Shown here: positions 1 through 43,454 of the stretch, one piece after another | Layout of the letters: every line of letters starts with the position of its first letter | Numbering within the stretch: the stretch's first letter is position 1 | From: Alistipes sp. | GTDB taxonomy: Bacteria > Bacteroidota > Bacteroidia > Bacteroidales > Rikenellaceae | Direction: 5' to 3' | DNA length: 43,454 nt | Assembly: GCA_017630735.1 (NCBI GenBank) | Contig: JAGBUS010000058.1 | Location: 1 to 43,454 of the forward strand | Position numbers and translations under genes: made by a program | The notes under the pieces: generated by a model | The model's input: only the letters and a program-made list of their open reading frames with translations | What the model was told of the DNA's origin: nothing | Databases searched by the model: none

Positions 1-1331
1 AACTCCAAAGTATGCTCCTCCTCGGTTTGGCGATTCTTAAGCTGCAATGCTGTAACCTTCTCACCATTACCAACAACGCTCATCGTTTGTGTCGATACTA
101 AAATCTCCACATTTGGCAGGCTGCGTGCCTTATCCTGGAGTACCTGGTCAGCCTTGAGGCTATCCATAAATTCGATAACCGTAACCTTCTGGCATATACC
201 AGCAAGATCTATGGCTGCCTCAATTCCTGAGTTGCCACCTCCGACAACTGCTACTCTCTTACCTGCGTAGAATGGACCATCGCAATGTGGACAGAATGCC
301 ACGCCACGACCTATATACTCCGCTTCGCCCGCTACATTTAATCGTCGCCAGCCAGCTCCTGTGGCGATAATCACGGCAGGTGCGCTAAATACTTCACCGC
401 CTTTAACCTTAATCTCTTTTACTGCCTTCTTTAGCTCCGTCGATTCTATGCGACGATTCTCAAATAGCTCTATTGGGTAGTGTGTGAGGTGTGTGCGAAG
501 ATTATCCGCAAGCTCGCTACCTGTAGTGTATGGTATAGAGATTAGATTCTCGATGCCGACAGTCTCCTTAACCTGACCACCAATGCGCTCAGCAATAATT
601 GCCACCTTAAGTCCTTTGCGTGCAGAGTAGATAGCTGCCGATGCTCCTGCGGGACCTCCACCCAATACGATAACATCAAAATCACGTTTGATAGCCGTAG
701 ATGTATCGTTTGCAGAGTCGCTATTTGCAGAGTATTTCGCCTCTAACTTCTCCAATAACTCGCTAAGTGTACCACGACCAACGTGCAACAATTCGCCATT
801 GACAAATACACTCGGAACAGCCTGAACACCCTTTGCCTCGACCTCACTTTGGAAGAGCGCGCCATCAATCATCTCATGATGAATATTCGGATTTAGAAGC
901 GCGAAGATGTTGAGTGTCTGCACCACATCAGGACAGTTTGTACATGAGAGTGATATGTAGGTCTGTAGATTTATATCACCCTGCAGTGCCGATATACGGC
1001 GTGCTATGCCTTCATCTGGCAGATTCTTGCCCTTGTCATCGGCATTGAGTATCGCCAGTAGGAGCGATGTGAACTCATGACCATTAGGAATACCACGGAA
1101 TGAGATACCTGTAGGTGTTCCATTTTTGTGGATGTCGAACATAAGAGTGTCGCCATCAACATCATTAAGCTCAATATTAATATTCTCTGATGTTGTTGCA
1201 AAGTCATTTAAAAACTCTCTCATCTGGCTACCCTCACTGCGCTGAGTAGATATATGTGCTGAGAGTGTATATTGAGAATCCAAGTTGCGGAATATCTCGG
1301 TTACTTGCTGGAGTATTGAAGCGTCTAACAT
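1..1331 (-). CDS. ahpF: Alkyl hydroperoxide reductase subunit F (partial, C-terminus off the window)
   Basis: Flavoprotein disulfide reductase that passes electrons from NAD(P)H through FAD and two CxxC centres to AhpC; cytoplasmic. Reading the minus strand from the ATG at 1329-1331 gives 443 complete codons with no stop before the window edge. The N-terminal thioredoxin-fold part carries SCTNCPDVV with Cys130 and Cys133. An FAD-binding GGGPAGA stretch follows near residue 215, then the redox-active CPHCDGP with Cys347 and Cys350. These positions nearly match Escherichia coli AhpF (129/132 and 345/348), so only about 75 C-terminal residues should be missing. It lies 59 bp downstream of ahpC in the same direction and is probably co-transcribed with it. 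Confidence 0.96.
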   Translation of the reverse strand, partial: MLDASILQQVTEIFRNLDSQYTLSAHISTQRSEGSQMREFLNDFATTSENINIELNDVDGDTLMFDIHKNGTPTGISFRGIPNGHEFTSLLLAILNADDKGKNLPDEGIARRISALQGDINLQTYISLSCTNCPDVVQTLNIFALLNPNIHHEMIDGALFQSEVEAKGVQAVPSVFVNGELLHVGRGTLSELLEKLEAKYSANSDSANDTSTAIKRDFDVIVLGGGPAGASAAIYSARKGLKVAIIAERIGGQVKETVGIENLISIPYTTGSELADNLRTHLTHYPIELFENRRIESTELKKAVKEIKVKGGEVFSAPAVIIATGAGWRRLNVAGEAEYIGRGVAFCPHCDGPFYAGKRVAVVGGGNSGIEAAIDLAGICQKVTVIEFMDSLKADQVLQDKARSLPNVEILVSTQTMSVVGNGEKVTALQLKNRQTEEEHTLE

Positions 1332-1348
1332 ACTTAACTTTTTTTAGT

Positions 1349-1378
1349 GGGTGCCTAAAATTTCACTTTTAGGCACCC
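1349..1378 (-). promoter_or_regulatory. Perfect 12-bp hairpin between ahpC and ahpF
   Basis: Arms 1349-1360 and 1367-1378 are exact reverse complements around the 6-nt loop 1361-1366. Read in the direction of ahpC-ahpF transcription, the stem is followed by ACTAAAAAAAG rather than a U-run, so it does not look like a full rho-independent terminator. A role in partial termination, or in stabilising the upstream ahpC message so that AhpC exceeds AhpF, is inferred. Confidence 0.7.
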
Positions 1379-1390
1379 TGGTATTTTTCA

Positions 1391-1957
1391 TTAAATCTTA
1401 CCTACGAGGTCGATGCTTGGCTTAAGAGTCTCAGCGCCCTGCTTCCACTTTGCAGGACATACCTCGCCTGGGTGGTTGGCTACGAAGATGGCTGCCTCAA
1501 CCTTGCGTACCAACTCATCAGCGTTACGACCAATGCTGTTATCCTGAATCTCGGCAATCTTAATCTTGCCCTCAGGGTTTACGAGGAATGTGCCGCGATA
1601 TGCCATGCCGTCCTCCTCAATCATTACGCCGAAGCCACGGCTAAGTGCGCCTGTAGGGTCAGCCAACATAGGGTAGTTGATCTTGCGGATGCTATCCGAT
1701 GCATCGTGCCATGCCTTGTGAACAAAGTGAGAATCGGTACTTACAGAGTATACCTCTACGCCCATGCTCTTCAACTTCTCATACTTCTCGGCAAGGTCAA
1801 CCAACTCGGTAGGACATACGAATGTGAAGTCTGCAGGGTAGAAAAAGAAGATTGCCCACTTACCCTTAACGTCGTCACTTGTTACTGTTGTGAAGTTGCC
1901 ATTGTGGTATGCCTGTACTTTGAACTCTGGAAGCTGTGTATTGATAATTGATGTCAT
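1391..1957 (-). CDS. ahpC: Alkyl hydroperoxide reductase subunit C (typical 2-Cys peroxiredoxin)
   Basis: Cytoplasmic peroxiredoxin that reduces hydrogen peroxide, organic hydroperoxides and peroxynitrite and is recycled by AhpF. The 188-residue product has the peroxidatic motif FTFVCPTE (Cys48) and the resolving motif HPGEVCPAKW (Cys167). Its length and Cys spacing match the E. coli enzyme (187 residues, Cys47 and Cys166). The start at 1957 opens with MTSIINTQLPEF, the usual beginning of this family. It is the first gene of the ahpC-ahpF pair, behind a good Bacteroidales promoter. In Bacteroides this operon is controlled by OxyR; no operator could be identified by eye here. Confidence 0.98.
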   Translation of the reverse strand: MTSIINTQLPEFKVQAYHNGNFTTVTSDDVKGKWAIFFFYPADFTFVCPTELVDLAEKYEKLKSMGVEVYSVSTDSHFVHKAWHDASDSIRKINYPMLADPTGALSRGFGVMIEEDGMAYRGTFLVNPEGKIKIAEIQDNSIGRNADELVRKVEAAIFVANHPGEVCPAKWKQGAETLKPSIDLVGKI

Positions 1958-2036
1958 AGTTGTAATTTGTTTTATTAGTTATTATAAATATTATGTATAA
2001 GTTTTTATTTTTCCATAATCAAATCTTATTCCACTG

Positions 2037-2066
2037 CAAAAGTATAAAAAAAATATTTAGCGCAAA
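2037..2066 (-). promoter_or_regulatory. Predicted promoter of ahpC-ahpF
   Basis: On the minus strand, TTTG (2063-2066) is followed after 18 bp by TACTTTTG (2037-2044), an exact match to the Bacteroidales -7 box TAnnTTTG. The spacer is one base shorter than the usual 19 to 21. The predicted 5' leader of ahpC is about 70 nt. Confidence 0.6.
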
Positions 2067-2184
2067 CGATTTTATGCAAAATCTTTAATCATATATTCTT
2101 ATGATGCTATAAGTAAAACATATATTGGATGTTTAAATACGGAAGATTGGTGTTGGTGGTATAATTTTATCGCCAACCGTATTG

Positions 2185-2204
2185 TTGTCTATTGTTTTAG
2201 ACAA
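2185..2204 (+). promoter_or_regulatory. Small hairpin just upstream of the lipoprotein start
   Basis: TTGTCTA (2185-2191) and TAGACAA (2198-2204) form a perfect 7-bp inverted repeat with a TTGTTT loop, ending 14 nt before the ATG at 2219. It could be an operator or a structure affecting translation. It is short and AT-rich, so chance is possible. Confidence 0.3.
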
Positions 2205-2218
2205 TTTACTTATTGGAT

Positions 2219-2824
2219 ATGAAACGTTTTGGAGTTTTATTTGCAATGCTTTTGGGTCTCTGTGCTTGTTCTAAGCCAGGGAATGAAGTGGATATCCCCG
2301 ACCCAACTCAGGAGCCTACACTTCTCCAGATCAACGAAAATGTGATTAGCGCAAAGTCTACAGGTGGTGAGTATGCCTTCACATACGTCGTGGAGGGCGG
2401 TGAGAACATCCCAGAGATTACGGTGGAGAGCCAGGATGAGTGGATTCACGACCTTGATACATCAACAGATGGCGTAGTGCGCTTCATCGTTGACGCAAAC
2501 CTTGCGTCATCACGTATCTCACGTATCACAATCTATTGTGGTAAGCTTAAGGATGATATCGTGGTGTCGCAGAGTGCTGTGAGTGGTAATGCTGAGGTTA
2601 CGTTCGATATGACATACGATATCGATGATCCATACGTTACTATGAACGTTATGCCAGACCCTGAGGGTGTGCGCTACTATGCGTGGTACTACGACAAGAA
2701 GATGATGGAGTCGGCGTTGTCGAAGTCACCATGTGTAACTCTTGAGATGTACCTTGAGAAGGTTGTTGAGGGTAGTATTATCGTGCGTTCTACGGTTGCT
2801 GTGGATATCTTACCTATATTATAA
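2219..2824 (+). CDS. Short BACON-domain lipoprotein
   Basis: Probable surface or periplasmic lipoprotein of unknown role. A TTG codon at 2213 would add two residues, but the ATG at 2219 gives a clean lipoprotein signal, MKRFGVLFAMLLGLCAC, with two possible lipidated Cys. Residues about 35 to 120 form a BACON-like Ig domain: an LQINENVISAKSTGGEY opening, a central DEWI and a closing VVSQSA. The remaining 75 residues (VTFDMTYDIDDPYVTMNVMP onward) look like the start of a second domain and then stop abruptly. The roughly 200-residue product may therefore be a shortened member of a longer family. It stands alone, is divergent from ahpC, and is followed at once by a strong terminator. No function is proposed. 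Confidence 0.75.
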   Translation: MKRFGVLFAMLLGLCACSKPGNEVDIPDPTQEPTLLQINENVISAKSTGGEYAFTYVVEGGENIPEITVESQDEWIHDLDTSTDGVVRFIVDANLASSRISRITIYCGKLKDDIVVSQSAVSGNAEVTFDMTYDIDDPYVTMNVMPDPEGVRYYAWYYDKKMMESALSKSPCVTLEMYLEKVVEGSIIVRSTVAVDILPIL

Positions 2825-2842
2825 TATATAGTAGTTTTACGT

Positions 2843-2883
2843 AACGGAGATGGCTAATTACGTTTAGTCATCTCCGTTTTTTT
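2843..2883 (+). terminator. Rho-independent terminator of the BACON lipoprotein gene
   Basis: Arms 2843-2857 and 2864-2878 pair over 15 bp with one G-U, around a 6-nt loop, and run straight into seven T residues (2877-2883). This isolates the upstream gene from the fimbrial operon. Confidence 0.9.
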
Positions 2884-3158
2884 ATATGCCTTCTTATTGT
2901 GTGTATAGTTAAAATTGGTTAATTTATGTTGCGGGAATAATCAATTCTTGTTTGTTTTATTGGTGGTGATATCGGCAAAAAATAGTTAATATTACCTATG
3001 AAAAATATCGTGTTCTATCTGTCAAATTGTTCTATTTTGCTACTCTCTTTACAATAATTATTTGTCTCTCTCATTTTAATCTATCTATTTGTAAATTGTC
3101 AGATTATTTTCGTGAAATAAAATGTTGATAAATCATAGTAATTTTAGTTGTGATTTCC

Positions 3159-3189
3159 TTTGCAAAAGAGGAATTTTATGCTATCTTTG
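3159..3189 (+). promoter_or_regulatory. Predicted promoter of the fimbrial operon
   Basis: TTTG (3159-3162), a 19-bp spacer and TATCTTTG (3182-3189) match the Bacteroidales housekeeping-sigma consensus exactly. It is the best such match in the otherwise empty 2884-3428 stretch. Transcription from it would start near 3196, leaving an untranslated leader of about 230 nt before the ATG at 3429. Confidence 0.7.
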
Positions 3190-3195
3190 TATTGA

Positions 3196-3428
3196 TAAAA
3201 CTGTTGTATCTACCCCCCCAATTTTATATAAATTGTTGATATTTAACCAGTTAACAGGCGTTATGCGGATGGAAGACTCTTTGCTAGTGCTGTGTTTATT
3301 GGTGCGCAATTGTTTGTCGGTGTGCTTAAATTGATTTTATTGATGATTTGATTGTCGTTTCTTTGCAGTTAAGAGGCTTCTCTTGGGTGCTTGTGAACGA
3401 TAATTTACACAAGATATATTAGGGAAAA
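3196..3428 (+). promoter_or_regulatory. Long 5' leader of the fimbrial operon
   Basis: Together with 2884-3158 this is the only gene-free stretch over 500 bp. The small reading frames in it have no recognisable product and no coding character. Downstream of the predicted start there is a C-run (TACCCCCCCA) near 3212 and a small stem AAGAG-GCTT-CTCTT near 3370. No known riboswitch class is recognised. It is annotated because a leader of about 230 nt is longer than needed for translation and could be regulatory. Confidence 0.4.
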
Positions 3429-5096
3429 ATGAAGAAATTTTTATTCGTATTGTTTTTATCGGCACTTGTGCCTTTTGTCGCCAGTGCTCAAATTGACCAA
3501 GAGGATACAAAGTCGGTAAAAATACATTTTCGTCAGGGATTATCAGTCGTTGAAGATGATTTCATGGAAAATGGTGCCAAGCTTAAGAGATTTGCTGAGG
3601 AGGTAAAGAAGAGAGCGAGTGACTCTACTGTGCGATTCCGTAGAATTCGTATTCTTTCAAGTGTGTCGCCTGAGGGTGGTCAGAACGTAAATGAGCGTCT
3701 TGCACAGCAGCGTGCAGAGGCAATTACCGCTTGGGTTAATAGACAGTTGACATCAAAGGTCGGATTCACCGTGAAGCCAATTGGTGTGGACTGGTCATTG
3801 CTTATCGAGTTGGTGCAGAGTAATAACGATGTCCCTAATCGTGAGGAGGTTCTTGAGCTTTTGCTTGATCCACAGAATCTTACCGATCAGGAGAGATTTG
3901 AACGTCTTTCTGCATTGAAGGATGGTGTTCCATATCGCTGGATATATGATAACTTGTTCCCACAGATGCGTTATGCGTATGCTGAGTGTGAGTTCTATGT
4001 TGAAACAGTGCCTGGTCTTATCTTGTCGCCACTATCTGAGCGTTTTTCTGCTGCAGGTGGAACTGGCGTAGTTCGATATACAAAGGCTGTTGCGGATGAT
4101 GTTAAACCAGTCTATGTAAGTAATTCGGATTGGGTTATACTTGCGGAGTCTCCAGAGGGTGAGATCAACTATGTTGTAGCTCCAAATAAGGCGGCTGAGC
4201 CTCGCAAGGCAACGATAACAGTTGCTTGCTATAATAAGTCATACGATGTTACTATTGAGCAGGATGGTGGTAGTGCAGGTCGCGTTGTCTCGTCTACAGC
4301 TGTAAGTTATCCTGCTGAGGGTGGTAACGACGCTATTACTTATGAGAAGTCGGCTGGTGATACTACAAATCCTGTAGTTGTTTGCTCTGCTTCATGGCTT
4401 GAGGGTGTATCTGTGACAGATAATTCTATTGTATATACGGTAGCTCCTAATACTACCGAGCAGGAGCGTAAGGCTACAATCCTTGTAGAGAGCGCAAGTG
4501 CGCAGCATACTGTAGAGATTACTCAGGCAGGTCTTGAGTATACATGTGGTAAGCCTTTCTATATGTCACTTAAAACCAATTTGCTATACGATGTTGCTCT
4601 GATACCTAATATCGGTGCAGAGTTTTATCTCGGTGGCAATTTCAGTATTGCCGGTAACTGGCATTACGCATGGTGGAAGAAGGATTCTAAGGCTTGGTAC
4701 TGGAGAACATACGGTGGCGATATCGCACTCCGTTACTGGTTGGGTAAGGCTTCACGCATCAAACCTTTGACTGGTCACCATATTGGTGTTTATGGTCAGA
4801 TGATTACCTATGACTTTGAGTTGGGTAATAAGGGTATTCTTGCTGATAAGTGGAGCTGGTCAGTTGGTGCTGAGTATGGTTACTCATTGCCTATTGCACG
4901 CCGTCTAAATCTTGATTTCACAATCGGCTTTGGTTATCACTGGGGTCTATTCGATGAGTATTTGCCAATCGATGGACACTATGTATGGCAGGCAACAAAG
5001 CGTCGTCACTATTTTGGTCCTACAAAACTTGAGATTTCACTTGAGTGGCTTATTGGTTGTGGCAACTATAATAAGGATAAAAGAGGCAGAAGATGA
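3429..5096 (+). CDS. OmpA-like / BACON x2 / DUF3575 outer-membrane protein of the fimbrial operon
   Basis: Predicted outer-membrane protein that opens Bacteroidales fimbrial operons. A type I signal, MKKFLFVLFLSALVPFVASA, is cleaved before Gln21. Residues about 30 to 110 are OmpA-like: SVSPEGG, then NERLAQQRAEAITAWV, the helix that in OmpA-type domains contacts peptidoglycan. Two BACON-like domains follow at about 203 to 285 and 290 to 370, ending TIEQDG and EITQAG. From about 378 to the end lies a DUF3575 module, YMSLKTNLLYDVALIPNIGA through GCGNYNKDKRGRR, with the aromatic alternating pattern of a small beta-barrel. DUF3575 next to DUF5119 and fimbrillins is a known arrangement. A role as outer-membrane platform or anchor for the pilus is inferred. 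The stop overlaps the next start (ATGA), so translation is probably coupled. Confidence 0.88.
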   Translation: MKKFLFVLFLSALVPFVASAQIDQEDTKSVKIHFRQGLSVVEDDFMENGAKLKRFAEEVKKRASDSTVRFRRIRILSSVSPEGGQNVNERLAQQRAEAITAWVNRQLTSKVGFTVKPIGVDWSLLIELVQSNNDVPNREEVLELLLDPQNLTDQERFERLSALKDGVPYRWIYDNLFPQMRYAYAECEFYVETVPGLILSPLSERFSAAGGTGVVRYTKAVADDVKPVYVSNSDWVILAESPEGEINYVVAPNKAAEPRKATITVACYNKSYDVTIEQDGGSAGRVVSSTAVSYPAEGGNDAITYEKSAGDTTNPVVVCSASWLEGVSVTDNSIVYTVAPNTTEQERKATILVESASAQHTVEITQAGLEYTCGKPFYMSLKTNLLYDVALIPNIGAEFYLGGNFSIAGNWHYAWWKKDSKAWYWRTYGGDIALRYWLGKASRIKPLTGHHIGVYGQMITYDFELGNKGILADKWSWSVGAEYGYSLPIARRLNLDFTIGFGYHWGLFDEYLPIDGHYVWQATKRRHYFGPTKLEISLEWLIGCGNYNKDKRGRR

Positions 5097-6109
5097 AAAG
5101 ATATCTATTTTTAGTAGTTCTAATGCTTGCCGTTGGTATTACGGCATGTGAGCATAAGAATTTGTGTATTAACCACAGTGAACATGCGCATCGTTACCAT
5201 GTAAACATTATAGCGGACTACCGCTATGATTGGGAGGAGTGTATGGGTGGCATTAATTGGCAGGAAGAGTGGCCTGAGCACTACATTCCTTATGATGATT
5301 TGCGCCCAGATGATCCTTCTGGTTTGCGTGTAGTAAACTATAATAAGGAGGGTGACTACAACATCCACAACATTAAGGCTGAGGGTGGTGTTATCATGCT
5401 CTATGAGGGTTTGAATGACCTGTTGTTCTATAACAACGATACGGAGTATATCATCTTCTCTCGTACTGGTAATGGTGTAACCACACGTGCGACTACACGT
5501 ACGCGTACACGTGCCACATACCTTGGTAGTGAGTATGCAAACGAGGGTGAGCCTACAATGTCGGCACCTGATATGCTATATGCTAACTTCTTTGAGAATT
5601 ACTTGGCAGAGAAGGTTATTGAGCCAGCTGATATCGAGGTTACACTCCAGCCATTGGTATTTACATATAAGGTACGTTACGAGTTTAAGAGCGGATTGAA
5701 GTATGTAGCGATGGCGCGTGGTGCTCTCTCTGGTATGGCTAAGGAGGTGCTCTTGAATACAGGTGAGACATCTGAGGAGCCAGCAACTATCCTTTATGAT
5801 TGTGATGTTACAGATTATGGTGTTCGTGCTTTGGTTAACTCATTTGGTGCGCCAGCCTTCCCACATCCTAACTATCCTACACGTACCGAGAATAAGCATG
5901 CCTTGAATCTTGAGGTTGTATTGCGAAACGGTAAGATGGTGACCTTCGATTTCGATGTTACCGACCAGGTTAAGTCACAGCCTCATGGTGGTGTTATCGT
6001 TGTTCGTGACATTGAGATCGACGAGGAGGTTGCTGTTGAGGGTTCAGGTGCTTTCGATGTTGAGGTTGACGACTGGGGACCATACGAGGATGTCGAACTT
6101 CCATTGTAG
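5093..6109 (+). CDS. DUF5119 fimbrial-operon lipoprotein (possible anchor or accessory subunit)
   Basis: Lipoprotein of 338 residues with lipobox VGITAC (Cys19). The sequence after the Cys (HKNLCINHSEHAHRYHVNI) and the WEECMGGINWQEEWP stretch are typical of DUF5119. This family sits between DUF3575 proteins and fimbrillins and is distantly related to FimB/Mfa2-type anchors. An unusual feature is the Thr-Arg-rich stretch at residues 130 to 142 (TTRATTRTRTRAT), encoded by a short ACACGT-like DNA repeat at 5483-5512. If the pilin-processing protease cuts after Arg, this loop would offer four sites. Unlike the pilins, it has no Thr-Arg soon after the lipidated Cys, which suits a subunit that keeps its lipid and anchors the fibre. 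The start overlaps the upstream stop by 4 nt. Confidence 0.82.
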   Translation: MKRYLFLVVLMLAVGITACEHKNLCINHSEHAHRYHVNIIADYRYDWEECMGGINWQEEWPEHYIPYDDLRPDDPSGLRVVNYNKEGDYNIHNIKAEGGVIMLYEGLNDLLFYNNDTEYIIFSRTGNGVTTRATTRTRTRATYLGSEYANEGEPTMSAPDMLYANFFENYLAEKVIEPADIEVTLQPLVFTYKVRYEFKSGLKYVAMARGALSGMAKEVLLNTGETSEEPATILYDCDVTDYGVRALVNSFGAPAFPHPNYPTRTENKHALNLEVVLRNGKMVTFDFDVTDQVKSQPHGGVIVVRDIEIDEEVAVEGSGAFDVEVDDWGPYEDVELPL

Positions 6110-6170
6110 TATACCTATATTTATATAAGAAACAATTCACAATAATTTATTAACTTATAAACTTACAATA

Positions 6171-8492
6171 ATGAAAAAACTTCTATTTGGCGTATTTGCT
6201 GTTTTGGCAATGATCGCATGTAATAGAGATGAGGTTGTAGACGTACAGCAGTCATCATTTATTACATTCGGAGATTCATTTGTTGAGGTTAAGACACGTG
6301 CAGCTGCGGATCCTAGCACTACAACTGCATCAATCTCTGCATTTGATGTATGGGGTTTCATTGGTCAGCCTTCTGGTACTGTTTTCAACAAGGAGCGTGT
6401 GACTAAGGGCGAGAATGGCTGGTCATACCAGAACCTTCAGTATTGGACTCCAGAGGATAAGTTCTATTTCCACGCTGTATCACCAGTTGATGATTCAAAC
6501 ATCGTTGTTGATACTAAGGAGATGAACACTGAGGGTTTGGGTAATATCGCCTTTACTAATGTTAATGGTACAACAGACCTTCTTTATGCAACATTGCCTA
6601 TTGAGACTGGTAATGTGTTCCCATATTACGATGATGAGGTGACTTTGAAGTTTATGCACCTTTTGTCAAAGATTAAGTTCACTTTCAAGAATGGCTTTAC
6701 TAACGAGAATACATCTTTGGTTGTAAAGAACATTAAGATCGTTAATGCTCCAGCTAAGGGTAATATCGATGTAAATAAGAGCCGTCTTGATTTCGTATGG
6801 AACCTTACACAGGGTGAGTTTACTGAGCTTGCTTTTGGTGACGTTAATGGTGGTAACCCAATGCCACTTTATAGTGCAGAGAAGGTTGAGAATGGTGTGT
6901 TCGATCCTGAGTGTGCTGTTGAGCGTTTGACTATTCCTGCTGATAATACACGTGCATACACTATCGAGTTCGACTTGGCACTTTACTATGGTGATCAGTT
7001 GGGTATGGAGAGCCATAAGGAGATTTGTCTTGAGGATCAGGCATTCGAGATTGGAAAGAACTATAACCTTGTAGCTACAATCAATGCTGAGAACTTCGCT
7101 GATGAGGCACTTAAGGCTATCGAGTTCGACGTTGTTGTTGAGGACTGGGTTGAGGGTGAGTTCACTGGTGATTTCCATGAGAAGCATCCAGAGGTACAGC
7201 CTGTAGCTCTTGCAACTCCAGAGGTTAAGACTGAGGTTGATGTTAACGTTGTTACTTTGACTTGGAACGCTGTAGAGGGTGCTTCTCACTACACTGTTCA
7301 GGTTGACGACGATGTTGAGGAGGTTGTTAATGACACTACTTACACATTCGAGGGTGACTACGAGGTTGAGTATACATTCACTGTTAAGGCTATCGCTGCT
7401 GATGCAGAGAAGAACCTTGACTCTGAGGCTGCAGTAGTAAAGGTTACTACTGAGGCTAAGCCACAGGAGCCAGTTGTTGAGCCTACTTACACTACAGTTG
7501 CTGAGTTCTTGGCAGCTTCAGTTGACGCAAATGTTGAATACACATTGAAGGGTACAATTACAGCAGTAGCAAATACTACATTCGGTAACTTCGATCTTAC
7601 TGATGAGACTGGTACTGTATATATTTACGGTCTTAACTCTCCAGATGGTGCAACCAATAAGTATTGGGCAACTTCAGGTGCTAAGCTTGGTGACGATATC
7701 ATCATCAAGACTGTTCGTGCTGAGTTTAATGGCTCTGCTCAGGGAAGCAACGCTAAGTTCGTTGAGCTTCTCCCAGGTACACTTGCATTCTGGTCATTCG
7801 ATAAGGATAATGTAGTATTTGGATCTTCAGATGCTGCTGAGCAGACTGTAAATGTTGTTGCATACAACACAACTGAGGAGATCAAGGTTGCTTCAAACAA
7901 CGCTCAGTTCTCAACTTCTTATGCAGATGGTGTTATAACAATCGTAGCTGCTGAGAATACGCTAACTGAGAAGATTGAGGGTATTGTTACTGTTACTTGT
8001 GGCTCTTTGTCTAAGGAAATTACTGTATCACAGGCTGCTTATGTTGAGCCTGGTCAGGGTCTTACTAAGGGTGAGCAGTATACATATACTTTCACAAAGT
8101 CAGTATTTAGCGCAAACGGCACAAAAGCTCTTGGTGACTTGAACTGGACTGTTGCTGGTGATGGTGGTTACTGGGGCTGGGATTCTCAGAACGGTAAGGG
8201 TCAGCAGTTTGGTTCAAGTAATAAGCCTTATACAGCTTTGACAATCTCTACTGAGGATTATACAGAGGGTGTAGAGACTATTACTCTTACAACTTCTGGT
8301 GCAAGTAGCACAAATGCAAAGGTTGAGGTATATGTTGGTGGCGTAAAGCTTGGTCAGACAGTTAGTCTTGCTACAACATCGAAGGATTACACATTCTCAA
8401 ATAATGGTGAGATTCTAGCAGGTAAGATTGAGCTTAAGTACACTCAGACTTCAAAGAAGGCTATTTATCTTAAGGGTATTACTATTAACTAA
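6171..8492 (+). CDS. Fimbrillin with large C-terminal extension (Fn3 / OB-like / BACON / terminal beta domain)
   Basis: The longest fimbrillin here (773 residues against about 335 for its neighbours). Lipobox MIAC (Cys17); Thr-Arg processing site KTR-AAA (Arg43). Residues about 30 to 335 are fimbrillin, with FTNVNGTTDLLYA, FMHLLSKIKF and the closing AIEFDVVVEDW. A fibronectin type III domain follows at about 348 to 428 (VVTLTWNAVEGASHYTVQV). Next is an OB-like domain at about 440 to 530 (TVAEFLAAS, then GTVYIYGL, as in DUF5689/DUF6359-type modules) and a BACON domain at about 540 to 625 ending ITVSQAA. A final beta-rich domain of about 145 residues (GEQYTYTFTKSVF to IYLKGITIN) resembles tails of secreted nucleases and glycan-binding proteins. 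The extension would block ordinary donor-strand polymerisation through the C-terminus, so a tip or side-branch adhesin is inferred. Confidence 0.85.
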   Translation: MKKLLFGVFAVLAMIACNRDEVVDVQQSSFITFGDSFVEVKTRAAADPSTTTASISAFDVWGFIGQPSGTVFNKERVTKGENGWSYQNLQYWTPEDKFYFHAVSPVDDSNIVVDTKEMNTEGLGNIAFTNVNGTTDLLYATLPIETGNVFPYYDDEVTLKFMHLLSKIKFTFKNGFTNENTSLVVKNIKIVNAPAKGNIDVNKSRLDFVWNLTQGEFTELAFGDVNGGNPMPLYSAEKVENGVFDPECAVERLTIPADNTRAYTIEFDLALYYGDQLGMESHKEICLEDQAFEIGKNYNLVATINAENFADEALKAIEFDVVVEDWVEGEFTGDFHEKHPEVQPVALATPEVKTEVDVNVVTLTWNAVEGASHYTVQVDDDVEEVVNDTTYTFEGDYEVEYTFTVKAIAADAEKNLDSEAAVVKVTTEAKPQEPVVEPTYTTVAEFLAASVDANVEYTLKGTITAVANTTFGNFDLTDETGTVYIYGLNSPDGATNKYWATSGAKLGDDIIIKTVRAEFNGSAQGSNAKFVELLPGTLAFWSFDKDNVVFGSSDAAEQTVNVVAYNTTEEIKVASNNAQFSTSYADGVITIVAAENTLTEKIEGIVTVTCGSLSKEITVSQAAYVEPGQGLTKGEQYTYTFTKSVFSANGTKALGDLNWTVAGDGGYWGWDSQNGKGQQFGSSNKPYTALTISTEDYTEGVETITLTTSGASSTNAKVEVYVGGVKLGQTVSLATTSKDYTFSNNGEILAGKIELKYTQTSKKAIYLKGITIN

Positions 8493-8504
8493 TACACTAT
8501 ATTG

Positions 8505-8532
8505 GCTATAGGCGTTTGATCGCGCCTATAGC
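8505..8532 (+). repeat. Fimbrillin-spacer hairpin A (TTTGATCG loop)
   Basis: Perfect 10-bp stem (8505-8514 with 8523-8532, GCTATAGGCG type) around the 8-nt loop TTTGATCG. It starts 12 nt after the stop of the preceding fimbrillin. No U-run follows. Confidence 0.8.
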
Positions 8533-8539
8533 TCCAAAA

Positions 8540-8646
8540 CCGTCATTCCGAGGAGCGGAACGACGTGGGGATCTACCGCTGTGATGATACAGCGAACAAA
8601 ATGACAAAGGAAGATTGCCACGGGTCTAACGACCCTCGCAATGACG
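8540..8646 (+). repeat. REP-like intergenic repeat cluster 1
   Basis: It begins CCGTCATTCCGAGGAGCGG and ends with an inverted module ATTGCCACGGGTC...GACCCTCGCAAT. The same opening and closing modules recur in clusters 2 and 3. It is non-coding, and its six-frame translation gives the RHCE-like strings familiar from misannotated bacterial REP elements. It lacks the 87-bp central block of the other two copies. Confidence 0.8.
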
Positions 8647-8692
8647 AAAGAAGAAAACGACAAAAACAAATAAATATTAACTAAACAAAATA

Positions 8693-9688
8693 ATGAAAAA
8701 GCTTTTTACAATTCTTGCAGTAGCAGCCGCAATGGTTAGCTGTGCAAAGGAGGATGTTGTGAGCGTGCAGGAGCCTGCGCAGATAGCATTCGATGGCGTA
8801 TTCGTCGAGAATGCTACACGTGCAAACGACCCAAGCACAACAACAAACAACATCGAGAACTTCTACGTATGGGCAGTGATGGATACCGAGCTCGGTATCG
8901 TGTTCGATGACGAGGAGGTTAAGAGAAATGGCTCACAGTGGTCATACATGCAGACTCAGTACTGGGCACCAGGTCACGACTACTACTTCTCTGCTATCGC
9001 TGGTGATCGTTCAAATGACCAGATTGTGCTCGACCTCGGCGCAGAGCATAAGAAGGGTATGGCAGTAGCAGGTCTTGGTACGGCTACATTCACAAACGTG
9101 AATGGTACTAACGACTTCCTCTATGCTGAGTATAACACAACTACTCCTGCGGAGATCACTTCTAAGCCAGCAGCTGTTAAGTTCACTTTCGACCACCTTC
9201 TTTCAAAGGTGAAGTTCACTTTCGAGAATGGTTTCTATAACGATAACAACACTGTTGTTGTCAAGAACATAAAGATGGTAGTTCCACAGACTGCTAACAT
9301 CGACCTTACTCAGAACACTTACGCATGGACAGGTCACGAGGGTACTACAACACTTTCTATGGGTCACATGGCTAACGGCGCAAAATTGGCGATGGCTCAG
9401 TCAGCATCTTCAGACAACGAGCGTTTGACTATCCCTGCAGGTGCTGCTCAGGAGTACATCGTAACTTTCGACGTTGAGCTTTGGATGGGTGAGGTTTTGG
9501 CTACTACATCATCTAAGACAATCAAGATCTCTGGCGTTGAACTTCTCCCAGGTCGTGCATATAACTTCAAGGCTGAGATCAACCACCAGAACGTTGACGA
9601 GAACCCATTGTTCGAGATCGAGTTCGAGGTTGAGGTTAACGAGTGGGTAAATGCCGGTGACGTAGCTCTTGAGGGTGCAAACGTTTAG
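8693..9688 (+). CDS. Fimbrillin-family lipoprotein (array member 2)
   Basis: Structural pilin candidate, 331 residues. Signal MKKLFTILAVAAAMVSC with lipidated Cys17; processing site VENATR-AND (Arg43). Family hallmarks are FTNVNGTNDFLYAE, FDHLLSKVKFTF and the final strand IEFEVEVNEW. In type V pili the lipoprotein precursor is cut after Arg at the outer membrane and the C-terminal strand completes the neighbouring subunit. The first 56 nt of the gene are identical to those of the gene at 13881. The TAG stop is followed by 37 more sense codons in the same frame (see 9689-9802), so the protein looks like a truncated version of a longer ancestor. Confidence 0.9.
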   Translation: MKKLFTILAVAAAMVSCAKEDVVSVQEPAQIAFDGVFVENATRANDPSTTTNNIENFYVWAVMDTELGIVFDDEEVKRNGSQWSYMQTQYWAPGHDYYFSAIAGDRSNDQIVLDLGAEHKKGMAVAGLGTATFTNVNGTNDFLYAEYNTTTPAEITSKPAAVKFTFDHLLSKVKFTFENGFYNDNNTVVVKNIKMVVPQTANIDLTQNTYAWTGHEGTTTLSMGHMANGAKLAMAQSASSDNERLTIPAGAAQEYIVTFDVELWMGEVLATTSSKTIKISGVELLPGRAYNFKAEINHQNVDENPLFEIEFEVEVNEWVNAGDVALEGANV

Positions 9689-9802
9689 ACAGCTGAGGAG
9701 CTTGCTGCAGCGTTGATGGCTGATGGTACACCTATCACAAGTGAGGTTTTGATAAACAAAACTTACTTCCAGTGCAGCAACTTTAGCTATAAGTTCCAGT
9801 AA
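9689..9802 (+). pseudogene. In-frame remnant of a lost C-terminal domain, after a TAG stop
   Basis: The frame of the upstream fimbrillin continues past TAG for 37 sense codons (TAEELAAALMADG ... SYKFQ) to a TAA at 9800-9802. The opening EELAAALMADG looks like the start of the secreted beta-helix type domains that often follow fimbrillin or BACON modules in Bacteroidales. The sense codons look native rather than random. Either a longer C-terminal domain was lost by a nonsense mutation and deletion, or, less likely, the TAG is read through at low level. Confidence 0.6.
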
Positions 9803-9814
9803 GGAAATGCTTTT

Positions 9815-9844
9815 ACCTATAGGGGTTTGATTACCCCTGTAGGT
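9815..9844 (+). repeat. Fimbrillin-spacer hairpin B (TTTGATTA loop)
   Basis: Arms 9815-9825 and 9834-9844 form an 11-bp stem with one T-G pair around the loop TTTGATTA. It is the same design as hairpin A with different stem bases, placed 12 nt after the TAA that ends the remnant. Confidence 0.75.
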
Positions 9845-9855
9845 TCAAATGATAA

Positions 9856-10084
9856 CCGTCATCCCGAGGAGCGGAGCGACGTGGGGATCTACCGCTGTGA
9901 TGATGCAGCGAACGGCACAAATGAAGATTGACCTTCGGTCTTCACTGCTCCGCCAAGGCATAATTCAAACAAGTTTGATTCTGCCCTTGGCTTAATCGCA
10001 GCGTTGCCATGGGTCTGACGACCCTCGCAATGACGAAGAAAAACAAACGTAGATTGCCACGGCTTAACAGCCTCGCAATGACGG
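9856..10084 (+). repeat. REP-like intergenic repeat cluster 2
   Basis: It has the same CCGTCATCCCGAGGAGCGG opening as cluster 1. An 87-bp central block (9923-10009) is identical, as read, to 11472-11558 in cluster 3. Two ATTGCCA...GCAATGACG modules then follow. The central block folds into nested hairpins: GACCTTCGGTC, and a long stem from GCCAAGG to CCTTGGC. With the remnant and hairpin B this accounts for most of the 473 bp between the two fimbrillin genes. Confidence 0.85.
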
Positions 10085-10161
10085 AAAAAGAAAAACACAA
10101 ACAAAAACCAAATAACCAAACAATATTTTGTTTATTTACTAATTTTTAACTTACAATATTT

Positions 10162-11169
10162 ATGAAAAAACTTTTCGTATCTGTACTTGCTATCGCGGGT
10201 TTGGTAGCATGTAATACAGACGAGGTGGTTCGAGAGAAGTTGAATGATGCTATTTCATTCGATACTTTCGTGGAGAATGCCACTCGTGCTGACAATGTAA
10301 GTACTACAGCAGCGACTCTTGAGGAGTTCAGCGTATGGGCTTACATGACTAACGAGACTGGTATCGTTTTCAACGATGAGCTTGTTAGCAAGAATGGCGA
10401 CGCTTGGTCTTACAGTAACACACAGTACTGGTTGCCAGGCAACGCTTACTCTTTCGCTGCTTTTGCTGGTAACCGTAAAGATGTTGAGGGCCTTCCTGTT
10501 GATGCTGCAATGGCTGGTAATGGTCTTGGTACTATCACTTTTACTAACGTTGAGGGTGCTAACGACATTCTTTACGCTCAGAACTACGTAGAGTCTGCTG
10601 TTGCTGATCAGACTCCAGTATTGTTCCAGTTTGATCACCTTTTGTCAAAAGTTCGTTTCACTTTTGCTAACGGTTTTGCTAACGATAACAACACAATCAA
10701 GGTGTTGAACATTGCAATGACATCTGCTGAGAAGGCTACTCTTGACCTCTCTACTGAGTCATTCGCTTTTGTTGCTGACGCTGCTTACGTATGGGAGAAT
10801 CATCAGGGTACTAAAACTCTCTATTTCGGTAACATGGGTAATGGTGATAATCTTGGTATTGGCAAGAAGGAGATTTCTGACGAGGATCGTTTGGTTATCC
10901 CTGCAGGTGAGGACTATGAGTACGTTGTTACTTTCACAGTTGAGGTTTACAACGGTGCTGTTAGAGGTTTGACAAAGGATATGACTGTTACTATGTCAGG
11001 TCTTGAGCTTGTTGCTGGTCACGCTTACAACTTCGTTGCTACTATTAACCAGGAGAACTTGCACCTTAACGCTATCGAGTTCCAGGTTGAGGTTGACGAG
11101 TGGGTTGAGCACGAGTACAATGTCGGTGCTGTTCAGGAGACTGTTAAGTTCGTTGGTTCTGTAGAGTAA
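10162..11169 (+). CDS. Fimbrillin-family lipoprotein (array member 3)
   Basis: Structural pilin candidate, 335 residues. Lipobox GLVAC (Cys17); processing site VENATR-ADN (Arg42). Core motifs are FTNVEGANDILYAQ, FDHLLSKVRFTF and the last strand AIEFQVEVDEWVEHEYN. It is the closest relative of array member 2 across the whole core but has a different signal sequence (MKKLFVSVLAIAGLVAC). As in member 2, the frame continues past the stop, here TAA, for 12 sense codons that align with the other remnant. The gene lies between two REP-like clusters, an arrangement that could favour recombination in and out of the array. Confidence 0.9.
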   Translation: MKKLFVSVLAIAGLVACNTDEVVREKLNDAISFDTFVENATRADNVSTTAATLEEFSVWAYMTNETGIVFNDELVSKNGDAWSYSNTQYWLPGNAYSFAAFAGNRKDVEGLPVDAAMAGNGLGTITFTNVEGANDILYAQNYVESAVADQTPVLFQFDHLLSKVRFTFANGFANDNNTIKVLNIAMTSAEKATLDLSTESFAFVADAAYVWENHQGTKTLYFGNMGNGDNLGIGKKEISDEDRLVIPAGEDYEYVVTFTVEVYNGAVRGLTKDMTVTMSGLELVAGHAYNFVATINQENLHLNAIEFQVEVDEWVEHEYNVGAVQETVKFVGSVE

Positions 11170-11208
11170 CTTCAGACTGTATTGGACGCTGATGAGGGTT
11201 TGAAGTAA
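11170..11208 (+). pseudogene. Short in-frame remnant after the fimbrillin stop
   Basis: Twelve sense codons (LQTVLDADEGLK) follow the TAA in frame before a second TAA. VE-stop-LQTVLDADEG aligns with AEELAAALMADG in the remnant at 9689, with the stop falling in the matching helix. This indicates that the same C-terminal domain was lost independently from the two paralogues. Confidence 0.5.
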
Positions 11209-11221
11209 TTTGCTCAATATT

Positions 11222-11251
11222 GCTTATAGGGGTTTGATCGCCCCTATAAGC
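11222..11251 (+). repeat. Fimbrillin-spacer hairpin C (TTTGATCG loop)
   Basis: Perfect 11-bp stem (11222-11232 with 11241-11251, GCTTATAGGGG type) around TTTGATCG. It lies 13 nt after the final TAA of the remnant. Confidence 0.82.
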
Positions 11252-11327
11252 CCTAAGGTCCCTGAAAACGGCTGAAAATAGGCTTAAAAACAGGGTGAAA
11301 AATAAGTGAGAAAAGAGTGCTAAAAAC

Positions 11328-11358
11328 TTGATAATCTGACAAATAATTTGTATACTTG
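11328..11358 (+). promoter_or_regulatory. Possible weak internal promoter
   Basis: TTG (11328-11330), a 20-bp spacer and TATACTTG (11351-11358), one mismatch from TAnnTTTG, lie in the otherwise featureless AT-rich stretch 11252-11405. This stretch has no gene. If active, it would drive the downstream fimbrillins through a leader of about 295 nt containing REP cluster 3. Confidence 0.25.
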
Positions 11359-11405
11359 TAGAGTATTAGGTTGGCAAAAAAAAGGTTCTTTTGAGGATAA
11401 ACAAA

Positions 11406-11608
11406 CCGTCATCCCGAGGAGTGGAGCGACGTGGGGATCGCCGCTGTGATGATGCAGTGAACGATACAAAAGAAGATTGACCTTCGGTCTTCACTGCTCC
11501 GCCAAGGCATAATTCAAACAAGTTTGATTCTGCCCTTGGCTTAATCGCAGCGTTGCCACGAGCCTTGCGGCTCTCGCAATGACGAGGAGCAGACCCCTCG
11601 CAATGACG
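11406..11608 (+). repeat. REP-like intergenic repeat cluster 3
   Basis: It opens CCGTCATCCCGAGGAGTGG, carries the 87-bp block shared with cluster 2 (11472-11558), then a stem module CACGAGCC-TTGC-GGCTCTCG and a last CTCGCAATGACG. A minus-strand reading frame that spans it and runs into the next gene is a translation of the repeat, not a gene. Confidence 0.85.
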
Positions 11609-11659
11609 AAAGATGAAACCAAAAACAATTAACAAATAATAACAAAAACTTAAACAACT

Positions 11660-12724
11660 ATGAAAAAACTTTTTACAATTCTTGCAGTAGCTGCCACATT
11701 GGTTAGCTGTGCAAAGGAGGATGTTGTGAGCCAGGCGGCTCCTGAGGCTATCGGCTTCGACAACGCTTTCGTCGACAACGCAACTCGTAGCGAAGACGAC
11801 CCAAGCTACACAAACGACAACCTCTTCGACAATTTCCAGGTTTATGGTTTCGTTGAGGGTCAGCCACTTTTCAACGCTGAGAACAACGGTGTAACAGTTT
11901 ACAAGAATGGAGGAACCTTGACAGAGACTGATTATGCGGGTCAGACAACAACTACATGGAAGTATGCTGGTACTCAGTACTGGATTCCTGGTGCAGATTA
12001 CAACTTCTCTGCTGTGGCTCCTGCAACTGGCTGGACAATGACTAAGGCAACAGCTGAGGGTACAAAGCTCTCTTTTGAAAATGATGGTAAGCACGATATC
12101 CTTTATGCTCAGACTGCTACTATCGAGGGTAAGCAGAGCGGTAACGTGGCTGTAGGCTTCACTTTCCGTCATATCCTTTCAAAGGTTAAGTTCTCGTTTT
12201 TGAATAACTACAATGCTGATAACACTGTTCTTCAGGTTCGTGATATTACTGTTCACAATGCTGTTCACGAGGCTAGTGTAGAGCTTACTGCAGAGAATAC
12301 AACTTGGTCTGGTTGGATTGGTCAAATTAGTGCCATTAAGTTTGGTAATGCTGCTGAAGCTTCAGCTAATGCAGTAGAGTCTTTTGACTATGAGGCTGAG
12401 GTTGAGTCTTACAATGAGCTTCTTCTTATCCCTTACAACTATGGTGCAAATACTCATGAGAAGCTTCGTGTATCATTTGTATATGATATCGTAGTTAGCG
12501 GTGAGGTTGTAGCTACTTTCAAAGTTGAGCCAGAGGTTACTGTTAACCTTGAGCCAGGTAAGGCATACGACTTCAAGGCTACTATCACTCCAGGTGAGCC
12601 TATCGAGTTTACAGTTACTACTATTACTGACTGGGATAACGATCACGATGGTAAGGAGAATACAGCAGACGGTGATACTGATGGCGATGAGCAGGTAGAG
12701 ACTACTATTCCTCAGAATAACTAA
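11660..12724 (+). CDS. Fimbrillin-family lipoprotein (array member 4), Asp-rich tail
   Basis: Structural pilin candidate, 354 residues. Signal MKKLFTILAVAATLVSC (Cys17); processing site VDNATR-SED (Arg43). Core motifs are KHDILYAQT and FRHILSKVKFSF, and the closing strand IEFTVTTITDW. After that Trp the protein runs on for about 30 residues rich in Asp, Gly and Glu (DNDHDGKENTADGDTDGDEQ), resembling calcium-binding thrombospondin-type-3 or dockerin loops. The sequence from about 25 nt upstream of the ATG matches the same region of the gene at 13881. Only 15 nt separate it from the next gene. Confidence 0.9.
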   Translation: MKKLFTILAVAATLVSCAKEDVVSQAAPEAIGFDNAFVDNATRSEDDPSYTNDNLFDNFQVYGFVEGQPLFNAENNGVTVYKNGGTLTETDYAGQTTTTWKYAGTQYWIPGADYNFSAVAPATGWTMTKATAEGTKLSFENDGKHDILYAQTATIEGKQSGNVAVGFTFRHILSKVKFSFLNNYNADNTVLQVRDITVHNAVHEASVELTAENTTWSGWIGQISAIKFGNAAEASANAVESFDYEAEVESYNELLLIPYNYGANTHEKLRVSFVYDIVVSGEVVATFKVEPEVTVNLEPGKAYDFKATITPGEPIEFTVTTITDWDNDHDGKENTADGDTDGDEQVETTIPQNN

Positions 12725-12739
12725 TAAAAAACTATAACT

Positions 12740-13786
12740 ATGAAAAAACTACTTTTTGCAGCGGCTGCCATTGTAGCAATGGCATCGTGCGCTACTGACG
12801 ATGTGGTATCACGTCCTGCAGGTGCAGCAATCGAGTTCAACGATGCTTTCGTTGAGAACTCTACACGTGCTGCGGATATCGACGCCGAAAACCTCACTAA
12901 CTTCGGTGTATATGGCTCGGTTGTAAATAGCTCTAACCAGCAGGGTATGATCTTCGCAAACCAGGTGGTAACAAAGACTGCTTCGGGCTACACATACACT
13001 CCTGCGCAGTACTGGATTGCAGGTGCAAAATACGATTTCGTAGCATTTGCACCATATCAGAGTGGTGCTGATGCGACTTGGACATACGCTCCTGCTGTCG
13101 GTACAGCTGCCGAGAATGGTACTATCACCTTCGACAACGCTAAGGCAGGTGCTAATCAGGATTTCTTGTTCGCAGCAACTTCGTGCGAAACTCCTGCGAG
13201 CATCACTACAGCTCCAGCTCCAGTGGCATTCACATTCAACCATATGCTCTCACGTGTGAAGTTGTCTTTCACTAACGGCTTCCAGTCTAACGGCAATATC
13301 AAGCTCGTTGTGAAGAACGTACATATCACTAACACTGCGGCTGTAGGTACTTTGTCTGTAGCAAAGGCAGAGAGCGCTACTGCGGCTGCTGTTGCTGCTG
13401 ATTGGACAACTGTTGCAACTAATAACAATTTGGATGTTACATTCGGTGATGTTGCGGCTGCAGCACAGCTCGCAGAGGCTGGTTCTGGTTCAACAACACA
13501 CTTCTACGTTATCCCAGCAGAGAGAGAGTACAACATTACTTTCGATGTTGATCTTTATCAGGCAGGTGTACACCTCGATACTTACCACCGTTCTGCAAAG
13601 GTTACTGTAGACTTCACACGCGGTATGAGCTACGACCTTAAGGCTACTCTTAATCAGACTAACACATCTGACGAGGGTCAGCTCTATCCTATCGAGTTCA
13701 CTGTTACAGGCGTAGAGAAGTGGGATAACAATCCTGATACTCCAGAGGAGGATTGGACCGACGTAAATGCTACTGTCAACGACTAA
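12740..13786 (+). CDS. Fimbrillin-family lipoprotein (array member 5)
   Basis: Structural pilin candidate, 348 residues. Signal MKKLLFAAAAIVAMASC (Cys17); processing site VENSTR-AAD (Arg43). Core motifs are NQDFLFAAT and FNHMLSRVKLSF, and the closing strand IEFTVTGVEKW, followed by an acidic tail DNNPDTPEEDWTDVNATVND. It is more Ala-rich than its neighbours and more diverged from members 2 and 3. It sits 15 nt behind member 4 with no hairpin in between, so the two are probably translated from one uninterrupted segment. Confidence 0.9.
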   Translation: MKKLLFAAAAIVAMASCATDDVVSRPAGAAIEFNDAFVENSTRAADIDAENLTNFGVYGSVVNSSNQQGMIFANQVVTKTASGYTYTPAQYWIAGAKYDFVAFAPYQSGADATWTYAPAVGTAAENGTITFDNAKAGANQDFLFAATSCETPASITTAPAPVAFTFNHMLSRVKLSFTNGFQSNGNIKLVVKNVHITNTAAVGTLSVAKAESATAAAVAADWTTVATNNNLDVTFGDVAAAAQLAEAGSGSTTHFYVIPAEREYNITFDVDLYQAGVHLDTYHRSAKVTVDFTRGMSYDLKATLNQTNTSDEGQLYPIEFTVTGVEKWDNNPDTPEEDWTDVNATVND

Positions 13787-13792
13787 TATTCG

Positions 13793-13822
13793 GGGCATAA
13801 GGGGGTGATACTCCTTATGCTC
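13793..13822 (+). repeat. Fimbrillin-spacer hairpin D (variant loop GTGATA)
   Basis: Arms 13793-13804 and 13811-13822 pair over 12 bp with two G-U pairs around GTGATA. Position (6 nt after the stop) and stem type match hairpins A, B, C and E, but the loop has drifted from TTTGATCG. Confidence 0.6.
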
Positions 13823-13880
13823 ACTACGGCGGAAACGCACAAAATAGACTTAAAAAATAATAACAAAAACTTAAACAACT

Positions 13881-14888
13881 ATGAAAAAGCTTTTTACAAT
13901 TCTTGCAGTAGCAGCCGCAATGGTTAGCTGTGCAAAAGAGGAGGTCGTATCATTCGACCAGGGCGAGGCAATCGAGTTCGGCAGCTTTGTAGACAACGCA
14001 ACTCGTGCAGAACAGGCAACTGACCCATCGTACACAACTACTGGAGAGAATCCTAACCTTACATCATTCAATGTTTATGGCGCAGTTAATGGCGTAAACA
14101 TCTTCAATGGTAATTTGGTTGAGAAGAAAACTGCGGGTTACGGTGATGTTTGGTCTTTGACAGGTTCTAAGCAGTATTGGATTGATGGCGCAGATTATGA
14201 GTTTGTTGCTGTTGTTGATGGTAATAAGAAGGTTGGCGAGAATGTTATTACAAGTACTACTCTTGATGCTAACTCTGGTATTCCTACATCTATTACCTAC
14301 AATATTGATGGCGCAACAGACCTTCTTTGTGCACATGTAGTAAGAGAAGATAATACAGACAAAAGCGTTGTAGCTTTTAATTTTACTCACCTCCTTTCAA
14401 AGGTTAAGTTCTCTGTAACAAATACAACTGATGCAGCTGCAAATAACTACCGTATTGTGCTTACTGAGGCTAAGATTACTGGTGTTTATTCAACAGGTTC
14501 TTATGGTGTTGCTACAAAAGCGTGGACAGCATCATCTACTACAGATTATACCCTCGAGAACCTTACTATTAATAGCAACGCTACACAGTATCATTCATCA
14601 GAGGTATTGCTTATCCCTGGCAACAATGTAGGTGTTGTTGTTAAGGCTAAGGTTCAGGCTACAGCTGATGGTCAGAACTGGAAGGATGTGTCTACTATCG
14701 AGAAGACCTTTACAAATGTTCTTGGTACAGATGGTAAACTTGTAGCTAACAATGCTTACCACTTCGCTGTAACTTTGGGTATTGGTACAGAGATTCAGTT
14801 CACTGCTACAACAATGCCAGAGTGGGGTAATGGTAATACCCACGATTCTGACAGCGATACTGTGAACGATTACATTCCTTTGCAGTAA
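13881..14888 (+). CDS. Fimbrillin-family lipoprotein (array member 6)
   Basis: Structural pilin candidate, 335 residues. Signal MKKLFTILAVAAAMVSC (Cys17); processing site VDNATR-AEQ (Arg42). Core motifs are NIDGATDLLCAH and FTHLLSKVKFSV, and the closing strand IQFTATTMPEW with an acidic tail GNGNTHDSDSDTVNDYIPLQ. The 5' end is a mosaic. The upstream leader matches that of array member 4, whereas the first 56 coding bases match member 2 exactly. Past the signal the protein diverges quickly, as expected if signal regions are homogenised by recombination while exposed parts vary. Confidence 0.9.
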   Translation: MKKLFTILAVAAAMVSCAKEEVVSFDQGEAIEFGSFVDNATRAEQATDPSYTTTGENPNLTSFNVYGAVNGVNIFNGNLVEKKTAGYGDVWSLTGSKQYWIDGADYEFVAVVDGNKKVGENVITSTTLDANSGIPTSITYNIDGATDLLCAHVVREDNTDKSVVAFNFTHLLSKVKFSVTNTTDAAANNYRIVLTEAKITGVYSTGSYGVATKAWTASSTTDYTLENLTINSNATQYHSSEVLLIPGNNVGVVVKAKVQATADGQNWKDVSTIEKTFTNVLGTDGKLVANNAYHFAVTLGIGTEIQFTATTMPEWGNGNTHDSDSDTVNDYIPLQ

Positions 14889-14933
14889 TCCTCATTTTGT
14901 AATTCCCACTAACTTAAAAGTTTAGATTTAGTT

Positions 14934-15929
14934 ATGAAGAAGATATTTTTTGCAGCTATTGCACTTGTTGCGCTTGCATCATGTGCTAAGGAGGAGTTTG
15001 TTAGCGTAAACCGTCAGGCTATCTCCTTCGGCGAGGCTTTCGTTGACAACGCAACCCGCGCAGATTATAGCGATGGTCAGGAACTTACTACTTTCGACGT
15101 ATTTGGTACAGTTACAGGTACTGCAGGTACTGTAAACATCTTTGCTGGTATTCCAGTAATAGGTACTGTAGGTGCTGCTACTTGGTCTTATGATCAGCAG
15201 TATGCTCAGTACTGGATTCCAGGTGCTGACTACAACTTTGCAGCTGTTGTAGATGCAGATGGTGTTGGCACAAGTACTGCTACTGCTACTTATGGCATGC
15301 CTACTACTCTTACTTCTACTGCTGATGCTACTACTGGTGTGCGCAATGATTTGTTGTATGCTGAGGCTCATGTTGAGGATGCTGCTGCTGATCAGGGTGT
15401 TGTAGACTTTACTTTCTTTCACCTCTTGTCAAAGGTACGCTTCACTGTTACTTCAACTGCACAGGGTGGTTACTATCACGAGGTAACAGGAATTAGTGTT
15501 AGCAGCTTTAAGACAGCTACTTTCACACTTGATAATGCTATAACTCCTGCTACTATCGATGGTGGTACATGGGCAGCTGATACTGCTGATACTAATGCAT
15601 TGAGTGTTCCTTTCGCAGATATTGCAGAGGTATCAAGCACAAATGGTACTACAGGTGTTTCTAACGCAGATATGCTCCTCGTGCCAACAGCTGCTACTTA
15701 CAACGTTACATTCACTGTTGAGTTGTACAAGGGTACTACTAAGCTCGGTACAGAGACTAAAACTATCCCTGTTGAGAAAGACCTCCTTAAGGGTAATGCA
15801 TACAACTTCACTATCGCTTGCTCTGTTGGTAACCCTATCCAGTTTAGTGTTACTAACAATCCTACATGGAATAGTGATATAGATGGCGATGGTGATGTTG
15901 ATGCAAATGATAATGTGAAAATTGACTAG
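14934..15929 (+). CDS. Fimbrillin-family lipoprotein (array member 7), EF-hand-like tail
   Basis: Structural pilin candidate, 331 residues. Signal MKKIFFAAIALVALASC (Cys17); processing site VDNATR-ADY (Arg42). Core motifs are RNDLLYAEA and FFHLLSKVRFTV, and the closing strand IQFSVTNNPTW. The C-terminus NSDIDGDGDVDANDNVKID contains DIDGDGDVDAND, the spacing of a calcium-binding dockerin or EF-hand-like loop. It lies 45 nt behind member 6; hairpin E follows. Confidence 0.9.
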   Translation: MKKIFFAAIALVALASCAKEEFVSVNRQAISFGEAFVDNATRADYSDGQELTTFDVFGTVTGTAGTVNIFAGIPVIGTVGAATWSYDQQYAQYWIPGADYNFAAVVDADGVGTSTATATYGMPTTLTSTADATTGVRNDLLYAEAHVEDAAADQGVVDFTFFHLLSKVRFTVTSTAQGGYYHEVTGISVSSFKTATFTLDNAITPATIDGGTWAADTADTNALSVPFADIAEVSSTNGTTGVSNADMLLVPTAATYNVTFTVELYKGTTKLGTETKTIPVEKDLLKGNAYNFTIACSVGNPIQFSVTNNPTWNSDIDGDGDVDANDNVKID

Positions 15930-15955
15930 TAATTTACTTTCAATTTACCACTATT

Positions 15956-15985
15956 GGCTATAAGGGTTTGATCGCCCTTATAGCC
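15956..15985 (+). repeat. Fimbrillin-spacer hairpin E (TTTGATCG loop)
   Basis: Perfect 11-bp stem (15956-15966 with 15975-15985, GGCTATAAGGG type) around TTTGATCG, 26 nt after the fimbrillin stop and 28 nt before the next gene. Confidence 0.82.
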
Positions 15986-16013
15986 CCGAATGAAGAAAAT
16001 AAAATAAAACAAT

Positions 16014-17012
16014 ATGAGAAAGTTAATTTTAACAATTTGTGTTGCCGTGGCACTGCTTGGGTGTACAAAGGAGCCTAATCCTGTTGCTCCTTCGGCGCCT
16101 GGTGCTATCAGCTTCGATAGTGTCGACACGCGTGCTGATGCTGGTCTTGCCGACATCCAAGCCAATGGCTTCGGTGTGTGGGCGTTTATGACCAACACTG
16201 CGCAGACTAACTATCCATTGATGTCAAACCGTCATGTGACGTATGCAGGTGGAGAGTGGAGCTACGAGCCTCTTGAATATTGGGTTGATAATACAGTATA
16301 CTCATTCGTAGCGGTATATCCTTATGCTGAAAACCCTACAAACATCGCGGTGGAGAATGGCGTTGTGAAGTTAAGTGTTGCCGAGACACCATCCGATACA
16401 GACTGGCTCGTTGCAATAAATGGTGCTGATACAAATGTTGAGGGCTTTAACACAACGGTGCCTGTGTCATTGCAGTTCCAGCACGTATTGACAAGCGTAG
16501 GCTTGAATATCTGGCGCGATGGTGGTAAGCACCAGAACGACGATATGCGAATTACAAAGGTTACGCTTAGCGGTATGCACAAGGCAGGTAGCCTATCATG
16601 CAATTCTGATACGTGGACGTATACTACAGATAAGTTGACCCAGGAGTATACAAATAGCAACCTCTCGGATAGTGACAATATCGGTGCGTATACAGTGGAT
16701 GAAAATGGCACTATTACGACAGGTGGTACGCCATGTGATCCTTTTGGTGATATGATGTTGTTGCCTCAGACGATTAACGACTCAAATGTTGTGTCGCTTA
16801 AGATTGAGTATGAGCTTAAGCTCAATAACGCGACAACATGGACAAAGGAGGAGTTAGAGGCTGTGTTGCCAGCTAAAACATGGAATGCAGGTAGCCGATA
16901 CACCTACAATGTTGTGTTGTCACGCGTTACCGATATCACAGTATACTACATTTTGACTAAGGTAGACCAGTGGGGTACTCCACAGGTGGGTGGAACAGTT
17001 ATCATTAAGTAA
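16014..17012 (+). CDS. Fimbrillin-family lipoprotein (array member 8, divergent)
   Basis: Pilin-like lipoprotein of 332 residues, clearly more distant from members 2 to 7. Signal MRKLILTICVAVALLGC (Cys17); processing site SVDTR-ADA (Arg40). The usual HLLSKVKF appears as QHVLTSVGLNI, and the TNDLLYA motif is reduced to DWLVAINGADTN. It keeps the family order of a GEWSYEPLEYWV segment, a central strand, a MMLLPQ segment and a late SRYTYNVVLSR strand, ending WGTPQVGGTVIIK. Its place after the tandem stalk-like pilins and before the DUF4906 protein suggests an adaptor or minor subunit near one end of the fibre. This is inferred from order only. Confidence 0.82.
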   Translation: MRKLILTICVAVALLGCTKEPNPVAPSAPGAISFDSVDTRADAGLADIQANGFGVWAFMTNTAQTNYPLMSNRHVTYAGGEWSYEPLEYWVDNTVYSFVAVYPYAENPTNIAVENGVVKLSVAETPSDTDWLVAINGADTNVEGFNTTVPVSLQFQHVLTSVGLNIWRDGGKHQNDDMRITKVTLSGMHKAGSLSCNSDTWTYTTDKLTQEYTNSNLSDSDNIGAYTVDENGTITTGGTPCDPFGDMMLLPQTINDSNVVSLKIEYELKLNNATTWTKEELEAVLPAKTWNAGSRYTYNVVLSRVTDITVYYILTKVDQWGTPQVGGTVIIK

Positions 17013-17023
17013 TAGTAAGAAAA

Positions 17024-18115
17024 ATGAGACGATTTAGCTATATATTTATTCTATTTGCATCGCTCTTCTGCGCTTGCAATGATAACACCATAGATCCAAG
17101 TGGTGACGAGCAGATTGTGGTGCCTACTAAGCCATATATCTACCTCGATGCCGCTGTTAGTACGCGCGGTACTTTGGTTGAGGGTACTACGCTTCCTGAT
17201 AACTTCGGCGTTTATGGCTTCACCTATGCTTTTAACAACGATTGGGACACATATAAGGTAACAGCAAAGCCTAATGTTTTTGCTACAGCACCACAACATG
17301 TAACCTATAGTAATGGTAGTTACAAATATAATCCAATAAAGGAGTGGGATGGTGGAAAGTATACATTTTTTGCATTCTATCCATCAGACCTCAATGTTAG
17401 TGATGGAAATGTTGAGGGTACTCCTTATTTGACTTATTCTCCAAACTTTAACAATGTCGGTAACCATATTGATGTCATGACTGCAATGTTTGAGGATACC
17501 AGTCTCAGCAGTAGCCCATACGTATATTTCGATTTCTACCACCGTCTTTCGGCTGTAGATGTCGTAGCTATGAACTTCTACGAGCATAACTATCAGGGTG
17601 ATAATGACACAATGGTTTCTGAAAAGATTGTTATTGAGTTAGTTGGTCTCTCGCTTGCATTTGAAAACGTGCAGTACAAGACGGCTAAGATATATATGGA
17701 TAAGCGTATTCCATCGGAGCGCACTCTTGCAGATGCTGGCACTAATCCTTCTTATCCGATTTATACTGAAGGCTCAGGTTATGCATTGGCTATTGATTAT
17801 AATACTGATTCAACACTTAAGCCTATAACAGCTTTCTTGGGTAAATCTATGATCTTTATTCCACAGGAGAATAATGATCTTACGGTGACAACAAATATTT
17901 CTTATAGAAAGCGTCGTCCTAATGGTGAGTATTTGATTGACGAAACCGATAACAACAATGTCTTCACCGTAACGAAGACCACTCCTTTCAACCAACCGTT
18001 GAAGGAGGGTAGCCGCTACTTCTTGCAGATGACCTTCACATCGTCGGCTGTCTCTATCTCTATTATCACCTCTGACGAGTGGGATGATATCGAAGTAGAT
18101 TACGAATTTGAGTAA
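17024..18115 (+). CDS. Fimbrillin-like lipoprotein (array member 9, divergent)
   Basis: Pilin-like lipoprotein of 363 residues, 11 nt behind member 8. The signal MRRFSYIFILFASLFCAC offers Cys16 or Cys18 as the lipid site; Cys18 fits the -1 Ala rule better. Thr-Arg site AAVSTR-GTL (Arg48). Recognisable fimbrillin traces are YNPIKEWDGGKYTFFAFYPS, FYHRLSAVDVVAM (the HLLSKVKF position) and the closing SISIITSDEWDDIEVDYEFE. Together with member 8 and the DUF4906 gene it forms a closely spaced three-gene end block (gaps of 11 and 12 nt) with no repeats in it, in contrast to the repeat-rich stalk array. Confidence 0.8.
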   Translation: MRRFSYIFILFASLFCACNDNTIDPSGDEQIVVPTKPYIYLDAAVSTRGTLVEGTTLPDNFGVYGFTYAFNNDWDTYKVTAKPNVFATAPQHVTYSNGSYKYNPIKEWDGGKYTFFAFYPSDLNVSDGNVEGTPYLTYSPNFNNVGNHIDVMTAMFEDTSLSSSPYVYFDFYHRLSAVDVVAMNFYEHNYQGDNDTMVSEKIVIELVGLSLAFENVQYKTAKIYMDKRIPSERTLADAGTNPSYPIYTEGSGYALAIDYNTDSTLKPITAFLGKSMIFIPQENNDLTVTTNISYRKRRPNGEYLIDETDNNNVFTVTKTTPFNQPLKEGSRYFLQMTFTSSAVSISIITSDEWDDIEVDYEFE

Positions 18116-18127
18116 AAAGTATAAACC

Positions 18128-21100
18128 ATGAGATATCTACAATTTTTAGCAGCATTTGTTGCGCTTATCCTTGCAACTGCTTGCGTTCATTCAGAAGTTG
18201 ACGATAGACCTCTCGTCTCGGCTGGCTCAAATGGTCAGTTGCAGGTTGTGGGTCGTATCACTCAGTATGCCGACTGCGATGTTGCCACACGCTCAAAGAA
18301 GGATGGCGACGAGCCTAAGGTGACATCTATGAGCTTGGCGTTGTTCCCTATCCAGGATGGTGCTATCGGCAACTGCGCCTACTACGAGTATAAGGAGGGC
18401 GGTAGCATCGTATTTGTTGTCGACCGCCATGACGATGTTTTCAAGAACTATGCTGATGGCACAGCCTTCGCGATGTATATCTTTGCGAATATGCAGGATG
18501 CTGAGGGCTTCCCTACCACATCGGAGGCTGGCGCAGGTAAGTCTTTGGATTATTTCAAGGGATTTGCTCATACCGTGTCTGTTGATGTCGAGAATGTGCC
18601 TGAGAATGGCTTTCCTATGATGGGCTCTATTGGTGATAATGTTAGTGCTAACGATCGTGACGGCAAGACACTTATTCTTAAGCCTGCAACATCTGCAAGC
18701 AACCCTGATGGTCTGCCAATGATTAACGGTACGGCTACCGATAACCTTGAGATTCCTCTCAAGTCGGTGTATGCTAAGTTCTCGTTTACTATCAGCTCAA
18801 AGCCAGACCAGGAGATTGTGGGTAACAAAGCACCTCGTTTCGACCTTATTAGCTACACTGTGCATAATGTTCCTACGACTGTCGATTCCGATTCATCGAC
18901 AAATAGCGACACCGCTGACGCTGTAATGGAGAATACTACCGATAACGTTATCTCTGGTAAGTATGCTCAGGGTGCTACTGTCGCTACGTTCGACTTCTAT
19001 CTCCCAGAGCGATACCTCACACCTGCAACGGAGGACATTAATGAGGTATTGCCTAATGAGCTAAAGAAGGGTTCATACGATGAGGTTGTCGATAAGGATC
19101 GCGACGGCTACCGCGACGAGGACGAGAAGTATCACCAGCGATTTAAGAACAAGTTGCCTGGCGATGATCAGAAGGCTACATACATCACCATCACTGGTAA
19201 GTACACCGACCACCAGGGTCATGTCTACGATGTTAACTATAACATCTATTTGGGCGGTAACAACACCACTGACTTTAATGTTATACGTAATACACACTAT
19301 ATCAATACTGTCACTATTCGTGGTATCACCAACTCCGATGACCAGGCTCTCAACGAGGATGGTATTGCTATCGACTGGCGTGTTGATGTGGAGCGTTCGT
19401 CGCCTCTTGTTATCAACTTCCGTCGCGAGACACTCCTCGATGCTCACTACGAGGTGCGTCCTTTGCGCTTGCGCCTTGTGGGCGAGTCTATCCCTACTGG
19501 CACATCTGCTACCGTAGAGATTCTCAACGCCGACGGCACAGCTAATGATATTCCAGGATGGATTCGCTTAGAGGCAAGCGGTAGCTCATCAGACCATATT
19601 ACCTCTGGCGTCTCTGCGGGTAAGCGTAAGTACTTTACTACCGACCTTGTGTCTGAAACACTTAAGGACGGCACAACTCTTAGCTTTACTAACCTATCTA
19701 GAGAGAACTCGACTTTGTGGATCTATGTTGATGAGAATACCGATACCAAGTCGCGTGCTGCTATCGTTCGCATTACCTACGAAGATGATGCTAATGGAAG
19801 TACCGCTAAGGACTTTAAGATTGTGCAGAATGGCTTGTATCAGGTTGTAGGTGCTTATAGTGGTAATACCTACTACATCGAGCAGTATGAGGAGTACCTC
19901 TACAACTACGATGCTGAGGAAGACTACGGTCAGACCGAGTGGACAGGTATGCAATGGGGATTGAATAATGTTCAGCTCTCAAAGGAGCATAACTCTTTCC
20001 ATATCGACGAGAATAATGCTGAATGGAATAGCTACGTACAAAATACAGACCTTCTTAAGTACGATTTCTATATCGGAAAGTATGATACGTTTGTAGATAG
20101 TAATAATATTACTGTTCACAACTATGCAGGACAGCATTTTACAAGTGAAATTTTCGAGAATAGCAATGGCAATGTAAAGGAGCTTACTATGGCAGAGCAG
20201 CCAGATGGAGCTGTAGAGTATTGCTACAACCGAAATAAGAGAGATGCAAATGGTAAAGTTGTCAAGGTAGAGTGGTATCTCCCTTCTGCTGACGAGTTGG
20301 AGGATTTCATTGTGCCTGCTTATAGCTCGTTCAAGGAGTTCCAGGATAACTACTACTGGACCTCACAGCCTGCATATATTAGAAATGCGTTCTATTATCA
20401 GTATCGTTATGGTAGCAGTAGATATGATGGTGAGATTGAAGATGCATACGCTTTCGTATCATACGAGGATAATACGAAGTATGCGCGTGCTACAAAGGTT
20501 GTTGCTTTGGGAGGTGATCAATATGCCTTTGCATTAAGTGGTCTGAAAAAAACTCCTGATCAAACTCATGCTATGGATGACAACTGTATAAGTCAAAATG
20601 CACAACTTTTGGATGGTAGCTATTTCAATGTTATGTATGGCTGGTATAGATGGAATACTGGTACAGAGGAGGTGACATTCACAGGCGATGAACATTTTAA
20701 TCCTATAAAAGATTACAATAGTTATGGTTCGCGAATTCACGTCCATAATGGTCACTTGTATGATATGATTCAGGAGGGTTATCATCTTCGTACAAAGTCT
20801 AACCGTGTGCGTTGTGTCCGCAAGGATCCAGCTGCTGTCGAGGAGGAAGAGCCAACTATCGTTGTGGATGTAACATCTCACCGTTGGGAGGATAAGAATA
20901 TTAGCAATATAACTAGTGAGAAGATTAACTTTGTCTTAGTCAATAATACTATTAAGTTATATGTGACTGTATCGTCAAATGTCGTACCTACAAGTGTTAA
21001 GATTGGTGGCACAAATGCCACTAAATATGCGACATCGGGCAACACAACTACTTGGACTGTCGAGAAGACGTGGAATTCGAGAGGTGTTAAGACTATGCAG

Positions 21101-21559
21101 GTAGATGTAAATGTTGGAGATACTACTTATTCCGAGAATATTAGCGTATCAGTTGCAAGCGTTAGCTCTAATGCAGCTACTTCGCTCGATGAGAATAGTA
21201 TGTATGTGATGAGAAATACACAATACACAGCTCAATATCTAACAACGTCGGGCAATAATGTGGCAGCATCATCAGCAAATGCTACTGTAGACTATTATGG
21301 TCTTGTTAAGGTCGAGGGTGACAGCAAGATTAAGAGTGTTGTTAAGAGTACGTACTTCACTGGAACTGATGGAAATGTATCGTTCAATACTAATGGTAAT
21401 GGTACAAGCTATAGTATAAATAAGAGTAATAATAATAGCTATTATACAATATCGTATTCAAATTATTACCTTAAACAGACAGGTAACACTAGTGTCGTGA
21501 TGCAAAATCGTAATAGTGGCAATAATCGCTGGTATTTCTATGAAGTTACGATACAATAG
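18128..21559 (+). CDS. DUF4906 fimbrial lipoprotein with BACON, FISUMP-like and novel C-terminal domains (possible tip adhesin)
   Basis: The largest product of the fimbrial locus (1143 residues) and the last gene before its terminator. Lipobox LATAC (Cys19); Thr-Arg site DVATR-SKK (Arg55). Residues about 40 to 425 match the DUF4906 pattern (SLALFPIQDG, FDFYLPERYLTP, GNNTTDFNVIRNTHYINTVTI, IDWRVDVE). A BACON-like segment follows at about 430 to 575, ending DFKIVQNGLYQVVG. Residues about 580 to 910 resemble a Fibrobacter-type FISUMP/DUF1566 domain: a central EWYLPSADELEDF, YYWTSQP, and the closing RTKSNRVRCVRKD. The last 230 residues (from VTSHRWEDKN) are Asn/Thr/Ser-rich beta sequence; SMYVMRNTQYTAQYL and NNRWYFYEVTIQ recall carbohydrate-binding trefoils, without a firm match. 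Tip adhesin is inferred from size, order and domain types. Confidence 0.85.
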   Translation: MRYLQFLAAFVALILATACVHSEVDDRPLVSAGSNGQLQVVGRITQYADCDVATRSKKDGDEPKVTSMSLALFPIQDGAIGNCAYYEYKEGGSIVFVVDRHDDVFKNYADGTAFAMYIFANMQDAEGFPTTSEAGAGKSLDYFKGFAHTVSVDVENVPENGFPMMGSIGDNVSANDRDGKTLILKPATSASNPDGLPMINGTATDNLEIPLKSVYAKFSFTISSKPDQEIVGNKAPRFDLISYTVHNVPTTVDSDSSTNSDTADAVMENTTDNVISGKYAQGATVATFDFYLPERYLTPATEDINEVLPNELKKGSYDEVVDKDRDGYRDEDEKYHQRFKNKLPGDDQKATYITITGKYTDHQGHVYDVNYNIYLGGNNTTDFNVIRNTHYINTVTIRGITNSDDQALNEDGIAIDWRVDVERSSPLVINFRRETLLDAHYEVRPLRLRLVGESIPTGTSATVEILNADGTANDIPGWIRLEASGSSSDHITSGVSAGKRKYFTTDLVSETLKDGTTLSFTNLSRENSTLWIYVDENTDTKSRAAIVRITYEDDANGSTAKDFKIVQNGLYQVVGAYSGNTYYIEQYEEYLYNYDAEEDYGQTEWTGMQWGLNNVQLSKEHNSFHIDENNAEWNSYVQNTDLLKYDFYIGKYDTFVDSNNITVHNYAGQHFTSEIFENSNGNVKELTMAEQPDGAVEYCYNRNKRDANGKVVKVEWYLPSADELEDFIVPAYSSFKEFQDNYYWTSQPAYIRNAFYYQYRYGSSRYDGEIEDAYAFVSYEDNTKYARATKVVALGGDQYAFALSGLKKTPDQTHAMDDNCISQNAQLLDGSYFNVMYGWYRWNTGTEEVTFTGDEHFNPIKDYNSYGSRIHVHNGHLYDMIQEGYHLRTKSNRVRCVRKDPAAVEEEEPTIVVDVTSHRWEDKNISNITSEKINFVLVNNTIKLYVTVSSNVVPTSVKIGGTNATKYATSGNTTTWTVEKTWNSRGVKTMQVDVNVGDTTYSENISVSVASVSSNAATSLDENSMYVMRNTQYTAQYLTTSGNNVAASSANATVDYYGLVKVEGDSKIKSVVKSTYFTGTDGNVSFNTNGNGTSYSINKSNNNSYYTISYSNYYLKQTGNTSVVMQNRNSGNNRWYFYEVTIQ

Positions 21560-21597
21560 TAGATATACCAAGTTTGCGTTATAAAACATTAATTACC

Positions 21598-21631
21598 AAG
21601 AGGGTGCATCAGTAGATACACCCTCTTTTTT
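21598..21631 (+). terminator. Rho-independent terminator of the fimbrial operon
   Basis: Arms 21599-21610 and 21615-21626 pair over 12 bp with one C-A mismatch around AGTA and run into TTTTTT (21626-21631). It lies 39 nt after the DUF4906 stop. Confidence 0.88.
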
Positions 21632-21653
21632 GTCCTTGCGAGGGTAGAGAATA

Positions 21654-21717
21654 GGTAGTAATAGGGATAATGGGTAAAGAATACCTATCACTACCCATAA
21701 ATACCTATTATTACCCA
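21654..21717 (+). repeat. Two direct and one inverted copy of a roughly 15- to 17-bp element
   Basis: ATACCTATCACTACCCA (21681-21697) and ATACCTATTATTACCCA (21701-21717) are direct repeats with a 20-bp period and two differences. GGTAGTAATAGGGAT (21654-21668) is an inverted copy with two mismatches. They lie between the fimbrial terminator and the next promoter, about 120 bp upstream of its -7 box. This could be a regulator binding array or the remains of a palindromic element. No gene lies between 21560 and 21870. Confidence 0.6.
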
Positions 21718-21813
21718 AAATTACTTTTCCCATTTCCGTAGGGCAACATTATTTATTCGCAATTGAAACAGATATAGTTAATGTGAAAATATTGTGCAAA
21801 ATTATTCGAGGGA

Positions 21814-21847
21814 TTTGACTTTTTTTGAAAATTTATTTATATCTTTG
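21814..21847 (+). promoter_or_regulatory. Predicted promoter of the kinase/FHA operon
   Basis: TATCTTTG (21840-21847) is an exact -7 box. TTTG at 21814-21817 lies 22 bp upstream, slightly long for the -33 element. Transcription would begin near 21854, giving a leader of only about 17 nt before the ATG at 21871. This rules out the GTG at 21847 as the start codon. Confidence 0.6.
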
Positions 21848-21870
21848 TGTTAAAGAAAAAAATCTCAATC

Positions 21871-22701
21871 ATGAAGCGTTGTAATAATTGCGGTTGGTTC
21901 AACCTCGACTCTGTGACACATTGCGAAAAATGTGACGAGGAGTCTTTTGAAATGGTAGTAGAAACACCTCAGGAGAATAGCACTCCTGCGGAGGAGAAGG
22001 TGGCAGAGGTAGCGGTGAGCGAGCCTGAGCCTAAGGCTGAGTGTGTGGCTGTAGAGCCTGAGCAGCCTCAGCAGTGCTGTGAGGAGGTTAAGGAGCCAGA
22101 GCCTGCACCAGAGGTGAAGCCTAAGAACAACTTTGCAAATGCAACAGTAGCTTTCGGAAGTGCTGCCGCGCCTAAGGTGGAGGTGGTGTCAAAGCCTCAG
22201 AATCCAAAGGCGATGAAGGCAACGGTAATGGATGCTTCATCGGTATTGGAGAGCATGGCGTCTTCTGAGCCAGAGAAGCCAGCAGTGGCTGAAGCTCCTG
22301 TGGCAACGTCAAGCTGTCACAAGTGTCGCTATCCGATAAGCGGAAATGTGGAGTATTGCCCTAACTGCGGTGCTACAATACGTAATAACAACCCTCGTGC
22401 GACGGTGAGAACACAGCCTTTGCAGGGTGATATCAGTGCTACGGTATCTGAGCAGTCGGCGGGATTCGATCCTATGAAGACCGTGGCTCTCGGTGCTGAA
22501 GCTCCTGCAAAGCCACAGGCTCCAGCAGCGTCGTCGAGCAACCTTAAAGCTACGGTGCGTGATGTGCCTGAGGAGCTAATCGTGGATAACAAGGAGTGTT
22601 ACAAGTTGGTGCCTGTAGATGCTATTGGCGATCCTATCATCGAGCTAACGCTTGATACAGAGGTGGTTATTGCAGGACGTAGATATAAATTCCAGAAGTA
22701 A
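21871..22701 (+). CDS. Double zinc-ribbon protein with repeated Thr-Val motifs
   Basis: Cytoplasmic protein of 276 residues, first gene of the signalling operon. A GTG at 21847 is inside the predicted promoter, so the ATG at 21871 is chosen. Two four-Cys zinc ribbons are visible: CNNCGWFNLDSVTHCEKC (Cys4, 7, 18, 21) and CHKCRYPISGNVEYCPNC (Cys149, 152, 163, 166). The linkers are low-complexity Glu/Pro/Ala. They carry six Thr-Val motifs: ATVAFG (Thr92), ATVMDA (118), ATVRTQ (178), ATVSEQ (191), KTVALG (204) and ATVRDV (228). The C-terminus ends in a short beta-like IELTLDTEVVIAGRRYKFQK. I infer that these threonines are phosphorylation sites for the downstream kinase and dock the FHA domains, making this a scaffold. 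The stop overlaps the kinase start (TAATG). Confidence 0.8.
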   Translation: MKRCNNCGWFNLDSVTHCEKCDEESFEMVVETPQENSTPAEEKVAEVAVSEPEPKAECVAVEPEQPQQCCEEVKEPEPAPEVKPKNNFANATVAFGSAAAPKVEVVSKPQNPKAMKATVMDASSVLESMASSEPEKPAVAEAPVATSSCHKCRYPISGNVEYCPNCGATIRNNNPRATVRTQPLQGDISATVSEQSAGFDPMKTVALGAEAPAKPQAPAASSSNLKATVRDVPEELIVDNKECYKLVPVDAIGDPIIELTLDTEVVIAGRRYKFQK

Positions 22702-24065
22702 TGATACATTCGTCACACATAGATGCCACGGTAGTGCCAGGTAGATGCGACTGCAAGGCGGGTGATCTCGTTGCCTCGCGTTACATTGTGGAGAAGGCTC
22801 TTGGTGAGGGCTCGTTTGGTGTTGTTTACAAGGTGAAGGATAATGCTGGTAAGCCTTGGGCAATGAAGCTCCTACGTCTGTGGGATGTCCCTTCAACCAT
22901 ACGTCAGCCACTTATCAGCCGCTTCGAGATGGAGTATAAAACAAGTTGTATCAAGAGTAATAACCTTGTACACTCTGTCGATTTTGGCTATCTCAACGGC
23001 AATCCATATATCGTCATGGAGTTCTGTTCGGGCGGCGACCTTACAAAGATGATTGGCGCAAAGAACGTGGATTATGAGCGTATCGCATGTGATGTGTTGA
23101 ATGGTCTCCACGACTTACATATTAATGGTAAGGTGCATCGCGACCTTAAGCCCGAAAATGTGCTCTTCAAGGAGGATGGCACGGCTGTGCTCACCGACTT
23201 TGGTATCAGTGGCGATAGAAATAAGCGAATGACCGAGCGCAATATCTTTGGTCGTCCAACGCAAATATTTGGTACATATGCATATATGCCTCCAGAGCAG
23301 GTTAATCGCGCACGTGGTAATAGCACGGTGTTGCCAACAACTGACCTGTTCTCGTTTGGTGTGATGATGTATCAGATTTTGACCGGCGATTTGCCTTTCG
23401 GTAAGCTGGAGGATCAGAACGACTTGGTATATTATCAGAAGCGTGGTAAGGCAGGAGAGTGGGATAGAATGAAGCTCTTGTCGTTGCCTCATGCTAGAGC
23501 TTGGGATACTCTCATTTCACGTTGTTTGGTATCTGATTTTAAGAACCGCATCAGCTCAGCGCAGGACGCTATAGCATTGGTGCCACGTCAGAGCCAGCGA
23601 TTTGAGACCGTAGCCATGCCTTCAAGTGCACCACAAACGCCACAAAGTGCTGTTAATCAGCCTAATGTTCAGGGGCAGTCACCAACAACTCGCAAATCGC
23701 AGGATAAGTGCTTGCAGGTGATGCAGGGTAAGGAGTTCGGAAAGGTTTATAACCTCACAAAGCTTATCGCCGAGAGTGGACGTAGATTGTTGACTATCGG
23801 TCGTGGTGATGATAACTCAATCATGATTGCTGACTATGATGAGTCATACATGTCGCGTAAGCATTGCACCATCGAGAATTTGGGTGGCTCATATTGGCAA
23901 ATACGTGATGGTCAGTGGGATGGCGAGAGCGGAGCATGGCGAAACTCAACAAATGGCACCTATGTAAACTCCGAGGAGATAGCTGCAAATGGCAAGTTAC
24001 TTAATAATGGAGATATTATCACTATAGGTGACGTTAAGCTAAAATACGACTACGAAAACATTTAA
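22701..24065 (+). CDS. Hanks-type Ser/Thr protein kinase with C-terminal FHA domain
   Basis: Soluble kinase of 454 residues with no membrane segment. The kinase domain (about 27 to 295) has the Gly loop GEGSFGVVYKV (from residue 34), Lys56 in AMKLL, the catalytic loop HRDLKPENV (Asp148, Lys150, Asn153), DFG at 166 to 168 and an APE-like PPEQ. All key residues are present, and it is an RD kinase. A Gln/Ser/Pro-rich linker leads to an FHA domain (about 337 to 454) with Gly367-Arg368, the pThr-binding SRKH (385-388) and NGT (418-420). Thr-Val motifs occur at Thr10 (DATVVPG) and Thr303 (ETVAMPSS). A kinase covalently joined to its own phosphothreonine reader suggests self-assembly or substrate recruitment. 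It is translationally coupled to the zinc-ribbon gene. Confidence 0.95.
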   Translation: MIHSSHIDATVVPGRCDCKAGDLVASRYIVEKALGEGSFGVVYKVKDNAGKPWAMKLLRLWDVPSTIRQPLISRFEMEYKTSCIKSNNLVHSVDFGYLNGNPYIVMEFCSGGDLTKMIGAKNVDYERIACDVLNGLHDLHINGKVHRDLKPENVLFKEDGTAVLTDFGISGDRNKRMTERNIFGRPTQIFGTYAYMPPEQVNRARGNSTVLPTTDLFSFGVMMYQILTGDLPFGKLEDQNDLVYYQKRGKAGEWDRMKLLSLPHARAWDTLISRCLVSDFKNRISSAQDAIALVPRQSQRFETVAMPSSAPQTPQSAVNQPNVQGQSPTTRKSQDKCLQVMQGKEFGKVYNLTKLIAESGRRLLTIGRGDDNSIMIADYDESYMSRKHCTIENLGGSYWQIRDGQWDGESGAWRNSTNGTYVNSEEIAANGKLLNNGDIITIGDVKLKYDYENI

Positions 24066-24102
24066 TTTATAAACTTTAAAACTTTAACCAAAAACTATTT
24101 TT

Positions 24103-25065
24103 ATGGAGACAAACTACAAAAGAACCGTAGCTGGCTCGGTAGGAGCTGGTGTGGCAGCTGTCTTTAATGCTTCAGGTCGTCAGTACTATATCTTGGAGCA
24201 CAAGACTGAGTCTTTGTATCACCATGTTGGTGAGTCTCAGAAGATTATCGTTGACCAGGTAGAGTTGGGTCGTGACTCAGCTTGTCAGGTACGCTTCGAT
24301 GAGTCTTTCGAGACAGTTAGCCGTCGTCATGCGGCAATCGTTAAGGATGGTGAGAACTGGAAGATTATCCCTATCTCTCAGACTAACTCAACTCTTGTTA
24401 ATGGTCAGCCTATCGTTGCTGAGCAGCTCTTGAATTCTGGTGATGAGATTCGCCTCTCTTCTAAGGGCCCTCTTATGGGCTTCATCATTCCACAGGGCAA
24501 GCAGAGCTTGGTAAGCAGCATCGGTATGACTGAGCGTCTTAGCCTCTTCCGTCAGCAGGCACTCCGTCCATATAAGCGCGGTTTGTGGGCTTTGGCTATT
24601 ATTCTTATTCTTGCAGTTGCAGGTCTTGTAGCTTGGAACTTGTGGCAGGCAGATAAGTTCTCTAAGGTTCTTGATGAGAAGCAGGCTCAGATTGAGCAGG
24701 TTCAGGAGGATCTTACAGCAAGCGATGAGCTTATCAATGAGCTTAGCGATGAGTTGGTTAAGGCTCAGAACGCTTCAGCAGCTGAGCGCGCACGCGTAAA
24801 GCAGCGTTTGGAGGAGGCTCAGGCAGAGCGTGATGCATTGCTCCAGGAGGCTGAAAACCTTAAGCATGACCTTGACAATGCAAGAATTCAGGCAGAAGCT
24901 GCAGGTGAAGATGTTGTGAATGCTAATGCAAGAATTGATGCTCTTCAGCAGAAGCTTGAGAATGTAGAAGAAAAGCAGGAGACAAAACCTCAGCCAGTAA
25001 ATGATAAGGATGATATTAGCAACTTCATTAAGAAGGATGCTAAGAAGCCTGTAATCAAGAAATAA
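24103..25065 (+). CDS. FHA domain / transmembrane / coiled-coil protein
   Basis: Single-pass membrane protein of 320 residues. The N-terminal cytoplasmic FHA domain (about 30 to 130) shows LGRDSACQV (Gly56-Arg57), SRRH (73-76) and Asn95 in TNSTLVNG, the residues that bind phosphothreonine. One transmembrane segment, GLWALAIILILAVAGLVAW, lies at about 160 to 180. A long charged coiled coil (about 183 to 295: EKQAQIEQVQEDL, AERARVKQRLEEAQAERDAL) is followed by a Lys-rich tail. A Thr-Val motif lies at the very N-terminus (YKRTVAGS, Thr8). With one crossing, the coiled coil should sit in the periplasm, so this could link cytoplasmic phosphorylation to envelope partners. It resembles Fha-type adaptors of secretion systems in role only. 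Confidence 0.9.
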   Translation: METNYKRTVAGSVGAGVAAVFNASGRQYYILEHKTESLYHHVGESQKIIVDQVELGRDSACQVRFDESFETVSRRHAAIVKDGENWKIIPISQTNSTLVNGQPIVAEQLLNSGDEIRLSSKGPLMGFIIPQGKQSLVSSIGMTERLSLFRQQALRPYKRGLWALAIILILAVAGLVAWNLWQADKFSKVLDEKQAQIEQVQEDLTASDELINELSDELVKAQNASAAERARVKQRLEEAQAERDALLQEAENLKHDLDNARIQAEAAGEDVVNANARIDALQQKLENVEEKQETKPQPVNDKDDISNFIKKDAKKPVIKK

Positions 25066-25104
25066 GACTAAAATTATAACTTAAACTTTTAAATTATTAT
25101 TACT

Positions 25105-25527
25105 ATGAAACGTTTTACAGCTATTTTGGTTGCATTGGTTGCAATGTTCACATTTGCAGGTGAGGCTAATGCTCAGTCACGCAATGATGTAGTTATTCCT
25201 TACGAGCACCTCTCTTTGGATGCTTCTTTCAAGCAGTTTAAGAAGGCAAGCAAGGTTAACCAGATTGAGATTCTTACATACCTTGTTTCTCGCGCAAATG
25301 AGGAGTATCTTAAGTGCACAACACTTGATGATTTGTATACAGTAAAGGAGAACTTGGAGACTATTAAGTTCTACAACCGTTACGCTAAGCAGGCATCTAT
25401 CGCTGTTGCTAATGCTATTCGTAAGCTCGATCGTGATATTATTCAGACTGAGGCTGAGATTAAGGGTATTTCTCACATTGATAGAGGTACTTCAGCTTCA
25501 TACATCGATCGTGGTCAGGAAGAATAA
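25105..25527 (+). CDS. Small exported protein, tandem paralogue 1
   Basis: Exported protein of 140 residues with type I signal MKRFTAILVALVAMFTFAGE...ANA, cleaved before Gln24. The mature part opens RNDVVIPYEHLSLDASFKQF and is helical. NQIEILTYL and VKENLETIKFYN are shared with the next gene, and the end is YIDRGQEE. It carries no recognised domain. It is the first of three neighbouring paralogues that differ in how they are held in the envelope: this one has no lipobox. It lies 39 nt after the FHA-coiled-coil gene, and a strong hairpin follows. Confidence 0.75.
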   Translation: MKRFTAILVALVAMFTFAGEANAQSRNDVVIPYEHLSLDASFKQFKKASKVNQIEILTYLVSRANEEYLKCTTLDDLYTVKENLETIKFYNRYAKQASIAVANAIRKLDRDIIQTEAEIKGISHIDRGTSASYIDRGQEE

Positions 25528-25548
25528 TTAATCATTCTATAACCTGCT

Positions 25549-25578
25549 ATAGGACTGCCCAATAAAGGGCAGTCCTAT
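25549..25578 (+). promoter_or_regulatory. Perfect 12-bp hairpin between paralogues 1 and 2
   Basis: ATAGGACTGCCC (25549-25560) and its exact complement at 25567-25578 surround the loop AATAAA. The run after it is TAATAGCATTGC, not a U-tract, so full termination is unlikely. RNA processing or partial attenuation inside the operon is inferred. Confidence 0.75.
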
Positions 25579-25630
25579 TAATAGCATTGCACTACTAATA
25601 AATAATAAATTTCGTATAGGATCACGTAGT

Positions 25631-26047
25631 ATGAAACGTATTATCCCAATTATAATCTCCGTAATGGTCATTATGTTATCGTCGTGTGCTAACATGATGT
25701 GTAATAATGATGTGATTATATCATACAATGCACTCTCGCTAGATTCCTCTTATAAACAGTTTAAGAAGGCTTGTAAGGCTAATCAAATTGAGATTCTTCG
25801 TTATCTTTTGGATTGTGCAGAAGAAGAATTTGATGAGCAATCAAATCTTAAAGAGTTACTTAGAGTAAAAGAGAATATGCGAATAATTAAGTTTTATAAT
25901 AGTAAGGCTAAACAGAATTCTATTTATATAACAAACGTTATTCGTGAATTGAGTACTGATATTTTGGAAGAGGAGGCAAAATATAGAGGTGTATCTTCCG
26001 TAGAAGGCGAATTACCTCAATATGTTGATAAAGGTCAGGATGAATAA
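25631..26047 (+). CDS. Small lipoprotein, tandem paralogue 2
   Basis: Protein of 138 residues, clearly a duplicate of the gene at 25105. NDVIISYNALSLDSSYKQFKK corresponds to NDVVIPYEHLSLDASFKQFKK, and NQIEILRYL, VKENMRIIKFYN and the ending YVDKGQDE also match. The signal has become a lipoprotein signal, VIMLSSC (Cys19), so this copy is predicted to be membrane-tethered while paralogue 1 is free. Base composition is more AT-rich than in paralogue 1, suggesting lower expression or faster drift. Function unknown. Confidence 0.75.
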   Translation: MKRIIPIIISVMVIMLSSCANMMCNNDVIISYNALSLDSSYKQFKKACKANQIEILRYLLDCAEEEFDEQSNLKELLRVKENMRIIKFYNSKAKQNSIYITNVIRELSTDILEEEAKYRGVSSVEGELPQYVDKGQDE

Positions 26048-26088
26048 TTAGGATAGATACCAAATATTTTATATATAAGATAATTACT

Positions 26089-26514
26089 ATGAAACAGTTA
26101 AGACTCTTTTTAGCTCCATTTGTTGCTTTAATCATTACATCATGCGGTGTTAATGCTCAGACAACTAACCCTCAGGACCAGTTAATGAACGATGTCGTTA
26201 TATCATGGGATCAAATGATGTTAACAGCATCTCTTAACAAATTTATGAATGCAACAGGAACAAATCAAGATGAAATCCTTAGATTCTTGATTAATGAGGG
26301 CTACAATGAGATGAAACAGATAAACAGAATTAGCTCTGAGGAGGATAAAGAAGATGCTTTGTTGGAGTTTAATCGTAAACTGAAATACCTAAAACGATAT
26401 TTTGAGGCATCTCGTAATAAGAATACATACGTGCTATATGATTTGGATACGCTCATGGAGAAATTCAATCTCTTAGTTGGTAATAATCCCGTCTATGTGG
26501 TGTCTCCGTTATAA
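26089..26514 (+). CDS. Small lipoprotein, tandem paralogue 3 (diverged)
   Basis: Protein of 141 residues with lipobox ITSC (Cys19); VNA-Gln a few residues later would also fit a type I site. It keeps the family framework NDVVISWDQM, NQDEILRFL and a long helical middle (LEFNRKLKYLKRYF). The C-terminus is different and lacks the Asp-Lys/Arg-Gly-Gln ending of the other two. It is the most diverged of the three. The following spacer holds another perfect hairpin before the phosphatase gene. Confidence 0.68.
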   Translation: MKQLRLFLAPFVALIITSCGVNAQTTNPQDQLMNDVVISWDQMMLTASLNKFMNATGTNQDEILRFLINEGYNEMKQINRISSEEDKEDALLEFNRKLKYLKRYFEASRNKNTYVLYDLDTLMEKFNLLVGNNPVYVVSPL

Positions 26515-26546
26515 CATATATATATAATAGAAAATAATAACTCATA

Positions 26547-26577
26547 ATTGTGAGGGAGATAAATGCTCCCTCACAAT
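26547..26577 (+). promoter_or_regulatory. Perfect 12-bp hairpin upstream of the PP2C gene
   Basis: ATTGTGAGGGAG (26547-26558) pairs exactly with 26566-26577 around a 7-nt loop. A GTG within it (26550) would give a longer reading frame for the phosphatase, but the hairpin and the following AT-rich gap support the ATG at 26604. No U-run follows. Confidence 0.75.
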
Positions 26578-26603
26578 ATAAATTATATACAATAATAAAT
26601 TTT

Positions 26604-27731
26604 ATGTCTGACGTTACCTTTAAAATGACCGTTGCGACGAATGTTGGTTTAGTGCGCAGCAACAACGAGGATAATTTTATTGTGTGTCCTAACCTAGATC
26701 AAGCTGACAATTGGTTCGCTCCACGCTCTTCAGACGAGGTTATCTCGCTTGGAGAGTTCGGTTGTGTTATGGTCGTAGCTGATGGTATGGGCGGAATGAA
26801 TGCTGGTGAGGTAGCATCCGAGATTGCCGTAAATACAATAAAAGAGCAGTATTCGGTAGTTAAAGACTTCTCAAAAATCGCCGATTGTAGCAACCATATC
26901 GAGGCCTTCATGAAGAAAATTATCGTTGAGGCCGATAAGCAGATTAAAAAGAGGGTAAAGGAAGACCCCTCAACGCAGGGCATGGGAACGACTATCGTCA
27001 TGGCTTGGATAGTTGAGGATGTTGCACATATTGCATGGTGTGGTGATTCACGTGCATATCTGTTTAATCGACAGTCGGGACTAAGTCGTTTGAGTAACGA
27101 CCACTCTTATGTCCAGGAGTTAGTGGATTCTGGTAAGTTGGATCCTGAGTTGGCTTTCGACCATCCTAATAGTAATATCATTACTCGTAGTCTGGGTGAT
27201 TCTCCAGTTAAGGCTCAGCCAGATTATGTATGTAGACGTTTGTCAGTAGGCGATTTTGTTATGTTGTGTACTGATGGTCTTTGTGGATTGTGTCGTGATG
27301 AGGAGATTATGGAGGTCCTCAATAGAGATTATCCATCGTTGGAAGATTATAGAAACCAACTAATTAATGCAGCATTTGAGGCTGGAGGTTATGACAATGT
27401 TACCATTGCAATCTTGGAGTGCTTGAAGGTTAAGGAGACATCTTTGGCAAATACGGTAGCTCCAACACAAATGTTTAAGAAGGCAAAGGTAGAGAAGGTT
27501 GAGAAGACACCAGAACCTAAGGAAAATGACGCAGCAGTATCTGAGGAGAATGTTGATAATAACACAGATGTTGCTCCAGAACCAAAGAAGAAACGACACG
27601 TCGGATTGTGGATTGTAATAATCATTCTGTTATTATTGATTGCAGCAGCTGTTGCAGCATACTACTTTGGTATAATAACAATCGACGACGCAAATAATAT
27701 TAAGTTTAACCTGAACTCAATCTCATTGTGA
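26604..27731 (+). CDS. PP2C-family Ser/Thr phosphatase with C-terminal membrane anchor
   Basis: Metal-dependent protein phosphatase of 375 residues, expected to reverse the kinases on either side. Conserved PP2C elements are present: RSNNEDNF, VVADGMGGMNAGE (Asp60, Gly61), GTTIVMAWI, CGDSRAYL (Asp148), LCTDGL (Asp224) and GGYDNVTIAIL (Asp264), which together supply the Mn/Mg ligands. After the catalytic domain (about 1 to 275) come the Thr-Val motif NTVAPTQM (Thr284), a Glu/Val/Pro linker and one transmembrane helix (LWIVIIILLLLIAAAVAAYYF, about 335 to 355), so the enzyme faces the cytoplasm as a tail-anchored protein. The ATG at 26604 is preferred because the upstream GTG option runs through a hairpin. 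The next kinase begins 1 nt after its stop. Confidence 0.95.
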   Translation: MSDVTFKMTVATNVGLVRSNNEDNFIVCPNLDQADNWFAPRSSDEVISLGEFGCVMVVADGMGGMNAGEVASEIAVNTIKEQYSVVKDFSKIADCSNHIEAFMKKIIVEADKQIKKRVKEDPSTQGMGTTIVMAWIVEDVAHIAWCGDSRAYLFNRQSGLSRLSNDHSYVQELVDSGKLDPELAFDHPNSNIITRSLGDSPVKAQPDYVCRRLSVGDFVMLCTDGLCGLCRDEEIMEVLNRDYPSLEDYRNQLINAAFEAGGYDNVTIAILECLKVKETSLANTVAPTQMFKKAKVEKVEKTPEPKENDAAVSEENVDNNTDVAPEPKKKRHVGLWIVIIILLLLIAAAVAAYYFGIITIDDANNIKFNLNSISL

Positions 27732-27732
27732 T

Positions 27733-28863
27733 ATGAAATATTCTGAAGGATACTTGTTAGATAACCGATATCAGTTTGAACGATATATCGGAAGTGGTAC
27801 GTTTGGTGAAGTGTGGGTGGCTGTGGATAAAGCCACTGATCTTGAGGTAGCAATCAAGGTGTATATCTCAATGGACGAGACTGGTTTCCAGGAGTTTAAA
27901 AAGGAGTTCCAGATATCATTTGAGCTTAATCATTCAAATTTGCTACATGCTAATTATCTTGGTGTTAATGCAGATGATAAGCGTCCATATTTGGTAATGC
28001 CATTCTGCCCTAATGGCTCAGTATCAAGCCATATAGGTAGCATGAGTGAGGCAGACTTGTGGCGTTTTATTCGTGACGTGGCATCAGGTCTTGCATATCT
28101 TCACTCTAAGAATCCTCCAATCATTCACCAGGATATTAAGCCAGATAATATCTTGATTCTAAGAAATGGAGATTTTGTAATCACCGACTTCGGTATCAGT
28201 AAGCAGTTGCGAGCAACGCTTAGAAAGAGTGCGAAGAGCCTCAACTCTGCAGGTGCGATATCATATATGGGACCTGAGAGATTTAGCAAGCAGTATCAGG
28301 CTGTTAAGGCGAGTGATGTTTGGTCTATGGGTGCATCTATCTTTGAGCTTGCAACTGGTGAGTTGCCATTCTGTGGTATGGGTGGTAGCCTCTTGAAGCA
28401 GGGTGCAGATATGCCAGAGTTGCCAGAGGAGTATTCTGAGACACTCAATATGGTATGTCAGGCATGTATGACAAAGGAAACATGGAATCGTCCTACAGCT
28501 CAGCAGATTGCAGATTTTGCAACAAAGTATATTAATGGTGAAAATCCTACACCTACATGGGTAAAGTCGACTGAAGTAGCTCAGCCTACTCAGGCAGCAC
28601 CTGCGGTTGAGGAGAAGAAGCCAGAGCCTACGCCAGAGCCCGCACCTGCACCTACACCAGAGCCAGCGAAGAACAAGCGTGGTAATATGAATATGACAGT
28701 GGTAGCGTCGCAAAATGTGGAGCCAAACGTTGAGACTCCAGCAGCTATGCCACGATTTATATCATCGCAGGAGGAGCAAAAGAGCAATATTCCTGCTTGG
28801 GTATGGATTGTTGTTGGATTGGCAGGCGTGCTATCAGGATTCGTAATCAACTATATTATGTAG
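27733..28863 (+). CDS. Membrane-anchored Ser/Thr protein kinase (non-RD type)
   Basis: Kinase of 376 residues. Gly loop GSGTFGEVW (residue 20), Lys42 in VAIKV, catalytic loop HQDIKPDN (His132, Asp134, Lys136, Asn139), DFG (152-154) and GPERF in place of APE. The Arg of HRD is replaced by Gln, so this is a non-RD kinase, a class often not dependent on activation-loop phosphorylation; the upstream kinase is RD. A Pro-Glu-rich linker (EKKPEPTPEPAPAPTPEPA) and a Thr-Val motif (MTVVAS, Thr322) precede a C-terminal transmembrane helix WVWIVVGLAGVLSGFVINYIM with almost nothing beyond it, so there is no periplasmic sensor domain. Topology matches the adjacent phosphatase. Confidence 0.94.
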   Translation: MKYSEGYLLDNRYQFERYIGSGTFGEVWVAVDKATDLEVAIKVYISMDETGFQEFKKEFQISFELNHSNLLHANYLGVNADDKRPYLVMPFCPNGSVSSHIGSMSEADLWRFIRDVASGLAYLHSKNPPIIHQDIKPDNILILRNGDFVITDFGISKQLRATLRKSAKSLNSAGAISYMGPERFSKQYQAVKASDVWSMGASIFELATGELPFCGMGGSLLKQGADMPELPEEYSETLNMVCQACMTKETWNRPTAQQIADFATKYINGENPTPTWVKSTEVAQPTQAAPAVEEKKPEPTPEPAPAPTPEPAKNKRGNMNMTVVASQNVEPNVETPAAMPRFISSQEEQKSNIPAWVWIVVGLAGVLSGFVINYIM

Positions 28864-28867
28864 TAAG

Positions 28868-30448
28868 ATGAAACTTAGGACACTAACAATTATTTTGGTT
28901 TGCATCTTTATGCCTACACTATTGTTGGCACAATCGTTAACCAATAAGCAACGTCGTATAATCAACTCCAAGGTTTTATCTATCATCGAGGAGTATGAGC
29001 AGTATGCTACGTTGTATGACGATGAAGCTGCCTATTATTTTGGTGAGCTATTTACCGATGATGCAACTATCGTAAGTGATATGATAGGTGCGTCATCATA
29101 CCTAAGAGGTATATCTTCAGATGATTATATCAATCAGTTGATGACCAATTCGGTAAATACTACTGTTGCGATACGAGATGTCAGCAAAGGACAGATATAT
29201 TATGCTAATGGCAAGTGGATAATTCCTGTGAGATTCAAGAAATCAATATCTTATATCGACAATAACGGATATATCTTCTCTGTCAGTGACTTCTATTCAA
29301 AGGATGTTGATGTGAAGATGGATCTCGTATATGATGAGGAGTATAATAGCTGCTTAATTGCTTCGATAGAGAGTACGGTAGACTCAGATAAGAAGTTCCC
29401 AGAGGGTAGATTCTACATTATCGATCGCGAAAAGATTGAGGATAGTAGAGCGTATAATAAGTATATGAGTACCTTGAAGATTAATAACGCCTCGATTGAA
29501 TATAATAATTTTGGAGTGGCTTATGTATCACAGGGAGGCGACTTCTCGGTATATGATCTTGATGTTGAGGTGAAGCCTAAAACAGTGTTGAGTGGTTTCA
29601 ATTATGATGTTACGTCATTTGACTTTAAGTCAAAATCGTTGCGTCTCAAGCCTCGCTTTGCATGGGCACCTTTATCAGCCTATAAAGTGCAAAATAACAA
29701 TGGCTTAAATGTTAAGTCAAGTGCTATGGAGGCAGGTTTGGACTTTGGTGTAACAGCTCCTACAGGTAGAAATTGTAAGATCGGTTTCTATATTGGTGCT
29801 GGTATCTCTATGAGTAACCTCGACTTAAGTTTTAATGGCAATTATTCATATATATATTATGCTCCAATCTTTAATAAGGAGAATATGGCATTTAACTTTG
29901 AAGGCTATGAATATAATGTTACAAGTGCCACAGAGAGTGTAAAGTATATGGATTTATACGTACCATTGTATCTCGATTTTGAGTTTAGAATGGGTCGTCA
30001 TCTGTTGTTAACTTTAGATTTAGGAGCTAAGGCATATTTGAATATGTCAGCAAAGGTGGCATCGCCATATACTGTTAATTACTCGCTTAATGGTACTCAG
30101 CTGCCATCATTCACTCCCGATAGCTTTATTGTTCCTAACTCGTATGCTAAGAAGCCATTTGATGTGAGTGGAATTGCGAATATCGGTCTTGATATTAATT
30201 TGTATAAGAGTAGAATTTATTTTGTGGTTGAGGCTGGTTACGAATATGGTATTACTAAGTCATTCGAGTCTACAACGTTTACATATATTAGTGCTTCGGG
30301 TTCAAAAGATAACAAGCCTATTGTCCCTGCATTGAAACAAGATGGCTCTGAACGTCAGGGGGATGTTGCCACCTATTCGCTTATAAGTGGACTTACTACA
30401 AAACGAAATGCTATTTGGTTTACTACAGGTTTGAAATTTAAAATGTAA
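28868..30448 (+). CDS. Exported protein with probable outer-membrane beta-barrel
   Basis: Protein of 526 residues with a type I signal MKLRTLTIILVCIFMPTLLLA, cleaved before Gln22. Residues about 35 to 170 (YATLYDDEAAYYFGELFTDDATIV, then GKWIIPVRFKKSISYID) look like an NTF2/SnoaL-type cone fold seen in other Bacteroidales envelope proteins. From about 270 the sequence alternates hydrophobic and aromatic residues in strand-length blocks (AGLDFGVTAPTG, IGFYIGAGISMSNLDLSF, YVPLYLDFEFRMGRHLLL, ending AIWFTTGLKFKM). A C-terminal aromatic/hydrophobic-Met strand is typical of outer-membrane barrels. It follows the kinase by 4 nt and so is probably co-regulated with it. Specific function not known. 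Confidence 0.75.
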   Translation: MKLRTLTIILVCIFMPTLLLAQSLTNKQRRIINSKVLSIIEEYEQYATLYDDEAAYYFGELFTDDATIVSDMIGASSYLRGISSDDYINQLMTNSVNTTVAIRDVSKGQIYYANGKWIIPVRFKKSISYIDNNGYIFSVSDFYSKDVDVKMDLVYDEEYNSCLIASIESTVDSDKKFPEGRFYIIDREKIEDSRAYNKYMSTLKINNASIEYNNFGVAYVSQGGDFSVYDLDVEVKPKTVLSGFNYDVTSFDFKSKSLRLKPRFAWAPLSAYKVQNNNGLNVKSSAMEAGLDFGVTAPTGRNCKIGFYIGAGISMSNLDLSFNGNYSYIYYAPIFNKENMAFNFEGYEYNVTSATESVKYMDLYVPLYLDFEFRMGRHLLLTLDLGAKAYLNMSAKVASPYTVNYSLNGTQLPSFTPDSFIVPNSYAKKPFDVSGIANIGLDINLYKSRIYFVVEAGYEYGITKSFESTTFTYISASGSKDNKPIVPALKQDGSERQGDVATYSLISGLTTKRNAIWFTTGLKFKM

Positions 30449-30454
30449 TAGATT

Positions 30455-31171
30455 ATGAATAAGGGTTTACAGATATTTTTGTTGATTTTGCTCTTTGCCA
30501 TCGGTTTTGGTGGTGGATATGTTATTGAAGATATGCTATTAGGTAATAAGGAGGAGTCACTGACTAAACCTACACCTATACCGAATCCATACGATCAGCC
30601 AGGTGATGAATCTGATGAAGCTAAGTCTACTGTGCCAGTGATTGATGGAAAACCAACACCTAAGCGTAGTGCAAATAATACATATAGCTTTACTGCTAAG
30701 GCAACCGTGGAGAGTGGTGATAACCTAATGTATGAGTTGTATAGCGATGCTAGTTGTACTGATTTAATTGATGAGAATCGTAGTGGTGAGTTTTCAAATA
30801 TCCCATCATCATCTAATGGCAAATACTATTTGTGTGTTGTTAATCTAAATACTAATGATGTATCTGAGGTATGTGAGATCTCTGGATTTGTCTACGTTCA
30901 GATGTTTACAAAGCTTGAGTCTCATGAGATTGAGAATGTGGTTAATAATATCAAGATTTGGTCTGACGTTCCAGCAGATTTTAAGAATAGAGTAGCTAAT
31001 CCTATTAAGATTACAGTCTCAAATCTACGTAGCGATGAGAATCCTGTGTCAAACTTAGCGGATGCTTGTCGTAAGGTGAATATGGGTACATGGAATTCGA
31101 TTACTGTTACCAATAAGGCATACGATGCTCAGGGTCGTTTGAATGCTCTAACAATTTCTGTTAACTACTAA
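30455..31171 (+). CDS. Membrane-anchored envelope protein, unknown function
   Basis: Protein of 238 residues with one N-terminal hydrophobic segment (GLQIFLLILLFAIGFGGGYVI) that lacks a clear cleavage site, so it is probably a signal anchor with the rest in the periplasm. A Pro-rich spacer (TKPTPIPNPYDQPG) precedes a beta-rich region, YSFTAKATVESGDNLMYELY and SSNGKYYLCVVNLNTNDVSEV, which reads like an Ig-type fold. The C-terminal half (VNNIKIWSDVPADFKN, NALTISVNY) has no recognised family. It is packed 6 nt from each neighbour inside the operon. No function is proposed. Confidence 0.7.
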   Translation: MNKGLQIFLLILLFAIGFGGGYVIEDMLLGNKEESLTKPTPIPNPYDQPGDESDEAKSTVPVIDGKPTPKRSANNTYSFTAKATVESGDNLMYELYSDASCTDLIDENRSGEFSNIPSSSNGKYYLCVVNLNTNDVSEVCEISGFVYVQMFTKLESHEIENVVNNIKIWSDVPADFKNRVANPIKITVSNLRSDENPVSNLADACRKVNMGTWNSITVTNKAYDAQGRLNALTISVNY

Positions 31172-31176
31172 TAGTT

Positions 31177-31791
31177 ATGAAGAGATTAATTAGCCTAATA
31201 TTATTATTGATGCCTTTTGTGGCATCTGCTCAGGATCAGTCATTGGAGTTTTTCTATATTGCCCATGATAGAACAACTCCTGTGAATGATTTGTGTGAGC
31301 GATTGGAGGAGGTATATGATAATGCATTGAACTATGAGGACTATGCTGTAATTTTTTATATGCCTAACGAAGATCGTCCCATAATTGTGAAGGTAAATCT
31401 TGAAGGCGATAATCGTGATGACTTCAGAAAGATCATCAGTGAGTTGCGATTGGAATCAGCGCATGATATCTACGTAGATACGGATCTAATGGAGATAACA
31501 GAGCTATTCAATACTTATGATTTTATTACAGAGACTGGTGAGCCACGATTTAGTTCGGTGCTCTTGTGCTGGTATGTGAATCCAGATTTTTGGTTATTCC
31601 AGTATAACGAGGCTTTGATCGCTAATCTATATTTTACTCTCGAAATGGAGAAGTATCATAGATCTGGCTATATGACAACAGAGATTTGGCACGCTAAGGA
31701 TGATGGCTTAGAGGGTAATGTTGATAGACGATATCCTTTTGGTACTAAAAACTTATGTAGCACAATTAGCTTTAAGTTGTTCCCATATTAA
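31177..31791 (+). CDS. Small exported protein, unknown function
   Basis: Exported protein of 204 residues with type I signal MKRLISLILLLMPFVASA, cleaved before Gln19. The mature chain (VNDLCERLEEVYDNALNYEDYAVIFYMPNEDRP, then IIVKVNLEGDNRDDFRKIISEL) alternates helices and strands in a pattern like part of a Rossmann or VWA-like fold, but no MIDAS motif is visible. Because the next gene is a VWA protein, a partner role with that protein is possible but unsupported by sequence. It begins 5 nt after the preceding stop. Confidence 0.68.
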   Translation: MKRLISLILLLMPFVASAQDQSLEFFYIAHDRTTPVNDLCERLEEVYDNALNYEDYAVIFYMPNEDRPIIVKVNLEGDNRDDFRKIISELRLESAHDIYVDTDLMEITELFNTYDFITETGEPRFSSVLLCWYVNPDFWLFQYNEALIANLYFTLEMEKYHRSGYMTTEIWHAKDDGLEGNVDRRYPFGTKNLCSTISFKLFPY

Positions 31792-31818
31792 TTAGGATAA
31801 TAAAATAAAAATATAATT

Positions 31819-34233
31819 ATGAAGAGATTAATTCTATTATTTTCAATCTTTATTCTTGGAACTCTCTCTGTGAGTGCGCAGACAGATCTGCCAGATAAGT
31901 GTCAGGCTTTCTATCCCGAGGTGTTGTTAAAGGCGCGAATATTGACTGAGCAGAAGGCAAATGCCTTTATGAAATCATCAGATTTCGGTCAGAACAAGGT
32001 CCCACGTGATCCACGCTTCTGGGTAGTATATAGCGATCGTAGTAACAATACAACATATACATCTCCAGGTGGAGGTACTCCATTTAGCAAGTTGGATTTT
32101 AATGAGAAGGTGCGTATTGCAAAGATCCAGAATGGCTGGGCTTTGGTATATACGGAGCCAATGGAGGATATTCAATATCCTCTTATCTCTCAGTATGCTA
32201 AGAAGAAGTCTAAGGGTTGGGTTTCTATGAAGAAACTTCTTTTGTGGCACTCTGCTATTGCAAACTCAAGCGAGATCTACTATAAGGCTTTGCTTTGTGT
32301 AAATCTTGATGAGGGTAATCAGTCTTTGTCTGCTGGTAAGAAATATTACAATCCTAATGATAAGAGCGACTATGCTCGCATTGATAATACGATGGATTTC
32401 CGCTTTGTAATGAAGCGTGAGGGTGACTTGGTGCTTTTGTCATCTGTCCACTCTATGAATGATGCTATTAATGAGAATGTTCTTGAGGGCTGGTATCCAA
32501 AGAATTCGTATGTGGAGTGGAATCAGCGTTCTTGTATTGAGCCTACATGGAATATCAAGGATGTAGAGTACTTTGCTGATGAGCAGCGAACAGCCAATGT
32601 ATATTCAACCACAAAGCTTGATGAGGCTGTATATCGAGTTTCATTTAAGAGAAAGCCTCAGCCTGCAAAATATGATAAATTCCTATATCGTCAGGATCCA
32701 GGTATGCTTCGTTTCCCTATCCTGGATGAGAGTACTACAGAGCTATATAATTGTTCTACTTTTGGTTCTGCAGATGGAAGTGTAGTACAGACTGAGGCAA
32801 TTGCTCAGGAGGGTGGTTCTGCTTCAATGTACAAGGAGGAGGTATTGCAGGATATGACGAATATCAATATTGGTCTTGTAATTGATGGTACCAAGTCAAT
32901 GGAGGAGTTCTATCCTGCTGTTAGCAATGCAATCAAGGAGTCTATTGCACACTTTGATAAGAATAAGTATAAGGTAAAGGTTGGTGTTGTAATCTATCGT
33001 GATTACGGTGATGGTGAGTTCGTTACCGAGAAGATTAAGTTGACAAACCCACAAAACCAGAACTTGTATGATTTCCTAATGACGGGTGGTAAGTATGGTA
33101 TCAAGAGTGGTAGCGCAGATAGAACTTATGAGGAGGCTTTATACTGCGGTATTGATACTGCTATTGATCAGCTCGGTTTTAGTGCTGACCAGAGTAATAT
33201 CTTGTTGGTTGTCGGTGATTGTGGTAACGACACAAGTGATACTAAGTTTAAGCGTAGCGATATCATCAATAAGCTTGTAAGCAAGAATATCAATATCATT
33301 GGTTTCCAGGTTCGTTATGGTAATGACGATGCGTATAGCTTGTTCAACGACCAGATTGGTGCAATTCTAAACGAGAGCCTTCAGAAGCGTTATTTGTCTT
33401 TGATTAATAATACTCGAGTTCAGAATAAGAGTACTGATGCTGCAAAGGTTAATATTGTAGAGACTAAGGATGGTTATAAGTTAATCAATAAGGATGGTAA
33501 TATCTATGTTGGTTCATTGAATTATCCTTATCAGGGTCAGACTATGCAGACTGCGAAATTGAAAACTCTTATTGTTGAGTCTATCGATTATCTTAAGGAG
33601 TCTGTTTTGAAGCAGATAGATCTTATTCAGTTGAATTACGCACAGTCATTTAAGAGTGGCGAGGGCTTCTCAACTATTGAGGAGGCGTTCGTTCGTTCAA
33701 AACTTGGCGATGCTGGTTTCGAGGCGGTTAAGAAGGCTGGTTCATTGATGGCGTTTAAGGGTTATGCGCGTAAGCAGGATAAGTCTGGTCGCGACTTCTT
33801 TAAGACTATTGTATTCTTGTCATCTGATGAGTTGAACTCTCTTATTTCGCGTTTGTCTGGAGTATATAATGCTTCTCAGCAGCTATTGAATGATAAGTAT
33901 GCCGATCGTGCACCATATATTGATGCGATGAAGGCACTTGTTAAGATTATGATTCCAGAGGATATGACTGATGAAAGAATGAGTCGAATGACCTATGACG
34001 AGATTATGCAGAAGGTTGCAGGTCTTAATGAGTCGGCAGATGCTCTTAAGGGTTATACCTTGAGTCAGCTTGCTTCTCCAGAGATCGTTCCATACGAGGA
34101 GTTCACAAAGCTTATTTCTGATTTTAATCGTAAATATAAGAACCTCTCAAAGTTGAAGACTCAGCCATATAAGTACACATATCCACAGAATGGTATTAAG
34201 TACTACTGGTTGCCAGTTGAGGATCTTCCATAA
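31819..34233 (+). CDS. Secreted SH3-like / von Willebrand factor A domain protein
   Basis: Exported protein of 804 residues; type I signal MKRLILLFSIFILGTLSVSA before Gln21. Residues about 65 to 145 and 160 to 240 resemble two bacterial SH3-like modules (WALVYTEP...GWVSMKKLLLW and LEGWYPKNSYVEW). The VWA domain begins near 348: the MIDAS motif is IDGTKSM (Asp356, Thr358, Ser360), followed by KVGVVIYRDYGDG and ILLVVGDCGNDTSD, so metal-dependent ligand binding is likely intact. The C-terminal 260 residues are mostly helical with no family assigned. In T6SS threonine-phosphorylation cassettes the kinase PpkA carries a VWA domain in the periplasm; here a separate secreted protein could play the matching sensor role, which is inference. 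Confidence 0.88.
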   Translation: MKRLILLFSIFILGTLSVSAQTDLPDKCQAFYPEVLLKARILTEQKANAFMKSSDFGQNKVPRDPRFWVVYSDRSNNTTYTSPGGGTPFSKLDFNEKVRIAKIQNGWALVYTEPMEDIQYPLISQYAKKKSKGWVSMKKLLLWHSAIANSSEIYYKALLCVNLDEGNQSLSAGKKYYNPNDKSDYARIDNTMDFRFVMKREGDLVLLSSVHSMNDAINENVLEGWYPKNSYVEWNQRSCIEPTWNIKDVEYFADEQRTANVYSTTKLDEAVYRVSFKRKPQPAKYDKFLYRQDPGMLRFPILDESTTELYNCSTFGSADGSVVQTEAIAQEGGSASMYKEEVLQDMTNINIGLVIDGTKSMEEFYPAVSNAIKESIAHFDKNKYKVKVGVVIYRDYGDGEFVTEKIKLTNPQNQNLYDFLMTGGKYGIKSGSADRTYEEALYCGIDTAIDQLGFSADQSNILLVVGDCGNDTSDTKFKRSDIINKLVSKNINIIGFQVRYGNDDAYSLFNDQIGAILNESLQKRYLSLINNTRVQNKSTDAAKVNIVETKDGYKLINKDGNIYVGSLNYPYQGQTMQTAKLKTLIVESIDYLKESVLKQIDLIQLNYAQSFKSGEGFSTIEEAFVRSKLGDAGFEAVKKAGSLMAFKGYARKQDKSGRDFFKTIVFLSSDELNSLISRLSGVYNASQQLLNDKYADRAPYIDAMKALVKIMIPEDMTDERMSRMTYDEIMQKVAGLNESADALKGYTLSQLASPEIVPYEEFTKLISDFNRKYKNLSKLKTQPYKYTYPQNGIKYYWLPVEDLP

Positions 34234-34248
34234 TCTATAAAAACCGAA

Positions 34249-35124
34249 ATGATGAATAAATTATTTGAAATACATAACCTTAGATGCTCTTACGATAAAC
34301 ACTATCGTGAGGGTATCTCAAAGGTTGTATTAGAGATACAGGATCTTGTTCTCCCACGAGGAAAGAAGATATTTATTGTTGGTGAGTCAGGTATCGGTAA
34401 GAGTACTATATTGGAGGTGCTTGGTCTTATGAATAATACCATTGTAGCAGATAGCGATAGTAAGTTCTTGTTCTACAATGGTAACAATGAGGCGACCGAC
34501 CTACTTGCGCTTTGGTCGCAAAATAGCGATGATGAGTTGTCGAAGTTTAGATTGAACCACTTCAACTTTATCTTCCAAAGCACCAATCTAATGCGTAATT
34601 TTACCGCTATTGAGAACATCGCTCTAACACGAATGCTTCAGGGTTATTCAAAAGAGGAGTCGTTCGCTAAGGCAAAATCTACGCTTGCAGATCTTGGTCT
34701 TGGGCATATTGGTGAGGATAGAATGGCACATGAGCTTTCAGGTGGTCAGCAGCAGCGTTTGGCATTTGCTCGCGCTATATTGCCAGACTTTACCGTATTG
34801 TTTGGTGATGAGCCAACAGGAAACCTTGATAGCGACAATGCTGCAAAGGCGATGGAGTTGCTATCGAATAAGCTAAACGAGCTGCAGGGTAGCTCTGCGA
34901 TTATTGTATCGCACGATATGCATCTCTCGGCAACATTCGCTGATGTGATAATAAAGATCAGAAAAGAGAGTCGTCGTATAAATGATGAGATCTCACACTA
35001 TGGAGTTATTGATTCAACATGCGTCTATACGCCATCTGATGATAAGAGTGTGTGGAGCAATGGTGTAGATAGCTATAATGTTGTAGATTTTGAGCAATAT
35101 TTGAAAAAATCGGATAACCTATGA
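34249..35124 (+). CDS. ABC transporter ATP-binding protein (LolD/MacB-like)
   Basis: Nucleotide-binding subunit of 291 residues. Walker A GESGIGKST (45-53, Lys51), signature LSGGQQQRLAFARA (from 163), Walker B TVLFGDEPTGNLDS (Asp187, Glu188) and H-loop VSHDMH (His222) are all intact, so it should be an active ATPase. The EPTGNLDS wording is characteristic of the LolD/MacB/FtsE group, which powers mechanical work in the envelope rather than import. About 60 residues after the NBD (KESRRINDEISHYG to LKKSDNL) are an unusual extension. The stop overlaps the permease start (ATGA). Confidence 0.95.
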   Translation: MMNKLFEIHNLRCSYDKHYREGISKVVLEIQDLVLPRGKKIFIVGESGIGKSTILEVLGLMNNTIVADSDSKFLFYNGNNEATDLLALWSQNSDDELSKFRLNHFNFIFQSTNLMRNFTAIENIALTRMLQGYSKEESFAKAKSTLADLGLGHIGEDRMAHELSGGQQQRLAFARAILPDFTVLFGDEPTGNLDSDNAAKAMELLSNKLNELQGSSAIIVSHDMHLSATFADVIIKIRKESRRINDEISHYGVIDSTCVYTPSDDKSVWSNGVDSYNVVDFEQYLKKSDNL

Positions 35125-36710
35125 GATTCTTTAATATATTGAAAAACGACTATATTCGCCTGTTTATCAAGCGCGAAAGTAGGGTTGTGTTGGGTAACAA
35201 AAACTCAACATTGTGGCTACTTACAGTCGTCCTTACGGTAACATTCCTTGCTATTGCATTTAGTAATGCCAGCTTGAGCTACCTATCATACAAGATGGAT
35301 GATCCATTTATTAACTGGGTAGATATTAAGAATGAGCATGATAGTGATTTTTCATCATTTGAGATGGCTTTGGACGCTGATGCTAATAAGGAGGCATATC
35401 ATTATCGTGGTTATCAGTATGATTATCACTATACAATGATGTTCTATGGTCCAGATGATACGAAGCTTCAATATCTGAAGTGTCGTTTCTTCCAAAACCT
35501 TAATACACCACTTGTAGAGGCTATTCTTAGTGATGATAATGTTGTAAAGAATTGGCGAGTAGCAGATTTGTCGCAGCTTGATGTCAATAGCATCGGTGTT
35601 ATTATGACAGAGGAGGCTATGTCAAAGTTGGGCTTCACTAATGCTCCATCATATATCGATTTGCAGATTGGTGCATACGATAGTTATGGTTATGTAGATG
35701 CTTCTGAATATGGTTTTGATATTCATAACGAAGAGTATGTACGAGTTCCTATTCCTGTTCTTGCGATAGTTAATCGTTTGCCAGGTAATGTGGATATGGT
35801 ATCTACTGCATATCTATTTAAGCAGCGATGGAATGATAATACATATCCTTTTATCTTGGGTACTCATTCGGAGTATGCCGAGAAGTTGTGCTACTTTGTA
35901 CCATCGGACTTGAATACAGAATCATTGCAAAATAAGGTAAACACTATTGCTGAGGAGTATGCTGTGTCGTTGGACTACGATGATAGTAGCTTCTACCTTC
36001 CTGAGATTACCCCATTCCGTGAGGGTCGCTTCATTATCATTGATAGCTATGATGGCTTGAGCTATCAGGATTGGGCTGCTATTAATAAGCGTCTGTTGGA
36101 TGAGTATGGTGGTCAGGGTCTATATCGTGTATATGAATATGACTTTAGCGAATATACAATCAATGAGAAGGCTTATTTATCAGTTCATTTTGATGATCTT
36201 GATAAGTTGGGTGATTTTGAGACCTATGTACGTGAGACATTCAATGTAAAGATAGATATGACCCAGATAAACGCTAAGGAGAACTTCAATGCTGTAAGTA
36301 CTATGGGTAATATCCTCTCGGCATTGATCATTGTTTTTGCTATTATTTGTATCATTCTCTTTATTGTTAACCTTTTGAAGTCTTACTTCCAGAAGATTAA
36401 GCGTAATTTGGGTACATTCAAGGCATTTGGTATCAGTAACCGTGACCTTATCAGTGTATATGTGCTTATTATGGCTGGTATTGTTATCTCTGCAATTGTG
36501 GTATCTGTATCGGCTACATGGTTTGTGCAGGGCGCATTGCATATTTGTGGTGTCCTTAAGGATGGTGTTTTCGATTACCTATCGTTGTGGAGCTTCAAGA
36601 CAGTATGTTCTATTTTTGTGATCATCGTTGCTGCGATATTCACAGTTTATATTGTTATGAAGGATTTGTTGAAGGCAACACCTGGAGACTTGATTTATGA
36701 CAGACAATAA
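35121..36710 (+). CDS. FtsX/MacB-type ABC permease
   Basis: Inner-membrane protein of 529 residues with the MacB/LolC layout. There is one N-terminal helix (LWLLTVVLTVTFLAIAF, about 31 to 48), a periplasmic domain of about 340 residues, then three C-terminal helices (LSALIIVFAIICIILFIVNLL; VYVLIMAGIVISAIVVSVSATWFV; CSIFVIIVAAIFTVYIV). The cytoplasmic loop LKSYFQKIKRNLGTFKAFGIS after the second helix is the coupling region typical of the FtsX family. It pairs with the overlapping ATPase gene. In known relatives this type moves lipoproteins, extrudes from the periplasm, or sends a conformational signal; the adjacent lipoprotein gene makes the first or third plausible. Confidence 0.93.
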   Translation: MRFFNILKNDYIRLFIKRESRVVLGNKNSTLWLLTVVLTVTFLAIAFSNASLSYLSYKMDDPFINWVDIKNEHDSDFSSFEMALDADANKEAYHYRGYQYDYHYTMMFYGPDDTKLQYLKCRFFQNLNTPLVEAILSDDNVVKNWRVADLSQLDVNSIGVIMTEEAMSKLGFTNAPSYIDLQIGAYDSYGYVDASEYGFDIHNEEYVRVPIPVLAIVNRLPGNVDMVSTAYLFKQRWNDNTYPFILGTHSEYAEKLCYFVPSDLNTESLQNKVNTIAEEYAVSLDYDDSSFYLPEITPFREGRFIIIDSYDGLSYQDWAAINKRLLDEYGGQGLYRVYEYDFSEYTINEKAYLSVHFDDLDKLGDFETYVRETFNVKIDMTQINAKENFNAVSTMGNILSALIIVFAIICIILFIVNLLKSYFQKIKRNLGTFKAFGISNRDLISVYVLIMAGIVISAIVVSVSATWFVQGALHICGVLKDGVFDYLSLWSFKTVCSIFVIIVAAIFTVYIVMKDLLKATPGDLIYDRQ

Positions 36711-36725
36711 ATTCATTGTAGGAAT

Positions 36726-39700
36726 ATGAAAAATATTGTAAAAATATTAATATCTCTATTCGCCTGTGTAGCGTTGCTATCGTGTGATAACGATGAGCAA
36801 AAGCAATACGAGGGTAGTAATGATGGCTACCTCCCTATTACAGATATGGCTATTCATCCATTGGGTGATGAGGTGAATGTATCATTCATCTCAGAGTCAG
36901 CTTGGAAAATAGAGGGTGTAAAAGAATGGATGAGTGTAAAAGTAAATGGTACTTCTAATAATAAAGGTTCGTCTGGTACGTCAAGCTTAGTTTTTACAAT
37001 TAACCCATTCTATGCTGATAAGGATGAGCCAGAGCGAAAGAGTGTAGTAACCTTTAGAAATAGTTCTACTAATGAGGTTATAGACTCGTTCACAATCACG
37101 CAGAAGCCAGCTTATGTAGATGTTACCATTACCAACCCTACAAATGATGCAATCTTATTTAGTTGGCATAATGCAGAAAAACCTGAGAATGTAAATGGTT
37201 TTACTGTAGATTCTTCTATTGAGTGTAAGATTACATATACCAATAGTGAAGATTTTAATGTTGACAGTGAAGATTCATACTTTGGTAAGGCATCGGAAGC
37301 AAATTCTACTCCATTTGTTGTAAAGCCAAGTGATTATAACTTCAATATACAATCTAACGAATGTACAATTACTATTGAGCCAATAAAGCGAAATGCAAAT
37401 GGCGTAGAGGTTTCGTTGAGTTCTGATATAATTGATAACCTAAAGAAAAGTATATCAGTATCTCAGGATTTCTTGATATTTACTGTTCTTGAGGGCTCTA
37501 TTGATGATATTAAAAATAGTCTAAGTCTCGATAGGATTCTTAATAAGACTCTCAATTTGACTGATTTTAGTGAGCTTGGCTACAACTATTTGGTAGCTAA
37601 CGATTTGGAAACAAGTGGTGCTACTAAAACTATCGTAATTGCTGCTGAGACGGATAACGCCGATTATGGAGATTTTATCTGTGATCCTGCTTATAGAGAG
37701 AAATATGAATTTCAACAGGTAAAAGTTAGACATGGTGAAAAAATATCTGGTAGAAATGTTACTCTAACGCAGTATGAGGTACGTGTTTTAAAGCCAAATG
37801 CACTTAAAACACAATATGAGATACCTGTAGAGCTACCATTGGAGGATTATGATGATAGAACAGAAGCTGTATTGAGTTTCAATCTTGTACAGAAGCCATA
37901 CGTGTTTGATATTAAGCGCGATGGTAATGATGTTGGGGCTTCAAATGGCTATCATCATACATTTAACAATCATGGTGACGAGTCAGTAACTTATACTCTT
38001 AATACAACAGGTCCATGGACGCTCACTGACTATGCTAAGGAGTGGTTGAGCAGTGAGGAGATTACGTTTGAGGATGGTAAGGATTCAGGTGCTGGCGTTT
38101 TCGAGTTTACGCTTACTGCCGAGAATCAGAATTTGTCGTTCGAGGATGTTGATGCAAGTTTATTGTTTACATCAGGTGACTTTGATGGAGATTTGGATAC
38201 TCCTCACACTGCATCGTTGAACGTTAAGCAGGCAGCCTTTGAATTTGCTATCAATACCCTTGGTAAGGATGGTAATGAGACTCCTAATTTATTGCTTACA
38301 AGTTCTAATACAAAGAGTCATACGTATGACATTAAATGTTCAGGTCCTTGGACGTTTGAGGTCTTGGATAATAGTGAAAACTGGCTCTCAGTAGAGACTG
38401 ATTCGGGCGAATATGAGGGTGATGGTAATGGTAACTTAACAGTACAGGCATCGGCAAATGAGGATGATGATGCTCGCTCTGTAAGAATCAAGTTGATAAG
38501 TACATTACATCGTGATGCCGACTACACTGAGGAGGAGTATTCTCGTATAGCTACAATTACACAGGATCAGTTATCCTGTGAACTCCTTGATGCTGAGGGT
38601 GGAGAGACATATACTGGATGGAGCGATATCCCTGCATATATACAAGGTGATTCTAAATCGAAGTTCTATGTTAAGTGTTCAACGCCATGGAAGATTGAAT
38701 CATATCCAAGTTGGATGACGCTACAATCAAGTACGAACGGTGTTACAATTAGCTCTAATTCCATTAGTGGTGATGGTTTAGAATATGCAACTATTAATGT
38801 CACTATTTATAATAATCCTGATAAGGAGGTTCGCAACGAAACTATTCGTATCAAGGCGGATATTGATGGTGATGGCAACTATGATGGTGTAAAAGACCGC
38901 GAGTTACCGTTTACTATCTCTCAGGACGAACTCGTTTTTGAGCTTGTTACAGCTGATGCAACAACATTTTATTCGTATGCTCCAATTAATGAAGAGTCAG
39001 CAAAGAGTATTACTGTAAAAGCGACTAAGGGCTTAGTATTGGATGTGAACAATAGTGCTATATCTAATAACTGGACAGGTTGGGCTTATGATAGTAAGTC
39101 TTATCCAGATAGTAAGACTAAAACTGTTACTTATAAATTAGACCCTGAGCACAATTTAAACATTAATACTGAGCCTCGTACAGCGACAATCAGTGTTTCA
39201 AATACATTTACTTCTGAGGCTTATACAATTAATGTTACGCAGGAAGCATTTAAATTTTCTGTAGATAATGAGTCTCTTGACAATTTTGATGAGGTAAATG
39301 CTTCTGTTAAGAGAATAACCGTAGAAGAGTGTACGGGAAATTACTATGATGTAAAGATTGAGAATGGTAATTGGATGAAAGATCCTGCTCAAATTGGTTC
39401 TCAGTGGAAATTTGAGCCTGCAAGTGATAATATTAGTACAACTCCAAGAACTGCTGATATCAAGTTCGTGGTTAACCATCCTGCGGCAAATGGCATAGAG
39501 CTTTTGTCTATACCAGTTAAGCAGAATGCTTATGTGTGGGAGGTAAGTAACCCTACGAAAACAGCTATGCCAACACTTGGTGATGATGTTACTATTAGTG
39601 TTAAATCAAGTGGTAGTTGGAAGATCGAGGCCCCAAATGGTGTTACGCCATCGAAAAAAAATGGAGCAGGAGGAAAAGGTGGAGTAGAGACTTCTGTAAC

Positions 39701-40145
39701 TCTTAAATTTGAGCCAAACTATGAAGAGTCTCCAATTAATAATATTCAGGTAAAGGTCGTATGTAATGATAATAGTGATTGGCAAAAAACTATGACATTT
39801 ACGCAAGAGGCATATAAGTTTGAGGTAAATGATGGCAACAGCGTTGTTGGCTCTTCTGGTTACGAAAAGAATATTGTATGCGAGGGTGAAACCTTTGAAA
39901 TTAATGTTGAGTGTTCAGATCCAACTAAGTGGGATGTTGAATATGATAAGAGTGCAACATGGATTGAAGCAAAGAAGAGTGGCAATAATAAACTTGTTGT
40001 TACCGTTGACCCAAATAAGGGTAGCAAGGGTACTGATGCTACTGAGGAGCGTAGAGTTAAACTCAAGGTTAAGACTACGGATGATTCTAAGTTAACAAGA
40101 GAAATTAATGTTATTCAGGAAGGATATACTCCTTCTGCATCATAA
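36726..40145 (+). CDS. Large lipoprotein made of about ten BACON-like repeats
   Basis: Surface or periplasmic lipoprotein of 1139 residues; lipobox ALLSC (Cys20). The rest is a string of Ig-like domains of about 110 residues whose boundaries are marked by a strand ending in [VI]xQ followed by a new opening strand: TITQKPAY, SVSQDFLIF, NLVQKPYVF, NVKQAAFEF, TITQDQLSC, TISQDELVF, NVTQEAFKF, PVKQNAYVW, TFTQEAYKF and the final NVIQEGY. Several units carry a W near the centre (GPWTL, GPWTF, TPWKI, GSWKI), as in BACON domains. The family is associated with glycan or mucin contact and with spacing in Bacteroidetes surface proteins. It lies 15 nt after the permease, so it may be that transporter's client or its outer-membrane partner. 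Confidence 0.85.
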   Translation: MKNIVKILISLFACVALLSCDNDEQKQYEGSNDGYLPITDMAIHPLGDEVNVSFISESAWKIEGVKEWMSVKVNGTSNNKGSSGTSSLVFTINPFYADKDEPERKSVVTFRNSSTNEVIDSFTITQKPAYVDVTITNPTNDAILFSWHNAEKPENVNGFTVDSSIECKITYTNSEDFNVDSEDSYFGKASEANSTPFVVKPSDYNFNIQSNECTITIEPIKRNANGVEVSLSSDIIDNLKKSISVSQDFLIFTVLEGSIDDIKNSLSLDRILNKTLNLTDFSELGYNYLVANDLETSGATKTIVIAAETDNADYGDFICDPAYREKYEFQQVKVRHGEKISGRNVTLTQYEVRVLKPNALKTQYEIPVELPLEDYDDRTEAVLSFNLVQKPYVFDIKRDGNDVGASNGYHHTFNNHGDESVTYTLNTTGPWTLTDYAKEWLSSEEITFEDGKDSGAGVFEFTLTAENQNLSFEDVDASLLFTSGDFDGDLDTPHTASLNVKQAAFEFAINTLGKDGNETPNLLLTSSNTKSHTYDIKCSGPWTFEVLDNSENWLSVETDSGEYEGDGNGNLTVQASANEDDDARSVRIKLISTLHRDADYTEEEYSRIATITQDQLSCELLDAEGGETYTGWSDIPAYIQGDSKSKFYVKCSTPWKIESYPSWMTLQSSTNGVTISSNSISGDGLEYATINVTIYNNPDKEVRNETIRIKADIDGDGNYDGVKDRELPFTISQDELVFELVTADATTFYSYAPINEESAKSITVKATKGLVLDVNNSAISNNWTGWAYDSKSYPDSKTKTVTYKLDPEHNLNINTEPRTATISVSNTFTSEAYTINVTQEAFKFSVDNESLDNFDEVNASVKRITVEECTGNYYDVKIENGNWMKDPAQIGSQWKFEPASDNISTTPRTADIKFVVNHPAANGIELLSIPVKQNAYVWEVSNPTKTAMPTLGDDVTISVKSSGSWKIEAPNGVTPSKKNGAGGKGGVETSVTLKFEPNYEESPINNIQVKVVCNDNSDWQKTMTFTQEAYKFEVNDGNSVVGSSGYEKNIVCEGETFEINVECSDPTKWDVEYDKSATWIEAKKSGNNKLVVTVDPNKGSKGTDATEERRVKLKVKTTDDSKLTREINVIQEGYTPSAS

Positions 40146-40163
40146 CATATTAATTGTAATAAT

Positions 40164-43100
40164 ATGAAGTTAAGTAGATTAGTTATACTAATTGCGTTAT
40201 TCTCTGGCATTGCCTTTAGTGCTAATGCACAAAGTGAACCCGTTGAGCCTCCAAAGATGCGAGAGCTCAAGGGTGAGGAACTTCAAGGCACGCTCAAACC
40301 CCTTCAAAATAAGAAGGGGTTGTGGGGTTATGTCAACTCGGAGGATAAGTTTGTAATAAAGCCTCAGTTCGAGGATGCAAAACCATACGAGGGTAATGTC
40401 GCTCAGGTTCGTTTCAATGGTAAGTGTGGTATTATAGGTCGTAATGGTCTATATATACTCCCGCCTACCTATATGGAGTCGTTGGGCGAGTTCTCATCAG
40501 ACAGTGTTGCAATATTTAGAGTGCAGCATAAATATGGTTTGGTCGATACCAAAGGACGTTTTGTCCAGAGCGTAAAGTATGACGACATACAGCCAAAGAG
40601 CTTCGGTTACTTAGCATGTATTAACTTGAAGTATAGTACCATTGACAAGAAGGGTAATATAATTTGTGATAAGAAGTTCGATAGCGTCAGTTCGTTGAAT
40701 GAGGATGAGTCGTTGGATCATGTCTTCATGGAGCGTAAGTGGGATATCATCAAGAACGGTAAGGATGTTATTACCCATGGCTGGGATAAGCAGTTGCAAC
40801 TACTTTATGATATGGGTGGCGATAGCCCAGACCTCTATTTGGTAAGTAGAAGAAACCTATATGGTGTTGTAGCCTCTGATGGCAAGCAGGTAGCTCCGGT
40901 ATATTACGATGCTATTGAGTTGCATGAGTCTGGCAATTACTTTATTACTGTACGTAATGGTAAGTATGGCGCAATATCGTTGAGAATGTCGGAGATCGTA
41001 CCTCCGATTTTGGATGAGAAGCCTGTTATTGAGGATAAGATGTATCGTGTATATGATGGGTTTAATTTCTGGTGCGCAAATGTCTATGGTCGCTTAGAAT
41101 TCCGTGTATGTGCTGATGTATATAGCGCGAGAAAGCCTGCTGAGTATGTCACTACTACGGAATACCCTGAGTGGGCAAAACTCGATATTATAGAGAGTAA
41201 TCTTGAGGAGTATACATCATCGCAGTATAATGCGCGTACTATATACAATGTCATGGTGGAGCGTTCATACAATATGGATTATATCAAGCATGATCCTCGC
41301 TTGCCAAAGGATGTGGAGCTTACGTTCCCTTCAAATGATGTTACAAAATATGGAGTTCTTTCGGGTCACAGCTTCATCGTTGGTGGCGGTAAGATACATA
41401 TTAGTGAGACAGATTATTTGCAAATAGCTATGAAGTCAACTAATATGCCTGTATACTTAGCATCTGACCAGTCAGGTGATAAATACTACTTCTATTACGA
41501 TAATAAGTTGGTATCGTTGAATGATGCGTTGGATAAGTTTAATGTGAAGAGCTGTCCATCGTTGTATCCAAAGGACTGTGTGCTAATGCCTGATGGTAAG
41601 TTGTTGGTGCGTATCGCCTTTGTGAGATCAAAGGATGAGGCGAATATGAGTTTGATTGAGACTGAGGCGTATAACCTTCCTGTCTCTAATGCACATATCT
41701 CGCTATTCACAGGCACACCAAATAGCGCAGTAGAGACGTATGGCTTGTTGACGATGGATATTGCTAATTCTTCAGTTCTGTCTTTTGCTCAGTTACCTGC
41801 TGATATGGGTAATATCATAGCCTCTACGTTTGGTGGCTTCTATGGTAGAACATCGCAGAGTGTCGTGGCTGATACCTCAAATCCATTGACTTGCTATGAC
41901 CGAAATGGTAATTTGGAGTGGATATTCCGAGCTCATGCTAATGAGGTATTGGTAGATATCGACGAGACGGAGAACTATATATACCTTGGCGGATATACCA
42001 AGGATGGTAATGTTGAGCATCCGTTGCTGATTCAGTTGGATAAGTTGGGTAATCGTGCCGAGACAATCATAATGAGTGATAAAACGTCGCGCTTCTCTGC
42101 TATTAAATGTGCTAATCATCTTATCTACGCAAAGTTGGGTGGCAATAGCGAATCGTTCTATCCTCACTTTATCTTAGAGGACTTGGGCGATAATATGTAT
42201 GTCCGTCCATGTTGTGTTTGGGAAGATTGGGGTGGTAAGCATATCGGTGGATGTGGACTCATCGCAGAGAACGGTAAGTGGATCCAGAGCCCAATATTGG
42301 AGGGTGAGCAGATGGGTGATGAGATGTTGTATGATTGGGAGTTTGGAAGCTTCAGTAACGACTATCTTATTATCCGTAAGAGTGGTAAATATGGTATCAT
42401 TAACCGTGCTGGCGATATGCTCGTTAAGCCTAAGTATGAGCAGTTGGAGCAGCTTGAAAATCCTAACTACTTCAGAGTGTTGGTAGATGGTATGTATGGT
42501 GTTATCGATGCTACAGGTCGCATAATCGTGCCTGCTGAGTATAATTATATCGGACGCATGAGCGAGGATATGATTGTTGCTAAGCGTGGTCGCGACTATG
42601 GATGTTTCGATGCTAATGGAACTAATGTCGTGCCTTTTGAGTTCTTGGAGATTAAGGAGTATGTTGGAGGTATGGCACGTATTCAGGGTCGTAATGGTCG
42701 TTATGGCTTTATCGATAAAAATGGCTCTGACCTTGTTCTAACAATGTTTGACTCTGTGGAGTACTATTCTGAGGACCTTGCTTTGGTAACAGCTATGGGT
42801 GCTGTTGGTTTCGTAGATATGCAGGGTAATTGGGTTGTACGACCTATATATGATAATGGTCGCTCATTCTCATGTGGATTGGCCCCTGTGTGCTCGAAGA
42901 ATAAGTGGGGTTATATTGATAAGTCTGGCGATGAGAAGATCGCATTGAAATTCGATAGTGCAGAGGAGTTTAATAAAGAGTATAAGATTGCACGTGTATC
43001 GAAAGGTGGTAAGTGGGGCGTTATCAATGATAAGGGTACAGACATAGTTCCAATATCATTTGATGAGGTCATTATATGTGCCGATGGTTATATCTATGTT

Positions 43101-43292
43101 AAGCGAGGCGATAAGTGTGGTGTCTACTCATCTAAGGGCGATATTGTATGCCCTGTTGAGTGTGATGACAGAGGTCTCTATAACTCAAAGAGCATCATGT
43201 TTAAGCATGGTATAGCTAAGGTTATGCTAAACGGTCATAGTGTTAAATTGGATTCGTTTGGTAATATAATTTCACTATATACCGATAAATAA
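40164..43292 (+). CDS. Exported WG-repeat protein with central propeller-like region
   Basis: Last gene of the operon, 1042 residues; type I signal MKLSRLVILIALFSGIAFSANA before Gln23. WG-type beta-hairpin repeats (G-[KLM]-[WY]-G-[YVI]-[IV]-[DN]...G...[IV]-P...[FY]) occur in two blocks. About six lie between residues 45 and 290 (KGLWGYVNSEDKFVIKPQF, GKCGIIGRNG, HKYGLVDTKG, NLYGVVASDG, GKYGAIS). About eight lie between 745 and 1030 (GKYGIINRAG, GMYGVIDATG, RDYGCFDANG, GRYGFIDKNG, GAVGFVDMQG, NKWGYIDKSG, GKWGVINDKG, DKCGVYSSKG). The middle (about 300 to 740) contains propeller-like strands such as YIYLGGYTKDGNVEHPLLIQLD. WG repeats are thought to be protein-binding; the partner is unknown. It lies 18 nt after the BACON lipoprotein. 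Confidence 0.88.
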   Translation: MKLSRLVILIALFSGIAFSANAQSEPVEPPKMRELKGEELQGTLKPLQNKKGLWGYVNSEDKFVIKPQFEDAKPYEGNVAQVRFNGKCGIIGRNGLYILPPTYMESLGEFSSDSVAIFRVQHKYGLVDTKGRFVQSVKYDDIQPKSFGYLACINLKYSTIDKKGNIICDKKFDSVSSLNEDESLDHVFMERKWDIIKNGKDVITHGWDKQLQLLYDMGGDSPDLYLVSRRNLYGVVASDGKQVAPVYYDAIELHESGNYFITVRNGKYGAISLRMSEIVPPILDEKPVIEDKMYRVYDGFNFWCANVYGRLEFRVCADVYSARKPAEYVTTTEYPEWAKLDIIESNLEEYTSSQYNARTIYNVMVERSYNMDYIKHDPRLPKDVELTFPSNDVTKYGVLSGHSFIVGGGKIHISETDYLQIAMKSTNMPVYLASDQSGDKYYFYYDNKLVSLNDALDKFNVKSCPSLYPKDCVLMPDGKLLVRIAFVRSKDEANMSLIETEAYNLPVSNAHISLFTGTPNSAVETYGLLTMDIANSSVLSFAQLPADMGNIIASTFGGFYGRTSQSVVADTSNPLTCYDRNGNLEWIFRAHANEVLVDIDETENYIYLGGYTKDGNVEHPLLIQLDKLGNRAETIIMSDKTSRFSAIKCANHLIYAKLGGNSESFYPHFILEDLGDNMYVRPCCVWEDWGGKHIGGCGLIAENGKWIQSPILEGEQMGDEMLYDWEFGSFSNDYLIIRKSGKYGIINRAGDMLVKPKYEQLEQLENPNYFRVLVDGMYGVIDATGRIIVPAEYNYIGRMSEDMIVAKRGRDYGCFDANGTNVVPFEFLEIKEYVGGMARIQGRNGRYGFIDKNGSDLVLTMFDSVEYYSEDLALVTAMGAVGFVDMQGNWVVRPIYDNGRSFSCGLAPVCSKNKWGYIDKSGDEKIALKFDSAEEFNKEYKIARVSKGGKWGVINDKGTDIVPISFDEVIICADGYIYVKRGDKCGVYSSKGDIVCPVECDDRGLYNSKSIMFKHGIAKVMLNGHSVKLDSFGNIISLYTDK

Positions 43293-43320
43293 TAGAAAAT
43301 TGTCTAACAAGGCTATTTTG

Positions 43321-43454
43321 GCGTTCTTTGTTGATGTAACAGCGCATCTACTACCGCTAACGAAATATTTCGCCAATGGGCAGTACGCTTAAGTACAGCC
43401 CATCGTCTCAAATTTCGCCGAGCGTTGTATCTGCACTATTCTCTCAACAAACGC
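43321..43454. repeat. Long imperfect palindrome reaching the window edge
   Basis: The two halves are related by inverted symmetry about 43386-43391. GCGTTCTTTGTTGA (43321-43334) answers TCAACAAACGC (43444-43454); CGAAATATTTCGCCA answers the AATTTCGCCG segment; and ATGGGCAGTAC answers GTACAGCCCAT next to the centre. No coding frame is supported in 43293-43454. The shape fits a REP/MITE-like element or a very long hairpin; whether it ends at the window edge is not visible. Confidence 0.6.

Follow-up and report, generated by a model that had tools for sequence, protein, structure and literature searches.

The kinase PpkA carries a VWA domain. In Pseudomonas aeruginosa it belongs to the TagQRST-PpkA-PppA-Fha1 relay, where an outer-membrane lipoprotein, a periplasmic protein, an ABC pair and a kinase respond to outer-membrane damage (PMC11881912). 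In Bacteroides fragilis, TssR, a subunit of the T6SSiii TssNQOPR membrane complex, binds TssP; it was not found in 31% of Bacteroidota T6SS systems, and what its VWA domain and the PKD domains of TssP do was left for future work (PMC10781749). A third described system, the kinase-kinase-phosphatase (KKP) module, contains two Ser/Thr kinases and a PP2C phosphatase (PMC11341870).

Here we analyzed a stretch of 43,454 nucleotides from an Alistipes sp. assembly (hereafter, the window), whose reading-frame list places 16 genes on one strand (+) between 21847 and 43292. The first in-frame ATG of this operon is at 21871, in agreement with the start originally proposed, and the intergenic gaps range from -1 to 103 bases up to the PP2C gene and from -4 to 27 bases downstream of it. 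Directly 5' of this ATG lies a match to TTTG-N22-TATCTTTG (21814..21847, + strand), which we take to be the Bacteroidota-type promoter consensus; the pattern has four matches in the window, two of them intragenic, against a mean of 0.88 in shuffled sequence. Pfam recovered the parts that the original prediction had listed: an ABC ATPase with an FtsX permease, a VWA protein, one BACON-repeat and one WG-repeat protein, a PP2C phosphatase, and a pair each of Ser/Thr kinases and FHA domains.

The likeness to the Pseudomonas relay that had been proposed for this gene set stands at the level of part classes. Both systems have an ABC ATPase and permease (an FtsX-type pair, common at class level only), periplasmic and outer-membrane proteins, a kinase, a PP2C phosphatase and FHA proteins (PMC11881912), as well as a VWA domain. 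However, the match to TagQ, TagS, TagT, PpkA, PppA and Fha1 is by class only, and the homology is with the TssR of T6SSiii. The T6SS Fha model TIGR03354 gave 33.1 and 23.4 bits with the FHA proteins, against a cut-off of 120.25, and neither kinase has its own periplasmic VWA domain: kinase 1 carries an FHA domain and no TM helix, and kinase 2 ends at its TM helix. Unlike in Pseudomonas, the VWA domain sits on a TssR-family protein instead of a kinase, and most carriers have no T6SS to fire.

The VWA protein (31819..34233) had been regarded as a domain detached from the PpkA kinase, and this view has to be abandoned. Three Pfam TssR models exceeded their cut-offs along the N-terminal barrel (40.6 bits), the VWA domain (TssR_VWA, 53.7 bits, cut-off 25.7) and the C-terminal domain (TssR_C, 39.1 bits), indicating that it belongs to TssR, a membrane-complex subunit family of T6SSiii; the likeness to that complex is therefore one of true homology. 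TssR_VWA matched all nine TssR-like proteins scanned, and the T6SS TssR aligned with the gut TssR-like profile over 743 columns (100%, E 6.8e-61). The structure search found no solved TssR structure (best E 0.056). In common with TssNQOPR (PMC10781749), the window has a TssR homologue of the same three-domain layout and a TM-anchored protein encoded just upstream, whereas the cassette adds the ABC/FtsX pair, and its gut form a kinase/PP2C/FHA module. The window protein also differs in retaining the metal-site motif (DGTKSM, VGDCGN) and in having no lipobox by pattern search. In an alignment read by eye, this motif was intact in 34 of 42 non-T6SS TssR rows vs none of the 10 T6SS rows, which is compatible with ligand binding. 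Left out of the TssR tree were the G146 rows (same contig as L059), L063, a second, truncated copy from the window genome and the 492-residue copy of L059.

Around the TssR-like gene lie five genes with putative envelope functions. The first, e526 (28868..30448), encodes an exported protein that is probably an outer-membrane beta-barrel: the window protein itself has no Pfam match, and among 20 aligned family members OMP_b-brl matched seven and OMP_b-brl_2 four (E<=0.1). The second, e238 (30455..31171), has an N-terminal membrane anchor, a probable periplasmic domain and a TssP-like position and TM layout. Its profile gave a weak match to the combined TssP set computed without the T6SS-type locus L096 (E 4.6e-4, 32.9%; controls 0.1-0.4), no match to T6SS TssP alone in profile comparison, and, against the TssP homologues of L097-L099 alone, a match confined to the TM stretch (E 0.004). 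Because an earlier match at E 5e-5 had depended on L096, we lowered e238 to a possible, not probable, divergent TssP counterpart. Two proteins of L055 and L056 were rejected as matches to the e238 N terminus, as the hhalign score of 95.5% covered only 33 columns and two rows. The exported protein e204 (31177..31791) was found in all 22 close loci, and its profile matched, in distant loci, the small gene that precedes TssR (97.3%, E 2.4e-11).

The ABC ATPase (34249..35124; ABC_tran 72.9 bits, cut-off 25) is of the LolD/MacB/FtsE class, with Walker A, signature and Walker B motifs all present. It is followed by the FtsX-type permease (35121..36710; FtsX 33.4 bits, cut-off 25.5), which has four TM-like segments (29, 398, 443 and 495), the first two separated by approximately 350 residues. 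MacB/LolCDE/FtsEX-type systems likewise combine an FtsX-domain permease with four TM-like segments and an ATPase of this class. In contrast to these systems, the window ATPase stays under the cut-offs of the LolD (138 bits with the equivalog model, cut-off 307.75), MacB, YbbA and FtsE models, and the pair has fixed neighbours: TssR-like, e204, e238 and the barrel. Hanks kinases have a frequent role in wall synthesis. Together with the FtsX domain and the similarity to the FtsE model (117.9 bits, under the cut-off of 264.85), this raises the idea of an FtsEX-like regulator of cell-wall remodelling, in which the kinases would tie growth to envelope state. We consider this improbable, given that the window scans turned up neither a hydrolase nor an EnvC-like gene and that the system is accessory, being present in 8 of 180 genomes of the genus.

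Comparison with related loci confirmed that the operon is genuine and that its genes are conserved together. The order barrel, e238, e204, TssR-like, ABC ATPase, FtsX was kept in 19 of the 22 close loci; of the other three, two are truncated at the end of their contig and L043 has all six core genes in a rearranged order. Some of the 19 collinear loci have an extra copy of e238 or TssR. A Ser/Thr kinase was present in 21 of the 22 close loci, PP2C in 19 and FHA in 18, and the kinase and PP2C genes were always on the same strand as the TssR-like gene. More distant Bacteroidota have a similar core, with kinases mostly absent. Among 395 genomes of the class, 52 gave a TssR-like match, mostly short VWA-region matches that were not counted; seven near full-length matches were found besides the genome of the window. 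Searches of phage (50,697 records), plasmid and viral-contig collections gave no TssR-like match.

We then consider the relationship to T6SS, using 31 carrier genomes, namely that of the window and those of L033-L062; the T6SS searches and tables do not include the weak, Myxococcales-labelled L063. TssC (PF17541) was found in one carrier and TssN (PF17555) in none, leaving 30 of 31 with neither marker; the window genome, 80% complete, had no match to either. The sole carrier with TssC, G165, has it on a contig of 39641 bases, and the cassette on one of 46374 bases. As a positive control, G109 gave 2.5e-224 with PF17541. The VipB model PF05943 was dropped as a sheath marker because it missed this control too. 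TssN was found in G109, G506, G425 and G549, and its model can miss divergent forms, as G165 has TssC without a TssN match. Pfam scans of 30 reading frames of the window revealed no Hcp, VgrG or baseplate genes. Loss of the unit in relatives and a constant tie to a T6SS had been named beforehand as refuting conditions; with the unit conserved and 30 of 31 carriers without TssC and TssN, the original prediction passed both tests. Going by titles and abstract openings, no T6SS-free TssR system is described in the papers that our searches brought up.

There are, nevertheless, loci that link the two kinds of system. L096 is a T6SSiii membrane-complex locus with TssQ/O-like genes, a barrel, TssP, a small gene and TssR, with TssN just upstream. 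It holds homologues of the barrel and, via intermediates, of e204, and bridges the T6SSiii membrane complex and the ABC-linked cassette; the profiles that first gave very strong L096 scores for the barrel and the small gene themselves contained L096, and these scores were recomputed without it. A TssP homologue is present in the three ABC-linked loci L097-L099, two of whose genomes also have a T6SS. These homologues matched nine T6SS TssP proteins (99.7%, E 3.1e-25), and their C-terminal 110 residues alone did so at 90.1% (E 1.6e-6); the match extends past the PKD domains, and two PKD-only proteins matched the TssP profile within the PKD region only. G425 and G549 each gave a single near full-length TssR, which is ABC-linked, and have their T6SS elsewhere in the genome; the ABC-linked form may therefore serve a T6SS in these two. 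TssR homology and the bridging locus L096 are what one would expect of a decaying T6SSiii that has lost its sheath genes. However, the ABC pair, a constant part of the cassette, did not turn up in the fetched sequence of the T6SS-type loci L103-L110 and G109; gene order is kept across wide divergence, the metal-site motif is kept here and not in the 10 T6SS forms, and TssC occurs in only one of the 31 carriers. We give such decay very little credence.

The operon opens with uZn (21871..22701), a zinc-ribbon-like protein whose Pfam Zn ribbon matches lie under cut-off, with orthologues in L033, L034, L039 and L053. Five orthologues contain 26 TV dipeptides vs 7.3 expected (L038, L041, L046, L049 and L052, near copies or cut, were left out of this test), and the repeated motif makes uZn a candidate multi-site phospho-acceptor. 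A role of TV as an FHA docking code is doubtful, because BACON control proteins were enriched for it too. Kinase 1 (22701..24065; Pkinase 140.8 bits) has HRD and DFG motifs, a C-terminal FHA domain (54.6 bits) and no TM helix that we could find. The FHA protein FHA2 (24103..25065; FHA 54.7 bits) has one TM helix (160-178); weak coiled-coil-like matches occur in its C-terminal part. Three small paralogues of 140, 138 and 141 aa (25105..26514) have signal-like N termini and no Pfam family reaching cut-off, and the profile of each matches the others. PP2C (26550..27731; 54.4 bits) and kinase 2 (27733..28863; Pkinase 156.7 bits) have C-terminal TM anchors (351-369 and 357-375). As kinase 2, PP2C and FHA2 each have one TM helix without a large periplasmic sensor, the signal must therefore come from a partner. 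The profile of an FHA/trypsin-type protein matched in 13 of the 22 close loci; the L038 protein, the one scanned, combines a trypsin-like domain with a TM helix and two FHA domains.

Two kinases with a PP2C phosphatase also characterize KKP (PMC11341870), and a mobile defence module of that type would fit the patchy distribution and the matches of the kinase domains to the PADLOC PD-T4-6 and mad6 models. Those matches, however, seem to reflect the general kinase fold, the mad3 match of the ATPase spans only part of the model, TssR-like is absent from the phage, plasmid and viral collections searched, and the envelope core, not the kinases, is the most constant part; the KKP abstract, for its part, names no envelope component (PMC11341870). 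We judge a defence role of this kind very improbable.

Downstream of the core, a large BACON-repeat protein (36726..40145; BACON 74.7 bits) has a signal-like N-terminal segment and is probably a surface lipoprotein; its lipoprotein site, LLSC, is probable only, as it falls outside the simple lipobox pattern used. The last gene encodes an exported WG-repeat protein (40164..43292; WG_beta_rep 214.2 bits), also with a signal-like N-terminal segment. The BACON profile was found in 14 of the 22 close loci, and the WG gene is a same-strand neighbour in L034, L039 and L053; WG genes and, to some extent, BACON genes are variable accessories. In L045 and L054, the core is adjoined by proteins bearing a type IX sorting tail.

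These large surface-type proteins beside the core, in 14 of 22 loci for BACON and in L045 and L054 for the type IX tails, bring in an export or assembly machine, in which FtsX/ATPase, TssR-like, e238, e204 and the barrel would move or assemble a surface protein, be it the BACON lipoprotein or a different one, with the kinase/PP2C/FHA module as no more than a gate. A barrel with periplasmic parts and a MacB/LolD-class ATPase resembles a tripartite exporter. Kinases were present, moreover, in only one of the eight loci L055-L062, several of which are short contigs, leaving seven with a core but no kinase, and in none of L096-L102 in the sequence as far as fetched; phosphorylation is therefore not the core's only job. 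On the other hand, the adjoining large proteins already have signal-like N termini or type IX tails, and the Pfam scans of the window picked up no protein of MacA or TolC type. FtsX-type pairs, too, can be pure signal or force transducers. Export thus strikes us as possible but somewhat unlikely.

We tentatively prefer, at slightly under even odds, a trans-envelope sensor feeding a Thr-phosphorylation/FHA relay and built round a relative of one protein of the T6SSiii membrane complex. In this sensor model, the e526 barrel and the surface lipoprotein would sample the outer membrane or outside contact, and TssR-like and e204 in the periplasm, with the membrane-anchored e238, would join the barrel and the FtsX/ATPase pair. 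Acting as a mechanical transducer, the ABC pair would shift the membrane-anchored kinase and PP2C from one state to another, and Thr phosphorylation would then recruit the FHA proteins (in relatives, FHA-linked effectors). Gene content, conserved order, TssR homology and the lack of T6SS markers in most carriers are observed; the protein contacts, the way the signal runs and what the ABC pair does are what we infer. The T6SS-like yet T6SS-free signalling originally proposed holds in outline; phospho-signalling as its function is what we infer.

More broadly, and with rather less confidence, we hypothesize that a T6SS-independent family of trans-envelope machines (barrel, TssP-like, e204, TssR-like, ABC/FtsX) is widespread in Bacteroidota and undescribed, that the TssP-TssR outer part of T6SSiii was acquired from it, and that gut Bacteroidales coupled a Ser/Thr kinase/PP2C/FHA relay to it as an envelope or contact sensor. 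For annotation, TssR by itself does not prove a T6SS. A TssR relative that is mostly T6SS-free, keeps its metal-site motif intact and has an outer-membrane barrel and an ABC pair as partners offers a simpler setting in which to test TssR function, and gut Bacteroidales gain a candidate relay for Thr phosphorylation whose envelope input is defined.

The operon comprises 16 genes on the + strand (21847-43292) of a window that is one entire contig from a 1.85-Mb Bacteroidales genome, 80% complete, and its originally predicted start, 21871, is where the leading gene has its first ATG. Intergenic gaps range from -4 to 27 bases downstream of the PP2C gene and from -1 to 103 between the earlier genes. 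We scanned the window with what we take to be the Bacteroidota-type promoter consensus and found one match ending at 21847, directly before the operon, and a second at 3159-3189, upstream of a fimbrial cluster; two more matches fall within genes, and shuffled sequence gives 0.88. Because separate matches precede each, the fimbrial cluster and the operon look like separate units. The fimbrial-type cluster (3429-21559), with its own promoter match, contains by Pfam DUF3575/BACON, DUF5119, seven fimbrillin-like (Mfa_like_1) genes and a DUF4906 protein, and its membership in the cassette is unsupported. On the - strand, a pyridine nucleotide-disulphide reductase with a thioredoxin domain (3-1957), presumably AhpF-like, adjoins a 188-codon gene, and this region is a chromosomal-type flank.

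Among the operon products, Pfam identified a kinase that also carries FHA, an FHA protein with a TM helix, a PP2C and a second kinase (both ending in a TM helix), a TssR protein, an ABC ATPase, an FtsX permease, a BACON protein and a WG protein. Kinase 2 and TssR are separated by three further genes, e526, e238 and e204. By inspection, the sequences show what we take to be the activity motifs of kinases, ATPase, PP2C and FHA. The zinc-ribbon-like protein could be a phospho-acceptor: five orthologues together hold 26 TV sites against 7.3 expected, but a surface-protein control was also enriched in the same dipeptide test. Three tandem small paralogues lie between the FHA and PP2C genes (25105-26514); single similar genes occur in L033, L034 and L039.

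The VWA protein scored above the cut-off of all three TssR Pfam models, and nine aligned TssR-like members, one of them shortened, gave 9, 7 and 7 matches to TssR_VWA, TssR_C and the TssR N-barrel at E<=0.001. By these profiles the protein is assigned to the TssR family. In B. fragilis, T6SSiii function is reported to require five membrane-complex proteins, TssR among them, and TssR interacts with TssP, TssN and TssO (PMC10781749).

A genome-collection scan for TssR-like genes returned 31 loci. In all 22 close loci (L033-L054), the e526 barrel gene, e238, e204 and the TssR-like gene keep the same order on one strand, and the ATPase and FtsX genes follow collinearly in 19, so that the gene set is kept as a unit across close Bacteroidales loci, which is the co-occurrence on which the original prediction turned. 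Extra copies occur among the collinear loci (e238 in L048, L051 and L054; TssR in L045). Of the remaining three, two (L033 and L049) are truncated at a contig end, and in L043 the ABC pair is inverted beside a second TssR-like gene. Counted as profile matches within about 10 kb, near-duplicate loci (for instance L037/L038 and L036/L041) included, at least one kinase is present in 21/22 close loci (weakly in L051), PP2C in 19/22, FHA in 18/22, BACON in 14/22 and the FHA-protease profile in 13/22; every kinase and PP2C match lies on the same strand as TssR. Two or three TssR-like genes, tandem or nearby, were observed in L033, L045, L057, L059 and L043.

The layout varies among loci. In window-like loci (L033, L034, L039, L053) the zinc-ribbon protein comes first, followed by kinase 1; many others begin with an FHA protein, in some a kinase, then PP2C, an FHA-TM protein and a protein matching the FHA-protease profile; one such protein (L038:2851-4299) carries two FHA domains, a TM segment and a trypsin-like protease domain. 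Downstream of BACON, several loci encode an FHA protein with membrane segments, fused in L035:17323-18000 to a DUF805 membrane domain, and in L045 and L054 the kinase and barrel genes flank one for a large protein that bears a type IX sorting tail. The cassette is accessory and patchy, since only 8/180 same-genus genomes, the window genome counted, carry a TssR-like gene (1/70 high-quality ones); none was found in the plasmid, phage and viral contig collections searched. The window genome also has another, incomplete cassette (G000:C3, L028), which is cut by contig ends and retains e526, e238, e204 and a TssR-like gene.

The absence of T6SS genes, noted originally for the window, extends to most carriers for the markers TssC and TssN. 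The T6SSiii sheath (TssC) model PF17541 matched neither the window genome nor any of five carriers from the same genus, and its positive control, G109, scored 2.5e-224 about 9 kb from its own TssR. Among 31 carrier genomes (the window's own and the 30 that hold L033-L062), TssC was found in 1/31 and TssN in 0/31. The sole TssC carrier, a Prevotella-labelled MAG (G165), has TssC on a different contig from the cassette; as it lacks a TssN match, the TssN model can miss. Completeness figures cover the window genome (80%) and the same-genus genomes (77 to 91%); any one absence is weak evidence, but taken together the absences are strong evidence.

Seven near full-length TssR-like proteins were found outside the window genome among 395 Bacteroidia genomes (L096-L102). 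Together with L055-L062, these distant loci carry variants of a barrel-type gene, a TM-anchored gene, a gene of ~200 codons, TssR-like, and ABC plus FtsX, with some slots unrecognisable in certain loci (e.g. L057, L059, L100). In L098, L099 and L102, ATPase and FtsX form one polypeptide of 827 to 864 residues; they are also fused in L097 and L062, both truncated at the contig end. With L096 excluded, profile comparison matched the distant barrel to gut e526 (99.1%, E 9.8e-19) and the distant small gene to gut e204 (97.3%, E 2.4e-11). Two barrel models match 7 and 4 of 20 e526 members at E<=0.1, with no match from the window copy; the family is probably an outer-membrane barrel.

The TM-anchored proteins of L097-L099 are TssP homologues. 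An initial comparison that included L096 gave 99.9%, E 5e-33; the three proteins together matched nine T6SS TssP at 99.7%, E 3.1e-25, and their C-terminal 110 residues alone at 90.1%, E 1.6e-6. As a control, two other PKD-repeat proteins match the TssP profile (6e-26, 8e-28) in the PKD part only. In the gut loci, e238, which like e204 had no match in the window Pfam scan, is possibly TssP, which it resembles in place (one gene from TssR), single N-terminal TM segment and size. Against T6SS TssP alone it was undetected (0.7%), and against L097-L099 its match is confined to the TM stretch (E 0.004); against both sets combined it reached E 4.6e-4, 32.9%, over 154 columns, and unrelated controls gave 0.1 to 0.4.

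A bridge between the two arrangements is L096, on contig C100 of G506 (L096/L115). TssN (74308-75123) is followed, in this order, by a 383-codon gene, TssQ/TssO-like genes (2e-22, 3e-18), a gene for a protein of 1560 residues, a barrel homologue (7.6e-32), TssP (1.6e-69 to the T6SS TssP profile), the small gene (1.3e-24), TssR and, by eye, a PAAR-like gene; the barrel and small-gene scores are against profiles without L096. The link from the small gene to gut e204 runs via intermediates, the direct match reaching only E 0.004. The 20 kb of L096 contain no ABC pair, and TssC of G506 is on another contig. L096 is a membrane-complex locus of T6SSiii type in which the positions of barrel and small gene are occupied, which suggests that these two genes go together with TssP-TssR and that a barrel partner exists in some T6SSiii. 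Among the seven genomes behind L096-L102, TssC and TssN are both absent from G242, G380, G497 and G447 and both present in G506, G425 and G549. G425 and G549 each yielded just one near full-length TssR, linked to a fused ABC/FtsX on a contig other than that of the sheath gene (L097, L098, L113, L114), and this ABC-linked TssR might serve the T6SS there.

In a tree of 52 TssR sequences, the nine rows labelled T6SS (genomes with TssC and TssQ/O/P-type neighbours, TssC lying far from TssR in G470 and G200) form one group (100/100), which L096 joins (100/97). With midpoint rooting, this group falls inside the non-T6SS, mostly ABC-linked sequences, a placement that would imply recruitment of the module by T6SSiii; but the tree is unrooted and the program flags long branches, so either direction may hold. 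The VWA metal site, scored from the alignment as a DxTxS-type motif together with a later GD (DGTKSM and VGDCGN in the window), is intact in 24/26 gut-clade and 10/10 L055-L062 rows, and in 0/10 T6SS and 0/6 L097-L102 rows. The pattern is consistent with ligand binding in the cassette and a structural function in T6SS; as the ABC-linked L097-L102 rows also lack the motif, it cannot be used to tell ABC-linked and T6SS forms apart. One L043 TssR-like copy has lost the motif.

Of the eight loci L055-L062, only L060 gave a kinase match, together with PP2C and FHA; L096-L102, as fetched, gave none, and several of the contigs are short. Because most distant loci found lack kinases, the main rival explanation is an exporter gated by a phosphorylation relay. 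We favour a signalling chain. Kinase 2 and PP2C are membrane-anchored with almost nothing outside, so a signal must arrive via a partner, and the conserved membrane-spanning candidates are FtsX and e238. In the proposed chain, the barrel would signal through TssR, e204 and e238 to FtsX and the ATPase, which would act on kinase and phosphatase, whose state the FHA proteins would read out. In Pseudomonas, the relay is reported to respond to outer-membrane damage by way of TagQRST and PpkA (PMC11881912). The original likeness to the TagQRST/PpkA/PppA/Fha1 relay holds for the classes of parts, individual proteins being matched by class only; the window FHA proteins fall below the T6SS Fha model cut-off. 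Searches of the open-access literature turned up no account of a TssR system that lacks a T6SS, and there is a reasonable chance that the cassette represents a separate family of machines.
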